NCBI RefSeq assembly: GCF_030551255.1
Contig: NZ_CP130630.1
Location: 1,116,001-1,180,000, forward strand
From: Streptomyces sp. NL15-2K
GTDB taxonomy: Bacteria; Actinomycetota; Actinomycetes; Streptomycetales; Streptomycetaceae
Length of the DNA: 64,000 nt
Reading direction: 5' to 3'
In this document: piece after piece, positions 1-64,000 of the stretch
How positions within the stretch are numbered: the stretch's first letter is position 1
Layout of the letters: each line of letters opens with the position of its first letter
Notes under the pieces: generated by a model
Seen by the model: only the letters and a program-made list of their open reading frames with translations
What the model was told of the DNA's origin: nothing
Databases searched by the model: none
Program-made: the position numbers and the translations under genes

Positions 1-77
1 GACGGTACGACCGGCTCGGCGACGATCTGCGGGCGGGACGGGCGGACGATCCCGTACGAGGCGGTGTCGGCCGGTGA
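1..77 (+). CDS. nuoJ: 3' end of probable NADH-quinone oxidoreductase subunit J (partial)
   Basis: An open frame enters from the left edge and stops with TGA at 75-77, overlapping the GTG start of nuoK by a GTGA junction. Only about 24 residues are visible (charged, Arg/Asp/Gly rich), so the name rests on gene order: nuoJ precedes nuoK in nuo operons. There is no sequence proof of identity in the window. Confidence 0.4.
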   Translation, partial: RYDRLGDDLRAGRADDPVRGGVGR

Positions 78-379
78 GTCTGGAACTGTTTCTGCTGCTT
101 GCCGCCGCGCTGTTCTGCGTCGGGCTGTTCGGGGCACTCACCCAGCAGTCGATCGTGATGCTGATGATGGGCCTGGAACTGATGCTGGGCGGGGTCATCC
201 TGGCCGCGGCGGCCGTCTGGCACTACATCGCCCCGGCGGCGGCCGACGGGCAGGTTCTGATCGTTCTCGCGGTCACGGCGATGGCCCTGGAGATGGCGAT
301 CGGATTCGCCGTCGTCACCGCCCTGTTCCGGTCACGGGAAGTCGACATGACCGACATGGCGGCGGAGTTGAAGGAGTGA
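74..379 (+). CDS. nuoK: NADH-quinone oxidoreductase subunit K
   Basis: This is a small membrane subunit (101 aa, the family's usual length of about 100) of the proton-pumping arm of respiratory complex I. Three hydrophobic segments are visible (about residues 3-23, 28-50 and 60-84), and acidic residues sit inside helices in the pattern LMMGLELMLGG and ALEMAIG, as is typical of NuoK. The start is GTG, overlapping the upstream stop. The downstream nuoL GTG overlaps its stop (GTGA), so the genes are translationally coupled. Streptomyces carry a complete nuo operon and a second partial set; a large insertion-free K-L-M-N order fits either, and I cannot tell which this is. Confidence 0.92.
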   Translation: MSLELFLLLAAALFCVGLFGALTQQSIVMLMMGLELMLGGVILAAAAVWHYIAPAAADGQVLIVLAVTAMALEMAIGFAVVTALFRSREVDMTDMAAELKE

Positions 380-2226
380 GCGGCCTGCTGTGGGTGCTGG
401 TCACCCTGCCGCTCGGTGTCGGAGCGCTGCTTCTGGTGGCGGGGCGGCGGGCCGATCGTATGGCACCGGGTGTGGCACTCACGGTGACGGCCGCGGCCTT
501 GGGGCTGGCCGTCTCCGCGGCCTTTCGCCATCCGTCCGTGTCGGCGCCGTTCCTCGACGGACTGCCGGTGGAGTTCACGGTGGACGGCCTGTCGGGGGTG
601 CTGGCGGTCACGGTCTGCGGGGTCACGTTGGCTGTCCTCCTGTTCAGCGCCGTCGAGTTCGGGGCGCGCGAGGCGCGGGCGCGCTTCTTCGGACTGATGC
701 TGCTCTTCGCCGGGAGCATGCTGGCCACGGTGACCGCAGCCACCCTTCCGGTCCTGCTCATGGGCTGGGAGGTCATGGGCGCCACCTCGTGGGCCCTGAT
801 CGGCTACTGGTGGCGGGACCCGCGGCGTACGAGCGCGGCCGACACGGCGTTCCTCACCACCCGCACGGCGGATCTCGGCCTCTACCTGGCGGCCGGCGCG
901 GCCCTCGCGGCCGGTCACGACCCGACACTCTCGCTCGATGGCCTCGCGCGGGCCGACGACCCGTGGCTGTCCTTCGTCACCGCGGGCGTCATCGCGGCCG
1001 CCTTGGGCAAATCCGCCCAACTTCCCTTCAGCTTCTGGCTGTCGAAGGCCATGCAAGGCCCGAGCCCGGTCTCGGCACTGCTGCACTCGGCGACGATGGT
1101 CGTCGCCGGGGCGTACCTGCTCCTGCGGACCGGCCCCCTGCTGGACGCCTCCGGCTGGGGCGATGACCTGGTCGCGTGGACGGGCGCCGCCACCGCACTC
1201 TGCCTCGGTCTCGTCGCCACGGCACAGACCGACCTCAAGCAACTGCTCGCCGCGTCGAGTTGTGCGCAGATCGGCTTCATGGTGCTGGCCGCGGGTGCCG
1301 ACGCGCCCTCCGGCGGCACGCTCCAGCTCATCGCCCACGCGGCGGCGAAGAGCCTGCTCTTCCTCGGCGCGGGCGCCTGGCTCACCGCACTGGGCACTCA
1401 GCGGCTTCCCGAGTTGCTCGGTGCCGCCCGCCGCAACCGGACGGTCGGCGTGGCCTTCACCGTGGCCGCACTCTCCCTGGCCGGGGTCCCGCCGCTCTCG
1501 CTGTGGGCCGCCAAGGACGTCCTCCTCGCGGGAGCCCTGGAGAGCAGCCCCTGGCTGTACGCCGTCGGCCTGGCCGCCGCCCTTCTGTCGGCCGTCTACA
1601 GTGCCAAGGCCCTGTGGTACGTCTGGCAGCGCCCGGTGGTGCCGCGACCCGATGGCCGCCGTGTCCCGGGCGGTGTGGTGCCGCCGCTCGTCCTGCTCGC
1701 CCTCGCGTGCGTCGCGTTGACGCCGTTGGCCTTTCCTCCGCTGCGTGACAGCGTCGGGCGCGTCCTCGCGGCACCGGGGCAAACCGTCCCGCTCCCGTGG
1801 GAGTTCGTGCTTTCGGGGGCTCTTGCTCTGCTGGCCGGCGCGGCCACGTGGGCCTGGGGATCCCGTCCGCTGGCCCTCCCAGGAAGTGCGAAGTCGGCTC
1901 TCCTGGACTGGCTGCACCTTGAGCGCGCCGCCCACCGCCTCCTTGTCGCCCCTGTGATGCGGCTCGCTCGCGCTGCCGCCGCGTTCGACGACCGGGTCCT
2001 GGACCGGGCCGTCGACGGTTCGGCCACGGTCGCCGTTCGATTCGCCCGCTGGACGGACGGCGTGGTGGAGCGTGCCGTCGACGGCTCGGTGACCGCGCTC
2101 GCCGCCGGGACGCGCGCGCTCGGCCGCTCGGCCCGCCGCCCGCAGACCGGCCAGCTGCACCAGTACCTCGCCCAGGCCGTCGCCGCCTTCACCGTCCTCG
2201 CCGTCGTGCTCGTCCTCGTGAGGTGA
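376..2226 (+). CDS. nuoL: NADH-quinone oxidoreductase subunit L
   Basis: This is an antiporter-like membrane subunit of complex I, 616 aa, close to the usual NuoL length (about 610). It is highly hydrophobic, with many helices. Signature stretches are visible: GWEVMGATSWALIGYWW carries the conserved glutamate, and AALGKSAQLPFSFWLSKAMQ followed by GPSPVSALLHSATMV carries the conserved lysine and histidine of the proton channel. The start chosen is GTG at 376, which overlaps the nuoK stop by GTGA; the same frame is open further upstream, but that stretch lies over nuoK. The last 150 residues diverge and contain two short repeated phrases (LDRAVDGSATVAVRFARW and VERAVDGSVTALAAGTR). It is followed after 4 bases by nuoM. 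Confidence 0.92.
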   Translation: MSGLLWVLVTLPLGVGALLLVAGRRADRMAPGVALTVTAAALGLAVSAAFRHPSVSAPFLDGLPVEFTVDGLSGVLAVTVCGVTLAVLLFSAVEFGAREARARFFGLMLLFAGSMLATVTAATLPVLLMGWEVMGATSWALIGYWWRDPRRTSAADTAFLTTRTADLGLYLAAGAALAAGHDPTLSLDGLARADDPWLSFVTAGVIAAALGKSAQLPFSFWLSKAMQGPSPVSALLHSATMVVAGAYLLLRTGPLLDASGWGDDLVAWTGAATALCLGLVATAQTDLKQLLAASSCAQIGFMVLAAGADAPSGGTLQLIAHAAAKSLLFLGAGAWLTALGTQRLPELLGAARRNRTVGVAFTVAALSLAGVPPLSLWAAKDVLLAGALESSPWLYAVGLAAALLSAVYSAKALWYVWQRPVVPRPDGRRVPGGVVPPLVLLALACVALTPLAFPPLRDSVGRVLAAPGQTVPLPWEFVLSGALALLAGAATWAWGSRPLALPGSAKSALLDWLHLERAAHRLLVAPVMRLARAAAAFDDRVLDRAVDGSATVAVRFARWTDGVVERAVDGSVTALAAGTRALGRSARRPQTGQLHQYLAQAVAAFTVLAVVLVLVR

Positions 2227-2230
2227 CCCC

Positions 2231-3736
2231 TTGCTGACCGCCCTCGTCTTCGTGCCCACGGCTGTCGCCCTGCTGCTGTTCGCCCTCCCCCGTCGTACGA
2301 CGCCGGCGGTGTTCCGTGTCGTCTGGGTGGTGGCATCGGCCGTCGAACTCGCCCTGGTCATCGCCATGTGGGTCGGTTACGACTCGCACGCCGGCATGCA
2401 GTACGAGGAGCGCGCCCGCTGGATTCCCAGCGCCGGCGTCGGCTACCACGTCGGCGTGGACGGACTGTCCCTGCCACTGCTCGCCCTCACCTGCCTGCTG
2501 TTCCTGGCCTGCGCGCTGTACTCCCTGCGCGAGAGCCGCCGTATCCGCGAGTTCGCCGCGTTGTTCCTCTTCCTGGAGACCACCTGTCTGGGCCTGTTCG
2601 CGGCCCTCGACCTGATCCTTTTCTTCGTCTTCTTCGACCTCTCCATCGTGGCGATGTACTTCGTCATCGCCGGCTGGGGCCACCGGCAGGCGGCCCGCGC
2701 CGCGCTGAAGTTCTTCCTCTACACCTTCATCGGTTCGCTCGCCCTGCTGCTCGGCTTCATCGGCCTGTACCTCGCCGCGTCGCCGCACACCTTCGACATG
2801 GTCGACCTGACCGAACAGAACCCGCTCGCCGGGCGCTCCGTCTACGGCGCCCTGGTACTGCTCGCCGTGGTGATCGGCCTGGCGGTCAAGACCCCGACGG
2901 TGCCGTTCCACACGTGGCTGCCGCCGGCCCACGTCGAGGCGCCCGCCGCCGGTTCGGCGATCCTGGCCGGGGTGCTGCTGAAGATGGGCACCTACGGTTT
3001 CGTCCGCATCGCGATGCCGATGCTGCCGGAAGTCTGGCGCCGCTACGCCCTCGTCCTGGTCGTCGTCGGCGTTGTCTCGATCCTCCACGGCGCCCTGGTC
3101 GCCCTCGCCCAGAGCGACTTCAAGCGGATGGTCGCCTACACCTCCGTGAACCACATGGGCTATGTCGTGCTCGCGGTCGGCGCGGCCGCCGCGACGGCGG
3201 ACAGCTCCGAGCAGGCCCGCTCCCTCGCCGTCACCGGGGCGGTGACGCAGATGGTCAGCCACGGGCTGCTCACGGGAGCGCTGTTCCTGCTCGCCGGGGT
3301 GCTGTACGAGCGCGGGAGGACGTACGACATGGGCTCCTACTCCGGAGTCGCCGCCGTGGCACCCGCGTTCGCCGCCATGACCGACGTCGCGGCCTTCGCC
3401 TCGCTCGGGCTGCCGGGATTCTCCGGCTTCATCGCCGAGTTCCAGATCTTCACCGGAAGCCTCGGACCACGGCCCGTGGCCACGGCCCTGTCGGTGCTCG
3501 GCATCCTGCTCACCGCCGGACTGTTCCTGCGTGCGCTGCGTCAGGTGTTCACGGGGCCGTTGCGCCTGCCGGACGCCCCGGGCACGCCCCGGGCGTTCCC
3601 CGACATCCGTGTGCACGAGAGCCTGGCCGTCGTCCCGCTCCTGGTCCTGGCCGTCGTCCTCGGGGTGGCGCCGCGCTTCCTGCTCGACGTGATCGAGCCC
3701 GCCTCCCGGTCCCTCCTGGAGTTGCTCGCCCGATGA
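2231..3736 (+). CDS. nuoM: NADH-quinone oxidoreductase subunit M
   Basis: This is the second antiporter-like subunit of the complex I membrane arm, 501 aa (E. coli NuoM is 509). Family features are visible: the VDGLSLPLLALTCLLF segment, the conserved glutamate region ALFLFLETTCLGLFAALD, VKTPTVPFHTWLPPAHVEAP with the channel lysine and histidine, and KRMVAYTSVNHMGYV. The start is TTG at 2231, four bases after the nuoL stop; no better ATG or GTG lies nearby. Its stop overlaps the nuoN ATG (ATGA at 3733-3736), so M and N are translationally coupled. Confidence 0.93.
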   Translation: MLTALVFVPTAVALLLFALPRRTTPAVFRVVWVVASAVELALVIAMWVGYDSHAGMQYEERARWIPSAGVGYHVGVDGLSLPLLALTCLLFLACALYSLRESRRIREFAALFLFLETTCLGLFAALDLILFFVFFDLSIVAMYFVIAGWGHRQAARAALKFFLYTFIGSLALLLGFIGLYLAASPHTFDMVDLTEQNPLAGRSVYGALVLLAVVIGLAVKTPTVPFHTWLPPAHVEAPAAGSAILAGVLLKMGTYGFVRIAMPMLPEVWRRYALVLVVVGVVSILHGALVALAQSDFKRMVAYTSVNHMGYVVLAVGAAAATADSSEQARSLAVTGAVTQMVSHGLLTGALFLLAGVLYERGRTYDMGSYSGVAAVAPAFAAMTDVAAFASLGLPGFSGFIAEFQIFTGSLGPRPVATALSVLGILLTAGLFLRALRQVFTGPLRLPDAPGTPRAFPDIRVHESLAVVPLLVLAVVLGVAPRFLLDVIEPASRSLLELLAR

Positions 3737-5145
3737 CCGAGATGAACGAGAACCCGCTCGACCTCCTCCCCGAGGTGCTGCTGGCCGCCTCTGCGGTACT
3801 CGGGCTGCTGCTCGGCTCCTGGCTGCCCCGCGCCCGGCAGTGGATCGTGGGTCTGTCGGCGGCGGTGGCGTGCGTGGCCGGGATCGTCGCCGCGTCGGTG
3901 GCCGCCGCGGAACCCGCCACGACCGCCTTCGGCGAGGCCTTCACCGTCGACCCGGTGACGAGCACGTCCCGGATCGTCGTCCTCGGCGGCACACTTCTCG
4001 TCCTCGGAGTCTCCTTCCGTCCGATGCGAGGGGATCCACGGGAGACCGAGTTCTACGTCCTGGTGCAGCTGGCGGCGCTCGGCGCGCTGATGATGGCCGG
4101 CACCCAGGACCTGCTCCTGCTCGCCGCCGGGTACCTGCTGGCGAGCATCCCCGCCTACACGCTCGCCGGTTTCCGCAAGGACGGACCGGGAACCGAGGCA
4201 GCCCTCAAGTACTACGTGTTCGGCGCCCTGTTGGGCGTCCTGATGCTGACAGGCATCACGGTTCTGTACGCGACCGGGCGCGCCACCTCGTATCCCCTGC
4301 TCGGGGAGGCGTTCCGCGACGCGCCCGAGGCACTGCTCGCCGCCGGTTCGACCGGGCTTCTGGCAGGCGTGTTGTTCAAGGCCGGTGGCGTCCCCGCGCA
4401 CTTCTGGGTGCCCGACGCCGTACAGGGCAGCAGCCCGCCGGTGGCGGCGCTCCTCACCACCGTCCCGAAGATCGGGGCACTCGCCGCGCTCTTCCGCCTC
4501 GGCGACGTCGTCTTCGCGGACAGCACGCTGCCGTGGCCCGCGCTCGTGGCCGTACTCGCGGCCGCGTCCATGACGCTCGGGAACCTGGCCGCCTTCTTCC
4601 AGCAGGACGTCAAACGGCTGCTCGCGTACTCGACGATCAGTCAGGTCGGATATCTGCTGATGCCCATCGCGGTCGCCGGCCGAGCGGACCTCGCGCAGCA
4701 GGCACTGCTGTACTACCTCGCGGCGTACACCGTCACCAACCTCGGCGCCTTCGCCGTCGTCTGCGCCCTCCCCCGTGCCCACAGCCTCGACGACTACCGA
4801 GGGCTCGCCAGGGAGCACCCGCTGCTGGCCGCGAGCCTCGTCATCTGCCTGCTGGGACTCGTCGGCACGCCGCCGACCTCGGTCTTCCTCGGCAAACTCG
4901 AAGTCTTCAGCGCCGCCTTCGACGGCGGCTATGCCTGGCTTGCAGTTCTCGCGGCCGTCAACACCGCGGCGTCCCTCTTCTACTACCTGCGCTGGATCGT
5001 GCCCGCGGTCTCCCGGGGCGGCTCCCCGCAGCCTGCCGAAGGGGACCGTACGGCGCGTGTCGTCGCGTACGCCGCTACGGCGGTCTCGCTCGGTCTCGGG
5101 ATCGCCGGCGGGCCTGTACTGGACGTTCTCACTGCGCCGATCTGA
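3733..5145 (+). CDS. nuoN: NADH-quinone oxidoreductase subunit N
   Basis: This is the third antiporter-like subunit of complex I, 470 aa (family about 450-500). It begins at ATG 3733, overlapping the nuoM stop by ATGA. The frame is open far upstream, but that part is a shadow of nuoM. Diagnostic stretches include EFYVLVQLAALGALMMAGTQDLL, EAALKYYVFGALLGVLML, VLFKAGGVPAHFWVPDAVQG (channel lysine and histidine) and QDVKRLLAYSTISQVGYLLM. It is the last gene of the nuo operon; no clear hairpin follows before the next start at 5155, so the following gene may be co-transcribed. Confidence 0.93.
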   Translation: MTEMNENPLDLLPEVLLAASAVLGLLLGSWLPRARQWIVGLSAAVACVAGIVAASVAAAEPATTAFGEAFTVDPVTSTSRIVVLGGTLLVLGVSFRPMRGDPRETEFYVLVQLAALGALMMAGTQDLLLLAAGYLLASIPAYTLAGFRKDGPGTEAALKYYVFGALLGVLMLTGITVLYATGRATSYPLLGEAFRDAPEALLAAGSTGLLAGVLFKAGGVPAHFWVPDAVQGSSPPVAALLTTVPKIGALAALFRLGDVVFADSTLPWPALVAVLAAASMTLGNLAAFFQQDVKRLLAYSTISQVGYLLMPIAVAGRADLAQQALLYYLAAYTVTNLGAFAVVCALPRAHSLDDYRGLAREHPLLAASLVICLLGLVGTPPTSVFLGKLEVFSAAFDGGYAWLAVLAAVNTAASLFYYLRWIVPAVSRGGSPQPAEGDRTARVVAYAATAVSLGLGIAGGPVLDVLTAPI

Positions 5146-5154
5146 GGCTGCGAG

Positions 5155-5763
5155 GTGTGTGCGCACGCCGCCCGCATCCGAGAGGGTGTGTGCCGGTCGC
5201 CTCACCGGGAGGCGGTGGCCGGCTGGTCGGTGCAGGCGACGGTCGTCCGCGCTATCAGCCCCAACGCGTATCGCAAGGCCGTCCAAGGCCTGCCCGAGGA
5301 CGCGGTCGCCGAGTTCGCCGTCAGCGAGACGTACAACCCCAGGACCCTGCACGACGTTCAGCGCCTGCTGGAGGGCACCTCACCACTGAACCTCTACCGG
5401 CAAGCGGCGCTGAACAGCCTGTACACGGACGTGAACCTGGACCGCAAGCCGGACGAACACGCGGACGAGGGCACCGGCGACCTCCCCGGACCGATCCGCC
5501 GCCGCGTCTCGGCACTCGATTCCCGCACCGACTACTTCCTGTCCGTCGCTTGCTTCGGGCACGGCAGGCAGCTCACCCTCAGACTCGCCGTCAACGGGAC
5601 GACAGCCATACGCCAACTGCCCTGCAACACGGGCAACGAGTTGGTGGCCGTCAAGCAGCCACGGGGCGAAGTGACGTACGAGATCGCCTCCGCGGAGCCT
5701 GACCTCGGCGCTGTCGCGTGGAACCTGTCGGAAGCCCTCCGGCGCGACGACCCGGACCGGTGA
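5155..5763 (+). CDS. Hypothetical protein of unknown family
   Basis: I do not recognise this 202-aa protein. It starts with GTG 10 bases after nuoN, with a weak GAGG-like ribosome site. It is soluble and charged, with no convincing signal peptide, no membrane helix and two or three cysteines (residues 2, 13 and SVACFGHG). The N-terminal 30 residues are low quality and the true start may be later, for example near the VQATVVRAISPNAYRKAV stretch. The C-terminal third alternates short hydrophobic and polar runs (QLTLRLAVNGTTAIRQL, GEVTYEIASAEPDL), which suggests beta structure. Third-position G+C looks genic. It could be co-transcribed with nuoN, but that says nothing of function. Confidence 0.55.
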   Translation: MCAHAARIREGVCRSPHREAVAGWSVQATVVRAISPNAYRKAVQGLPEDAVAEFAVSETYNPRTLHDVQRLLEGTSPLNLYRQAALNSLYTDVNLDRKPDEHADEGTGDLPGPIRRRVSALDSRTDYFLSVACFGHGRQLTLRLAVNGTTAIRQLPCNTGNELVAVKQPRGEVTYEIASAEPDLGAVAWNLSEALRRDDPDR

Positions 5764-5900
5764 AGTCGCCGGGCACAGCCCTGCCGTCGTCCTCGCCGCG
5801 CGCAGCCTGCCGTGACGCACTCTTCGCTGCTGCGAAGCCACATGTCCCCGAACTCCTCACGCCCTACGGCGAAGAGGTCCGCCTCGCCGCACATCGCCAT

Positions 5901-5930
5901 CGCCCGGGTCCGCTTCGGCCGACCCGGGCG
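5901..5930 (+). terminator. Strong hairpin, probable terminator
   Basis: A perfect 10-bp stem, CGCCCGGGTC / GACCCGGGCG, with a 10-base loop lies 138 bases after the hypothetical gene and is followed by a weakly T-rich TGCTTCGTTCT. It most likely ends the nuo/hypothetical transcript. The rest of 5764-6240 holds the operator-like palindrome described next and no convincing gene. Confidence 0.6.
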
Positions 5931-6028
5931 TGCTTCGTTCTCGACCGTCTCAGCCTGTGACCTGCCGCACAGCGGACATGGCGACGATCGAGACGTTTGA
6001 GTCTCGCTGCCGCACTGCCTAGGCTTGC

Positions 6029-6049
6029 TGTACGAAACCGTTTCGGACA
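6029..6049. promoter_or_regulatory. TetR-type operator-like palindrome upstream of the MFS gene
   Basis: The core CGAAAC-C-GTTTCG is a perfect 6-1-6 palindrome and is extended by partly matching TGT/ACA flanks. It lies about 190 bp before the MFS start. Palindromes of this shape are common operators of TetR-family repressors that control efflux genes. No tetR gene is present in the window next to it, so the regulator is unassigned. Confidence 0.45.
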
Positions 6050-6240
6050 GCTGGTGAGCGCGGACCATGACGACCAACACGGAGGCAGGGATGAGCGGCG
6101 CATGGCGCAGCAGCCCAACTCAGTGCCGGCTCCAGGCAGCCCTCGGTCAACCTCGTACAACTACCCGCCGAATGGACACCGTCGTCCTGCCAGTGCGGAC
6201 GCACAACTGAGTCACCGTGCCCCTTGAGGGGAGTCCCATC

Positions 6241-8594
6241 TTGGAAGCCATCTCGGTCCCCACCGTCCAGGCCGGACCGTCCGGCCAGACCCATGCCCCG
6301 CCAAAGCACCGATGGTGGGCGCTGGCCGTGATCGGCCTCGCCCAGCTCATGGTCGTGCTCGACGCCACGATCGTGAACATCGCGCTGCCGTCCGCCCAGC
6401 AGGACCTGGGCTTCGACAACAACGGGCGGCAGTGGATCGTCACCGCCTACTCCCTGGCCTTCGGCAGTCTGCTGCTGCTCGGCGGCCGGCTGGCCGACCT
6501 CTTCGGCCGCAAGACGACCTTCATCGTGGGCCTCATCGGCTTCGCCGCCGCCTCCGCGATCGGCGGCGCGGCCAACGGCTTCACCATGCTGGTCGTCGCG
6601 CGTGCGGTGCAGGGGCTGTTCGGCGCCCTGCTCGCGCCGGCGGCGCTCTCCCTGCTGACCACGACGTTCACCGAAACCAAGGAACGCGCCAGGGCGTTCG
6701 GCATCTTCGGTGCCATCGCCGGCTCCGGCGCGGCCGTCGGCCTGGTCCTCGGCGGCCTGCTCACCGAGTACCTGGACTGGCGCTGGACGCTGTACGTCAA
6801 CGACGTCATCGCGGTTCCCGCGCTGATCGGCGCGATCGTCTTCATCGGCCGCTCCGTCCCGGCCGAGCGGCCGAAGCTGGACATCCTCGGTGCCGTCCTG
6901 GTCTCCGGCGGCCTGTTCGGCATCGTCTACGGCTTCGCCAACGCGGAGACGCACGACTGGGACAACTGGATGACCTGGGGCTTCCTCGCCGGGGGGGCGT
7001 CCTGCTGGTGGCGTTCTTCTTCTGGCAGACCCGTGCGAAGCACCCCGTGCTTCCCCTACGCGTCCTGGCCCACCGCGACCGCGCCGCCGCCCTGTCGACC
7101 GTGCTCATCTCGTCCGCCGGGATGTTCGGCGTCTTCCTCTTCCTCACCTACTACCTGCAGTCGACGCTGGGCTACTCGCCGGTCAAGAACGGGCTCGCCT
7201 TCCTGCCCATGGTGGCCGCGTTGATGGTGCTGGCGCAGTTGTCCACCAACTGGCTGGTGCCGAAGATCGGCCCCAAGATCGTCGTGCCCGTCGGCATGCT
7301 GCTCGCCGTGGGCGGCATGGCCTGGCTGACCCGCCTCGACCTGGACAGCAGCTACGCGGCCCATGTGCTGCCGCCGCTGCTGCTCGGCGCGGGGCTCGGC
7401 ATGTCGCTGCCCGTGGCGATGAGCTACGCCACCCTCGGAGTACAGGCGAGTGACCAGGGCGTGGCGTCGGCGGCCGTCAACACCACGCAGCAGGTGGGCG
7501 GTTCGATCAGCACCGCGCTGCTCAACACCCTGGCGGCCAGCGCGGCCACCGACTACGCGAAGCACCACATGACCGACCCGCTGGTCAAGGCGAACGCGGC
7601 GCTGCACAGCTACAGCGTCGCCTACTGGTGGTCGGCCGGCTTCTTCGCCTTCGCCATGATCGTCACGGTGCTGCTGTTCCGCGCGAAGAAGCGCGCGAAC
7701 GCACCGGCGGAGGATTTCGAGCCCCAGACCCTGCCCCCGAACACGGTCCCGGACAAGGGCGAGGACAAGCGCGAGGACAAAGGCGAGGACATGGCCACGC
7801 CGGCTGCCGTCGGGGCCTCCGGCACAGGCGCGGACGGTGCGGCCGTCATCCGCGGACAGGTGCGCGACGGCCAGGGCACACCCGTACCGCGCACCGCGAT
7901 CACCCTGCTGGACAGGTCGGGTCACCAGCTGGCCCGCGCCACCTCCGGTGCGGACGGCACGTACGCCGTGGACACTTCCGAGCTCGGCAGCCTCGTCCTC
8001 ATCGGCTCGGCGCCCGGCTACCAGCCGCAGGTCGTCACACTGGCCCTGAACGGCGCGCCCGTCTCCCACGACCTGGTGATACTGCCCAGTCCGGGCGGCC
8101 TGGCCGGTACGGTGCGCGGCGGGGACGGCGAGGCCCTGCCCGGCGCGCTGGTGGTGGCCACCGACCAGCGCGGGGACGTGATGGCCTCCACCACCAGTGG
8201 AGAGGACGGCGGTTACCGGATCGGCGACCTGCTGCCCGGCGACCACACGCTCAGCGTCAGCGCGCCCGGCCACCGCCCGGCCGCCGTACCGGCCACCGTC
8301 TCCGCCGAGACCACCCGCTGCGACATCCACCTGGTCGTCGCGGCGACCCTGCGGGGCACGGTGCGCAGCCCGGACGGACGTGCTGTGTACGACGCCCGGG
8401 TCACCCTGGTCGACACTGCCGGCAACGTCGTCGGGACGCGCACCACGAGCGTCGACGGGGGTTACGCCTTCACCGACCTCTCCAGTGAGCAGTACACGGT
8501 GATCGCCAGCGGCTACCCGCCGGTGGCCACGCAGGTCACGGTGAACGGCAGCCAGGAGGGCGTCGACATCCCGCTGGCTCACAAGGAAGCGTAG
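6241..8594 (+). pseudogene. DHA2-type MFS drug transporter with three C-terminal carboxypeptidase-regulatory-like repeats, frameshifted
   Basis: This encodes a proton-coupled drug exporter of the EmrB/QacA (14-helix) type. The first frame reads WWALAVIGLAQLMVVLDATI (motif D1), then GGRLADLFGRK (motif A) and ARAVQGLFGALLAPAAL up to about residue 260. The protein then continues in a second frame from VLLVAFFFWQTRAKHP to the last helix SVAYWWSAGFFAFAMIVTVLLF. The switch is at a run of seven G (6991-6997); one more G restores a single frame of about 785 codons. After a charged linker (GEDKREDKGED) come three repeats of about 80 aa with the phrases VRDGQGTPVPRT, VRGGDGEALPGA and VRSPDGRAVYDA, which resemble Ig-like carboxypeptidase regulatory domains. 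The TTG at 6241 is preferred because GAGGGGAG lies 7 bases before it; a GTG at 6217 is the alternative. Confidence 0.8.
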
Positions 8595-8653
8595 GCACTG
8601 GAGCCACCAGCGGCGTCCGCCGTCAGGTGGCATCGAGCGACTCGTCGCCCCCC

Positions 8654-8694
8654 GACGATCACCCCTGCGGGCGAGGCCTGCAGGGGTGATCGTC
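8654..8694 (+). terminator. Perfect 15-bp hairpin after the MFS gene
   Basis: The arms GACGATCACCCCTGC (8654-8668) and its exact complement (8680-8694) enclose an 11-base loop. It is the only strong hairpin between the MFS gene and the ABC operon. No T-run follows, as is usual for Streptomyces terminators. Confidence 0.7.
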
Positions 8695-8747
8695 CAGGGC
8701 GAGCTGAGCGTGATCCGCTCGCCCGCCAGAAAGCCGCCTGGACCCGT

Positions 8748-8771
8748 CGAGTGGTACTGCGGTACCACTCG
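8748..8771. promoter_or_regulatory. Palindromic operator-like site before the ABC exporter operon
   Basis: The site is CGAGTGGTAC-TGCG-GTACCACTCG, a perfect 10-bp inverted repeat with a 4-base spacer. It ends 109 bp before the ATPase start codon. Its size and symmetry suit a dimeric repressor or the NarL-type regulator encoded downstream in the same cluster; which protein binds it cannot be told from sequence. Confidence 0.5.
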
Positions 8772-8879
8772 GCCGCCAAAGTTTCTCCTGTGGTCCCAGG
8801 CCCGCGACCGACAACTCCTCTAGCTTCGAACGCAGATGCCGCGGTACGCCCGTGGCCGAGTTCGAGGCGAGGGCCACAC

Positions 8880-9809
8880 ATGATCGAAGCACGTGAGCTG
8901 ACCAAGCGGTACGGCGACAAGACGGTCGTCGACCACCTGAGCTTCACCGTCAAACCAGGTGAGGTGACCGGCTTCCTCGGCCCCAATGGCGCGGGCAAGT
9001 CCACAACGATGCGCATGATCATCGGCCTGGACTTCCCGACCGGGGGTTCGGTCACTGTCAACGGACGCGCATACGGCAAGCACGCCGCGCCGCTGCACGA
9101 GATCGGCTCCCTGCTGGAGGCCAAGTCCGTCCACCCGGGGCGTACCGCCTTCAACCACCTGATGGCACTCGCGTACACCCACGGCATTGCGCGCAGCCGG
9201 GTGGACGAGGTGATCGAGCTGGCCGGGCTGACCAGCGTGGCCGGCAAGCGCGTGGGCGCCTTCTCCCTGGGCATGGGCCAACGGCTCGGCATCGCCGCGG
9301 CCCTCCTCGGCGACCCGGCCATCGTCATGCTCGACGAACCGGTCAACGGCCTCGACCCCGAGGGCGTGCTGTGGGTGCGCAACCTGCTGCGCACCCTGGC
9401 GGACGAGGGACGGGCCGTGATGCTCTCCTCGCACCTGATGAGCGAGACCGCAATGATCGCCGACCACCTGGTGATCATCGGGCGCGGCCGGCTGCTCGCG
9501 GACACCACGGTGGACGACTTCACCCGGGCGGCCGGCGGTGGTGGCGTGAAGGTCGCCACCACCGAGGCCGGGAAGCTGCGTTCGCTGCTGGCCGGCCCGG
9601 ACGTCACGATCAGCTCCTCCTCCGAAGAGGAACTACTGGTCTCCGGACGGGACGCCCGTGAGATCGGGGCGATCGCCGCCCAGCACGGGGTGGCGCTGTA
9701 CGAACTCACCCCGCAGTCCGTCTCCTTGGAGACCGCCTTCATGGAACTCACCAGCGACGCCGTCGAATACCACAGCGCTCCCGTCGACGCCTCCCGAAAG
9801 GCCGCCTGA
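8880..9809 (+). CDS. ABC transporter ATP-binding protein
   Basis: This is the ATPase of a bacitracin-resistance-like (BcrA/CcmA type) exporter, 309 aa. Walker A is GPNGAGKS at residues 34-41, the signature is FSLGMGQRLG at about 128-137 (the variant usual in this subfamily), Walker B is AIVMLDEP at about 147-154, and the switch histidine is in SSHLMSE. The last 80 residues form the regulatory extension often seen in these exporters. The chosen start is ATG 8880; the frame is open to 8751 but that part covers the palindrome and has no ribosome site. Its stop overlaps the permease ATG (ATGA), so the two are translated together. The two-component genes follow directly, as in antibiotic-sensing export modules. 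Confidence 0.88.
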   Translation: MIEARELTKRYGDKTVVDHLSFTVKPGEVTGFLGPNGAGKSTTMRMIIGLDFPTGGSVTVNGRAYGKHAAPLHEIGSLLEAKSVHPGRTAFNHLMALAYTHGIARSRVDEVIELAGLTSVAGKRVGAFSLGMGQRLGIAAALLGDPAIVMLDEPVNGLDPEGVLWVRNLLRTLADEGRAVMLSSHLMSETAMIADHLVIIGRGRLLADTTVDDFTRAAGGGGVKVATTEAGKLRSLLAGPDVTISSSSEEELLVSGRDAREIGAIAAQHGVALYELTPQSVSLETAFMELTSDAVEYHSAPVDASRKAA

Positions 9810-10642
9810 TGACTGCAACCGCCCTTTCCCCGGACGCTGCTCGCACGAGGGTTCACAAGGTGACCGGCCGCCGGGTGCTGCGCTCGGAGTGGGCCAAGTT
9901 CTGGTCGCTGCGCTCCAGCTGGATCACTCTGGCGGTCGCGCTGTTCCTGCTGATCGCCCTCGGGTCGATCGCCTCCGCCACCTACAGTCCCGACGCCGTC
10001 GCGAACCAAGGACCGCCGGGATCTGACCCCGGCGACAGCGACGCGGTCAGTCTGGCCCTGCTCGGCGTGAGCTTCGCGTCGCTGGCCGTGGGCGTGCTCG
10101 GCGTGCTGATGTCGGCGGGCGAGTACAGCACCGGCATGATCCGGTCCACACTCGCCGCGGTTCCGCGGCGGCTGCTGGTGCTGTGGTCGAAGAGCGCCGT
10201 GTTCGGGGTGGTCGCGTTCGTCCTCACCACGATCGGCGCGCTGGCCGCGTTCCAGCTGGGCACGCTGGGCCTGGACGGCGAGAAGATCGCGCTGACCATG
10301 GGCGACGACGGTGTGCTGCGCAGCCTGGTGGGCGCCGGCCTCTATCTCGGTCTGGTGGGTGTGTTCGGCGTGGCGCTGGGAGTGGTGCTGCGCTCCTCCG
10401 CAGGGGCCATCGCGGTCCTGGTCGGCATCCTGCTCATCCTCCCTGGACTGGCCACGCTGCTGCCCAACTCTTGGGAGGACACGGTCGTCCCCTGCCTTCC
10501 CAGCAACGCGGGCTCGGCCATCTACGCCCTGCACGAGTCGTCGAACTCCCTCTCCCCCGGGGCGGGACTCGCGGTCTTCGCCGGCTGGGTGGCGCTGACT
10601 CTGGCCGGTGCGGCCTGGCGGCTGGCCCGGACCGACGCCTGA
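9809..10642 (+). CDS. ABC-2 type transporter permease
   Basis: This is the membrane partner of the preceding ATPase, 277 aa, with about six hydrophobic helices: residues about 38-58 (SSWITLAVALFLLIALGSIA), 80-105, 125-150, 170-200, 203-220 and 250-270. The phrase SAGEYSTGMIRSTLAAVPRR after the second helix is characteristic of ABC-2 permeases of this group. The start ATG overlaps the ATPase stop. It ends 25 bases before the histidine kinase, so all four genes probably form one operon. The substrate is unknown. Confidence 0.85.
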   Translation: MTATALSPDAARTRVHKVTGRRVLRSEWAKFWSLRSSWITLAVALFLLIALGSIASATYSPDAVANQGPPGSDPGDSDAVSLALLGVSFASLAVGVLGVLMSAGEYSTGMIRSTLAAVPRRLLVLWSKSAVFGVVAFVLTTIGALAAFQLGTLGLDGEKIALTMGDDGVLRSLVGAGLYLGLVGVFGVALGVVLRSSAGAIAVLVGILLILPGLATLLPNSWEDTVVPCLPSNAGSAIYALHESSNSLSPGAGLAVFAGWVALTLAGAAWRLARTDA

Positions 10643-10667
10643 CCAGAGCGCCGAGGACAATGGGTTC

Positions 10668-12161
10668 ATGACTGCGCAAGCGGCGTCGGCCGCCGAGGAC
10701 ACCGCCCAGGGGACGCCGCTCCAGCCGCCCCCTGGGCTCGACGCCGCCTGGACGCACCCGTTCCTGGGCCGTCTTCTCCGCGGGCAGAGTCGGAAGCAGC
10801 GGCTGGACCGCCGGCATCCGTGGCTCCTCGACACGGCAGTGGTGTTCGTCGTCGCGGTCATCAGCCTGCCCGACCTGCTCTCCAGCAGCGACCACGGCCC
10901 CTTCGGGGAAACGAGTTACCGTGGCGAGCTGCCCTCCGGCGTCCCGTTCGTCTTCGCCGCCGCCCTCATCATTCCGCTGTGGTGGCGTCGCAGGGCCCCG
11001 GCCGTCACCTCCTTCGTGATCGTGCTGGTGAACCTCGCCCAGTGGTCGCTGGGCTTCTGGCAGCAGGCCGGCATCAGCGCGCTCGTCGCCCTGTACAGCC
11101 TGGCCCTGCATGGTTCCCTGCGGGCGCTGGGCTGGGCCGCCGCGCTGACGGTCATCGAACTCACTCTGGCCGTCGGCGTCCTGGTGCCCATCGACCATCC
11201 GCCGCTCGCCCTCTTCTTCCTGCTGGGCACGGCGACAGCCGCCGTCGCCACCGGCCTGACACTCCGCATCCGCCGGCTGTACCTGGCCACGCTGGAGGAC
11301 CGTGCCGGACGCCTCGAGATCGAGCGCGACCAACGCGTCCAGCTCACCGCGGCCGCCGAGCGCTCCCGGGTCGCGCGCGAGATGCACGACATCGTCGGCC
11401 ACAACCTCTCCGTCATGGTCAGTGTCGCCGACGGCGCCGCGACCCTCGCCGCCAACCGGAACGAACAGTCCGCCGAGGCCCTGCGCATCCTCGGCGACAC
11501 CGGAAGGCAGGCCATGGGCGAACTGCGCCGCGTCCTGGGCGTCCTGCGCGAGGAGCAGGAGGACGTACGCATACTCAGCCCGCAGCCGGGGATCCGCGAC
11601 CTGGACCCGCTGCTGGCGCGGGTCCGCTCGGCGGGGCCGACGGTGACCTACCGGACTGTGGGCGATCTCGACACGCTGGGCAGCGGCGTCCAGCTCACCG
11701 TGTACCGCATCGTCCAGGAAGCCCTGACCAACACACTCAAGCACGCCGGTACGGGTACCGCCGCCGAGGTCACCGTGACCGCCGACGCCGGTATCGTGCG
11801 GATCCGGGTCACCGACACGGGAACACCGCCCGGGGCACCCGTGCGGGCGGAGCCGGAACCGCGGACCGGCGGCACGGGACACGGCCTGGTCGGCATCCGC
11901 CAGCGGGCCGCCATGTACGGCGGAGACGTCACCATCGGCCCCCGCGACACCGGCCACGGCTGGATCGTGGAGATCGCGCTCGAGGTGCCGGCCGCGCCCA
12001 TCTCCAAGTTGTCGGCTCCTCCCCCACTCTCGGCTCCTCCCCCACTCTCGGCTTCTCCCCCACTGTCGGCTTCGCTCGAGCGGGGGGACCCTCATGAACA
12101 GGGGGACCCCCACGAACAGGGGAGACCCCATCCGTCGGCATCAGGAGAACACCTGCCATGA
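10668..12161 (+). CDS. NarL-family sensor histidine kinase
   Basis: This is the membrane sensor kinase of a two-component system, 497 aa as read. Several hydrophobic helices lie between residues about 60 and 205. The HisKA_3 motif REMHDIVGHNLSVM carries the phosphorylated histidine. The ATP-binding domain has VQEALTNTLKHA (N box) and GTGHGLVGIRQRAAMYGG (G box). The start ATG 10668 follows the permease by 25 bases; an upstream GTG at 10608 would overlap the permease. The last 50 codons are odd: they are made of an 18-nt tandem repeat and a GGGGGAC-type sequence (12012-12125), so the protein has a Ser/Pro-rich tail (SAPPPLSAPPPLSAS). Its stop overlaps the regulator start (ATGA). Confidence 0.88.
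   Translation: MTAQAASAAEDTAQGTPLQPPPGLDAAWTHPFLGRLLRGQSRKQRLDRRHPWLLDTAVVFVVAVISLPDLLSSSDHGPFGETSYRGELPSGVPFVFAAALIIPLWWRRRAPAVTSFVIVLVNLAQWSLGFWQQAGISALVALYSLALHGSLRALGWAAALTVIELTLAVGVLVPIDHPPLALFFLLGTATAAVATGLTLRIRRLYLATLEDRAGRLEIERDQRVQLTAAAERSRVAREMHDIVGHNLSVMVSVADGAATLAANRNEQSAEALRILGDTGRQAMGELRRVLGVLREEQEDVRILSPQPGIRDLDPLLARVRSAGPTVTYRTVGDLDTLGSGVQLTVYRIVQEALTNTLKHAGTGTAAEVTVTADAGIVRIRVTDTGTPPGAPVRAEPEPRTGGTGHGLVGIRQRAAMYGGDVTIGPRDTGHGWIVEIALEVPAAPISKLSAPPPLSAPPPLSASPPLSASLERGDPHEQGDPHEQGRPHPSASGEHLP
12012..12125. repeat. 18-nt tandem repeat and C-run/G-run hairpin inside the 3' end of the kinase gene
   Basis: Three near-identical 18-nt units begin at 12012, 12030 and 12048 (TCGGCTCCTCCCCCACTC, the third with two changes). 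A partial unit TCGGCTTCGCTCGAG follows, and then two 18-nt units starting GGGGGACC. The CCCCC and GGGGG blocks can pair around the CTCGAG. The sequence resembles a repeat often seen between genes in Streptomyces genomes (from memory, not checked). Here it is translated as the tail of the kinase. Confidence 0.7.
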
Positions 12162-12826
12162 CCACCGTGCTGATCGCCGACGACCAGCCCCTGCAGCGCA
12201 TGGGCTTCCGCATGCTCATCGAGGGCACCCCCGGCCTCACCCCGGTCGGCGAGGCCGAACACGGCGCCGAGGCCGTCCGCCTGGCCGCCGAACTGCGGCC
12301 CGACGTCGTCCTCATGGACATCCGCATGCCCGGCATGGACGGCCTCGAAGCGACCCGCCGCATCACCGCCACCGGCGGCCGCACCCGCGTACTCATCGTG
12401 ACCACCTTCGATCTCGACGAGTACGCCTACGACGGCCTGCGGGCCGGAGCCAGCGGCTTCCTGCTCAAGGACGCCCGACCCGAGGAACTCGTGGCGGGCA
12501 TCCGGGCCGTCGCGAGCGGTGACGCCATCGTGGCCCCGAGCCTGACCCGGCGTCTGCTGGACGCCTACGCCCACCAGGTCCTCGCACCCTCCGGCAACCC
12601 CGCGCCCGCGGACCCCCGGTTGCGGACGCTCAGCGACCGCGAACGCGAGGTCCTGGTCGCCATCGGCCGGGGCTGGACGAACGCGGAGATCGCCGAACGG
12701 CTCGTCCTGACCGAGTCCACGGTGAAGAAGCACGTCGGGCGGGTCCTGGCCAAGATCGGGGCGCGCGACCGCATCCAGGCCGTGATCACGGCGTACGACG
12801 CCGGGCTGGTCAGAGCCAGGCAGTGA
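12158..12826 (+). CDS. NarL/LuxR-family response regulator
   Basis: This is the cytoplasmic transcription regulator paired with the preceding kinase, 222 aa. The receiver domain has the acidic pair DD at residues 8-9, the phosphoacceptor Asp54 in VVLMDIRMPGMDG, Thr in VTTFD and Lys in FLLKDA. The C-terminal LuxR-type helix-turn-helix is LSDREREVLVAIGRGWTNAE followed by IAERLVLTESTVKKHV. The start ATG overlaps the kinase stop. The likely target is its own ABC operon, possibly through the palindrome at 8748-8771; that is inference. Confidence 0.92.
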   Translation: MTTVLIADDQPLQRMGFRMLIEGTPGLTPVGEAEHGAEAVRLAAELRPDVVLMDIRMPGMDGLEATRRITATGGRTRVLIVTTFDLDEYAYDGLRAGASGFLLKDARPEELVAGIRAVASGDAIVAPSLTRRLLDAYAHQVLAPSGNPAPADPRLRTLSDREREVLVAIGRGWTNAEIAERLVLTESTVKKHVGRVLAKIGARDRIQAVITAYDAGLVRARQ

Positions 12827-12843
12827 CCGACCCGGTGCCCCGT

Positions 12844-12863
12844 GCCGGCGTGGTTACGCCGGC
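12844..12863 (+). terminator. Hairpin after the response regulator
   Basis: A perfect 8-bp stem GCCGGCGT / ACGCCGGC with a GGTT loop lies 17 bases after the regulator stop. It is followed by CATCCTCTTGTTG and is the probable end of the ABC/two-component transcript. Confidence 0.65.
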
Positions 12864-12875
12864 CATCCTCTTGTT

Positions 12876-13024
12876 GCGGCGGGTGTCTTGAAGTCGCCGT
12901 GCCGGTAGCCGTCCACAGCCGCTGAACGACGAGTGTTCCGGGCCTGCCGGTCGCGGACGTAGGCGCGGCCGTAGTCGTTGCCGTGCGGGGTGCGCAGCAC
13001 AGTGTGGATGTGGAACGGCTTCGG
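12876..13024 (-). pseudogene. Possible remnant of an unrecognised gene
   Basis: On the minus strand, an uninterrupted stretch reads PKPFHIHTVLRTPHGNDYGR followed by AYVRDRQARN. This looks like real protein (regular His/Asn/Asp/Gly pattern) rather than a shadow. There is no start codon, and it abuts the truncated FAH gene at about 13025-13035. I do not recognise the family with confidence. It is reported because it is the only coding-like content of the 12827-13035 gap. Confidence 0.3.
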
Positions 13025-13035
13025 GGTGTCGTAAC

Positions 13036-13584
13036 GGTCTGGACTGGGAGGGCGAGATCATGTCCTGGGTGGGCCGCACGCTGGTGGACGCCGACCCCGC
13101 CGAGGCGCTCGAGGCGGTGGTCGGCTACTCGACGTTCAACGACGTCACCGCGCGGCGGGCGCAGAAACTGACCTCACAGTGGATCCTCGGGAAGAACGCC
13201 GACCGCTCCGGCCCGCTGGGTCCCATGGTGCCTGCCGGTGAGGTGGGTGACCTGCGGGACGGACTGCGGGTGCGGACCCGGGTGAACGGCAGGACCGTCC
13301 AGGACGTCTCCACCAGCCAGATGATCCACCGTGTGGGCGAGACGCCGGCCCACATCTCGCGCACTCTCACGCTGCGCCCCGGTGACCTGCTGGCCACCGG
13401 CACCCCGTCCGGTGTCGGCTACGCCCGCACACCGCCGTGGCTGTTGCGGCCCGGCGATGTGGTGGAGGTCGAGGTCGAACGCCTCGGGATCCTGCGCAAC
13501 ACGGTCGTGGGCGGGGAGCACCGCCGGAATCCCTTCCGGAGCCGGCCGTACGTTCACGAAATGGGCGCCTCCAGGGCGTCGTAG
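13036..13584 (+). pseudogene. Fumarylacetoacetate-hydrolase-family protein, 5'-truncated
   Basis: This is the C-terminal two thirds of an FAH-superfamily enzyme (HpaG/isomerase type, normally about 280 aa). Homology begins just upstream of the ATG at 13060: the in-frame codons before it read GLDWEGEI, the metal-binding E-x-E of the family, with no start codon ahead. The core continues with VVGYSTFNDVTARRAQKLTS (third metal ligand Asp), GKNADRSGPLGPMV and LLATGTPSGVGYARTPP (FAH loop). From ATG 13060 (ribosome site GGGAGGGCGAG) a 174-aa product could be made, but it would lack E-x-E. The 3' end overlaps the convergent monooxygenase by 31 bases. Its function would fit the nearby meta-pathway hydratase and aldolase. 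Confidence 0.65.
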
Positions 13585-14747
13585 CCGTAGATCCAGCCGT
13601 TGCCCACCAGGGGGTCGGACTCGGCGAGTGCGGTGTCGCGGGCCTGTTGTTCGGGGCCGTCGGGAAGGTGGTTGATGTCGCGGCGGGCGTGGCTGATCTG
13701 TTGGAGGCGAGTGGTGCGTTCGATGCGTTCCGACTCGTAACGCTTCAGGGCCTGTTCCGGATCGTCGACGGTTGCGGCCAGGCAGCGGGCCAGGACTGCG
13801 GCGTCCTCGATGGACTGGGCCGCGCCCTGGGCGAAGAAGGGGAACATGGGATGCGCGGCATCTCCGAGCAGGGTGGCCCGGCCCCGGCTCCAGTGCCGCA
13901 GCGGCGCCCGGTCCAGTAGGGCCCAGCGGCCGGGGACGCCGCCGGCGGCGATGAGGTCCGTCACCCGCGGATCCCAGCCGGCGAACTCGGCGTGGAACTC
14001 CTCGATCGTGGCCGTGGCACTCCACGACTCGTCGGTGTAGTCCCCGGCGGGGGCGAAGGCGACGACGTTGACGGCCTGTCCGCCATTGATCGGGTAGTGC
14101 ACGAAGTGCCGTTCCGGCCCGAGCCAGAGGGTCTGGGCGGGGCGCAGGGCGAAGTCGGGTGCGGCGTCGGCGGGGACGATGGTGCGGAAGGCGCAGATAC
14201 CGGAGTACTCCGGCGGCGCGGGCTCGGCGACCGCGTTGCGGACGCTGGAGTGCACTCCGTCGGCGCCGATGACGACGTCCGCCTCGATGCGGGTGCCGTC
14301 GGCGAAGTCCAGGTGCACACCGTTCTGGCGTAGGTCGACGGATGTGCACCGGGCGCCCAGACGGATCCATTCGCCGGGTACGGCCGACCTGACGGTGTCG
14401 AGCAGGTCGGCCCGGTGGACGACGTAGGTGCGCTCGCCGTAGAGCCGCTCGCACACGCCGCTCAGCTTCTCCACCGACAGCACCCTGCCGTTCGCCCAGC
14501 GCCGGAACTCCCAGCCCCAGTCCAGGGGCACGGCCCGGCGCAGCAACCGCTCCATGACGCCGAGATGGCGCAGCAGCCGTACGGCATTGGGGGCCACGAC
14601 GAGTCCGGCGCCGACCTCGCCGAGCGCGGGCGCTTGTTCGTAGACGGTGGCACTCAGCCCCGCACGGCGCAGGAAGGCGGCGGCGGCCAGACCGCCGATG
14701 CCGCCCCCGACAACAGCGATCCGTGGGCCGGACACTTGGGTGGGCAT
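13554..14747 (-). CDS. FAD-dependent aromatic-ring monooxygenase (salicylate hydroxylase-like)
   Basis: This is a 397-aa class A flavoprotein hydroxylase that would use NAD(P)H and O2 to hydroxylate a phenolic or pyridine acid. The N-terminal dinucleotide fold is VVGGGIGGLAAAAFLRRAG (residues about 12-30), the DG motif is VVIGADGVHSSVRNA, and the GD flavin motif is ATLLGDAAHPMFPFFAQGA. The length fits 3-hydroxybenzoate 6-hydroxylase or 6-hydroxynicotinate 3-monooxygenase relatives; the substrate cannot be told. It is divergent from the IclR gene, with a 15-bp palindrome in the gap, so it is probably under IclR control. Ribosome site GAGGAG lies ahead of the ATG. Confidence 0.85.
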   Translation of the reverse strand: MPTQVSGPRIAVVGGGIGGLAAAAFLRRAGLSATVYEQAPALGEVGAGLVVAPNAVRLLRHLGVMERLLRRAVPLDWGWEFRRWANGRVLSVEKLSGVCERLYGERTYVVHRADLLDTVRSAVPGEWIRLGARCTSVDLRQNGVHLDFADGTRIEADVVIGADGVHSSVRNAVAEPAPPEYSGICAFRTIVPADAAPDFALRPAQTLWLGPERHFVHYPINGGQAVNVVAFAPAGDYTDESWSATATIEEFHAEFAGWDPRVTDLIAAGGVPGRWALLDRAPLRHWSRGRATLLGDAAHPMFPFFAQGAAQSIEDAAVLARCLAATVDDPEQALKRYESERIERTTRLQQISHARRDINHLPDGPEQQARDTALAESDPLVGNGWIYGYDALEAPIS

Positions 14748-14832
14748 GGTTCACTCCTCTGCTTTTCGAGGGCGAGCGTCCTTGCTGACGCTTGGATCCT
14801 TGCCGATGTCACGCCGGCACCGAAAGCGCTAT

Positions 14833-14847
14833 GTTCATTCAATGAAC
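14833..14847. promoter_or_regulatory. Probable IclR operator (perfect palindrome)
   Basis: GTTCATTCAATGAAC is a perfect 7-1-7 palindrome located between the divergent monooxygenase (start 14747) and iclR (start 14886). IclR-family proteins bind such 15-bp palindromes and usually regulate themselves and a divergent operon. A variant with one conserved half (GTCCATCCAATGAAC) occurs at 18563-18577 before the dioxygenase. Confidence 0.65.
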
Positions 14848-14885
14848 GCCACCTTTCAATGGCTGCCGCCGGGCCCGGAGGACTG

Positions 14886-15683
14886 ATGCCGCGCACGAGT
14901 CAGCCCGGTCGGAGCGTGAGTTCGCGGCTGCTCGACGTTCTCTTCGCCTTCCGGCCCGGCCGGTCGTGCCTCACCCTGGCCGGCCTGACCCGCGAGACCG
15001 GACTGCCCCATGCCACGGTGCGGCGGCTGGCCCTGGAGCTCGTCGAGGCGGGTGCGCTGGAGCGGGCACCGGACGGAAGCTTCACCGTGGGCATCCGGCT
15101 GTGGCAACTGGGCGCACTCGCACCACTGAGTCTTCCCCTGCGTACCGTCGCCCTGCCGTTCATGGACGACCTGCACGCCGCGCTGCGCCAGCACGTACAG
15201 CTCGCGGTACTGGAGGGCACCGAGGCGGTGCTCGTCGAGCGGCTGTCGGCGGGCAACGCGGTGGACGCCATGTCGCAGCCCGGCGGGAGGCTGCCGCTGC
15301 ACTGCTCCGGCGTGGGCAAGGTGCTGCTCGCCCACGCGGGCCCCGAGCTGATCGAGCAGGTCATCGCGCAGGGCCTGCCCGCGTACACCGAGCGCACCGT
15401 CACCGATCCCGAGCGGTTGCTGGAGCAGTTGGACGAGTGCCGCGAGACCGGCGTGGCCGTCGTCCGTCAGGAGACGACACTCGGCGCCGACTCGGTGGCC
15501 ACCCGTGTCCTCAACGACGAGGGCAAGGTCGTCGCGGCCCTGTCGGTCGTCGTGGCCGCCGGTTCGGTCGATCTGCGGACGATACGGCCGGCGATCATCG
15601 CCTCCGGCCTGGCCGTGTCCCGCAGACTTGGCTGGCATCCCTCGGCGGGAGTCGAGCAAGCACAGGTGTACGGGTCTGAATGA
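14886..15683 (+). CDS. IclR-family transcriptional regulator
   Basis: This 265-aa regulator has a winged helix-turn-helix at residues about 10-65 (SRLLDVLFAF, LTLAGLTRETGLPHATVRRL, DGSFTVGIRLWQLG). A C-terminal IclR ligand-binding domain has the family phrases LHCSGVGKVLLAH and GVAVVRQETTLGADSVATRV. The start ATG 14886 has GGAGGACTG just upstream; the frame is open further upstream but overlaps the divergent gene. It probably senses an aromatic acid or pathway intermediate and controls the divergent monooxygenase and, from the second palindrome, the dioxygenase operon. Confidence 0.9.
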   Translation: MPRTSQPGRSVSSRLLDVLFAFRPGRSCLTLAGLTRETGLPHATVRRLALELVEAGALERAPDGSFTVGIRLWQLGALAPLSLPLRTVALPFMDDLHAALRQHVQLAVLEGTEAVLVERLSAGNAVDAMSQPGGRLPLHCSGVGKVLLAHAGPELIEQVIAQGLPAYTERTVTDPERLLEQLDECRETGVAVVRQETTLGADSVATRVLNDEGKVVAALSVVVAAGSVDLRTIRPAIIASGLAVSRRLGWHPSAGVEQAQVYGSE

Positions 15684-15727
15684 CGGGCCTGTCAGGGATG
15701 AGCGGCGATGGCTTGTGCGGCGGCTCG

Positions 15728-15753
15728 TGCGGCGAGCGAACCTTCTCGCCGCA
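15728..15753. terminator. Shared terminator between convergent iclR and aldolase operon
   Basis: A perfect 9-bp stem TGCGGCGAG / CTCGCCGCA with an 8-base loop sits in the 185-bp gap between the convergent iclR and aldolase genes. It could work in both directions. Confidence 0.55.
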
Positions 15754-15868
15754 GGGGGTGAGGAATTCGGGGGACCTGCGGCTCTTGGAGCCGGGCCAGG
15801 CCGCCGGGCGATACTCGCTCCGCTTCCATGGACTGGCTCGCGGCAGCAGGCGCAGCCATCGCCCCGGC

Positions 15869-16684
15869 CTATTGCGTGAAGGTCCGGGCGAGGGCGTCGG
15901 CGCTGCGCGCCAGCAGGCCCACATCGACACCGACGGCGGTGAACGTGGTCCCGAGATCGATGCACCGTCGCGCGAACGCGGGATCGGTTGTCAGCACGCC
16001 GACCGGTTTGCCCGCCGCGCGCACGCGGCCGATCGCGTGCTCGACCGCCTCGGTGACGGTCGGTGCGTTCGGGTCTCCGGGGTGACCGAGGCTGGCGGCC
16101 AGGTCGCTGGGGCCGATGAAGATCCCGTCCACGCCGTCGACGGACGCTATCTGCTCGACCTGTTCCAAGGCGTGCTGCGATTCGACCTGGACGAGCACGC
16201 ACAGTTCGGTGTGCGCCAGTGCGGCGTAGTCCTTGACACGACCGAACCGGGTGGCCCTGGTCAATGCCGCCACGCCGCGGACGCCGATGGGGGCGTAACG
16301 GGTGGCGGCGACGGCGGCGCGGGCTTCCTCGGCCGACTCGACCTGCGGAATCAGCAGCGACTGCGCGCCGACGTCCAGGAGCCGCTTGATCACCACGGGA
16401 TCGTTGACCGGAGGACGCACCACGGGCGAGCAGGGGTACGGGGCGACCGCCTGGAGTTGTGAGAGCACGGTCGCGATGTCGGCGTGCGAGTGTTCGGTGT
16501 CGAGAAGCAGCCAGCCGAAGCCGGAGCCGGCGACGATCTCGGCCGGGTACGGGTCGGCCAGCGAGCACCACATGCCGATCATCTGCTCGCCTCGGGCCAG
16601 CGCCGCTTTGAACGCGTTGGTGGGCAGGGGCCACTGGCCTGGCGCGGGCTGCGATGCGCCGGTCGGCGGATTGTGCGTGGTCAC
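15869..16684 (-). CDS. HpcH/HpaI-family aldolase (4-hydroxy-2-oxoheptanedioate aldolase-like)
   Basis: This is a 271-aa class II pyruvate aldolase that would cleave a 4-hydroxy-2-oxo acid to pyruvate and an aldehyde. Family motifs are WLLLDTEHSHADIATV (catalytic-site Glu and His), SLLIPQVESAEEAR (metal-binding Glu), GVRGVAALTRATRFG and GVDGIFIGPSDLAASLG (metal-binding Asp). The start is the GTG at 16684, which overlaps the hydratase stop (GTGA), so the two are coupled; the frame is open upstream but only as a shadow of the hydratase. It is the last gene of the dioxygenase-hydratase-aldolase operon. Confidence 0.87.
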   Translation of the reverse strand: MTTHNPPTGASQPAPGQWPLPTNAFKAALARGEQMIGMWCSLADPYPAEIVAGSGFGWLLLDTEHSHADIATVLSQLQAVAPYPCSPVVRPPVNDPVVIKRLLDVGAQSLLIPQVESAEEARAAVAATRYAPIGVRGVAALTRATRFGRVKDYAALAHTELCVLVQVESQHALEQVEQIASVDGVDGIFIGPSDLAASLGHPGDPNAPTVTEAVEHAIGRVRAAGKPVGVLTTDPAFARRCIDLGTTFTAVGVDVGLLARSADALARTFTQ

Positions 16685-17463
16685 TGGAACGCCACCCCGA
16701 TCGAACCCAACGGGCCGAAGTCGGCGTGGATGACGGTGTTCGATTCGACCGAGACCGGTCGCGTGAACGAGCCCGACAGCAGCAGCTGACCGGCCTTGAG
16801 GTGCTGGCCGACCGCGGCGAGCTTGTTCCCGAGCCAGGCGATGCCTGCCGCCGGGTGTCCCATGACGGCGGCCGACACGCCGGACTCCTCGATCACCCCG
16901 TTCTTCGCCAACGTCGCGGCCACCCACCGGACGTCGAGGTCCATGGGGCGCACGACTCGACCGCCGACGACCATCGCCGCCGCGGCGGCGTTGTCCGCGA
17001 TGGTGTCGGTGATCGCGCGCGGCACCTCGGTGCGGTAGTCGATGACCTCGAGCGCGGGGACGACGTACTCCGTCGCCCGCAGGACGTCGTGGACGCGTAG
17101 GTCCGGCCCGTGCAGGTCCGCGCCGAGCACGAAGGCGAGCTCGACCTCCAGTCTGGGCTTCATGTAGCGGCTCGCGTCGAGGCAGGCGCCGTCGCCCACG
17201 ACCATGTCGTCGGTGAGAAAGCCGTAGTCGGGTTCCGTCATCTGCGAGGCCATCTGCATGGCGCGAGACGTCAGTCCGATCTTGTGCCCGACGAGCCGAG
17301 CGCCGGCCGCCACGCGCTCCGCCGCCCAGAGTTGCTGAATGGCGTACGCGTCGACGATCTCCAGATCGGGATAGGTGCGGCTGAGTTGGGTGATCGGTTG
17401 ACGATCACGGTCGGCCCGCATCAGGGCGGCTGCGGCCGCGCGACGTTCTGCTTCGGTGATCAC
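16681..17463 (-). CDS. 2-oxo acid hydratase (2-keto-4-pentenoate / 2-oxohept-3-enedioate hydratase family)
   Basis: This is a 260-aa FAH-related hydratase that adds water to a 2-hydroxydienoate to give the aldolase substrate. VGHKIGLTSRAMQ at residues about 58-70 is the hallmark of the HpaH/MhpD family, followed by EPDYGFLTDDMV, LEVELAFVLGADL (metal-binding glutamates) and VVPALEVIDYR. The length equals the family's. The start ATG 17463 has GAGAGGAACCC ahead. It is coupled to the aldolase and follows the dioxygenase by 87 bases. Hydratase plus HpaI-type aldolase are the last two steps of homoprotocatechuate-type meta cleavage. Confidence 0.87.
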   Translation of the reverse strand: MITEAERRAAAAALMRADRDRQPITQLSRTYPDLEIVDAYAIQQLWAAERVAAGARLVGHKIGLTSRAMQMASQMTEPDYGFLTDDMVVGDGACLDASRYMKPRLEVELAFVLGADLHGPDLRVHDVLRATEYVVPALEVIDYRTEVPRAITDTIADNAAAAAMVVGGRVVRPMDLDVRWVAATLAKNGVIEESGVSAAVMGHPAAGIAWLGNKLAAVGQHLKAGQLLLSGSFTRPVSVESNTVIHADFGPLGSIGVAFQ

Positions 17464-17550
17464 TGGGTTCCTCTCGGAGGGTACGGAGTGTCGTCGCGCG
17501 GCGTTCGGTGGCGCGAGGCGCGCATCTGCCCGGCGGTGACCTCCGTCGTG

Positions 17551-18471
17551 TCACACGCTGTCCGGCTTGGTATCGCGCTTGGCCGACACGGGCGGGGTGG
17601 GCAGCCAGGCCTCACCCGGCTCGACGACGAAGGTGAACTCGAGGCTGTACCAGGGCTCGGTCACGTCCGGGTCCGGCGCCGGCTCGTTCTCGTGGCGCAC
17701 ATACGTGCCGACAAGGCTCCGCACGACGCCGAACTGCGCGTCGGTCTCCAGGATGGGGTCGTCGTGGCTGTAGAGCTGGGAGGCGATCGTCTTGTAACCA
17801 GGTTTGTAGATCAGCGCGTGGACATGTGCCGGCCGGAAGGGGTGGCGTTGGAGCGCGGTCAGAAGCTCGCCCACGGGTCCGCCCATCGGTATCGGGTAAC
17901 CGGAAGGCTTGATACTGCGGAAGGTGAACGTTCCTTCCTCGTCGCTGAAGAACTTGCCACGGAGATTCCACTCGGCCTGCTCGGGGTCCTGGTTCTCATA
18001 GAGGCCGGCCGGTGAAGCGTGCCAGACGTCGACTTCCGCGTCGGCGACCGCGTTCGTGTCGGTGTCGACGATCCGGCCGGTGAAGAACAGTGGCGGTCCC
18101 TCGGTCGGGGAGCGGACGATGGACTCGCCGTTGTGCATGGCCGGGCTGCCCTGGCGCCAGAAGGGGCCGAGCAGGTTCGCTGAGGTGGGCTTGTCCTCGG
18201 TGCCGTTGTTCATCAGGGCGACCAGCGTTGACAGGCCCAGCGAACCCGCCATCAGCCTGACCTCGTTGTGGCTGGGCGTGGTGAGCCGACCGAGCCTGGT
18301 CACGATGTCGAGGGCGGTGTCGAACTCCTTCTCGGTCAGCCGTACTTCGCGGGTGAAATCGTGCAGGTGGCGTACCAGTGCCTGGACGATCTCCTTGACT
18401 CGCGGGTCGCCGGCCCGCTCCGTCTCGGCAAGTACCGCCGCGGTGAGCTGGTGTTCGTCTTGGATGATCAC
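17551..18471 (-). CDS. Intradiol ring-cleavage dioxygenase (catechol/hydroxyquinol 1,2-dioxygenase family)
   Basis: This non-heme Fe(III) enzyme, 306 aa, opens catechol-like rings between the two hydroxyls. The N-terminal helical dimerisation domain covers residues about 1-100. The catalytic domain has the four iron ligands in place: Tyr in SPAGLYENQDPE, Tyr in KPSGYPIPMGG, and two His in HPFRPAHVHALIY. ANLLGPFWRQGSP is typical of the family. The start is GTG 18471 (ribosome site GAGGAGA); an upstream GTG at 18579 would run through the operator-like site. It is the first gene of a three-gene minus-strand operon. Its partners belong to the meta (extradiol) route, which is unexpected for an intradiol enzyme. 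Confidence 0.88.
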   Translation of the reverse strand: MIIQDEHQLTAAVLAETERAGDPRVKEIVQALVRHLHDFTREVRLTEKEFDTALDIVTRLGRLTTPSHNEVRLMAGSLGLSTLVALMNNGTEDKPTSANLLGPFWRQGSPAMHNGESIVRSPTEGPPLFFTGRIVDTDTNAVADAEVDVWHASPAGLYENQDPEQAEWNLRGKFFSDEEGTFTFRSIKPSGYPIPMGGPVGELLTALQRHPFRPAHVHALIYKPGYKTIASQLYSHDDPILETDAQFGVVRSLVGTYVRHENEPAPDPDVTEPWYSLEFTFVVEPGEAWLPTPPVSAKRDTKPDSV

Positions 18472-18562
18472 GTCGGCGTCTCCTCGTAACGGTCGGCTGC
18501 CGGCCCGCGATAAGCACTGCCCCGCGAGTATCCGAAGGCCGTCCGGACCGCACAACGCCGCC

Positions 18563-18577
18563 GTCCATCCAATGAAC
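18563..18577. promoter_or_regulatory. Second IclR-type site upstream of the dioxygenase operon
   Basis: GTCCATCCAATGAAC matches 13 of 15 positions of the perfect palindrome at 14833-14847, with the same central C and an identical AATGAAC half. It lies about 92 bp before the dioxygenase GTG. The gap 18472-18799 shows no gene and no other clear signal. Confidence 0.5.
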
Positions 18578-18799
18578 AACGAGAAAGTGCAGAGTTACGG
18601 CCCGCACGCCGCGCATCACGCGCATTGAGGAGAACACCGGGGGCCACGCAGCTGTAGCTCTCCGCCGACGAACTGTCAGCCTGTCGCACATCGGTTGCAC
18701 ATTTTCGGCAGCCCACAGCAGTGCAGCGTCCGAGTGCGGAACGTGTCCGGGGATCATGATTTCACCTGCCCTTCTGCCCTGTGCCGGCTGAACCCGACG

Positions 18800-18952
18800 C
18801 ACGCTTCCTTCGTGGCCCAGGTACGTATCCAACGTCTCGGCGAGCGTGCCGTTTCTCATCCGAGCCTGAACGCTCCGGGGCGGTACCCCGGCAGCGATCA
18901 AGACAGCATCCATGAAGTCCCGCAGGTCCCGGAACGTGGCTGCGGCAGGCAA
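18800..18952 (-). pseudogene. Tyrosine recombinase (integrase) C-terminal remnant
   Basis: A minus-strand stretch reads FRDLRDFMDAVLIAAGV, PPRSVQARMRNGTLAE and TLDTYLGH. It is a decayed copy of the actinobacterial phage-type integrase box HDLRHxxASxLI...VQxRLGHxxxxxTLDTY. The catalytic HxxR has become RDLR, and the tyrosine region runs into unrelated sequence. There is no full-length gene, and its upstream side is cut by the IS end at 18981-18984. It suggests an old integration event at this spot. Confidence 0.6.
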
Positions 18953-18983
18953 TCAACGGAGGCCGCAGGAAGGGTTCGTACTA

Positions 18984-19914
18984 GGGCGTGTGTCGGAAGT
19001 GGATCTTGGCCATGAGATGGTCTTGGTTCATGGCGCGCGGAGATCTCACCGACGAACAATGGGCCGTACTGGAGTCGCTGTTACCGAAGGGCAAGAAGCA
19101 TCCCATGGCGGGACATGCCTGAGGAGTATGGGCCGTGGGGCGGGTGTACGACTTGTTCCGCCGCTGGCAGCGCAACGGAACCTGGCAGCACATCTTCATC
19201 CAGCTCCAAGCCCAAGCGGATACGAAGGACCTGATCACCTGGGAGATCAACGTCGATTCCACCGTCTGCCGGGCCCACCAGCACGCCGCCGGGGCGCGGA
19301 AAAGGGGGACTTGCAGAAGGAACCGCCCGGCGGCGTCGCCATCGAGCCGGCCGATCACGGCCTCGGGCGCTCGCGATGTCCATCGTGATCACCACCGGGC
19401 AGCGCGGGGACTCCCCGCAGTTCGAGATCGTCCTGGGCCGCATCAAGTGGCCCCGCCAGGGGCCGGGCAGGCCGCGTACTCGGCCGAGCCGGGTCCGAAC
19501 CTCGGCTCCCGCGGCGGCCATCCGCCGCAGTTCGACCCGGAGGATTACAAGGCTCGGCACGCGGTCGAATGCGGCATCAACCGCCTGAAGAGGCACCGTG
19601 CCGTGTCCACGAGGTACGACTGTGAGGATGTCGGGGTGCCGCCTCGGGCGGCGGTTTGGCCCGAGGTACGACTGGGTCTGATGCCCTGAGTTTGATCTGC
19701 CCACCGTCGTTCGGGGCGGTGCGTGCTGCCGCCGGACCGGTGGGCGTGTCCCGATAGGGGCCTTCGCGACAGGCACCGTCACAGTCCTGACCGCCTCACC
19801 TGGCCCGGCGTCGGCCACCGGTGTTCCCGATTCCCGTCTGCTCGGCGACGACATGCACGCACCTGACGCCGCCGAGCCGCCCTTCGGGCGACGACGGGAA
19901 TTGTCAGACAGGCC

Positions 19915-19915
<1 letters not shown>
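18984..19915. mobile_element. Decayed IS5-type insertion sequence
   Basis: The two ends form imperfect inverted repeats: CTAGGGCGTGTGT at the left (18981) and, on the complement, CTAGGGCCTGTCT at the right (ending 19918), 11 of 13 matching. Both ends abut CTAG, fitting the short CTAG/TA-type target of IS5-family elements. Inside is a broken transposase (19030-19640). The right 270 bp contain no gene. They do contain a duplicated CGAGGTACGACTG (19610-19622 and 19672-19684), a sign of rearrangement. The right end coincides with the dpgC stop codon. Confidence 0.6.
19030..19640 (+). pseudogene. IS5-family transposase, broken
   Basis: Fragments in successive frames match one transposase: MARGDLTDEQWAVLESLLP from ATG 19030, then [20 protein letters not shown] and [19 protein letters not shown], and finally [19 protein letters not shown] (the YREK-like region of IS4/IS5 enzymes, with the usual catalytic Glu). 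At least one internal deletion (between GKKHP and the RDMPEEYG part, about 40 codons missing) and several frameshifts make it inactive. Confidence 0.75.
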
Positions 19916-23089
<3,174 letters not shown>

Positions 23090-23161
23090 CGGTAGGTCCA
23101 CCCCCACATACGGGGCCTGCTGCGCAAGCGGAGTACGACGGTGATCACGCGCGTCGTCCTT

Positions 23162-25561
23162 TCAGTGCCGGGCCGCCACCCTGATGAACCGCGCGAGACG
23201 GGCGGTTCCCTCGTGGATGTCGGCGTGGGTGAGGTAGCTGACGGACAGCCGGAGCGTGCGCTCCCCGCCGCCCTGCGGATAGAAGTAGGACATGGGCGTC
23301 CAGATGACGCCGAACTCCTCGGCCGAGCGCGCCAGCGCGGCGTTGTCGGCCGGGAACGGGACGGTGACGGTGAGGAAGAAGCCGCCGCTGGGCCGGTTCC
23401 AGCGGACGCCCAGCGCGGCCCGCTCGGCTTCGGGAAGCGCGGCGTCGAGCTCCCGGATGGTCGCCCGCATGGCTTCCCCGTAATGGCGCGCGGTGTCGGT
23501 GTTGTGCTCGGCGGCGCCGCCCTCGCCGGCGAGCAGCATCCCGCCTACGACGGCCTGGCTGAGCGCCGAGGTGTTGACCGTCACCATGCTTTTGATCCGG
23601 GTGAGTTCGTCGGCGAGCAGGCTGGTGTTGCCCGCGCGGTCGGTGACGAGCTGATCGGCGACGGCGTAGCCCACGCGGGCGCCCGGGAACAGCGACTTGG
23701 CGAAGGAACCGAGCTGGATGACGCGGCGCTCCCGGTCGAGCGACTTGAGGGTCGGCAGTTGCCGCCCCGGGCTCACCAGCCGGTACGGGCTGTCCTCCAG
23801 GATGAGGAAGTCCTCGCGGGCGGCGAGCTTCAGCAGCTCGTGCCGCTCCTCCAACCCCATGGTGGCGCCCGACGGGTTGGAGTGGTCGGGGATGACGTAG
23901 AAGGCGCGGGGGCGGCGGCCGCGGCCGCGCTCGGCGCGGAGCGCCGTTTCGAGGTCGGCGCAGCGGAAGCCGTCGGGGCCCTCCTCGACCGCGGTGGGCT
24001 CGACGTCGAGCAGCCGCGCGGCGCCGGTGATGCCGACGTAACAGGGGCTGGAGACGAGCAGTGCGTCGTCGGGGCCCGCGACGAGGGCGCGCAGGGCGAG
24101 GAGCATCGCCTCCTGGCAGCCCACGGTGACGACGACGGACTCGGCCGGCACGTCGATGTTCTCGTCCAGGCGCAGTGACTTGGCGACGAGTTCGCGGATC
24201 TGGCCGCTGGTCGGGCCGTACTGGAAGAGCGCGTCGCGGACCTGGGCGGGCGAGTGGCCGGACGCGGCCAGGTGGTCCATGTAGCGGCGGATGTGCGCGA
24301 ACAGCTGCTCGGGGTCGAAGAAGCCGTCGTAGGGGCGGCCGGGGGCGAAGGAGATCGCGTCGGGGTAGCGGTGGGTGATCTCGTTGAGGAAGTTCATGGT
24401 GTCGAGCACCGGGTCGGAGACGCTGCTGTGCAGGTCTTCCTTCGCCAGTCCCTCGGAGACCGCCGGACGCGGTCGGACCGCTGCGGCCGGACGACCGTCA
24501 CCGGCCGGGACGACCAGCGGGGGGCCGGCGTCCGCGACCGCTGGACAGCCCGACAGCGCCATCGCGTCCGCCAGTTCCTCGTTCACGATGCCCAGCACGT
24601 CCGCGACGCCGTCCCGTCCTGCCACCGCCAGGCCGTGGAGCACGGGGCGGCCCAGCAGCACGGCGTCCGCCCCGAGTGCCAGCGCGGCCAGGACGTCGCC
24701 GCCGCGCCGGACACCGCCGTCGAGCAGTACGGCGCACCGGCCGGACACCTCCGCCGCGATCTCGGGCAGCACCTCCAGGGTGGCCGGGGCGCCGTCCAGT
24801 TGACGGCCGCCGTGATTGGACACGACGACGCCGTCCGCGCCCGCCCGGATCGCCCGGCGGGTGTCGGAGGCGGTGAGGACGCCCTTGATCAGCACGGGCA
24901 GCGGGCTGATGGAGCGCAGCCATTCGACGACGGTCCAGTCGAGGGCCGGGTCGAACGCCGTGCGCGCGTGTTCGCCGGGCGAGGAGAAGCCGGTGCCGGG
25001 CAGGTTGGCGGGCTCGATCCCGGGCGGCAGCCGGAAGCCGTTGCGCACGTCCCGCAGCCGGCGGCCGAGGCGGGGCGCGTCGACGGTGAGGACCAGCGCC
25101 TCGAAGCCCGCCTGCGCCGCGCGCTCGACGAGCCCCCGGGTCACGCCGCGGTCCCGGAAGCAGTACACCTGAAGCCACAGCGGGGACGCGGTGGCCGCGG
25201 CGATGTCGTCGAAGGTGCGTCCGGCGAAGGTGCTGACGACGAACGGCACACCGGCCGCACCGGCGGCTGCGGCCGTCGCCACCTCACCGTCGGGGTGGAG
25301 CAGCGTGTGGTAGGCCATGGGCGCCACGCCCAGCGGCGCGGCCCACGCGCGCCCGAGCACCCGGGTGCCGAGCGCCGGCTCGGCCACCCCGGACAGCATC
25401 CGCGGGCGGAGCCGTACCCGGTCGAAGGCCGCCGAGTTGGCGGCGAGGGTCCGCTCGTCCCCCGCGCCGCCGGCCACGAAGTCCCAGACACCGGGCTCCA
25501 GTCGCCGGCGCGCCGACTCGGCGTAGTCGGCCAGGGTCAGGCGGCCGCCGCCGTGGTTCAT
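23162..25561 (-). CDS. hmo-hpgT: Fused 4-hydroxymandelate oxidase and 4-hydroxyphenylglycine aminotransferase
   Basis: This single 799-codon frame carries two enzymes that are usually separate. Residues about 1-350 are an FMN-dependent alpha-hydroxy acid oxidase (Hmo: 4-hydroxymandelate to 4-hydroxybenzoylformate), with APMAYHTLLHPDGEVATA, LQVYCFRDRG, VLIKGVLTASD and the active-site VVSNHGGRQLDG. A short linker (about 350-370, Ala/Pro/Arg rich) leads to a PLP aminotransferase (HpgT: amino transfer to give Hpg and probably Dpg), with YGPTSGQIRELVAK, YVIPDHSNPSGATMG and the PLP lysine in QLGSFAKSLFPGARVGYA. A methionine at residue 389 (MNFLNEITHRYP) lies inside the HpgT homology, so it is not an obvious separate start. 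The ATG overlaps the hmaS stop (ATGA). Confidence 0.92.
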   Translation of the reverse strand: MNHGGGRLTLADYAESARRRLEPGVWDFVAGGAGDERTLAANSAAFDRVRLRPRMLSGVAEPALGTRVLGRAWAAPLGVAPMAYHTLLHPDGEVATAAAAGAAGVPFVVSTFAGRTFDDIAAATASPLWLQVYCFRDRGVTRGLVERAAQAGFEALVLTVDAPRLGRRLRDVRNGFRLPPGIEPANLPGTGFSSPGEHARTAFDPALDWTVVEWLRSISPLPVLIKGVLTASDTRRAIRAGADGVVVSNHGGRQLDGAPATLEVLPEIAAEVSGRCAVLLDGGVRRGGDVLAALALGADAVLLGRPVLHGLAVAGRDGVADVLGIVNEELADAMALSGCPAVADAGPPLVVPAGDGRPAAAVRPRPAVSEGLAKEDLHSSVSDPVLDTMNFLNEITHRYPDAISFAPGRPYDGFFDPEQLFAHIRRYMDHLAASGHSPAQVRDALFQYGPTSGQIRELVAKSLRLDENIDVPAESVVVTVGCQEAMLLALRALVAGPDDALLVSSPCYVGITGAARLLDVEPTAVEEGPDGFRCADLETALRAERGRGRRPRAFYVIPDHSNPSGATMGLEERHELLKLAAREDFLILEDSPYRLVSPGRQLPTLKSLDRERRVIQLGSFAKSLFPGARVGYAVADQLVTDRAGNTSLLADELTRIKSMVTVNTSALSQAVVGGMLLAGEGGAAEHNTDTARHYGEAMRATIRELDAALPEAERAALGVRWNRPSGGFFLTVTVPFPADNAALARSAEEFGVIWTPMSYFYPQGGGERTLRLSVSYLTHADIHEGTARLARFIRVAARH

Positions 25562-26583
25562 TCGGCGGCCAGCCGGTCGCGCTCCACCGCTTCGTACAGG
25601 GCGCGGATGTTCGCGCTGCCGAAGCCGCGTGAGCCGCGGCGCTGGATCAGCTCGTAGAACAGCGTGTTCCGCTCGTACGGGGAACGGCTGAACAGTTGCA
25701 GGAGTTCGCCCCATTCGTCGCGGTCCGCGAGCACCTGCGCCGAGCGCAGCATGTCGATCTCGACCTGCATGCCGGGGAGGCGTTCGTCGAGGCTGTCGTA
25801 GTAGGTGTCCGGGACGTTCAGGAATTCCACGCCGCGGCCCCGGAATTCGTGGACCGCCGGGATGATGCTCTCGACGAGGAACGCCAGGTGCTGCACGCCC
25901 GGGCCGCCGTTGCGTTCGAGGAAGGAGTCGAGCTGGCCCGGTCCCTTGCGCGGATCGGGGGCGACGAGCGTGAAGGTGACCCGGCCCGAGGCGCTGCGCA
26001 TCACGACGGAGTCCATCGCGTGCTCGCCGACGTCGACGTACTCGGCGGAGTAGCGGGACAGTCCGAACGCCTCGCGGTAGTAGTCGCCCTGCTTGTCGAG
26101 GGTGGCGCCTTCCAGGCATATCGCTATGTGGTCGAGCAGTTGGATCCGGCCGGTGTGCGAACCGCTGAACACGTCCGGGACGACGACCCAGTTGCGGCCG
26201 GACGGCGGTCCTGCGGTCGGCCCGTCCGGGCAGGGCAGCAGGGTGTGCGTGACGCCGCCGAATCCGGAGACCGTCGGGTTGCCCTGCGCGGTGCCGGTCA
26301 CGGTGGCGCCTGCGGCCACCGCCGACTGCACCGTCCGGCCGACGTCATCGCAGGTCAAGGCGATGTCGGCGATGCCGTCGCCGTGCGAGCTGAGGAACTT
26401 CCAGGTGGCCGGGCCGGTGGTGACGATCATCTGCACGGTGCCCTGCCGCAGCAGCGCGCAGCTCCGGTCGACACCCACCGACTCCGCCGCCTGTGTGAAC
26501 CCCATGGAGGAGACGAAGTAGTCGACGACGGATTTCTTGTTGCTCGTATACAGCTCGATGTATGCGACGTCGTGCACAGCCAT
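25558..26583 (-). CDS. hmaS: 4-Hydroxymandelate synthase
   Basis: This non-heme Fe(II) dioxygenase converts 4-hydroxyphenylpyruvate to 4-hydroxymandelate, the first committed step to Hpg. Its 341 aa show the two-domain 4-hydroxyphenylpyruvate dioxygenase fold with all three iron ligands: His in IQLLDHIAICLEG, His in GPGVQHLAFLVES, and Glu in NTLFYELIQRRGS. SFGSANIRALYEAVE-type C-terminus (here GFGSANIRALYEAVERD) closes the pocket. The start ATG 26583 has a strong GGAGG site 7 bases before. HmaS and the closely related HppD are hard to separate by eye. The neighbouring hmo-hpgT (overlapping ATGA) makes HmaS by far the better call. Confidence 0.93.
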   Translation of the reverse strand: MAVHDVAYIELYTSNKKSVVDYFVSSMGFTQAAESVGVDRSCALLRQGTVQMIVTTGPATWKFLSSHGDGIADIALTCDDVGRTVQSAVAAGATVTGTAQGNPTVSGFGGVTHTLLPCPDGPTAGPPSGRNWVVVPDVFSGSHTGRIQLLDHIAICLEGATLDKQGDYYREAFGLSRYSAEYVDVGEHAMDSVVMRSASGRVTFTLVAPDPRKGPGQLDSFLERNGGPGVQHLAFLVESIIPAVHEFRGRGVEFLNVPDTYYDSLDERLPGMQVEIDMLRSAQVLADRDEWGELLQLFSRSPYERNTLFYELIQRRGSRGFGSANIRALYEAVERDRLAAE

Positions 26584-26671
26584 GGGTTTGCCTCCTGGGC
26601 GGGCGTATGACGAGAGTGGTGGTGCGCCGGCGGCCGGTGCCCGACCGGTCCGGTGCGTCACCGTCGGTGCG

Positions 26672-27883
26672 TCACCAGCGCCATTCCTGCTGGCGGAGAA
26701 GGTGGCCGGCCTTGATTCCGTGATCCGCGCACCACGTCATGAACTGATCGATTTCTCTGACCTGTTGGGTGTCCTCGCTGTACGTGGTCGCCATGACGTG
26801 GCCCGGCCAGGGCTCCTCGCCCACGGCATGGACGTACGCCTCGCCGACCCCGAGTTCCGTCGTGATCGCGGCGGCCTGCCGGGCACTGGAGCCGGACGCC
26901 CTCCACGCGTTGCCCGGCTTCTCCATGCCCAGCTGGGACAGCAGAACCTGATAGAGCCAGGCCAGCGGGGCGCTGTCGCGTTCCATTCCGAGGAAGGCGT
27001 AGTCGGCCGTCCCCAGTTGCTGCCGGATGCAGCTGTACGGCGCCGGATCGGCGCCCGAGGAGTCCGTGGCGATGAACACCGACCGGCCGGCCAGCTCCAC
27101 CCAGTACGTCGACTCCCCGCGGCGGTCCGGGTCACCTCGCTCGCTCTGGAACGGCGTGGCCACGACCCGGCCGCCGGGGAACGCGAAGTCGTCGTAGTCG
27201 TCCGCCTCGACTACGGGGAAACCCAGCCGGCTGAGGTACAGCCCGGTGGAGGCGGCGTCCGGGTCGCCCCGGGAGTATCGGGGCGCGACGATCGTCCCGA
27301 TCCGGCCGCGCAGTTGGAGCAGCGTCTCCAGCACGATGTGGTCCTGATGCCCGTGGGTGACGAGCACCAGGTCGATGAAGTCCGGCAGGTCGTTCAGCGT
27401 GTAGTGGTCCCGCGCGGCGCGGTCGGCGCCGATGAACGGGTCCGTCACCACGGCGCCTTCCGGGGTCTGCAGCACCAGGCAGGCGCGTCCGAAGTAGCGG
27501 ATGCGGCCGCCGTCCGCGATGTGCCGGTCCGGCGACGGACTCGCCGTCTCGCGGAGCAGCAGGGCCAGTTGCTCGGCCTGCGCGTCGTCCAGGCCGAGGA
27601 CTTCGCGCAGGCTGCCGAGTACGGCCGGCACCTGGCGGGTCGTGAGCTGCTGCTGCGTCCCGGTGACATCGGCGACGTCGGCGGCTTCGGCCGCACCGGC
27701 GAAGAACTCGCCGTGCGGTTCCGCATTTCGCCGTTCCGCGACTCGTGCTTCCGAGGACTGTGAATACGGCTCCGGAACGGAGAATTGGTTGAATCCCGGA
27801 TTCATCGCGTCCGTTTCCGGAACCCCGGAGTGAGAGGGCTCGACCGGCACATACGGCTGGAGAAACGTCAGCTTGTCCATCAT
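26672..27883 (-). CDS. CmlA-like di-iron oxygenase, short form (metallo-beta-lactamase fold)
   Basis: This 403-aa protein resembles the C-terminal catalytic domain of CmlA, the di-iron beta-hydroxylase that acts on aminoacyl groups bound to NRPS carrier domains. The metal motif is LVLVTHGHQDHIVLETLLQL. The later ligands also appear conserved: Glu in FQSERGDPD and Asp in VFIATDSSGADP. It ends QEWRW like its full-length relative at 34772-36364. It lacks about 130 residues of the N-terminal domain; residues 1-75 are instead a low-complexity Ser/Pro/Glu/Ala stretch. There are two adjacent ATGs at 27883 and 27880, with GGGAGG ahead. It is the first gene of the hmaS/hmo-hpgT/dpgABC operon, 103 bp downstream of a StrR-type site. 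Confidence 0.8.
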   Translation of the reverse strand: MMDKLTFLQPYVPVEPSHSGVPETDAMNPGFNQFSVPEPYSQSSEARVAERRNAEPHGEFFAGAAEAADVADVTGTQQQLTTRQVPAVLGSLREVLGLDDAQAEQLALLLRETASPSPDRHIADGGRIRYFGRACLVLQTPEGAVVTDPFIGADRAARDHYTLNDLPDFIDLVLVTHGHQDHIVLETLLQLRGRIGTIVAPRYSRGDPDAASTGLYLSRLGFPVVEADDYDDFAFPGGRVVATPFQSERGDPDRRGESTYWVELAGRSVFIATDSSGADPAPYSCIRQQLGTADYAFLGMERDSAPLAWLYQVLLSQLGMEKPGNAWRASGSSARQAAAITTELGVGEAYVHAVGEEPWPGHVMATTYSEDTQQVREIDQFMTWCADHGIKAGHLLRQQEWRW

Positions 27884-27985
27884 GCGCCCCCAACCTCCCA
27901 GAAAGAGCCGGCGCCGGCCAGCCCCGGCGCTCGCCCTCTGCACTATGGCGTGCGCCGGTGGGGAGAACAAGGTTTGCACGACCGT

Positions 27986-28013
27986 GTTCAACTGCCGCGA
28001 CACGCACTTGAAC
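27986..28013. promoter_or_regulatory. StrR-type operator upstream of the Hpg/Dpg operon
   Basis: GTTCAACTG and its counterpart CACTTGAAC form an inverted repeat with the layout GTTCAA-N16-TTGAAC. The same layout and spacing occur at 36510-36537. StrR of streptomycin biosynthesis is known to bind GTTCGACTG-N11-CAGTCGAAC, so this is a close variant. The site ends 103 bp before the short cmlA-like gene. Confidence 0.65.
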
Positions 28014-28115
28014 GCTCGCGGAATTGCCTTTTTCCACCGCTCTTTCGTGCATTACGCACGGTGTTTTCCCGCGACGGAAGGAGAATGCGGGACTCGTCCG
28101 GAACCAGAAAATGCG

Positions 28116-28154
28116 GCGGACCGGACGCCGATGCGGCATCCGGTCCGCTGTTTT
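28116..28154. terminator. Bidirectional-looking terminator after the cold-shock gene
   Basis: The arms GCGGACCGGA and TCCGGTCCGC are perfect, and the inner GCCG/CGGC extends the stem to about 15 bp around an ATG loop. A TGTTTT run follows on the plus strand and GCATTTTC on the minus strand. It lies 28 bases after the minus-strand cold-shock gene, so it separates that transcript from the Hpg/Dpg operon. Confidence 0.75.
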
Positions 28155-28181
28155 CACCGCGGGGCCCGCGGCCCCGCCCTC

Positions 28182-28628
28182 TCAGTCCTCGATCCAGCCG
28201 TGGCTCTCGCTGAACTTCAGCAGTTCATGGCGCAGTTGCAGGATCTGGTCGGCCGTCAGGGACGGTCCCGCCTTCAGCAGGAGTTCCGTGATGTCCCTGG
28301 TGAAGTCCTGGCTGGTCAGCACGTCGCACATCGGGTACTCGCCGTCGGCCGCCCTGGCCGCCTCCGCCGGCTTCCCCTTGGACGGCGAGGGGGCCGGTAC
28401 TGCCGCCGGGACTTCCGCTCCCTGGGCGAGTTTGATGTTCGACGCCTTCAGCCCGCGACCACCGTCCTCCACCTCGAATTCGACCGCCAGTCCCGAGCGG
28501 AGATATCCCTCGGGGATCAGCAGATCGTTCACATGCAGGAAGATGTCGTCTCCACCGCCGTCAGGAGCGATGAACCCGTAGCCCCGCATGCTGTCGAACC
28601 GCACCACACGACCGGACGCAATTGACAC
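28182..28628 (-). CDS. Cold-shock-domain protein with C-terminal extension
   Basis: This 148-aa cytoplasmic single-strand nucleic-acid-binding protein begins with a cold-shock domain at residues about 1-70. RNP1 is RGYGFIAP and RNP2 is DIFLHV; the canonical KGFGFI is altered to RGYGFI. Ordinary Streptomyces Csp proteins are about 67 aa. Here an Ala/Pro-rich linker (80-95) leads to an acidic helical tail (MCDVLTSQDFTRDITELLLK and QILQLRHELLKFSESHGW). The start is GTG 28628. It lies between pdh and the Hpg/Dpg operon, on the same strand, and may regulate or stabilise cluster mRNAs; that is speculation. Confidence 0.85.
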   Translation of the reverse strand: MSIASGRVVRFDSMRGYGFIAPDGGGDDIFLHVNDLLIPEGYLRSGLAVEFEVEDGGRGLKASNIKLAQGAEVPAAVPAPSPSKGKPAEAARAADGEYPMCDVLTSQDFTRDITELLLKAGPSLTADQILQLRHELLKFSESHGWIED

Positions 28629-28739
28629 ACCCCACCCCCACCAAAACCCGGGCCCCTTGCCCGGCCACGCAGAGGATCGTAGCCCTACGCCGGTACGGCG
28701 GCGAAATACGCGTTCCGGAGCACAGCCGCACGCGCTCGT

Positions 28740-29831
28740 TCAGCGGTGCCGCCACCCCTGCCTGCGCAGGGCCTGCGACAGTACGTCGGCCAGGCCCCGG
28801 GTCACGCTGAGATGCACCAGCCCGGTCGGCTGGCCGACGGAGTGCTCCAGGCGTACGTCCTCGACGTTGACGCCGGCGCGGGAGGCGTCGGTGAAGAGCC
28901 GGGCCAGCTCGCCCGGCTGGTCGCCGATCACGACCGCCACCGTCTCGTACTGCTCGGGCCGCGTGCCGCGCTTGCCGGAGATGCGGGCGCGCCCGGACTG
29001 CCCGCGGCGCAGCAGGTCCTCCACCGTCCGCGCGCCGCCGCCGCGTTTGTCCTCGTCCGTGGCCGCCATGGCCCGCAGTCCCGTGACGGCGTCGCCGAGG
29101 CCCGTCGACAGTTCTTCGAGGAGGTCGGCCACCACCAGCGCGTTCGCGCCGAGGATGTCCACCCACAGGCCCGGGTCCGAGGCCGCGATGCGGGTGAGGT
29201 CTCGCACGCCGGGACCCGCGAGGCTCACGGCACGTTCCTCGGCCTGTTCCAGGAGGGTGGCGACCAGGCTGGCGACGACGTGCGGTGCGTGCGAGACGAG
29301 GCCGACCGCGCGGTCATGGGCGGACGCCTCCATCACCACGGGCACGGCACCGCACATCGCCACGAGTTCGAGCGTGCTGTTCAGTGTCTCGGTGTCCGTG
29401 TCGGGCGTCGGTGTGAGCACCCAGTTGCAGCCCTCGAAGAGGTCCGGCCGGGCGCCGAGCGGGCCGCTGCGCTCGCCGCCCGCCATCGGGTGGCCGCCGA
29501 CGTAGCACGTGGTGTCGCAGGCCAGAGCGATGATGTCCTGCTGCGGTCCGGCCTTCACGCTGGCGACGTCGGTGTAGTGCCGCGCCACACCTTCGGCTTG
29601 CAGTCCGGCGAGGACGTCGGGGACCAGCCTCGGCGGCACGGCCACGACTGCCAGGTCCACGGCCTCCCGAGGGGCCTCGGCCGTGCCGGCGCCGAGCGAG
29701 GCCGCGATCCGGACCGTGCCGGGGTCCGTGTCGCGCAGGTGCACATGCGCGCCGCGGGATTTCAGGGCGAGCGCGGCCGAGGTCCCTATCAATCCGGTGC
29801 CGACCACAAGGACGTCTTCCACGGTGACCAT
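28740..29831 (-). CDS. Prephenate dehydrogenase with ACT domain
   Basis: This 363-aa NAD-dependent enzyme makes 4-hydroxyphenylpyruvate from prephenate, supplying HmaS (Hpg) and tyrosine for the Tyr modules. The Rossmann fold is VLVVGTGLIGTSAALAL at residues 6-22. Catalytic and substrate phrases are YVGGHPMAGGERSGP and VSHAPHVVASLVA. A C-terminal ACT-like domain (VVIGDQPGELARLFTDASRA) occupies residues about 285-355. The ATG at 29831 has GAGGGAATGG ahead. A dedicated copy inside the cluster is common for Hpg-containing peptides. Its promoter shares the 560-bp gap with the plus-strand strR-like gene. Confidence 0.9.
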   Translation of the reverse strand: MVTVEDVLVVGTGLIGTSAALALKSRGAHVHLRDTDPGTVRIAASLGAGTAEAPREAVDLAVVAVPPRLVPDVLAGLQAEGVARHYTDVASVKAGPQQDIIALACDTTCYVGGHPMAGGERSGPLGARPDLFEGCNWVLTPTPDTDTETLNSTLELVAMCGAVPVVMEASAHDRAVGLVSHAPHVVASLVATLLEQAEERAVSLAGPGVRDLTRIAASDPGLWVDILGANALVVADLLEELSTGLGDAVTGLRAMAATDEDKRGGGARTVEDLLRRGQSGRARISGKRGTRPEQYETVAVVIGDQPGELARLFTDASRAGVNVEDVRLEHSVGQPTGLVHLSVTRGLADVLSQALRRQGWRHR

Positions 29832-29928
29832 TCCATTCCCTCGGCCGACAATGGAGAGGAATGCTACGGACGGGCCGAGGAACACTCAATATTCAAATTC
29901 CGCACACGCGACCAGAGTGCTCACGTCC

Positions 29929-29973
29929 GGTCCACATTTGATCCACGTCCGATCCATATCCGATTCATGTGCG
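29929..29973. repeat. 11-bp tandem direct repeats in the pdh/strR divergent promoter region
   Basis: Three consecutive 11-bp units, ATCCACGTCCG (29941), ATCCATATCCG (29952) and ATTCATGTGCG (29963), are preceded by a related GGTCCACATTTG (29929). The 11-bp period equals one helical turn, as in binding sites of OmpR-type regulators. The repeats lie about 100 bp before the pdh start in the 29832-30391 gap, which otherwise holds the promoter and hairpin listed next and no gene. Confidence 0.5.
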
Positions 29974-30172
29974 GCACGGCTTTCCGTTTGACGCAATTGA
30001 TCAAGGACCGGGAACGCGTGCGCCGCCCGCACGTCTCCCGGGTGCGCGGCCGAGCACCACGCACCCCTCGGCCCGTCGGCCGACGCCGCCCGGGCGGCGT
30101 GACCAGCGGCTGCGCGCGCCCCGCTGAGAAATGATCATGGCAGGGTCTTTGCACGACTCCCTTGCCGCCCCA

Positions 30173-30200
30173 TTGACACCACAACGCCCCCGGCTAGCAT
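30173..30200 (+). promoter_or_regulatory. Sigma-70-type promoter for the first strR-like gene
   Basis: TTGACA at 30173-30178 and TAGCAT at 30195-30200 are separated by 16 bases. This is the only good -35/-10 pair in the gap. It would give a leader of about 185 nt before the GTG at 30392. Confidence 0.5.
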
Positions 30201-30373
30201 CGGAGCAAAGAAGCGTTGGCGAAGCAGCCATACGCGGGGAACGGGGGTTCCGGGTACTCATAGGTCGGCTCACAGCCATGACCTCACGCGACGCATTCAA
30301 CCGCCCCTGCGCCACTGCCGCGGGTCGGGAATTTCTTGCGCCGATTGGGAAGTATCACACTCCTGCGCCCGCT

Positions 30374-30393
30374 ACACCATAGGGGGATGGTGT
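30374..30393 (+). promoter_or_regulatory. Hairpin holding the ribosome site of the first strR-like gene
   Basis: ACACCAT-AGGGGG-ATGGTGT is a perfect 7-bp inverted repeat. The AGGGGG Shine-Dalgarno sequence is in the loop and the GTG start (30392) begins in the right arm. It could be a translational control hairpin or a short DNA operator. Confidence 0.5.
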
Positions 30394-31474
30394 GAACACG
30401 TTAGGTCCCGGATCGAGTACATCACACATCGCATCGAGCACATCGAACGTTGCCTCGGCAAACGAATCGGCCGACGACGAGACGGCGGAACCCTCCGGGG
30501 AATATACGGAGATCCCGATATCGCTGCTGCAATTCGGCGATTCGCCGCGCCTGTCGGGACAGGACAAGAAGTACACCGAACAACTCGCGGAAAGTGAGAC
30601 ACCGCTTCCGCCGATCCTCGTGAACCGGCGGAGCATGCAGGTCGTGGACGGCGTGCACCGCGTCCTTGCCGCCATCCTCAAAGGGCGGAAGACGATCGAG
30701 GCCGTCCTCGTGGACGTGTCGCGGGACGACGCCTTCCTACTAGCCGTCGAATCCAATACGCGGCACGGCCTGCCGCTGTCGCAGGCGGACCGGCGGGCGG
30801 CGGCGGCCCGGCTCATCGCCTCGCATCCCCATGTGTCCGACCGGACGATCGCGCAGGTGTCCGGGCTCGGGGCGAAGAGCGTGGCGGCCATCCGGCGTTC
30901 AAGTGCGTCCAAGGCGCAGTTGAACGCCCGCGTGGGCCGGGACGGACGGGTCCGCCCCGTCGACCGGGCAGCGGGCCGGCAGCGCGCGGCGGAGGTCATC
31001 GCGCAGAACCCGAAGGCGTCGCTGCGGGAAGTGGCCCGGCTGGCCGGGATCTCACCGGCCACGGCGAGCGACGTACGAAAGCGGCTGCTCGCGGGTGAGG
31101 ACGCCGTCGGCGGCGGGTCCACGCGGCGGGCCGGCACCGCGTTCGAACCGTCGGCGGAGCCGCGGCGGACCTGGGTGCGCAAGCCGCGGGAGAAGTCGGC
31201 GTCCCTGCTGGAGCCGCTGCTGCACGACCCCTCCGTCCGCAACGCGGAACTGGGGCGGCGGCTGCTGCGCCTGCTGCAGTTGAACGTCATCGGTGGGCAC
31301 AAGTGGTTCGAGCTGGCGGATGCGGTGCCGCCGCACTGTGACGCCCTGGTCATCGCTCTGGCACGGCAGAACGCCGACACCTGGCTGGAATTCGCGCAGG
31401 CGCTGGACAAGCGTGTGCACGCGTCCGCCCGGCTTACCGGAGGGCAGGAGGGCCGGGCGGCACCGGCCAGTTGA
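30392..31474 (+). CDS. StrR-family (ParB-like) pathway-specific activator 1
   Basis: This 360-aa DNA-binding activator is of the StrR/Bbr/Tei15 type found in aminoglycoside and glycopeptide clusters. A ParB-like N-terminal domain contains IPISLLQFGDSPRLSGQD and PPILVNRRSMQVVDGVHRVL. A central helix-turn-helix is ASLREVARLAGISPATASDV. The C-terminal part with LLEPLLHDPSVRNAELGRRL resembles the second paralogue. The GTG start has AGGGGGA 5 bases before. It probably drives the cluster through GTTCAA-N16-TTGAAC sites. It is followed by a terminator-like hairpin and then by a paralogue in the same orientation. Confidence 0.9.
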   Translation: MNTLGPGSSTSHIASSTSNVASANESADDETAEPSGEYTEIPISLLQFGDSPRLSGQDKKYTEQLAESETPLPPILVNRRSMQVVDGVHRVLAAILKGRKTIEAVLVDVSRDDAFLLAVESNTRHGLPLSQADRRAAAARLIASHPHVSDRTIAQVSGLGAKSVAAIRRSSASKAQLNARVGRDGRVRPVDRAAGRQRAAEVIAQNPKASLREVARLAGISPATASDVRKRLLAGEDAVGGGSTRRAGTAFEPSAEPRRTWVRKPREKSASLLEPLLHDPSVRNAELGRRLLRLLQLNVIGGHKWFELADAVPPHCDALVIALARQNADTWLEFAQALDKRVHASARLTGGQEGRAAPAS

Positions 31475-31499
31475 CAGAGCGTCCGGAATACGCTCCTAC

Positions 31500-31529
31500 G
31501 CGGCCCGTCTCGTAAAAGAGGCGAGCCGC
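31500..31529 (+). terminator. Hairpin between the two strR-like genes
   Basis: GCGGCCCGTCTC and GAGGCGAGCCGC pair over 12 positions with one mismatch and one G-T pair around a GTAAAA loop. It lies 25 bases after the first strR-like stop, so the two regulators may have separate transcripts. Confidence 0.5.
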
Positions 31530-31694
31530 GTACTGCCGCGCGTCTTCTTCCGGGCGTTCCCGACGGCAATCGTGCGCCAATCCCGAAGAGCTGTCCTTGC
31601 AAGGGCCACGGGCACTGGACAGCGCTTACCAGGCATGTGACATTGAGGCCACCCCCCGCGAATTGGCCGCCGCATCGCGCGCGAGGTGATCGCA

Positions 31695-32723
31695 TTGGAG
31701 CAGACCGACGTCACCACCATCTCCAGCCCTGCCTTGACAGGGTCGCAAACGAATTTACCGGAATGGATGAATCCCGACCATTTCGGCCCCGCCCAGGAGG
31801 TGGTCGTTGTCGCGATATCGACGCTGCTTCTGGGGGATTCGCCGCGCACCGCGGGGCAGGATCAGGAACACATCATTCGCCTGGCGGAAACGGAAAACCC
31901 TCTTCCACCCATTGTCGTCAACAGACGCACCATGCAGGTGATTGACGGCGTGCATCGCGTTTTCGCCACCATCCTGCGCGGCGAGGAAAAGATCAGCGCG
32001 GTCTTCTTCGACGGCAGCGCGGAGGATGCCTTCCTCTGTGCCGTCCAGGCCAACACGGCCCACGGTCTCCCGCTGTCACTCGCGGACCGCCGCGCCGCGG
32101 CCGAACGGATCCTGGTCTCCCACGCGCACACCTCGGACCGTGCCATCGCCCGCGCGACCGGCCTCGGCGCCAAGACGGTCGCCGCCCTGCGCCGTCGTAC
32201 GACCCTGCCCGCACCGCATGTGCACACCCGCGTCGGCATCGACGGCAAGGCACGCCCGCTGAACAGCGCCGCGGGACGGCTGCGGGCCGCCCAGGTGCTG
32301 GCCGAGCGCCCGCACGCGTCGCTGCGCGAGGTGGCCAGGCTCGCGGGGATATCGCCGGCGACGGTGAGCGACGTCAAGCGACGGCTGGCGGTAGGCGAGC
32401 CGCCGGTGGGCGCCCCGCATGCCCCGCATGCCCCGCACGTCGCGGAGGAGACAACGGAGCCCCGGAGCCAGCGCCGCGCGGTCCCGGTGACGCACGACCC
32501 CGGCAACGCCCTGGAGAAACTGCTGCGCGATCCCTCGCTGCGCCAGAAGGAGATCGGCCGCGAGTTGCTGCGGCTCCTTCACCACAACGCGATTGTCATG
32601 AAGGAGTGGCCGGAACTAGTGGCCGCGGTGCCGCAGCACTGCACCCGGACGACGGCTGATCTGGCACGGCAGTACGCCGAGAGCTGGGTGAAGTTCGAGG
32701 AGCAGGTGCGCGCCGCGGAATGA
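31695..32723 (+). CDS. StrR-family (ParB-like) pathway-specific activator 2
   Basis: This is a second StrR-type regulator, 342 aa, clearly paralogous to the gene just upstream: VVAISTLLLGDSPRTAGQDQ, PPIVVNRRTMQVIDGVHRVF, ASLREVARLAGISPATVSDV and LLRDPSLRQKEIGRELLRLL align along the whole length. The TTG at 31695 is preferred because GAGGTG lies 5 bases before it; a GTG at 31686 would add three codons. A 9-nt tandem repeat encodes APHAPHAPH at about residue 245. The two paralogues may form heterodimers or act on different sites. Its stop is followed directly by an htpG-like fragment. Confidence 0.88.
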   Translation: MEQTDVTTISSPALTGSQTNLPEWMNPDHFGPAQEVVVVAISTLLLGDSPRTAGQDQEHIIRLAETENPLPPIVVNRRTMQVIDGVHRVFATILRGEEKISAVFFDGSAEDAFLCAVQANTAHGLPLSLADRRAAAERILVSHAHTSDRAIARATGLGAKTVAALRRRTTLPAPHVHTRVGIDGKARPLNSAAGRLRAAQVLAERPHASLREVARLAGISPATVSDVKRRLAVGEPPVGAPHAPHAPHVAEETTEPRSQRRAVPVTHDPGNALEKLLRDPSLRQKEIGRELLRLLHHNAIVMKEWPELVAAVPQHCTRTTADLARQYAESWVKFEEQVRAAE

Positions 32724-32735
32724 TCCCGAACGAGG

Positions 32736-33005
32736 GGGGACCTGGCGGGCAGGGCGTGGGACGTGCGGGTGAGCAGCCGGCTGACCACCTCCCCGGCGTG
32801 CATCGTCGGCGACGGGGCGGAGACCGACTTCACCGTGGTGCGGCGCATGCGCGGTTCGGGGCTGCCGAACCGGCCGATCCTGGAGATCGGACCCGGCCGA
32901 GGCGGTACGTGCAGCAACCCGCGGCACCCGCTGATCGAGCGGCTCAACGGCCTGCTGATGGCGCTGACAGCGGAGGACGCCCCAGCCCCTTCCTCCTCCG
33001 AATGA
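32736..33005 (+). pseudogene. HtpG (Hsp90) C-terminal fragment
   Basis: Directly after the strR2 stop, and in the same frame, the sequence reads DLAGRAWDVRVSSRLTTSPA, CIVGDGAE, NRPILEIGP and NPRHPLIERLNGLL. Hsp90 proteins end with VSSRLTDSPACIV ... PILEINPEHPLVKRL, so this is the last 70-80 residues of htpG with a short insertion. There is no start codon apart from a chance GTG at 32763 and no ribosome site. It is a relic, not a working chaperone. Confidence 0.65.
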
Positions 33006-33034
33006 CCGCTGCCGCCCGGCGACAGCCTCGTAAG

Positions 33035-33070
33035 GGACGCCGGCGGCCGTCGCCCCGCCCGCCGGCGTCC
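33035..33070 (+). terminator. Perfect 12-bp hairpin after the htpG fragment
   Basis: GGACGCCGGCGG and CCGCCGGCGTCC enclose a 12-base loop. It lies 30 bases after the stop at 33005 and probably ends the strR2 transcript or the ancestral htpG transcript. Confidence 0.65.
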
Positions 33071-33211
33071 GCAGCCCGCGGCGGCGCCGGGCTCGCGGTG
33101 GCTCGTCCCGTACGGGTGTTCCGATCTCAGCATCAGGCATGGCCTGCCTCCGGTCCGCCCCCTACGAACGACTGCACGGCGACCAGCCTTGACCACCGCC
33201 GGTTTCCCAGA

Positions 33212-33259
33212 GGTGACCGCTCTCGTTAACCGTCGCCTTATCGCGGATCTGGGGCAATG
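33212..33259 (+). promoter_or_regulatory. 48-nt promoter/leader element before the response regulator (copy 1)
   Basis: This element aligns without gaps to 36975-37022 before the histidine kinase. Conserved blocks are GGTGACCG, GTTAAC, CTTATCG, GATCTG and GGCAATG. GTGACC, GTTAAC and CTTATC are hexamers spaced 12 bases apart, start to start, as expected for tandem binding by an OmpR-type regulator. The response regulator start follows within 7 bases of the element's end. Confidence 0.65.
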
Positions 33260-33265
33260 TCAGTC

Positions 33266-33919
33266 ATGCGGATTCTGGTGGCCGAAGACGAGAGCTTCCT
33301 CGCGGACCTGGTGGCCGAGGGGCTGCGTGCCGAGGCGATGGCGGTCGACGTGGCCTACGACGGGGCGACCGCGCTGGAGCGCCTGGCCGTCAACGACTAC
33401 GACGTGCTGGTGCTCGACCGCGACCTGCCCGAGGTGCACGGCGACGACGTCTGCCGTCAGCTGTCCCAGCTCGGGGGGCGGGTGCGCATCCTGATGCTGA
33501 CCGCTTCCGGCGCGGTGCACGAGCGGGTCACGGGGCTGAACCTGGGCGCGGACGACTACTTGGCGAAGCCCTTCGCGTTCGACGAACTGGTGGCACGGGT
33601 CCACGCGCTCGCCCGGCGGGCGGGCCCGCCTCTGCCTCCGGTGCTGGAGCGCTGCGGCATCACCCTGGACACGGCCCGCCGGCAGGCGTCCCGCGAGGGG
33701 CGCTATCTACCGCTGTCCCGCAAGGAGTACGCCGTGCTGGAAGTACTGATGCGGGCGCAGGGCGCGGTCGTCAGCACCGAGGAACTGCTGGAGCGGGCCT
33801 GGGACGAGCACACCGACCCGTTCACCACCGTCGTCAAGGTGACGATGAGCAAGCTCCGGGCCAAGCTCGGAGAACCGCCCGTCATCGTCACGGTGCCGGG
33901 CAGCGGATACCGGCTGTGA
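33266..33919 (+). CDS. OmpR-family response regulator
   Basis: This 217-aa two-component regulator has a receiver domain with acidic residues E7-D8, phosphoacceptor Asp51 in VLVLDRDLPEVHG, Ser/Thr in MLTASG and Lys in YLAKPFAFDELV. The winged helix is PLSRKEYAVLEVLMRAQGAV followed by TTVVKVTMSKLRAKL and VPGSGYRL. ATG 33266 (MRILVAEDES) is preferred over ATG 33257, which is only two bases from the GGGG that could serve as ribosome site. The matching kinase is probably the gene at 37028-38302, which has the same promoter element but is separated by three cluster genes. Confidence 0.9.
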   Translation: MRILVAEDESFLADLVAEGLRAEAMAVDVAYDGATALERLAVNDYDVLVLDRDLPEVHGDDVCRQLSQLGGRVRILMLTASGAVHERVTGLNLGADDYLAKPFAFDELVARVHALARRAGPPLPPVLERCGITLDTARRQASREGRYLPLSRKEYAVLEVLMRAQGAVVSTEELLERAWDEHTDPFTTVVKVTMSKLRAKLGEPPVIVTVPGSGYRL

Positions 33920-33955
33920 GCGGCGCCGGCCCGGCGACTCGTCCCGTGCCCGTAC

Positions 33956-34759
33956 TCAGTGTTTGTCGAAGAACTCCACGATCGCCTCGTTGACCGGCTC
34001 CGGGCGCTCCAGATGTCCGAGGTGCCCGCAGCGGGATATCTCCACGAGGTCGCAGTCCGGGATGAGGTCGGCCACTTCGGCGCCCAGGTGCGGCGGGGTG
34101 ACGACGTCGTCGGTGAAGGCGATGACGCGGCACGGCGCGGTGATCCTGCTCAGGTCCTCGCGCCGGTCCTGGTCGGTGTCGATCCACTCCTGACCGGCGG
34201 CGACCGGTTCCGCGTCGCCGGCCAGCTCGAAAATCTCCAGCCAGGACGCCACCGACGCGTCGTCGTTGAGCGTCGCCGGGGAGAGCATGTGGAGCACCGA
34301 GTTGACGGCCCGGTACTTCGCCGGCAGCTTGATGCCGCTCTCCTGGAGGACCCGGTCCGCCGTGGACTGCGCCCGGCGCAGCACGTCCGACCGGCCGCGG
34401 GTGGCCATGAGCACCGCCGAACGGACCAGCTGGGGTTCGCTGATCGCCAGTTCCTGCGCGATCAGCGAACCCATCGAGGTGCCGACGATCCGGCAGGGCG
34501 CCAGATCCAGCGTCTCGATCAGGCCCTTGGTGTCGGCCACCAGGTCCGCCAGCGCGTACTTGCCCGGCGGGGCCTCCGACGGCGGAATGCCCCGGTTGTC
34601 GAAGGTGACCGTCGAGTAGCCGGCCCGGTGCAGCGCCGGCGTCTGGTGCATGTCCCACACATAGCCGGACGCACCCGAGCCCATGACGAACAGGACGGTC
34701 TCACCGCGCCCCGACCGCTGGTAGGCCAGCCGGACCCCGTTGGTGTGCAGATACGGCAT
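33956..34759 (-). CDS. Alpha/beta hydrolase
   Basis: This 267-aa soluble hydrolase has the nucleophile elbow GTSMGS (Ser at about 94), an Asp in IAFTDDVVTPPHL and the catalytic His in CGHLGHLERPE. The oxyanion-loop phrase VMGSGASGYVWDMH near residue 26 and FDNRGIPPSE fit the epoxide hydrolase/haloperoxidase-like group, which in glycopeptide clusters includes the Bhp-type thioesterases that release beta-hydroxytyrosine from a carrier protein. It is 12 bases downstream of the full-length cmlA-like gene, so the pair may act together, hydroxylation followed by release or editing. That role is inference. ATG 34759 has GAGG ahead. Confidence 0.85.
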   Translation of the reverse strand: MPYLHTNGVRLAYQRSGRGETVLFVMGSGASGYVWDMHQTPALHRAGYSTVTFDNRGIPPSEAPPGKYALADLVADTKGLIETLDLAPCRIVGTSMGSLIAQELAISEPQLVRSAVLMATRGRSDVLRRAQSTADRVLQESGIKLPAKYRAVNSVLHMLSPATLNDDASVASWLEIFELAGDAEPVAAGQEWIDTDQDRREDLSRITAPCRVIAFTDDVVTPPHLGAEVADLIPDCDLVEISRCGHLGHLERPEPVNEAIVEFFDKH

Positions 34760-34771
34760 CCTCGTGCCCTC

Positions 34772-36364
34772 TTACCAGCGCCACTCGCGCTTGTTGAACA
34801 GATGCTCCGCGGCCACGTCGTGCGCCTTGCACCAGGTGAGGAACTCCTCGATCTGCTGGATCTGGTACGTGTCCGGCGTGTACGTCGTCGCCATCACGTG
34901 GCCCTGCCAGCTCTCCTCACCCATGGCGTAGACGTACGCCTCGTTCGCGCCCAGCTCGGTCATGATGTCGGCGGCCTGCGCCGCGTTCGACCCCGACAGC
35001 TTGCGCGAGTCGCTCATCTTCTTGGTCACCGGCCGGGTCAGCAGCCCCTTGTAGAGCCAGGTCAGCGGCGCGCCGTCGCACTCCATGCCCAGGAACACCT
35101 TGTCCACGTCGCCCAGGTGCGACCGGACGTACTGGTAGAGCACCGGGTCGATTCCGGAGGAGTCCGCGCCGACGAACACCGAGAGACCGGCCAGCTGCAC
35201 CACGTAGGTCGACTTGGCGCGGATGTCGAGGTCGGAGTGCTCACCGAGGAACGGGGTGGCCACCACGCGCGCACCGCCGGGCAGCGGCACCTCGTCGAAG
35301 TCGTCGACCTCGATCACCGTAAAGCCCATGGACTTGAGGTACTGGCCGATCGACGGGTCGCACAGGTTGCCGCGCGACGAGCGGGGCACGACGATCGCGT
35401 CGGTGCGCGAGCGCAGTTGCAGCAGGGTCTCCAGCACGATGTGGTCCTGGTGCCCGTGCGTGATCAGCACCAGGTCGATGTGGTCGGGCAGGTCGTCGAG
35501 GGTGTACCGGTCGCCGTGCCGGTTGTCCGTGCTGATGAACGGGTCCACCACGACGGCGGCCTCCGGGCTCTGCAGCACCAGGCAGGCGTGCCCGAAGTAG
35601 CGGATACGGCCGCCGCTGTCGATGTGCCGGTCCGGCGCGAGGCTCGGCTCCGGGGCGAGCAGCCGGCCGAGCCGCGCCGCCTGCTCGTCGTCGAGTTCGA
35701 GGGCCTCGCGCAGGCGGGCGAGGGTCGTGCCCTCGATCCGCGCCTTCATCAGCGCGTCCAGGCCCGGGTGGTCGAACGGGATGGGCAGGTCCAGCGCGTC
35801 CGGCCGGGGCAGCCTGGGGGTGCTGAGGATGAACGGCCGCTCCACGCCGTCGTCCAGGGACAGCTGGACGGACTGGCGGCGCCTGTCGAAGACCGGGCTG
35901 TGGTAGAGCAGCGGCTCGATGACGTGCACTGACGCCTGGTTGCTGGTGTCGTAGGCCAGCTCCACCAGGCCGTTGAGCGCCGGCGGCAGTTTCGGGTACA
36001 GCGGGGTCAGGTCGAATCCGGTGGCGTTCTGGCGCAGCAGTTCGTCCGCCTCGGCGATGGCGGCGGCGAACGCGAGCATCTCCCCGCGCTCACGCTTGAT
36101 CGTGTCCAGCAGCTCGCCGACCTCGGCCGCGCGGGCCTCCTCGACGTTGATGAAATACCCGCCGCGCAGGGCGGGGTTGTTGCTGGCCGCGATGTGCACC
36201 TGAGGCGAGTGGAGATACGACTCCAGCAACGGCACTTGTACGTTCGCCAGGTTCATGGACCCCTGAGCCGGCGCGACGATGTGCATCCAGGCATAGAATC
36301 TGTCGACCAGTGGTTCGATGATCGCATTCGAGCGGAGAAATACTGTCTCTTGGCTTTCAGGCAT
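34772..36364 (-). CDS. CmlA-like di-iron beta-hydroxylase, full length
   Basis: This 530-aa protein matches the length and domain plan of CmlA (about 530 aa), the di-iron enzyme of chloramphenicol biosynthesis that beta-hydroxylates an aminoacyl group on an NRPS carrier domain. The N-terminal alpha/beta domain (1-210) is intact. The catalytic metallo-beta-lactamase fold has LVLITHGHQDHIVLETLLQL (His, His, Asp, His ligands), a Glu ligand in FLGEHSDLD and an Asp ligand in VFVGADSSGIDP. The C-terminus is NKREWRW. The ATG at 36364 has GGGAGGG ahead. Candidate substrates are Tyr, Asp or a phenylglycine on the NRPS in this window. A StrR-type site lies 146 bp upstream. Confidence 0.9.
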   Translation of the reverse strand: MPESQETVFLRSNAIIEPLVDRFYAWMHIVAPAQGSMNLANVQVPLLESYLHSPQVHIAASNNPALRGGYFINVEEARAAEVGELLDTIKRERGEMLAFAAAIAEADELLRQNATGFDLTPLYPKLPPALNGLVELAYDTSNQASVHVIEPLLYHSPVFDRRRQSVQLSLDDGVERPFILSTPRLPRPDALDLPIPFDHPGLDALMKARIEGTTLARLREALELDDEQAARLGRLLAPEPSLAPDRHIDSGGRIRYFGHACLVLQSPEAAVVVDPFISTDNRHGDRYTLDDLPDHIDLVLITHGHQDHIVLETLLQLRSRTDAIVVPRSSRGNLCDPSIGQYLKSMGFTVIEVDDFDEVPLPGGARVVATPFLGEHSDLDIRAKSTYVVQLAGLSVFVGADSSGIDPVLYQYVRSHLGDVDKVFLGMECDGAPLTWLYKGLLTRPVTKKMSDSRKLSGSNAAQAADIMTELGANEAYVYAMGEESWQGHVMATTYTPDTYQIQQIEEFLTWCKAHDVAAEHLFNKREWRW

Positions 36365-36509
36365 TCGGCCCTCCCGTTCAGATTTTCCACTGCCGTTCTG
36401 CTGCCGTGCCGATCGCTGCGAACCGCATCCGCGCATACTTGTTACGGCGTGCGCGGCGAATACCAAAGCATCACAGCGCCGCTGATGCGTCAACGGCCGG
36501 GCTGCCGCT

Positions 36510-36537
36510 GTTCAACCGCGTAACGCCGCAGTTGAAC
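36510..36537. promoter_or_regulatory. StrR-type operator between cmlA-like and mbtH
   Basis: This is an inverted repeat GTTCAA-N16-TTGAAC with inner extensions CCG and CAG, the same spacing as at 27986-28013. It is placed 146 bp before the minus-strand cmlA-like gene and 99 bp before the plus-strand mbtH, so one bound activator could drive both. Confidence 0.65.
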
Positions 36538-36635
36538 AAGGCACAGTTTGCGGCTTGATTCATCGCCCGGACATGTGTCACGGTGCATCAGCCCGTCGCT
36601 GCGGTCCCTTGTCGCCGAGAAGTGAGGAAAGTGCG

Positions 36636-36851
36636 GTGCCAAATCCTTTTGAGGATCCCGACGCAAGGTATCTGGTCCTGGTCAACGACGAAGGCCAGCA
36701 TTCGCTGTGGCCGGTCTTCGTGAATGTGCCCGACGGTTGGAAAACCGTCTTCGGAGATGCGTCTCGGGACGAATGCCTCCAGTACATCGAGAAGTCCTGG
36801 ACCGATATGCGGCCCAAGAGCCTGATCGAAGCCATGAAAGGCGAGAACTAG
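36636..36851 (+). CDS. mbtH: MbtH-like protein
   Basis: This 71-aa NRPS accessory protein binds adenylation domains and helps them fold and activate their amino acids. The MbtH signature is complete: NPFEDPDARYLVLVNDEGQ, SLWPVFVNVPDGW (the two Trp and the Pro that contact the A domain) and the C-terminal YIEKSWTDMRPKSL. The start is GTG 36636, with GAGGAAA ahead. It is expressed from the divergent StrR-type promoter region. Glycopeptide-type NRPSs, including their Tyr-activating modules, depend on MbtH proteins. Confidence 0.95.
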   Translation: MPNPFEDPDARYLVLVNDEGQHSLWPVFVNVPDGWKTVFGDASRDECLQYIEKSWTDMRPKSLIEAMKGEN

Positions 36852-36886
36852 CGGCAACCCGCCGCCCCGCGGCCCTGCCCATCCGC

Positions 36887-36915
36887 AGGCCGACGGCCCT
36901 CACGGCCGTCGGCCT
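36887..36915 (+). terminator. Terminator after mbtH
   Basis: AGGCCGACGGCC and GGCCGTCGGCCT form a perfect 12-bp stem with a CTCAC loop, followed by GTT. It lies 35 bases after the mbtH stop and isolates mbtH from the kinase gene. Confidence 0.75.
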
Positions 36916-36974
36916 GTTCGCGCGTGTCTCCGCGTCCGTCGAGCCGCCCGCCCTCGTGGGCGAGGTTTCCGCGC

Positions 36975-37022
36975 GGTGACCGAAAGTGTTAACTGGCCTC
37001 TTATCGGTGATCTGCGGCAATG
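36975..37022 (+). promoter_or_regulatory. 48-nt promoter/leader element before the histidine kinase (copy 2)
   Basis: This is the gap-free match to 33212-33259, with the same hexamers GTGACC, GTTAAC and CTTATC at 12-base steps, then GATCTG and GGCAATG. It ends 5 bases before the chosen kinase start. It implies common control of kinase and regulator, probably autoregulation. Confidence 0.65.
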
Positions 37023-37027
37023 AGGCC

Positions 37028-38302
37028 ATGGGCAGGAAGCGGGTGCAGATCGTGAGGCTAGGGCCGGCAGGGACCGTGCGGCGCGTCCCCTCGATGATCA
37101 ACGGCTCGGTGCGGGCCCGGATGACGCTGCTCTACGGCGGCGTGTTCATGGTCATCACCCTGGCGGTACTGATCGTCGCGCAACAGTTCCAGCAATGGGC
37201 CGTCGGCGACAAGTTGGACAACTTCGCCTCACCCGGCAAAATCGCCGGAATCCCGTGTGACATGCGGCCGGCGGACACTCCGTGCTCGGAAGTGCCGTAC
37301 CAGCCGTCCAAGTCCGCCCCCCTCGACGTGTCACGCCCCGGCTCGACTTTCATCGTCGACGAGAAGGCCGAGTTCCAGCAGGAACTGGCGCACACCCAGC
37401 TCATGTTCAGCCTGCTCGCCTGCGCGGCCATCGTGCTGCTGGCGTTCGTGGTGTGCTGGTGGCTCACCGGACGGCTGCTGCGCCCGCTGCACCGCGTCAC
37501 CGCAACCGCCCGCCGACTGTCGCTGTCCACCCTGCACGAACGCATCGCGCTGACCGGGCCGCAGGACGAACTCAAAGAGCTGGCCGACACCTTCGACGCC
37601 ATGCTCGACCGGCTGGACCGCTCCCTGGCGAGCCAGCGCCGTTTCGTCGCCAACGCCTCCCACGAGCTGCGCACCCCGCTCGCCATCCAGCGCACGGCCA
37701 TCGAGATCGGGCTCGCCCACCCGTCCCCGCGGCGGGTGGCCCAGATCCGCGACGAACTACTGCGCGCCACCGAGCGCTCCGAGCGGCTCATCGAGGGCCT
37801 GCTCGTACTCGCGCAGGGGGAACAGGAACTCACCACCCGGGCGCCGGTCGACCTCGCCGGCGCGGTCGGCCAGGTCATCTCCGAGCAGTCGCCCTTCGCC
37901 CGGCAGCGCGGCATCATCCTCACCGTCACCGCACGGCCGGTCACCGTCTCGGGCGACGAAGTGCTGCTCACGCGACTGGTCGCCAACCTGGTGCAGAACG
38001 CGATCCGGCACAACGTCGCCGGCGGGCACGTCCTGGTCGAACTGTCCCCCGACAGCGGGCTGGTAGTCACCAACACCGGTCCGCACGTCCCCCCGGAGCA
38101 GGTCGATGAGTTGTTCGAGCCGTTCCGGCGGCTGCACCGCGACCGGACCGGCTCGTCCGAGGGCGCGGGACTGGGGCTGTCCATCGTCGCGGCCATCGCC
38201 AACGCCCATGGGGGGACCGTGCGGGCGACGGCCAACGCCGGGGGTGGGCTGTCGGTGCGGGTGGCGCTGCCGGTTCTTGCGCCGCCGGTGGTGGCTGTCT
38301 GA
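37028..38302 (+). CDS. OmpR-type sensor histidine kinase
   Basis: This 424-aa membrane kinase has a first helix at about residues 33-55 (TLLYGGVFMVITLAVLIVAQ), a short extracytoplasmic domain of about 70 residues with two cysteines (PCDMRPADTPCSEV), and a second helix at about 122-148. HAMP follows, then the phosphorylation site FVANASHELRTPLAIQRTA. The ATP domain has NLVQNAIRHN, FEPFRRLHRDRTG and GAGLGLSIVAAIANAHGG. ATG 37028 is chosen; an internal ATG at 37097 (MINGSVRARM) is possible. It is convergent with the NRPS. By shared promoter element it is the probable partner of the regulator at 33266-33919. Confidence 0.9.
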   Translation: MGRKRVQIVRLGPAGTVRRVPSMINGSVRARMTLLYGGVFMVITLAVLIVAQQFQQWAVGDKLDNFASPGKIAGIPCDMRPADTPCSEVPYQPSKSAPLDVSRPGSTFIVDEKAEFQQELAHTQLMFSLLACAAIVLLAFVVCWWLTGRLLRPLHRVTATARRLSLSTLHERIALTGPQDELKELADTFDAMLDRLDRSLASQRRFVANASHELRTPLAIQRTAIEIGLAHPSPRRVAQIRDELLRATERSERLIEGLLVLAQGEQELTTRAPVDLAGAVGQVISEQSPFARQRGIILTVTARPVTVSGDEVLLTRLVANLVQNAIRHNVAGGHVLVELSPDSGLVVTNTGPHVPPEQVDELFEPFRRLHRDRTGSSEGAGLGLSIVAAIANAHGGTVRATANAGGGLSVRVALPVLAPPVVAV

Positions 38303-38316
38303 GTGGTCGTAGGCAA

Positions 38317-38335
38317 GCGCCTCGGGTTGAGGCGC
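38317..38335. terminator. Hairpin between the convergent kinase and NRPS genes
   Basis: GCGCCTC-GGGTT-GAGGCGC is a perfect 7-bp stem in the 52-bp gap between the two stop codons. A near copy of CCTCGGGTT(G/C)AGGCGCC follows at about 38347-38363 and overlaps the NRPS stop. Confidence 0.5.
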
Positions 38336-38354
38336 CGCCTCGTGTACCTCGGGT

Positions 38355-39169
38355 TCAGGCGCCGGATTCTGTGTTTCGCGACTCCATCCATTCGGCTATC
38401 GCCTGCCATGCCTGGCTCAGCATTTCGGGCAGCATCAGGTTGGTGTGTCGGCAGGGCAGGCCGACCGCCGAGACGGAGCCGCGGACGTACGGCTCCCAGC
38501 GCTGCTGCCGGGTGTCCAGCGAGTCGCTGTCGTCGTCGCGGCTCTCGGCGACGAAGAGCAGCATGTCGCCGTCGAAGACGGCGGGTTCGTGTCGCCTTCG
38601 CAGTGCCGTGTTGTTGCGGAAGATTTTCGTGATGAGGAGCAGTTCGTCGTCGGTGATGCCGTCGATGATCTCGCCGATTTCCTCGCGGATGCGGGCCGCG
38701 GTCTCCCGCAAGCCCGTCTCCGGGTCCGGGTCCCGCTGTACGCGCTCCGCGGGCTGGGGAAGGGGGGCGGGCTCGCCGTCCCGGGGCGGCGGCGGGTAGG
38801 CGTCCATGACGACCAGCGCGGCGACGGTCTCGCCGGCCTCCCGCAGCCGAACGGCTATCTCGTGCACGGGAATTCCGCCGAACGAGAAGCCGAGGAGGTG
38901 GTAGGGGCCGTTGGGCTGGACAGCTCGGATCTGTTCGACGTATTCCGCCGCCATGGCGCCGATGCTGTCCGGCAGCGTGTCACTGCCGTCCATTCCGGCG
39001 GCCTGGAGCCCGTACAGCGGGACGCCGTCCGTGGCGTACCGCGCCAGCGGGCGATAGCACCAGCTCAGGCCCGAGGCCGGGTGGACGAAGAAGAACGGCG
39101 GCCTGTCGCCCTCGGTCCGGATCGGCAGAATCCTGTTGAGCGAATCGCTCACGGACGCCAGGTCCAGCT
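38355..39169 (-). other. NRPS terminal thioesterase domain
   Basis: This type I thioesterase of about 260 aa has [20 protein letters not shown] at the start, nucleophile Ser in [15 protein letters not shown], Asp in [10 protein letters not shown] and His in [12 protein letters not shown]. It releases the finished peptide by hydrolysis or cyclisation; which one cannot be read from the sequence. Confidence 0.92.
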
Positions 39170-42100
39170 GACGGACGATCCCGGCGACGGTCGGTGCGGC
39201 GAACACCTTCCGTACGGAGGTGGAGATTCCCTTCTCCCGCAGCCGGGTCACGAGCGTGACAGCGAGCAGTGAATGGCCGCCGAGCCGGAAGAAGTCGTCG
39301 TCGAAGCCGACCTCGTCGAGGCCGAGGACGTCGGCGAACACCTCGCTGACGACGTACTCCAGGCTGGTGGCGAGGTTCCTCCTGCTGTCCGGGGTGGTGG
39401 CACCGGCGGTGTAGTCGGGGGCGGGGAGGGACTTGCGGTCGAGTTTGCCGGCGGCGGTCAGCGGCAGCTCCGGCAGTGCCACTACGGCGGCCGGGACCAT
39501 GTGGTCGGGCAGCCGCGCCGCCACGAAATCGCGTACACCGGCGGTGTCCATTCCGGTGTCGCCGTCGGCCGGGACGACGTACGCGACAAGGCGCCGGTCG
39601 CCCTCGGTGTCCTCGCGGGCGACGACCGCGGCCCGCGCGATGTCCGGGTGCGCGAGTAGTACGGCTTCGATCTCGCCGGGTTCGACGCGGAAGCCGCGGA
39701 TCTTGACCTGCTCGTCCACGCGGCCGAGGAACAGCAACTGCCCGTCCGGGGACCACCTCACCAGGTCGCCGGTACGGTACATCCGCTCACCGCCGGTCCC
39801 GAAGGGGCACGCCACGAAGCGCTCGCTCGTGAGGGACGGGCGGCCGACATAGCCGCGCGCGAGTGCGGCGCCTGCCACGTACAGCTCGCCGGGCACCCCG
39901 ACCGGCACCGGCTGAAGCGCCTCGTCCAGCACGAACAGGCGGGTGTTGGCGATCGGCGTACCGATCGGCACCACGTCGTCGTGCGCAGACAGCTCGGCCG
40001 TGGCCACACCGATCGTGGTCTCCGTCGGGCCGTAATGGTTGAACACCCGCCGGCCCTCGGCAACAGCCGTCCGCACCAGCTCCCGCACCCAGCCAGCTGA
40101 GGCCGCCTCACCGCCAAGGACCAGGGACTGCCCCGGCAGCAACGGCTCCACACCCACCGCAGCCGTCAACGCCGCCAGATGCGACGGCACCACCTTGAAC
40201 GCATCGATCCGCCGCTCGACGAGATAACCCACCACCGCTTCCGGATCGGTGACCGCCTCCTCGTCCAGCACATGCAACTGCCCACCCGTGGCCAGGCTCG
40301 TGAACACCACCGTGTTCCCCAGGTCCGTCACCTGCGCCTGAAGAAGCGCATACCGCGCCCCCGGCAACGACCACCCCAGCCGCACCGACACCGACGAGAC
40401 ATAGTTCGCCAGCGAACCGTGCGTAACCGCGACGCCCTTTGGCACACCCGTCGATCCGGAGGTGTAGATGACATACGCCAGCCCCGCCGGGTCGACCGCC
40501 ACACCCGGCGCGGCATCCGAAGCGCCCGACAGCCCGGCGAGATCGTCCGAAGACAGAACCACGTCCACACCGGCATCGGCCAACATGAACTCCACCCGCT
40601 CAGCCGGCAGACCACCGTCGATCGGCAGATAGGCCGCCCCGGCCTTCCAGACTCCGAGAATGCCGCTGATCATCTCCGCGCCACGCGGCAAACGCAGACC
40701 CACCACCGACTCCGGGCCCACACCCCGATCCCGCAGATAGTGCGCCAGACGATTCGCCGCCGCATCCAACTCCCCGTACGACAGCTCCACACCATCAGCG
40801 ACCACGGCCACCGCGCCAGGGGCCTCCTGAACCTGTCGCTCGAACAGTTCCACGACCGAAGGCGTCTCCGCCTCCGCCGCGGTGTCGTTCCAGTCCCGCA
40901 GCACTCGGTCCCGCTCGTCGGCGTCGAGCACGTCGACCGCGCTCAGGCGCAGGTCCGGAGCCTCGGTGACCGTGTTCAGGACCCGTACGAACCAGTCGGC
41001 CATGCGGCCCGCCGTCGGTGCGTCGAACAGGTCCGCCGCCACCGTCACCGCACCGCGCAGACCCGCCGGGCGCCCCTCGGCGTCGAGGATTTCGGCGATC
41101 CCGAAGTTCAGGTCGTACTTCGCCGGGGCCGGTACCGCTCCGTCGGGCCCGCCGGTGCCCGCGCCGGTGCGGGTGCGTGCCCCCGGCAGTTCCAGTGACG
41201 CCTCGCCGGTGTTCTGGAGGGTGAGGAACACCTGGAACACCGGGTGCCGCGCGAGCGACCGCTCCGGAGCCAGTTCCTCCACCAGGCGTTCGAACGGCAC
41301 GTCCTGGTGGGCCAGAGCGCCGAGGCTCGCCTCCCGGACCCGTCCCAGCACCCGCCGGAACTCCGGATCACCGGACAGGTCCGTACGGATCACCAGCGTA
41401 TTGACGAAGAAGCCGACCAGGTCGTCCAGCGCCTCATCCGTGCGGCCCGCGACCGGCGAACCGATCGGAATGTCGGTACCGGCTCCGACCCGCGACAGCG
41501 TCACCGCCAGCGCGGCTTGCAGGATCATGAACGTCGTCACGCCCTCGGTGCGCGCGAGCCGCGCCAGGCGCTGGTGCACGTCCGCCGTCACTCGCAGCGG
41601 TACCCGATGCCCCTGGTAGCTCGCCGTCGTCGGTCGTGGGCGGTCCACCGGGAGCGCGAGTTCTTCCGGCGCACCGGCCAGCGTTTCCCGCCAGTACGCC
41701 GTCTGCTTCGACAGCAGGCTGTCCGGGTCGGACTCCTCGCCCAGCAACTCCCGCTGCCACAGCGCGTGATCCGCGTACTGCACCGGCAGCGGCTGCCATT
41801 CGGGGGCCCGTCCCTCCAGCCGTGCCGCGTACGCCGTCGAGAGGTCCTGGCTCAGCGGGACGGTCGACCAACCGTCGCCGGCGATGTGATGGATGACCAC
41901 CATCAGCACCTGCTCGTCGGGGTCGGCTTGGAACAGCCAGGCTCGGATGGGCAGTTCGGCCGAGAGGTCGAACGCGTACCGCATCGCCCGGCCCATGGCA
42001 TCGGCCACGGCCTCGGGCGTGACCTGGGAGACCTCCAACTCCCAGTCCAGGTCGTGCGGGTCGAGGATGTGCTGGTACGGCTTGCCGTCCACGGCCGGGA

Positions 42101-45100
42101 AGACCGTCCGCAGCGACTCGTGCCGGGCGATCACATCGCGCAGTGCCGCGTCCAGCGCTCCGACGTCAACGCCGCTCAGACGGACCGGCATGGGGATGTT
42201 GTACGTCGGGCTCGGGCCTTCGAGCTGGTACAGGAACCACAGCCGGCGCTGCGCGAACGACAGCGGCACCCGCTCGGGGCGCGCCCACGCCCGCAGCGGC
42301 GTACGGGCCTCGCCCACGCCCTCGGCCAGCCGTGCCGCCAGACCAGCCACCGTCGGCACCTCGAACAGCGCCCGCAGCGGCAGCTCGACGCCGAGCACGA
42401 CACGGATGCGCGAGATCAGCCGTACCGCGAGGAGTGAGTGCCCACCCAGGTCGAAGAAGCTGTCGTCGACGCCGACCGCTTCCAGCCCGAGGATCTCGGC
42501 GAACGCCGCACACAGGATCTCTTCCTGGGGTGTGGCCGGCGCTCGACCGTCACCGGTGACGTACTCGGGCGCAGGCAAGGCCCGCCGGTCGAGCTTGCCG
42601 TTGGCCGTGAGCGGCAGCTCGGGCAGCGTGACGAAAGCGGCCGGGAGCATGTACTCGGGCAGGCGCGACGTCACCAACTCCCGTAGAGCGTCGGTCTCTT
42701 GGCCTGATGGCACCACGTATGCCACCAGCCGTTCGTCGCCGGGGGTGTCCTCACGGGCCACGACCGCCGCCTGGTGGACATCGGGGTGGGTGAGCAACAG
42801 GCTCTCGATCTCGCCGGGCTCGATACGGAAGCCTCGGATCTTGACCTGCTCATCGGCCCGGCCGAGGAACAGCAGTTGCCCCTCGGCGGACCACTTGACC
42901 AGGTCGCCCGTGCGGTACATCCGCTCCCCGCTCCTGCCGTACGGGCAGGCGATGAAGCGTTCACCGGTCAGTGACGGGCGGCCGACGTAGCCGCGTGCCA
43001 CGCCCGGGCCGGCGACATACAACTCACCCGCCACTCCGACCGGCACCGGCTGAAGCGCCTCGTCCAGCACGTAGACGCGGGTGTTGGCGATCGGCCTACC
43101 GATCGACGGCTCATCACCGGGGGCCAGCGGCGCCGACATCGACGCACACACCGTGATCTCCGTCGGACCATACGCATTGATCAGCCGGCGGCCCGGGGAC
43201 CAACGCTCCACCAACCCCACATCCAACGCCTCACCCGCCGACACCAGCGTGGTGATCGAATCCAGGCCGTCGTCGCCCAAAGCGCTCAGCACCGCCGGCG
43301 GCAACGTCGCATGCGTCACGCCATGGGCCGCCACCAGCTCGACCAGCCCGCCGCCCGGAAGCACGTCGTCCGCCGACGCCATGACCAGGGTCGCGCCCGC
43401 GCACAACGTCACGAAGACTTCCGACACCGCCGCGTCGAAGCCGACCGAGGCGAACTGAAGGACCCTTGACCCCCGCTCCACCGCAAACCGCTCACCCTGA
43501 GCGGCCACCAGGTTCGCGACCCCGTCATGGGCGACCGCCACACCCTTCGGCGTCCCCGTCGACCCGGAGGTGTAGATCACATACGCCAGACCCGACGGGT
43601 CAGCCTCTACTTCCGGCGCGGTCGTGGGCCGAGCCTCCAGCAGCGCGGTCGTCGTCGGATCGTCCAGGGCCACCAGCGGCACCCTGCCCACCGGCAGGTC
43701 GTCCAGGGCGTCCTGGCTCCCCAGAACGAGCTGCGCGCCGCTGTCGGCCAGCATGAACGCCACCCGCTCCACCGGCAGCCGGCCGTCGACCGGCAGGAAC
43801 GCCGCCCCCGCCTTCAGCACGCCCAGAATCGCTGTCACCAGCTCGGCGCCACGCGGCAGGCACACACCCACCACCGACTCATAGCCCACACCCATACCCC
43901 GCAGGAAGTGCGCGAGACGACTCGACTCGGCATCCAACTCCCGGTAGGAAAAGGCTACTTCGTCGTGCATCACCGCGACCGCGTCCGGAGCGGCTGACAC
44001 CTGCCGCCGGAACAGCTCCACCACCGACGAACCCGCCACCACGTCCGTGTCGTTCCACCCACGAATCAGCAGGTCACGCTCATCCGCGCCAAGCACGTCA
44101 ACCGCGCCCAACCGCACGTCCGGCTCCGCCGTCACCACCTGGAGCACCTGCGCGAACCAGTCGGCGAACCTCGCGGCGGCAGGCCCGTCGAACAGGTCCG
44201 CCGCGACCGTCACGACACCGTGCCAGCCCGCCGCCCGGCCGTCGCCGTCGAACTGCTCGACCATCACCACGTCGAGATCGAACTTGGCGGGCAGCAGCAC
44301 CGAGCCGTCGTCCGGGGAGGAGGTGTTCCTACCGCCGGCGCGGGACGCCGCCCCGGGCAACTCCAGCGTCGCGCGCTCCATGTTCTGCACGGTCAACGAC
44401 ACCTGGAACAGCGGATGGCGGGCGATCGACCGCTCCGGTGCCAGTTCCTCGACCAGCCGCTCGAACGGCACGTCCTGATGCGCGAACGCCCCCAGGCTCG
44501 TCTCCCGCACCCGTCCCAGCACTGCACGGAACTCCGGATCACCGGACAGGTCCGTCCGGATCACCAACGTGTTGAGGAAGAACCCGACCAGATCGTCCAG
44601 CGCCTCGTCACTGCGCCCGGCGACCGGCGAGCCGATCGGAATGTCCGTACCGGCTCCGACCCGCGACAGCGTCACCGCCAGCGCGGCCTGCAACACCATG
44701 AACGCCGTCACGCCCTCGGCCCGAGCCAGCTCCTTCAGCCTCTGGTGTACGTCGGCCGACACGCGGAACGCCGCGGAGTGGCCGCGGTGGCCGGCCACCG
44801 CCGGACGCGGTCGGCTCACGGGCAGAGCCAGCTCTTCCGGCGCCCCGGCCAGCGTCCGCCGCCAGTACTCCACCTGCGTCGACAGCAGGCTGTCCGGGTC
44901 CGATTCGTCGCCCAGCAACTGCCGCTGCCAGAGGGTGTAGTCGGCGTACTGCACCGGCAGCGGCTCCCACACGGGCGTCTGTCCCCCCGACCGCGCCGCA
45001 TACGCGGCGGACAGATCCCGCGCCAGCGGACCGCGTGACCAGCCGTCACTGGCGATGTGATGCACCACCACCAGCAGGACCTGCTGCTCGACGTCGTCCT

Positions 45101-48100
45101 CCGGTCTTGCCTCGAACACCCACGCCCGGATGGGCAGTTCGGCCGAGAGGTCGAACGCGTACCGCATCGCCCGGCCCATGACATCGGCCACGGCCTCGGG
45201 CGCGACCTGGGCGACCTCCAACTCCCAGTCCAGGTCCTGCGGGTCGAGGATCTGCTGGTACGGCTCGCCGTCGGCGGTCGGGAACACCGTACGCAACGAC
45301 TCGTGCCGCGCGATCACGTCCAGGAACGCCTCTTCCAGCGCCGCGGCGTTCACACCGCTCACACGGATCGGCATCGGGATGTTGTACGTGAGGCTCGGGC
45401 CTTCGAGCTGGTCCAGGAACCAGAGCCGGCGCTGCGCGAACGACAGCGGCACCCGTTCCGGACGCGTCCATGCCCGCAGCGGCGTACGGGCCTCGCCCGC
45501 CGCCTCGGCCAACCGTGCAGCCAGCCCGGCCGGCGTCGGCGCCTCGAACAGCGTCCGGACCTCGACCTCGACCCCCAGCACCGCCCGAATCCGCGACACC
45601 AGCCGCACCGCCAGCAGCGAATGCCCACCCAGGTCGAAGAAGCTGTCGTCGACGCCGACCGCTTCCAGCCCGAGGACCTCGGCGAACGCCGCACACAGGA
45701 TCTCTTCCTGGGGTGTGGCCGGCGCTCGACCGTCACCGGTGACGTACTCGGGTGCGGGCAGGGCACGCCTGTCCAGCTTGCCGTTCGCGGTCAGCGGCAG
45801 CTCGGGCAGCGTGACGAAAGCGGCCGGGACCATGTACTCCGGAAGCCGACCCGCCAGGAAGTCACGCACACCACTGGTGTCCATTCCGGTGTCGCCGTCG
45901 GCCGGGACGACGTACGCGACAAGGCGCCGGTCGCCCTCGGTGTCCTCGCGGGCGACGACCGCGGCCCGCGCGATGTCCGGGTGCGTCAGCAGTACGGCTT
46001 CGATCTCGCCGGGTTCGACGCGGAAGCCGCGGATCTTGACCTGCTCGTCCACGCGGCCGAGGAACAGCAACTGCCCGTCCGGGGACCACCTCACCAGGTC
46101 GCCGGTGCGGTACATCCGGTCACCGCCGGTCCCGAAGGGGCAGGCCACGAAGCGCTCGCCGGTGAGCGACGGGCGGCCGACATAGCCGCGCGCGAGTGCG
46201 GCGCCGGCCACGTACAGCTCGCCGGGCACCCCGACCGGCACCGGCTGAAGCGCCTCGTCCAGCACGAACAGGCGGGTGTTGGCGATCGGCGTACCGATCG
46301 GCACCACGTCGTCGTGCGCAGACAGCTCGGCCGTGGCCACACCGATCGTGGTCTCCGTCGGGCCGTAATGGTTGAACACCCGCCGGCCCTCGGCAACAGC
46401 AGTCCGCACCAATTCCCGCGCCCAGCCGGCTGAGGCCGCCTCACCGCCAAGGACCAGGGACTGCCCCGGCAGCAACGGCTCCACACCCACCGCAGCCGTC
46501 AACGCCGCCAGATGCGACGGCACCACCTTGAACGCATCGATCCGCCGCTCGGCGAGGTAGCTTGCCACCGCTTCCGGATCGGTGACCGCCTCCTCGTCCA
46601 GCACATGCAACTGCCCGCCCGTGGCCAGGCTCGTGAACACCACCGTGTTCCCCAGGTCCGTCACCTGCGCCTGAAGAAGCGCATACCGCGCCCCCGGCAA
46701 CGACCACCCCAGCCGCACCGACACCGACGACACGTAGTTCGCCAGCGAACCGTGCGTAACCGCGACGCCCTTCGGCACACCCGTCGATCCGGAGGTGTAG
46801 ATCACATACGCCAGCCCCGCCGGGTCCAGCACCACCCCGGGCGCCGCCTCCGAGCAGCCCTCCAGGAACATGCCGGTCAGCGGATCGTCGATCGCCACCA
46901 TCCGCGCCCGCCCGACCGGCAGGTCATCAAGCGCGTCCTGCGTGCCCAGCACCAACTCTGCCCGGCTGTCGGCCAGCATGTACGCCACCCGCTCCGCCGG
47001 CAGCTCGGCATCGACCGGCAGATACGCCGCCCCGGCCTTCCACACCGCCAGGATCGCCGTGACCATCTCCGCCCCGCGCGGCAGGCACAGCCCGACAACC
47101 GACTCACAGCCCACACCCTGACCACGCAGATAGTTCGCAAGGCGATTCGCCGACGCGTCCAGTTGCGCGTACGACAACTCGACACCCTCGGCCACCACCG
47201 CAACCGCATCCGCCCGAACCTGCCGCTCGAACAGCTCCACGACCGAGGACGTCTCCCCCTCCACGGCCGTGTCGTTCCACCGTGCCAGCACCCGGTCCCG
47301 CTCATCGGCATCGAGCACATCCACCGCGCTCAACCGCACATCCGGAGCCTCGGTCACCGTGTTCAACACCCGTACGAACCAGTCGGCCATGCGACCGGCC
47401 GCGGGCGCGTCGAACAGGTCCGCCGCCACCGTCACCGCACCGCGCAGCCCCGCCGGACGCCCCTCGGCGTCGTACGTCTCACCGAGGGAGACCCACAGGT
47501 CGAACTTCACCAGGGCCGTGTCTCCCGTATCGAGCCCCGCGCCGCCTCCGCCGGTGCGGACACCGGGCATGTCCAGCGCCGCATCCCCCGTGGTCTGCAT
47601 CGTCAGCACCACCTGCGCCAACGGATGCCGCGCCATCGACCGAGACGGCGCCAGCTCCTCCACCAACCGCTCGAACGGCACATCCTGATGCGCAAGAGCC
47701 CCAAGGCTCGCCTCCCGCACCCTCCCCAACACAGCACGGAACTCCGGATCACCCGACAGATCCGTCCGGATCACCAACGTATTCAGGAAGAAACCGACCA
47801 GATCGTCCAGCGCCTCATCCGTACGACCCGCCACCGGCGAACCCACAGGAATGTCCGTCCCGGCCCCGACCCGCGACAGCGTCACCGCCAGCGCGGCCTG
47901 CAACACCATGAACACCGTCACACCCTCGGCACGGGCCAGTTCCGCCAGCCGCCCGTGCACCTCCGCCGGCACCCGCACCGGCACCCGATGCCCCTCATGA
48001 CTCGCCACCACCGGACGCGGCCGGTCCACCGGCAACGCCAACTCCTCAGGCGCACCAGCGAGCATCCCCCGCCAGTACTCCACCTGCCGCGACAGCAGGC

Positions 48101-51100
48101 TCTCCGGGTCCGACTCCTCCCCCAGCAACTCCCGCTGCCACAACGCATAATCCGCGTACTGCACCGGCAACGGCTCCCACACCGGACCCTCACCACGCAC
48201 CCGCGCCGCATACGCCGCCGACAGGTCCCGACTCAGCGGCCCCATCGACAAACCATCACCGGCGATGTGATGCATCACCACCACCAGCACCTGCTCCTGG
48301 CCGCCCGAACCCGCCACCTCGAACAGCCACACCCGGACCGGCAACTCCACCGACAGGTCGAAGGTGTACTGCATCGCCTGCCTCACGGCACTGCCGAGTT
48401 CTCCAGAGTCCACCTGGCTGACCTGCAGTTCCCAGTCCAGGTCTCGCGGGTCGAGGATGCGCTGGTACGGCTCTCCGTCCACCGCCGGGAACACCGTCCG
48501 CAACGACTCATGCCGGGCGATCACATCCCGGAACGCCTCCCCCAGCGCCGCGGCGTCCGCACCGTTCAGACGGATCGGCAGCGGGATGTTGTACGTCGGG
48601 CTCGGGCCCTCCAACTGCGCCAGGAACCACAGCCGGCGCTGCGCGAACGACAACGGCACCCGCTCCGGACGGGTCGGCGCCGCCCGCAGCGGCGTACGAA
48701 CCTGCCCCGCACCGTCCTCCGCCAGACGCCCCGCCAGCCCGGCCACCGTCGGCGCCTCGAACAGCGCCCGGACGCCGACCTCGACGCCCAGCAGCGCACG
48801 AATCCGCGACACCAGGCGCACCGCGAGCAGCGAATGCCCGCCCAGTGCGAAGAAGTTGTCGTCGACGCCGACGGAGTCCAGCCCCAGCACCTCCGCGAAG
48901 ACCGAGCACACGATCTCTTCCTGCACCGTGGCCGGGCCACGGCCCTCGCCCGCTGAGTACTCCGGTGCCGGCAGTGCTCGCCGGTCCAGCTTGCCGTTCG
49001 CCGTCAACGGCAGCTCGGGCAGCTCCACGACCGCGGCCGGGACCATGTATTCCGGCAGCCATCGCGCCACGAACTCGCGCAGGTCGCCGAGTTCGTCTCC
49101 GCCGTGCCGCGGCTCGACGTAGGCCACCAGTCGCCGGTCTCCGGGAGCGTCCTCTCGTACGACCGCCGCGGCCCGCAGTACCCCGGGATGGCGGAGCAGG
49201 GTGGCCTCGATCTCGCCCAGTTCGACGCGGAAGCCTCGGACCTTGACCTGCTCGTCCGCGCGGCCCAGGAAGACGAGCTGTCCGTCGTCCGTCCACCGGG
49301 CCCGGTCGCCGGTGCGGTACATGCGCGCACCGCCGGTCCCGTAGGGGCAGGCCACGAACCGCTCGGCCGTCAGCCCCGGCCGGCGGAGGTATCCGCGAGC
49401 CAGCCCGCTGCCGGCGATGTACAGCTCCCCGGCCACGCCCACCGGCACTGGCCGCAATCCGGCGTCCAGCACGTACACCCGGGTGTTGGCGATGGGGCGG
49501 CCGATCGGCGGCTCCCCCGTGTGCGCGGGGTCGATGGGTGTCGACGTGGACCAGATGGTGGTCTCCGTCGGCCCGTACACGTTCAGCAGCTCGGCGGCCG
49601 CCGGGGCCAGCGTGGCCGCCAGATCCGCGGGCAGTGCCTCGCCACCGACGAGGACGCGTATACCGGCCAGTTCCACCTGGCCACCGGCCAGCACCGAACG
49701 CCACAGGCTCGGCGTGGCCTGGATGACGCTCACCGCGGTGTCCACCACGGTACGGCCGAAGGCAGCCGGGTCGTAGAGGAGTTCCTTGGCGGCCAGCACC
49801 ACGGCGGCACCCTGGACAAGCGGCAGGAACAACTCAAGACCGGCGATGTCGAACCCGACCGTGGTCAGCGCCAGCAACCGGTCACCGGGCTCCAGGTCCA
49901 CCTGCTCCTGCATCCCGGCCAGCAGGTTCACCAGCGCCGACCTCGGGATCACCACGCCCTTGGGCCGCCCGGTGGAACCGGACGTGAAGATGACGTACAT
50001 CGGGTGCTCGGCCGACACCGGGGCCGGTCGATCCGCGTCCGTCACGTCGGACGCCGAGCACTCCGCTATCGCGGCCGCCGTACGCGGGTCGTCCACGACC
50101 ACCCTCGTCCCGGCCTCCGGTACCAGCCCGGCCACGCGCGTGGCGGTCACCACCGCGACCGGGGCGGTGTCGGCGATCATCGACTCCAGCCGCTCGGCCG
50201 GATAGTCCGTGTCCACCGGCAGGTACGCCGCACCCGACTTGGCCACCGCGAGCAACGCCACCAGCAGCTCCGCCGACCGCGGCAACGCCACGGCGACGAA
50301 CCGCTCGGGGCCCGCCCCGTGCCTGAGCAGCCACCGCGCCAGCCGGTTCGCCCGCGCGTTCAGCTCCCCGTACGACATCTCCGCGCCGTCGGCCAGCACC
50401 GCGACCGCGTCGGGCATCGTCGCCGCCCACCGTTCGAACTGCTCAGCCACGCTCAGAGCGGGCAGGGGCAGCGTGGTCGCGTTCCACCGGTCGAGCAGCA
50501 ACTCCCGTGCCTCGGTGTCGAGTACGTCCACCGCGCTCAGGAGGATGTCCGGGGTACTGGTCACGGCTGCCAGGACTCGGGTGAACCACTCCGCGATCCT
50601 GGTGGCCGTCGACGGTTCGAACAGGTCCACGGCGGCGGTCAACGAGCCCCGCAGCCCTGCCGGGCGGCCCTCGTCGTCGAGGATTTCGGACAAGGAGAGG
50701 TCGAGGTCGAACCTCGCGATGGACGCCGTTCCCGGGACTCCCCCGGCGTTCGCTGTGTTCGCTGCGTTCACGGCGTGCACCTCGGGCAGGTCGAGCACCG
50801 CGCGTTCGGTGTTCTCCATGCCCAGCAGCACCTGGAACAGCGGGTGGCGCGCCATCGACCGGGACGGCGCCAGCTCCTCCACCAGCCGCTCGAACGGCAC
50901 GTCCTGATGCGCCAGCGCGTCCAGGCTCACCTCCCGCACCCGCTCCAGCACCTGCCGGAACTCCGGATCATCCGACAGGTCCGTACGGATCACGAGGGTG
51001 TTGACGAACGACCCGACCAGGTCGTCCAGCGCCTCATCCGTCCGGCCCGCGATCGGAGATCCGATGGGGATGTCGGTACCGGCTCCGAGCCGCGACAGCG

Positions 51101-54100
51101 TCACCGCCAGCGCGGCCTGCAAGATCATGAACGTCGTCACGCCCTCGGCGCGTGCCAGGTCGACCATCCTCCGGTGCACCTCGACCGGCACCCGCAACGG
51201 AACCCGGTGCCCACGATGACCGGCCACCGCCGGCCTCGGCCGGTCCACCGGCAACGCCACCTCGTCCGGCGCACCGGCCAGCGCCTGCCGCCAGTACTCC
51301 ACCTGCCGCGACAGCAGGCTCTCCGGGTCGGACTCCTCGCCCAGCAACTCCCGCTGCCAGAGGGTGTAATCGGCGTACTGCACCGGCAGCGGCTCCCATA
51401 CCGGGGCCTCGCCCCGCAACCGTGCCGCATACGCAGTCGACAGATCCCGGCTCAGCGGAACCGTCGACCAGCCATCACCGGCGATGTGATGCACCACCAG
51501 CACCAACACCTGCTCGTCGCCGTCCGGGCCGGTCTGGAACAGCCACGCCCGGATCGGCACCTCGGCCGACAGGTCGAACGCGTACCGCATCGCCTGTCCC
51601 ACGGAATTGCCGAGTTCACCGGACTCGACCCGGCTGACCTGCAGTTCCCAGTCCAGATCGTGCGGGTCGAGGATGTGCTGGTACGGCTCGCCGTCCGCCG
51701 CCGGGAACACCGTCCGCAACGACTCGTGCCGGGCGATCACATCCCGGAACGCCTGCTCCAGCACCACGGCGTCCACACCGCTCAGCCCGATCCGCACCGG
51801 GATGTTGTACGTCGGGCTCGGGCCTTCGAGCTGGTCCAGGAACCACAGCCGGCGCTGCGCGAACGAAAGCGGCACCCGCTCGGGGCGCGCCCCGGACCGC
51901 AACGGCGTACGGGCCTCGCCCACGCCCTCGGCCAGCCGTGCCGCCAGACCGGCCACCGTCGGCGCCTCGAACAACGCCCGCAGCGGCAGCTCGACACCGA
52001 GCACGACACGGATGCGCGAAATCAACCGCACTGCGAGGAGGGAATGCCCACCGAGCTGGAAGAAGCTGTCGTCCACGCCGACGGACTCCAGCCCCAGCAC
52101 CTCCGCGAACACCGCGCAGAGGATCGCCTCCTGCACCGTGGCCGGGCCCCGGCCCTCGCCGGTGACGTACTCGGGCGCCGGCAGGGCCCGCCGGTCCAGC
52201 TTGCCGTTGGACGTCAGCGGCAACTCGGGGAGCGTGACGAAGGCAGCGGGGAGCATGTACTCGGGCAGCCGCGAGGCCAGCAACTCCCGCAGATCGTCGG
52301 GCACTTGGCCGACGGGAACGACATAGGCGACCAGCCGCTTGTCGCCCGGGGCGTCCGCACGGGCCACGACCGCCGCCTGGTGGACATCGGGGTGGGTGAG
52401 CAGCGCCGTCTCGATCTCGCCGGGCTCGATACGGAAGCCTCGGATCTTGACCTGCTCATCGGCCCGGCCGAGGAACAGCAGTTGCCCCTCGGCGGACCAC
52501 TTGACCAGGTCGCCCGTGCGGTACATCCGCTCCCCGCTCCTGCCGTACGGGCAGGCGATGAAGCGTTCACCGGTCAGTGACGGGCGGCCGACGTAGCCGC
52601 GTGCCACGCCGGCACCGGCGACGTACAACTCACCCGCCACTCCGACCGGCACCGGCTGAAGCGCCTCGTCCAGCACGTAGACGCGGGTGTTGGCGATCGG
52701 CGTACCGATCGACGGCTCATCACCGGGAGTGAGCGGTCCCGACATCGACGCACAAACCGTGATCTCCGTCGGACCATACGCATTGATCAGACGACGCCCG
52801 GGCGCCCACTGGTCGACCATCCCCGCATCCAGCGCCTCACCCGCGGACACGAGTGTGGTCACCGAGTCCAGGTCGGAATCGCCGAGAGTCCGCAGGACCG
52901 CCGGCGGCAGCGTCACATGCGTGACGTCATGGGCCGCCACCAGTTCCACCAGGCCGCCGCCCGGCAACACCTCGTCCGCCGACGCCACCACCAGCGCCGC
53001 GCCCGCGCACAACGTCACGAAGACTTCCGACACCGCCGCGTCAAAACCGACCGACGCGAACTGGAGCACCCGCGACCCCGGGTCCACGGCGAACCGCTCA
53101 CGCTGAGCAGCCACCAGATTCACCACACCGGCGTGCGCGACCGCCACACCCTTCGGCATACCCGTCGACCCGGACGTGTAGATCACATACGCCAGCCCCG
53201 CCGGATCGACCGCCACCTGCGGAACGGTCGTGGGATGAGCGTCCAAGAGCGCAGTCGTCGTCGGCTCGTCCAGGGCCACCACCAACGGCACCTGCCCAAG
53301 CGACGGATCATCCAGGGCGTCCTGGTTCCCGAGAACGAGCTGGGCTCCGCTGTCGGTCAGCATGAACGCCACTCGATCCGCCGGCAGCCGGGTATCGACC
53401 GGCAGGAATCCCGCCCCGGTCTTCAGCACGGCCAGAATCGCCGTCACCAGTTCGATGCCCCGCGGCAGGCACACGCCCACCACCGACTCACGACCCACAC
53501 CCATCTCGCGCAGGAAATGCGCCAGCCGATTCGACTGGGCGTCCAACTCCCCATAGCTCAACGTCACTTGGTCGTGAATCACCGCGATCGCGTCCGGATC
53601 GGCTGCCACCCGCCGCCGGAACAGCTCCACCACCGACGCACCCGCCACCACGCCCGTGGCTGTGTCATTCCATCCGTGGAGCAGCCGTTCACGCTCGTCG
53701 GCTCCGAGCACGTTCACCGTGCCCAGCGACATGTCCGGGCCGCCGTCCAGGGCTTCGGTGAGTGCGTCGACCACGTTCGCCGCCGCCGTGCACAGCAGTG
53801 CGCCCAGCGCACGCGGATCGAGCACGTCAACCGTCTGCACACTCAGACTCAGACCCCGCGTCCCGCGATCGTTGACCGAGACCGCCACCGGATAGTTGGT
53901 CCGCTCCTCCGCGAAGACCGTCCGTATCCCCGTCACCGGCCGCTGTCCCGTCGGGCTGTCCGAAGAGTCAGTGATGTGCCGGTAGTTGAACAGCGAGGTG
54001 AAGAGAGGCGCATCGCCCACGACACCACTGACCCGCTGCGCCACCGCCAACGGCGCATGCTCATGCTCCAGCAGCGCGGCCAACTGCTCCCGCATCCCCT

Positions 54101-57100
54101 CGACCGCCGCGCGCACCCCCACTCCACCGGTCAGCAGCCGCACGGGAAGCGTGTTGATGAACGGGCCCACCACACGGTCCGCACCCGCACCCGCGTTCAT
54201 CCGTCCCAACAGCACAGTGCCGAACACCACATCGTCCCGTCCGGACAGCACAGCCACCACCCGGGCCCACACCACATGCAGCACGGTCGCCGTACTGACT
54301 CCCAGTTCCCGCGCCACCCGCCGCAAGCCCTCGGTGACCTCGTCGGTGAGGTGCACGCCGGCCTCGATCACCCGGCTGCCGTCCCCGCGTACATCAAGGA
54401 GCCCGTACGGCGCGGTCGGCTCGGTCGCATCACCCAGCAACTCGGCGAAGAACCGCTCGTGCTCCTCCCTCGGCACCGCCCGCGTCTGCGCCACGAAGTT
54501 CCGGAACGGAAGCGCAGGCGCCAGCCGATCCGCCTCACCGGACAGCATGACCCTGAGTTCCTGGAGCAGGACGTCCATGCCCATGTGGTCCTGAAGCAGG
54601 TGATGCATCCGTACGACGGCCAGCCAGCGGCCCTCCGTCCGCTCGGCCACGTGCAGATCCATCAACGGCGCACGACCGAGATCCATCGCCAGGCCCGCCA
54701 GGGCGATCAGGGCCTCCACGGGCTCCGCGTGCCCGCCGTCGATCTCGTGCTCGACGACCGGTAGTTCCGCGTTCCGCCACACCACTTGGACCGGCTCCCG
54801 CAGCCCTTCCCACACCACACCCGTGCGGTAGATGTCGTGCCGGTCCACCACCTGCTGGAGCGCCTGCGCAAAGGTCTCCAGCCGGGAACGGGAGTCGAAC
54901 TCCACCACTCGCACCGTCACGTAAGTGTCGGCGCTTCCACTCGCCATGAGGTGGTGGAAGAGAAGGCCCTCCTGGAGCGGGGCCAGCGGATAGACGTCGG
55001 CCACGTTCGCCGCCCCGCCGTCGACCGTCCCGACCACCTGGTCGATCTCGGCCTGCGACAGGTCGACCAGCGGCAGCATGTCCGGGGTGATCCGCTCCGC
55101 ACCACCGGCCGGGATCAGGTTCTCCGGGACCTCCACCGACCCGACGCCGGCCGCACCCGCCAAACCGGCCGGCGTCGGCGCCTCGAACAACGCCCGCACC
55201 GACACCGACACACCCCGAGCCCGCAACCGCTCGACCAACGTCACCGCCAGCAGCGAATGCCCACCGAGCTGGAAGAAGTTGTCGTCGACCCCGACCCTCT
55301 CCACGCCCAGTACGTCGGCGAAGGTCGCGCACAGCAGCTCTTCCTGCACCGTGGCCGGGCCCCGGCCCGCACCAGTGGCGTACTCGGGCGCCGGCAGGGC
55401 CTTGCGGTCGAGCTTGCCGTTGGCCGTGAGCGGCAGCTCGGGCAGGACCACGACGGCAGCCGGGACCATGTACTCCGGAAGCCGCCCCCCAACCAGCGCC
55501 CGCAGCGCCTCGACCTCCAGGGTGTCGGCATGCTGGTCGGCCGGCACCACGTACGCCACCAACGCGTCCTCACGAACCACGACGGCGGCCTGGGCGACGT
55601 CCGGACGCGTCAGCAGTACGGCCTCGATCTCACCGGGCTCGACCCGGAAACCGCGCACCTTGACCTGCGTGTCCGCCCGCCCGGCGAACAGCAGTTGCCC
55701 ATCCAGAGTCCACTTGACCAGGTCCCCGGTCCGGTACATCCGCTCCCCACCAGAGCCGTACGGGCACGCCACAAACCGCTCACCCGTCAACGACGGACGA
55801 CGGACGTACCCCCGCGCCAGCCCGGCACCCGCCACATACAACTCACCCGTGACCCCGACCGGCACCGGCTGAAGTGCCTCGTCGAGAACGTACAGACGGG
55901 TATTGGCAATCGGCCGCCCGAACGGCACCGGACCCGAACGCCCCGCCTCCACCACCTCGGCCGCCACCATCACCGTCGCCTCGGTCGGCCCATAGGTGTT
56001 CACCAGCCGACGCCCCACCGACCAACGCCGCGCCGCCACCTCACTGATCGCCTCAGCACCCACCAACAGGGTCTCCACCTGCGCCAGATCCTCCGGCTCC
56101 AACACCCCCAGCAACGACGGCACCACACTCGCCGCCCGCACCCCCACCAACTCCCGCAACCTGCCCGGCTGCTCCCGCTGAGCATCACTGGCGACCCACA
56201 AAGTGGCACCGGACGACAACGCCACCGCCACATCCAGCACCGACGCGTCAAAACTGAACGACGCGAACTGCAACACCCCAACCCCCGGACCCGCACCCAT
56301 CACCGGACCGAACACGTCCACCAGATTCGCCAACGAGGAATGCGAGACGGCCACGCCCTTCGGCACACCCGTCGACCCCGACGTATAGATCACATACGCC
56401 AGATCACCCACCACACCCGGCGAGGCATCCGAAACGCCCGCCACCCCCGCGAGATCGTCCGAACCGATCACCACACCCACACCGGCATCAGCCAGCATGA
56501 ACTCCACCCGCTCAGCCGGCAGCCCAGCATCGACCGGCAGATAAGCCGCGCCGGCCTTCCACACCCCCACAATCCCGACGATCATCTCCGTGCCACGCGG
56601 CAAACGCAGACCCACCACCGACTCCCGGCCCACACCCCGCCCCCGCAGACAGTGAGCCAGACGGTTCGCCGCCGCATCCAACTCCCCATACGACAGCTCC
56701 ACACCATCAGCCACCACCGCCACCGCACCCGCATCAGCGGCAGCCCACTCCTCGAACAACTCCACCACCGACACACCCGCCACACCCGACGCCGTGTCAT
56801 TCCACCGCCGCAGAAGCAGGTCACGCTCGCCCGATCCGAGTACGTCAACCTCGCGCACCCGCACGTCAGGCACCGCAGTCACCGACTCCAGCACCCCGGC
56901 GAACCACCCCGCGATCCGCTCAGCACTCCCCGCCTCGAACAAGTCCGCCGACGCGATCAATCCGCCCCGAAGCCCAGCCGGACGGCCCTCCTCGTCGAAC
57001 ACCTCCGACAGCGACAGATCAAGGTCGAACCTCGACACCAGGAGCGAGCTGTCCAGCGGCGCGCTCCTGGCGTTCATGTCGGGGAGTTCCGACGTGGCGC

Positions 57101-60100
57101 GTTCGATGTTCTGCACGGTAAGCATCACCTGGAACAGCGGATGCCGCGCCAACGACCGCTCCGGAGCAAGCTCCTCCACCAACCGCTCGAACGGCACATC
57201 CTGATGCGCAAGAGCCCCAAGGCTCGCCTCCCGCACCCGCCCCAACACAGCACGGAACTCCGGATCACCCGACAGATCCGTCCGGATCACCAACGTATTG
57301 ACGAAGAAACCGACCAGATCATCCAACGCCTCATCCGTACGACCCGCCACCGCCGAACCCACCGGGATGTCCGTCCCCGCCCCCAGCCGCGACAGCGTCA
57401 CCGCCAACGCAGCCTGCACCACCATGAAGACCGTCACGCCCTCAGCACGCGCCAGCTCCACCAACCGCTGATGCACCTCCGCCGACACCCGCACCGGCAC
57501 GGCGTGACCGCGATGGCCGGCCACCGCCGGCCGCGGCCGGTCCACCGGCAACACCAACTCCTCAGGCGCACCGGCCAACACCCCACGCCAGTACTCAACC
57601 TGCGCCGACAGCAAGCTCTGCGGGTCAGACTCCTCCCCCAGCAACTCCCGCTGCCACAACGCGTAATCGGCATACTGCACCGGCAGCGGCTCGAACGTCG
57701 GCTCCTGCCCCCGCGACCTCGCCGCGTACGCGCGCGAGAAGTCACGCCGCAGGGCGCCGATCGACCAGCCGTCGCCGGCGATGTGATGCACCACGACAAC
57801 CAGAGCCCGCTCGTCCGGCCCGGTCTGGAACAGCCACGCCCGGATGGGCAGCTCCACCGACAGATCGAAGGCGTACCGCGACGCCTGCCGCACCGCGTCC
57901 GCCAGATCCTCGGGCGCCACGTCCGACACCTGGAGTGCCCAGTCCAGGTCGCGCTCGTCGAGGATGTGCTGGTACGGCTCTCCGTCCACGGCCGGGAACA
58001 CCGTCCGCAACGACTCGTGCCGCACGATCACGTCACGCAGCGCCGCGTCCAGCGCGGCGACATCCACCGCGCCGTTCAGCCGGATCGTCGTCGGCAGGTT
58101 GTAGAGCGCGTTCGGGCCCTCCAACTGCGCCAGGAACCACAGGCGCCGCTGGGCGAACGACAACGGCACCCGCTCCGGACGCGTCGCCGCGATCGCCAGC
58201 GCCGTACGGGCCTGGCCAGTGCCCCGCTCCGCGAGGCGCGCCGCCAAACCGCCGGGCGTCGGCGTCTCGAACAGCGCCCGTATCCCGACCTCCACACCCA
58301 GCACCGCGCGTATCCGCGAGATGAGCCTGACGGCCAGGAGGGAGTGCCCACCGAGCTGGAAGAAGTTGTCGTCGACTCCGACCCTCTCCATACCCAGGAC
58401 CTCGGCGAAGGTCGCGCACAGCAGCTCTTCCTGCACCGTCGCCGGACCCCGGCCCGTCCCAGTGGCGTACTCAGGAGCCGGCAACGCCCGCCGGTCCAGC
58501 TTTCCGTTGACCGTCAACGGGAGTTCCGGCAGGGTGACGAACGCCGTCGGAACCATGTACTCCGGGAGCCGCGACGCCACCAACTCCCGCAGCCCCTGGG
58601 CCTCCTGGCCAGCCGGCACGACGTATGCGATCAGCCGCTTCTCACCCGGGATGTCCTCGCGAGCCACGACGGCCGCCTGGTCAACGTCCGGATGCGTCAG
58701 CAGCACGGCCTCGATCTCACCGGGCTCGATCCGGAAGCCCCGCACCTTGACCTGCGTGTCCGCCCGCCCGGCGAACAGCAGTTGCCCATCCGGAGTCCAC
58801 TTGACCAGGTCCCCGGTCCGGTACATCCGCTCCCCACCGGAACCGTACGGGCACGCCACAAACCGCTCACCCGTCAACGACGGACGACGGATGTACCCGC
58901 GCGCGAGTCCCGCGCCGGCCACGTACAACTCACCCGTGACCCCGACCGGCACCGGCTCAAGCGCCTCATCCAGCACATACAGCCGACTATTGGCAATCGG
59001 CCGCCCGAACGGCACCGGACCCGAACGCCCCCCATCCACCGTCCCAATCGCCGTGATCACCGTCGACTCGGTCGGCCCATACGCATGCACCAACCGACGC
59101 CCCACCGACCACCTACGCGCCACCACCTCACCGACCGCCTCAGCCCCCACCACCATCGGCCCCACATGCGCCAGATCCTCAGGCTCCAACACCTCCAGCA
59201 ACGACGGCACCACACTCGCCGCCCGAACCCCCACCAACTCCCGCAACCTGCCCGGCTGCTCCCGCTGAGCATCACTGGCGACCCACAAAGCAGCACCGGA
59301 CGACAACGCCACCCCCACATCCAACACCGACGCGTCAAAACTGAACGACGCGAACTGCAACACCCCAACCCCCGGACCCGCACCCATCACCGGACCGAAC
59401 ACGTCCACCAGATTCGCCAGCGAGGAATGCGAGACGGCCACGCCCTTCGGCACACCCGTCGACCCCGACGTATAGATCACATACGCCAGATCACCCACCA
59501 CACCCGGCGCAGAGTCCGACGAGCCACCCGAACGATCCAGATCATCCGGACCGATCACCACACCCACACCGGCATCAGCCAGCATGAACTCCACCCGCTC
59601 AGCCGGCAGACCGGCGTCGACCGGCAGATAGGCCGCGCCGGCCTTCCACACCCCCACAATCCCGACGATCATCTCCGCGCCACGCGGCAGACACAGACCC
59701 ACCACCGACTCCCGGCCCACACCCCGACCCCGCAGCCAATTCGCCAGACGATTCGCCGCCGCATCCAACTCCCCATACGACAGCTCCACACCATCAGCCA
59801 CCACCGCCACCGCACCCGGATCAGCGGCAGCCCACTCCTCGAACAACTCCACCACCGACACACCCGCCACACCCGACGCCGTGTCATTCCACCGCCGCAA
59901 CAACACATCCCGCTCACCGGCATCCAGCACGCCCACGGAGCGCAGGGCAACGTCCGGACCGCCGATCAGTGTGTCAGCCAGCGCGTCGAGCAGGTTCTCC
60001 AGCGTGGTGTGCAGCAGTCGGCAGACCGCGGTCGCGTCGATCGAGGTGACGGCCTCCACGCTGAAGCCAAGGTTGTCCGGGCCGACGTCGTTGACCGACA

Positions 60101-63100
60101 CCGCCACCGGGTAGTTGGTCCGCTCCCGGACCAGAACGTTCCGGATTCCCTCCACAGGCCGCTGCTGCTCGTTCTCTTCCGCGCCGGTCGGGTTCTCCGA
60201 AGCGCCGGTGATATGCCGGTAATTGAACAGCGAGGTGAAGAGGGGCGCATCGCCCGCGACGCCGCTCGCACGCTGAGCCACCGCGAGCGGAGCGTGCTCG
60301 TGCTCCAGCAGCGCCGCCAACTGCTCCCGCATCCCCTCGACCGCCGCACGCACCCCCACCTCACCGGTCCGCACCCGTACGGGAAGGGTGTTGATGAACG
60401 GTCCCAGCACCCGGTCGGCACCCGCACCGGCATTCATCCGCCCGAACAACACCGTGCCGAACACCACGTCATCACGCCCGGACAGCGCCGCCAGCACCCG
60501 CGCCCACACCACATGCAGCACCGTCGCCGTACTGACCCCGAGTTCGCGCGCCAGCTCCCGCAGCCGAACCGCCGTCTCGCCGGACACGGGGACCCGTTCA
60601 GTTACCGTGTCGCCCTCGCCGCCCCGTACATTGAGGAGCCCGTACGGCGCCGTCGGCTCGGTGACATCGCCCAGCAGCTGAGCGAAGTACCGCTCGTGCT
60701 CCTCCCTTGGAACGGCCCGCGTCTGCGCGACGAAGTTCCGGAACGGCAGCGCCGGCGCCATACGCTCCGCCTCGCCGGTCAGCACCGCACGCAGCTCCTG
60801 AAGGAGGACGTCCATGCCCAGGTGGTCCTGCAACATGTGGTGCATCCGCACGACAGCGAGCCAGCGGCCCTCCGGGATCTCGGCCGCATGCAGATCCATC
60901 AACGGCGCACGCCTCAGGTCCAATGCGGAGCCTGCCAGGGCGATCAGGGCCTCCACCCGGTGCGCGGGCTCCGCGGAATCCACCTCAAGGACGTGCTCGA
61001 CAACCGGCAGTTCCGCGTGCCGCCACACCACCTGGACGGGCTCACGCAGCCCCTCCCACACCACACCCGTGCGATAGATGTCATGCCGGTCCACCACCCG
61101 CTGCAACGCCTGCACGAACGTCTCGAACCGGGACCGTGACGCAAACTCCACCACCCGCGCGGTCAGGTAGATGTCCTCTCCGTCACCCGCCATGAGGTGG
61201 TGGAAGAACATGCCCTCCTGGAGCGGGGCCAGCGGATAGACGTCGGCCACGTTCGCCGCGCCGCCGTCGACCGTCGCGACCACCCGGTCGATCTCGGCCT
61301 GCGACAGCTCGACCAGCGGCAGCATGTCCGGGGTGATCCGCTCCGCACCACCGGCGGGGATCAGATTCTCCGGAACCTCCACCGACCCGACGCCGGCCGC
61401 GCCCGCCAAACCGGCCGGGGTGGGCGACTCGAACAGCGCCCGCACCGACACCGACACACCCCGAGCCCGCAACCGCTCAACGAGCCGCACCGCAAGCAGC
61501 GAATGCCCACCGAGCTGGAAGAAGTTGTCGTCGACCCCGACCCTCTCCACGCCCAGTACGTCGGCGAAGGTCGCGCAGAGAATCTCCTCCCGCACCGTGG
61601 CCGGGGCACGTCCCGCACCTGTGGCGTACTCCGGAGCCGGCAACGCCTGACGGTCCAGCTTGCCGTTCGCGGTCAACGGCAACTCCGCCAGCATGACGAA
61701 CGCCGCCGGAACCATGTACTCCGGCAACCGCGAAGCCACCAACTCCCGCAGCCCACCGGCCTCCTGGCCAACCGGCACCACATACGCCACCAACGCGTCC
61801 TCACGAACCACGACGGCGGCCTGGGCAACGTCCGGACGCGTCAGCAATACGGCCTCGATCTCACCGGGCTCGACCCGGAAACCGCGCACCTTGACCTGCG
61901 TGTCCGCCCGCCCGGCGAACAGCAGTTGCCCATCCAGAGTCCACTTGACCAGGTCCCCGGTCCGGTACATCCGCTCCCCACCAGAGCCGTACGGGCACGC
62001 CACAAACCGCTCACCCGTCAACGACGGACGACGGACGTACCCCCGCGCCAGCCCGGCACCCGCCACATACAACTCACCCCTGACCCCGACCGGCACCGGC
62101 TGAAGTGCCTCGTCGAGAACGTACAAACGGGTATTGGCAATCGGCCGCCCGAACGGCACCGGACCCGAACGCCCCGCCTCCACCACCTCAGCCGCCACCA
62201 TCACCGTCGCCTCAGTCGGCCCATAGGTGTTCACCAGCCGACGCCCCACCGACCAACGCCGCGCCGCCACCTCACTGATCGCCTCAGCACCCACCAACAG
62301 GGTCTCCACCCGTGCCAGATCCTCCGGCTCCAACACCCCCAGCAACGACGGCACCACACTCGCCGCCCGAACCCCCACCAACTCCCGCAACCGCCGAGGC
62401 TGCTCCCGCTGCCCGACACTGGCGACCCACAAAGCAGCACCGGACGACAACGCCACCGCCACATCCAACACCGACGCATCGAAACTGAACGACGCGAACT
62501 GCAACACCCCAACCCCTGGACCCGCACCCATCACCGGACCGAACACACCCACCAAATTCGCCAACGAGGAATGCGAAACGGCCACACCCTTCGGCACACC
62601 CGTCGACCCCGACGTATAGATCACATACGCCAGATCACCCACCACACCCGGCGAGGCATCCGAAACGCCCGCCACCCCCGCGAGATCGTCCGAACCGATC
62701 ACCACACCCACACCGGCATCAGCCAGCATGAACTCCACCCGCTCAGCCGGCAGCCCAGCATCGACCGGCAGATAAGCCGCCCCGGCCTTCCACACCCCCA
62801 CAATCCCGACGATCATCTCCGCGCCACGCGGCAGACACAGACCCACCACCGACTCCCGGCCCACACCCCGCCCCCGCAGCCAATTCGCCAGACGATTCGC
62901 CGCCGCATCCAACTCCCCATACGACAGCTCCACACCATCAGCCACCACCGCCACCGCACCCGGATCAGCGGCAGCCCACTCCTCGAACAACTCCACCACC
63001 GACACACCCGCCACACCCGACGCCGTGTCATTCCACCGCCGCAGAAGCAGGTCACGCTCGCCCGATCCGAGTACGTCAACCTCGCGCACCCGCACGTCAG

Positions 63101-64000
63101 GCACCGCCGTCACCGACTCCAGCACCCCGCCGAACCACCCCGCGATCCGCTCAGCACTCCCCGCCTCGAACAGATCCGCCGACGCCGTCAGACCACCCCG
63201 CAAACCAGCAGGACGACCCTCCTCGTCGAACACCTCCGACAACGACAGATCAAGGTCGAACTTCGCCGCCACCGTGGCCACACCACCACCCACCACCGGC
63301 TCCCCACCGGCACGAGCACCCGGCAGCTCCAACCCACCACGCCCGACGTTCTGCACGGTGAGCATCACCTGGAACAACGGATGCCGCGCCAACGACCGCT
63401 CCGGAGCAAGCTCCTCCACCAACCGCTCGAACGGCACATCCTGATGCGCAAGAGCCCCAAGGCTCGCCTCCCGCACCCGCCCCAACACAGCACGGAACTC
63501 CGGATCACCCGACAGATCCGTCCGGATCACCAACGTATTGACGAAGAAACCGACCAGATCATCCAGCGCCTCATCGGTACGACCCGCCACCGCCGAACCC
63601 ACAGGAATGTCCGTCCCCGCCCCCAGCCGCGACAGCGTCACCGCCAACGCAGCCTGCACCACCATGAAGACCGTCACGCCCTCAGCACGCGCCAGCTCCA
63701 CGCACCGCTGATGCACCTCCGCCGACAAACGCATCGGCACCCGGTGACCGATGTGACTCGCCACAGCCGGCCGCGGCCGGTCCACCGGCAACGCCAACTC
63801 CTCAGGCGCACCGGCCAACACCCCACGCCAGTACTCCACCTGCGCCGACAGCAAGCTCTGCGGGTCAGACTCCTCCCCCAGCAACTCCCGCTGCCACAAC
63901 GCATAATCCGCGTACTGCACCGGCAACGGCTCCCACACCGGACCCTCACCCCGCACCCGCGCCGCATACGCCACCGACACGTCCCTGGCCAGCGGACCAC
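38355..64000 (-). CDS. Giant nonribosomal peptide synthetase, eight modules plus thioesterase in view (5' end outside)
   Basis: One uninterrupted minus-strand frame covers 25.6 kb (at least 8,548 codons) and enters from beyond the right edge in the middle of a condensation domain, so the start is not in the window. Order in view: (C)-A-T repeated eight times, then a terminal thioesterase. Every carrier domain has GGHSLL, every A domain has [11 protein letters not shown] A3 and NGKLDR-type A10 motifs (AGKLDRK in module 8). There is no separate epimerisation domain. Hand-read pocket residues suggest modules 4 and 7 = Tyr, 5 = Gly, 6 and 8 = Asp; modules 1-3 are unassigned. The product should be a peptide of at least eight residues, released by the thioesterase as acid or macrocycle. 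The Hpg/Dpg genes, MbtH and CmlA-like enzymes nearby fit this assembly line. Confidence 0.95.
39170..42314 (-). other. NRPS module 8 (last): C-A(Asp)-T
   Basis: The C domain has [11 protein letters not shown]-domain pocket as read: D-L-T-K-V-G-H-I-G-K (aspartate), as in module 6. The carrier [20 protein letters not shown] is more divergent than the others, as is usual for the carrier that hands over to a thioesterase. Confidence 0.88.
42315..45499 (-). other. NRPS module 7 in view: C-A(Tyr)-T
   Basis: The C domain motif is [10 protein letters not shown] (Gly to Ser at a non-catalytic position). A-domain pocket as read: D-A-S-T-V-A-A-V-C-K (tyrosine), as in module 4. It lies between two aspartate modules, giving an Asp-Tyr-Asp tail. 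Confidence 0.85.
45500..48714 (-). other. NRPS module 6 in view: C-A(Asp)-T
   Basis: The C domain has [11 protein letters not shown]-domain pocket as read: D-L-T-K-V-G-H-I-G-K, the published aspartate code. The A domain is almost identical to that of module 8 ([31 protein letters not shown]). Confidence 0.88.
48715..51914 (-). other. NRPS module 5 in view: C-A(Gly)-T
   Basis: Ordinary C domain ([10 protein letters not shown]). A-domain pocket as read: D-I-L-Q-V-G-V-I-W-K, one or two conservative changes from the glycine code DILQLGLIWK. The A domain differs strongly from its neighbours ([20 protein letters not shown]), so it is of separate origin. Confidence 0.85.
51915..55149 (-). other. 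NRPS module 4 in view: C (D-acceptor or dual type)-A(Tyr)-T
   Basis: The C domain again has [16 protein letters not shown] and [13 protein letters not shown]-domain pocket as read: D-A-S-T-V-A-A-V-C-K, the published code for tyrosine (also used for beta-hydroxytyrosine in glycopeptide NRPSs). The A domain is close to that of module 7. Confidence 0.8.
55150..58224 (-). other. NRPS module 3 in view: C-A-T, substrate unassigned (same code as module 1)
   Basis: The C domain is of the ordinary kind, with [18 protein letters not shown] and [11 protein letters not shown]-domain pocket as read: D-A-L-S-L-G-T-V-M-K, identical to module 1, so residues 1 and 3 are probably the same amino acid. Like module 1 it is followed by a D-acceptor or dual-type C domain. 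Confidence 0.75.
58225..61399 (-). other. NRPS module 2 in view: C (D-acceptor or dual type)-A-T, substrate unassigned
   Basis: The C domain opens with [20 protein letters not shown] and [16 protein letters not shown], the N-terminal form seen in DCL and dual epimerisation/condensation domains. Its active-site motif is [12 protein letters not shown], HHxxxDH instead of HHxxxDG. A-domain pocket as read: D-A-L-S-V-G-A-V-I-K, related to modules 1 and 3 but different at four positions. Confidence 0.7.
61400..64000 (-). other. NRPS module 1 in view: C (partial)-A-T, substrate unassigned
   Basis: The partial C domain begins at the window edge. The A domain (about 61,630-63,030) has pocket residues, read against GrsA numbering by eye, D-A-L-S-L-G-T-V-M-K. 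I cannot match this to a substrate from memory; a phenylglycine or other aromatic residue is plausible from context. The A domain is nearly identical to that of module 3. The carrier is [15 protein letters not shown]. Confidence 0.75.

Follow-up and report, generated by a model that had tools for sequence, protein, structure and literature searches.

Ramoplanin, the ring of which closes onto β-OH-Asn2, and feglymycin, which combines Dpg/Hpg-type residues with an acidic C-terminus ending in Asp, are phenylglycine peptides close to the subject of this work. The FAAL:ACP:starter C route is a known way of starting a lipopeptide, and a FAAL:ACP start is named for enduracidin in the accessible part of PMC9113097. 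Dual C/E domains, said in the accessible part of PMC8949500 to be a general feature of the NRPSs behind Pseudomonas lipopeptides, epimerise a residue prior to its condensation with the next one. An assembly line of 22 modules, encoded by three genes of 3126, 11331 and 8503 aa, stands as an orphan row in the table of a 2015 genome survey (PMC4599437), the main text of which does not contain the words 'lipopeptide', 'phenylglycine' or 'Dpg'.

The genome is 12.40 Mb in size and comes in three contigs; the window, i.e., the whole stretch of 64,000 nucleotides analysed here, corresponds to C1:1116001-1180000, and its features are listed in Table 1. The first-pass annotation had described a giant gene of more than 25.6 kb running off the window edge, and this was confirmed. 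The frame at 38355-63998 on the minus strand is a single open one with its sole stop, the terminal one, at 38355; when the sequence was extended past 64,000, as that annotation had proposed, nrpsC was found to continue to C1:1190186 (window-equivalent 74186) and to be the last of three NRPS genes with 27 modules in total. With start codons picked mechanically, nrpsC measures 11,943 aa (11 modules), nrpsB (C1:1190183-1231531, overlapping nrpsC by 4 bp) 13,782 aa (13 modules), and nrpsA (C1:1239253-1248936), upstream of nrpsB, 3,227 aa (3 modules); all three lie on the minus strand, and neither a frameshift nor a stop was found within them. Out of 107 genome matches to PF00668, 3 + 13 + 11 = 27 C-family domains fall in nrpsA, nrpsB and nrpsC, and the search with GrsA PheA returned 27 A domains there, each module carrying its own in the layout C-A-T. 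A single TE (PF00975) was found in the whole line, at the end of nrpsC, with no condensation-family domain between it and the last A domain.

Table 1. Cluster features located in the window (positions count from its first nucleotide).
Feature	Position	Strand	Remark
DpgC	19915..21096	-	NCBIfam equivalog cut-off passed; left-most clear cluster gene
DpgB	21270..21944	-	NCBIfam equivalog cut-off passed
DpgA	21938..23107	-	NCBIfam equivalog cut-off passed
Fused FMN alpha-hydroxyacid oxidase + aminotransferase (HmO-HpgT type)	23162..25561	-	
HmaS- or HPPD-type dioxygenase	25558..26577	-	Hpg supply inferred from place
CmlA paralogue of C-terminal half	26672..28003	-	lacks CmlA N-terminal domain; 57% over 333 aa
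Prephenate dehydrogenase	28740..29885	-	tyrosine/Hpg precursor supply
Second putative pathway regulator	30392..31474	+	weak HTH matches
Putative pathway regulator, StrR-like in the first-pass annotation	31686..32723	+	weak HTH matches
OmpR-type response regulator	33257..33919	+	85-88% identity in 4 relatives (G188, G475, G661, G673)
Alpha/beta hydrolase, possible editing (type II) thioesterase	33956..34759	-	
Complete CmlA-type diiron beta-hydroxylase	34772..36364	-	85-88% identity in 7 relatives (G188, G189, G475, G661, G673, G683, G699)
MbtH-like protein	36636..36851	+	
Sensor histidine kinase	36986..38302	+	adjoins TE end, as in G661 and G188; far from TE end in G475
nrpsC 3' part	38355..64000	-	M20-M27 complete + TE; remainder of gene past window edge
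Terminal thioesterase (PF00975)	38358..39167	-	GFSFG active-site motif; 56-71% identity in four relatives
M27 A domain	39396..40916	-	DLTKVGHIGK = Asp
M26 A domain	42552..44036	-	DASTVAAVCK = Tyr
M25 A domain	45735..47306	-	DLTKVGHIGK = Asp
M24 A domain	48948..50558	-	DILQVGVIWK = Gly
M23 A domain	52158..53717	-	DASTVAAVCK = Tyr
M23 C domain (Pfam-matched part)	53847..55001	-	dual E/C type; residue 22 predicted D
M22 A domain	55371..56801	-	DALSLGTVMK = X, phenylglycine type, probably Dpg
M21 A domain	58458..59861	-	DALSVGAVIK = Z, phenylglycine type
M21 C domain	59967..61256	-	dual E/C type; residue 20 predicted D
M20 A domain	61617..63032	-	DALSLGTVMK = X

The A-domain codes predict the chain acyl-Phe-Asp-Asp-Ser-Asp-Ser-X-Asp-Tyr-Z-Tyr-Tyr-Ser-Asp-Ser-Asp-Asp-Phe-Asp-X-Z-X-Tyr-Gly-Asp-Tyr-Asp, where X and Z are phenylglycine-type residues; the composition by code is 2 Phe, 10 Asp, 4 Ser, 5 Tyr, 1 Gly and 5 phenylglycine-type. 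The tail Tyr-Gly-Asp-Tyr-Asp, previously read by hand, agrees with the codes of M23-M27. Its unlikeness to ramoplanin, enduracidin, feglymycin, vancomycin-type and CDA-type peptides was upheld, as the tail matched none of these named peptides, and so was the lack of the DXDG calcium motif, which is absent from all 27 codes, the sole Gly (24) being preceded by Z-X-Tyr. No code for Orn, End or Cit was found among the 27, so the predicted peptide is acidic and not cationic, and the earlier idea of an Asp-rich, possibly metal-binding product is plausible. Six 10-letter A-domain codes had no occurrence in the open-access literature, where 8-letter cores occurred only for the common Asp code. The number of 27 modules, the fatty-acid start, the dual E/C domains, the phenylglycine type of the stretch left as X-X-X and the relatives lay outside the view of the first-pass annotation.

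The type of X and Z was approached through the distribution of their A domains. Domains like M20 (E ≤ 1e-146, a cut-off set after the scores had been seen) occurred in 7 of 150 Streptomyces genomes, all 7 among the 23 with DpgA, and with our own genome removed, 6/6 genomes with M20-like domains carry DpgA (p = 5e-6); no X-type A domain was found at that cut-off in the other 16 of the 23. All 18 listed M20-like domains of the other six genomes have codes beginning DALS, and an earlier X-type search matched 7 of 39 DpgA-locus genomes at E 1e-148. DALS-type codes go with DpgA, and M10 and M21, which carry the Z code, share 90% and 89% identity with the X domain M20; on these grounds X is probably Dpg and Z Hpg, or the other way round. 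No firm assignment between the two is made, since the glycopeptide codes for these residues differ: Hpg is read as DAYHLGLLCK in the glycopeptide line and in a ramoplanin-type control line, and the glycopeptide-line modules expected to take up Dpg read DPYHGGTLCK and DPFNQGTFCK. Moreover, the related line G673 lacks a Z code despite its HmO-HpgT and HmaS-like genes, which argues against a simple rule. The usual Hpg as the identity of X was rejected, S. coacervatus carrying DAYHLGLLCK and DALSVGTVMK in one frame.

Precursor and accessory genes bore out most of what had been annotated. The nearly complete Dpg supply stands, with DpgA, DpgB and DpgC recognised and DpgD missing (0/28 genome matches above its NCBIfam cut-off), as does the MbtH gene beside the NRPS. 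The Hpg supply, claimed as complete, is probable: the fused HmO-HpgT-type gene is present, but the HmaS-like gene passes the NCBIfam cut-off for 4-HPPD and owes its name to its location and to the 64-69% identity it shares with neighbours of HmO-HpgT in related loci. Only one of the two supposed CmlA-like oxygenases is complete (PF18456 plus the lactamase fold; nearest PDB entries 8a90 and CmlA), the other being the C-terminal-half paralogue. The name StrR for the two regulators could not be confirmed, with weak HTH matches in Pfam and no StrR match in NCBIfam. Aromatic-catabolism genes at 13554-18471 of the window were dropped as cluster members.

Beyond the window, genes for a P450, a FAAL and an ACP adjoin nrpsA, and a starter C domain stands at the head of the line, where it pairs in the tree with the starter C of the related line G661 in a clade of its own; FAAL, free ACP and starter C at the head, the marks of a FAAL-initiated lipopeptide, are thus all present. 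The stretch separating nrpsA from nrpsB holds a TauD-family oxygenase, an ABC exporter and an FtsX/ABC/HlyD set, whose HlyD-like protein carries a peptidoglycan-binding domain. At E 0.01 the TauD protein had two PDB relatives, one being a plant protein that resembles clavaminate synthase and the other a TauD/TfdA-like entry.

By the best-scoring model, 27/27 condensation-family domains were classed as C types and none as E. Those of modules 3, 7, 8, 11, 13, 18, 21 and 23 are of the dual E/C type; an FHHL motif near the N-end was present in 8/8 of them and in 0/19 others, and together with the eight of G661 they formed a 100/100 clade, to be read with a long-branch warning, that did not include the LCL, DCL and E reference domains taken from this genome. 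Ordinary DCL was rejected as a class for the M03-type C domains, which stand in a line with no E domain, form a separate clade and carry the FHHL that is absent in 4/4 DCL references. Because a dual E/C domain opens the next module, residues 2, 6, 7, 10, 12, 17, 20 and 22 are predicted to be D. As a control, the ramoplanin-type line of Amycolatopsis orientalis was read in the same way; this is a relative of ramoplanin and not ramoplanin itself, with codes at 5 and 16 unlike those expected for Thr and Ala. Its dual domains follow residues 3, 4, 5, 7, 10, 12, 14 (Gly) and 16, which are all seven D residues of ramoplanin plus Gly 14, and no L residue, as named in the accessible part of PMC6270203. 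The control line also has a starter C, one module that lacks an A domain and a separate A protein of Thr type.

Relatives were collected from a DpgA scan of genome contigs, in which 80 loci were kept of 240 relatives; loci were compared through tblastn matches covering at least 50% of the query (at least 40% in the later two rounds), the best per gene and locus, and A domains were read with split fragments and NRPS frames below 1,500 aa left out. Synteny and dual-domain searches, the latter matching 13 of 17 tested DpgA-locus genomes, revealed several giant dual-E/C lines near Dpg genes, while the wider giant lines G154, G156, G160, G161 and G165 do not have an Asp-x-Asp end. The closest loci in that scan were those of Nonomuraea turkmeniaca (G189) and Actinomadura sp. 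NBRC 104425 (G188). The first has identities of 86% (CmlA), 81% (TauD), 78% (P450) and 71% (FAAL), and its first gene likewise reads Phe-Asp-(dual)Asp; the more distant Paractinoplanes polyasparticus (G185; FAAL 56%) starts Phe-Asp-Tyr with no dual domain. A TauD search over 341 genomes of the family of N. turkmeniaca and 392 Streptomyces genomes, followed by inspection of all loci with matches of at least 77% identity except G479, added the members G283, G475, G661, G673, G683 and G699, with shared neighbours. TauD alone is no family marker: 48/392 Streptomyces genomes, our own included, have one at E 1e-85, and in G436 it stands (78%) beside an unrelated line with E domains.

The most informative relative was G661, which also has 3+13+11 modules, with the chain FD/D NDS/Z/TYX/ZY/YDSD D/TXX/TZ/YFDYD (a slash marks a dual C domain for the next residue). 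Its dual positions equal ours at 8/8, a map shared with G661 only among the relatives compared, and its residues at 16/27, including Asp 2, 3, 5, 14, 16, 17, 25 and 27; when the G661 residues were shuffled 100,000 times, at most 14 matches were obtained. The dual positions are 3, 7, 8, 10, 14, 18 and 20 in G475 (22 modules, end Asp-Z-Asp) and 2, 10, 11 and 13 in G673 (21 modules, end Asp-Tyr-Asp). The two-component system of G475 sits at the opposite end of the locus. An Asp-(Tyr/Z)-Asp-TE end was found in 4/4 lines read over three residues (ours, G661, G475 and G673), and a C-terminal Asp in 5/5 subfamily ends read. Our line has the Asp-(dual)-Asp start, the Asp-(Tyr/Z)-Asp-TE end and the CmlA, TauD, RR/HK and FtsX/ABC genes by which the group is delimited; both ends were found in ours, G661, G475 and G673, and G188, G189, G683 and G699 agree in part. 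We assign the line to a new subfamily of phenylglycine lipopeptides that are started by a FAAL and built with dual E/C domains.

C and A domains were then compared between our line and G661. The best partner in G661 stood at the same position for 16/27 C domains and for 9/27 A domains, and sister pairs were seen in the tree at 13/27 C positions. Within our line, Ser and X A domains match another module at 94-98% identity and M10 matches M21 at 96%, against 75-81% for their best counterparts in G661; the reverse holds for M01, M02, M03, M05 and M16, whose nearest match is the G661 domain at the same position. A diagonal search found shared DNA blocks spanning most of the A domain in M10/M21 (1,262 bp at 99.68%) and M06/M15 (1,593 bp at 98.31%, the longest found and about half a module). 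Within G661, too, A-domain DNA is alike (Ser 97.5%, Z 94-96%, Thr 89-92%). In our reading, the frame would have been inherited, and A-domain DNA exchanged inside the cluster while the C domains stayed in place.

The best explanation, which we hold to be probable, is that a collinear 27-module NRPS makes one acidic 27-residue lipopeptide. A fatty acid would be loaded onto Phe1 via FAAL, ACP and starter C, and residues 2, 6, 7, 10, 12, 17, 20 and 22 would be turned to D before the next bond forms. By analogy, some Asp or aromatic residues may be β-hydroxylated by the CmlA-type and TauD-type enzymes, and the TE would release the chain, perhaps by closing it into a large lactone on a hydroxylated Asp close to the N-terminus, in the manner of ramoplanin. 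Modules may be skipped or reused. The lineage would hold the C-domain frame and both ends, with inner side chains changed by moving A-domain DNA between modules. Taken by itself, the role is a more tentative matter, at somewhat less than even chances: the product may be an antibiotic directed at the cell envelope, with a divalent cation, probably Ca2+, required for its folding and for its access to an anionic target. The roughly ten carboxylates, the predicted lipid tail, the aromatic residues and the Asp positions kept at both ends in close relatives point to such a role, and the two-component system by the TE end and the export genes fit it; as the DXDG motif is missing, any Ca2+ binding would use another mode.

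A doubtful alternative is that hydrolysis releases a linear acidic peptide whose C-terminal Asp stays free and which acts like feglymycin; the phenylglycine-type residues and the C-terminal Asp of all five ends read, as in feglymycin, speak for it, but the line has lipid start genes, phenylglycines are fewer (5/27), the chain is twice as long and no near-alternating D/L pattern is seen. Somewhat less probable still is an outsized lipid II binder like ramoplanin and enduracidin, with a longer acidic chain and a macrolactone on a β-hydroxylated residue near the N-terminus. It would account for the starter C and the dual domain type shared with the A. orientalis line, for the FAAL, ACP and CmlA-type hydroxylase, and for the FtsX/ABC/HlyD genes with their peptidoglycan-binding domain; against it, the chain has 27 residues versus 17, is acidic in place of cationic in the absence of Orn, End and Cit codes, and needs no trans A-T protein, every module having its own A domain. 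A metal-scavenging lipopeptide (metallophore) that is not an antibiotic appears improbable: 10 Asp, conserved Asp clusters at both ends and a TauD-family hydroxylase that could yield β-OH-Asp would suit it, whereas no siderophore uptake or receptor gene was recognised among 30 neighbourhood proteins, 27 residues are costly for a chelator, and the two-component system and MacB-like exporter suit envelope stress better. That the count of 27 modules stems from misassembly of near-identical repeats (A-domain blocks as long as 1,262 bp do recur between modules at 99.7% identity) is very improbable, given three intact genes, a longest shared block of about half a module and the independent 3+13+11 line of G661 with C domains akin position by position.

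Building on the 27-residue lipopeptide, a bolder and as yet unlikely proposal is a family of nonribosomal mini-proteins: lipopeptides of 21-27 residues in which selection would maintain the terminal Asp pairs (together with length and L/D map in the 27-residue branch) much as it does a protein fold, while A-domain gene conversion would re-deal the inner side chains, and which, folded around metal ions, would act on the cell envelope, with the 33-module line of Streptomyces sp. Ag109_O5-1 as a cousin. If the main reading of a 27-residue lipopeptide is right, the peptide would exceed in length the longest syringopeptin among the rows consulted of the table in PMC10628113 (25 residues), and the Streptomyces line and the line in the family of N. 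turkmeniaca, which share one 27-step map of handedness and differ in inner residues, would be a natural experiment pointing to the residues that matter (the Asp pairs) and to how assembly lines alter one residue and stay unbroken. Both are questions of NRPS engineering that can be tested directly.

Among known systems, no described product of this line was found among the papers listed from open-access PubMed Central, of which PMC4599437 alone proved relevant; PMC8698034 and PMC9967187 ('33 modules') and PMC10134820 ('24 modules') were rejected as comparators, since the lines in the accessible parts of these papers are polyketide ones. The novelty proposed in the first-pass annotation stands in that no characterised match was found there, and falls short in that the 22-module relative had been tabulated in 2015 (PMC4599437), so the kind is not wholly unseen. 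That line, whose frames in G475 measure 3128, 11335 and 8517 aa from stop to stop against the tabulated 3126, 11331 and 8503 aa, shares the Phe-Asp-Asp start and the Asp-x-Asp end ahead of the TE, but has 22 modules versus 27; its table lists C domains without type and gives Phe at position 9, where we read X, with DASTVGAVDK at 10.

Ramoplanin and enduracidin share the starter C, the dual E/C domains in place of E (A. orientalis line), phenylglycines and a TE, but have 17 residues with basic ones versus 27 acidic here, and one A-less module served in trans where our line has none. Feglymycin is a 13-mer mostly of Hpg/Dpg with no acyl start, whereas our line has 27 residues, acyl start genes and 5/27 phenylglycine-type positions. 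Daptomycin, A54145, friulimicin and malacidin resemble it in FAAL:ACP:starter C initiation (accessible part of PMC9113097) and in several Asp, but it lacks DXDG and E domains, and its last protein has 11 modules, not the two (CAT-CATTe) given there for DXDG lipopeptides. Glycopeptides are made on a heptapeptide line with an X domain before the TE and several cross-linking P450s, while ours has 27 modules, no X domain and one P450 among the 30 neighbourhood proteins examined. Syringopeptin 25A, according to the accessible part of PMC10628113, is also a very long lipopeptide (25 residues), but differs in phylum and composition, ours being acidic. The tested features exclude the ramoplanin, feglymycin, glycopeptide and DXDG families as the home of this line, and its machinery is of known kinds.

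The cluster's left edge is probably located at 18600-19900 of the window, a stretch that separates DpgC from a block of aromatic-catabolism genes and in which a single weak match, to an IS4/5 transposase, was obtained under the cut-off. Within the cluster, a CmlA paralogue lacking the N-terminal domain was found; when it was used as the query, the full CmlA gene was the top match in the related loci (one top match being taken per locus), and this half-gene may therefore be particular to the Streptomyces sp. NL15-2K genome. The same genome gave 107 condensation-domain matches, some of them in more large NRPS frames around C1:8.14-8.18 Mb and 9.95-10.05 Mb.

Loci in the window and in the compared genomes
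Feature	Source (loci)	Position	Strand	Remarks
Aromatic-catabolism block	window	13554-18471		FAD monooxygenase, IclR, HpcH aldolase, FAA hydrolase, catechol dioxygenase
CmlA half-gene	window	26672-28003		
TauD oxygenase and NRPS line	G436 (L268-L271)	C3:2073958-2122136		
NRPS open frame	Paractinoplanes polyasparticus, G185 (L206-L207)	C97:1-39769		11,960 aa, interrupted by contig end
NRPS line	Streptomyces sp. Ag109_O5-1, G160 (L128-L133, L144)	NZ_RKQF01000001.1 5041126-5149004	minus	

The TauD oxygenase may have been transferred between peptide types: in the compared genome G436, a 78% identical enzyme adjoins an NRPS line that is unrelated, contains E domains and has A-domain codes of the Asp and Gly types.

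In the Paractinoplanes polyasparticus frame, DALS/DVLS-type codes were read in 10 of 11 modules and Phe in the other, an unusually high phenylglycine content as judged by A-domain codes; a frame with an Asp code adjoins it. In Streptomyces sp. Ag109_O5-1, 33 modules (9+6+10+4+4) are distributed over five NRPS frames that run in the same direction with overlapping ends. Dual E/C domains and a TE are present, Dpg genes and CmlA lie close by, and this line exceeds that of the window in length.
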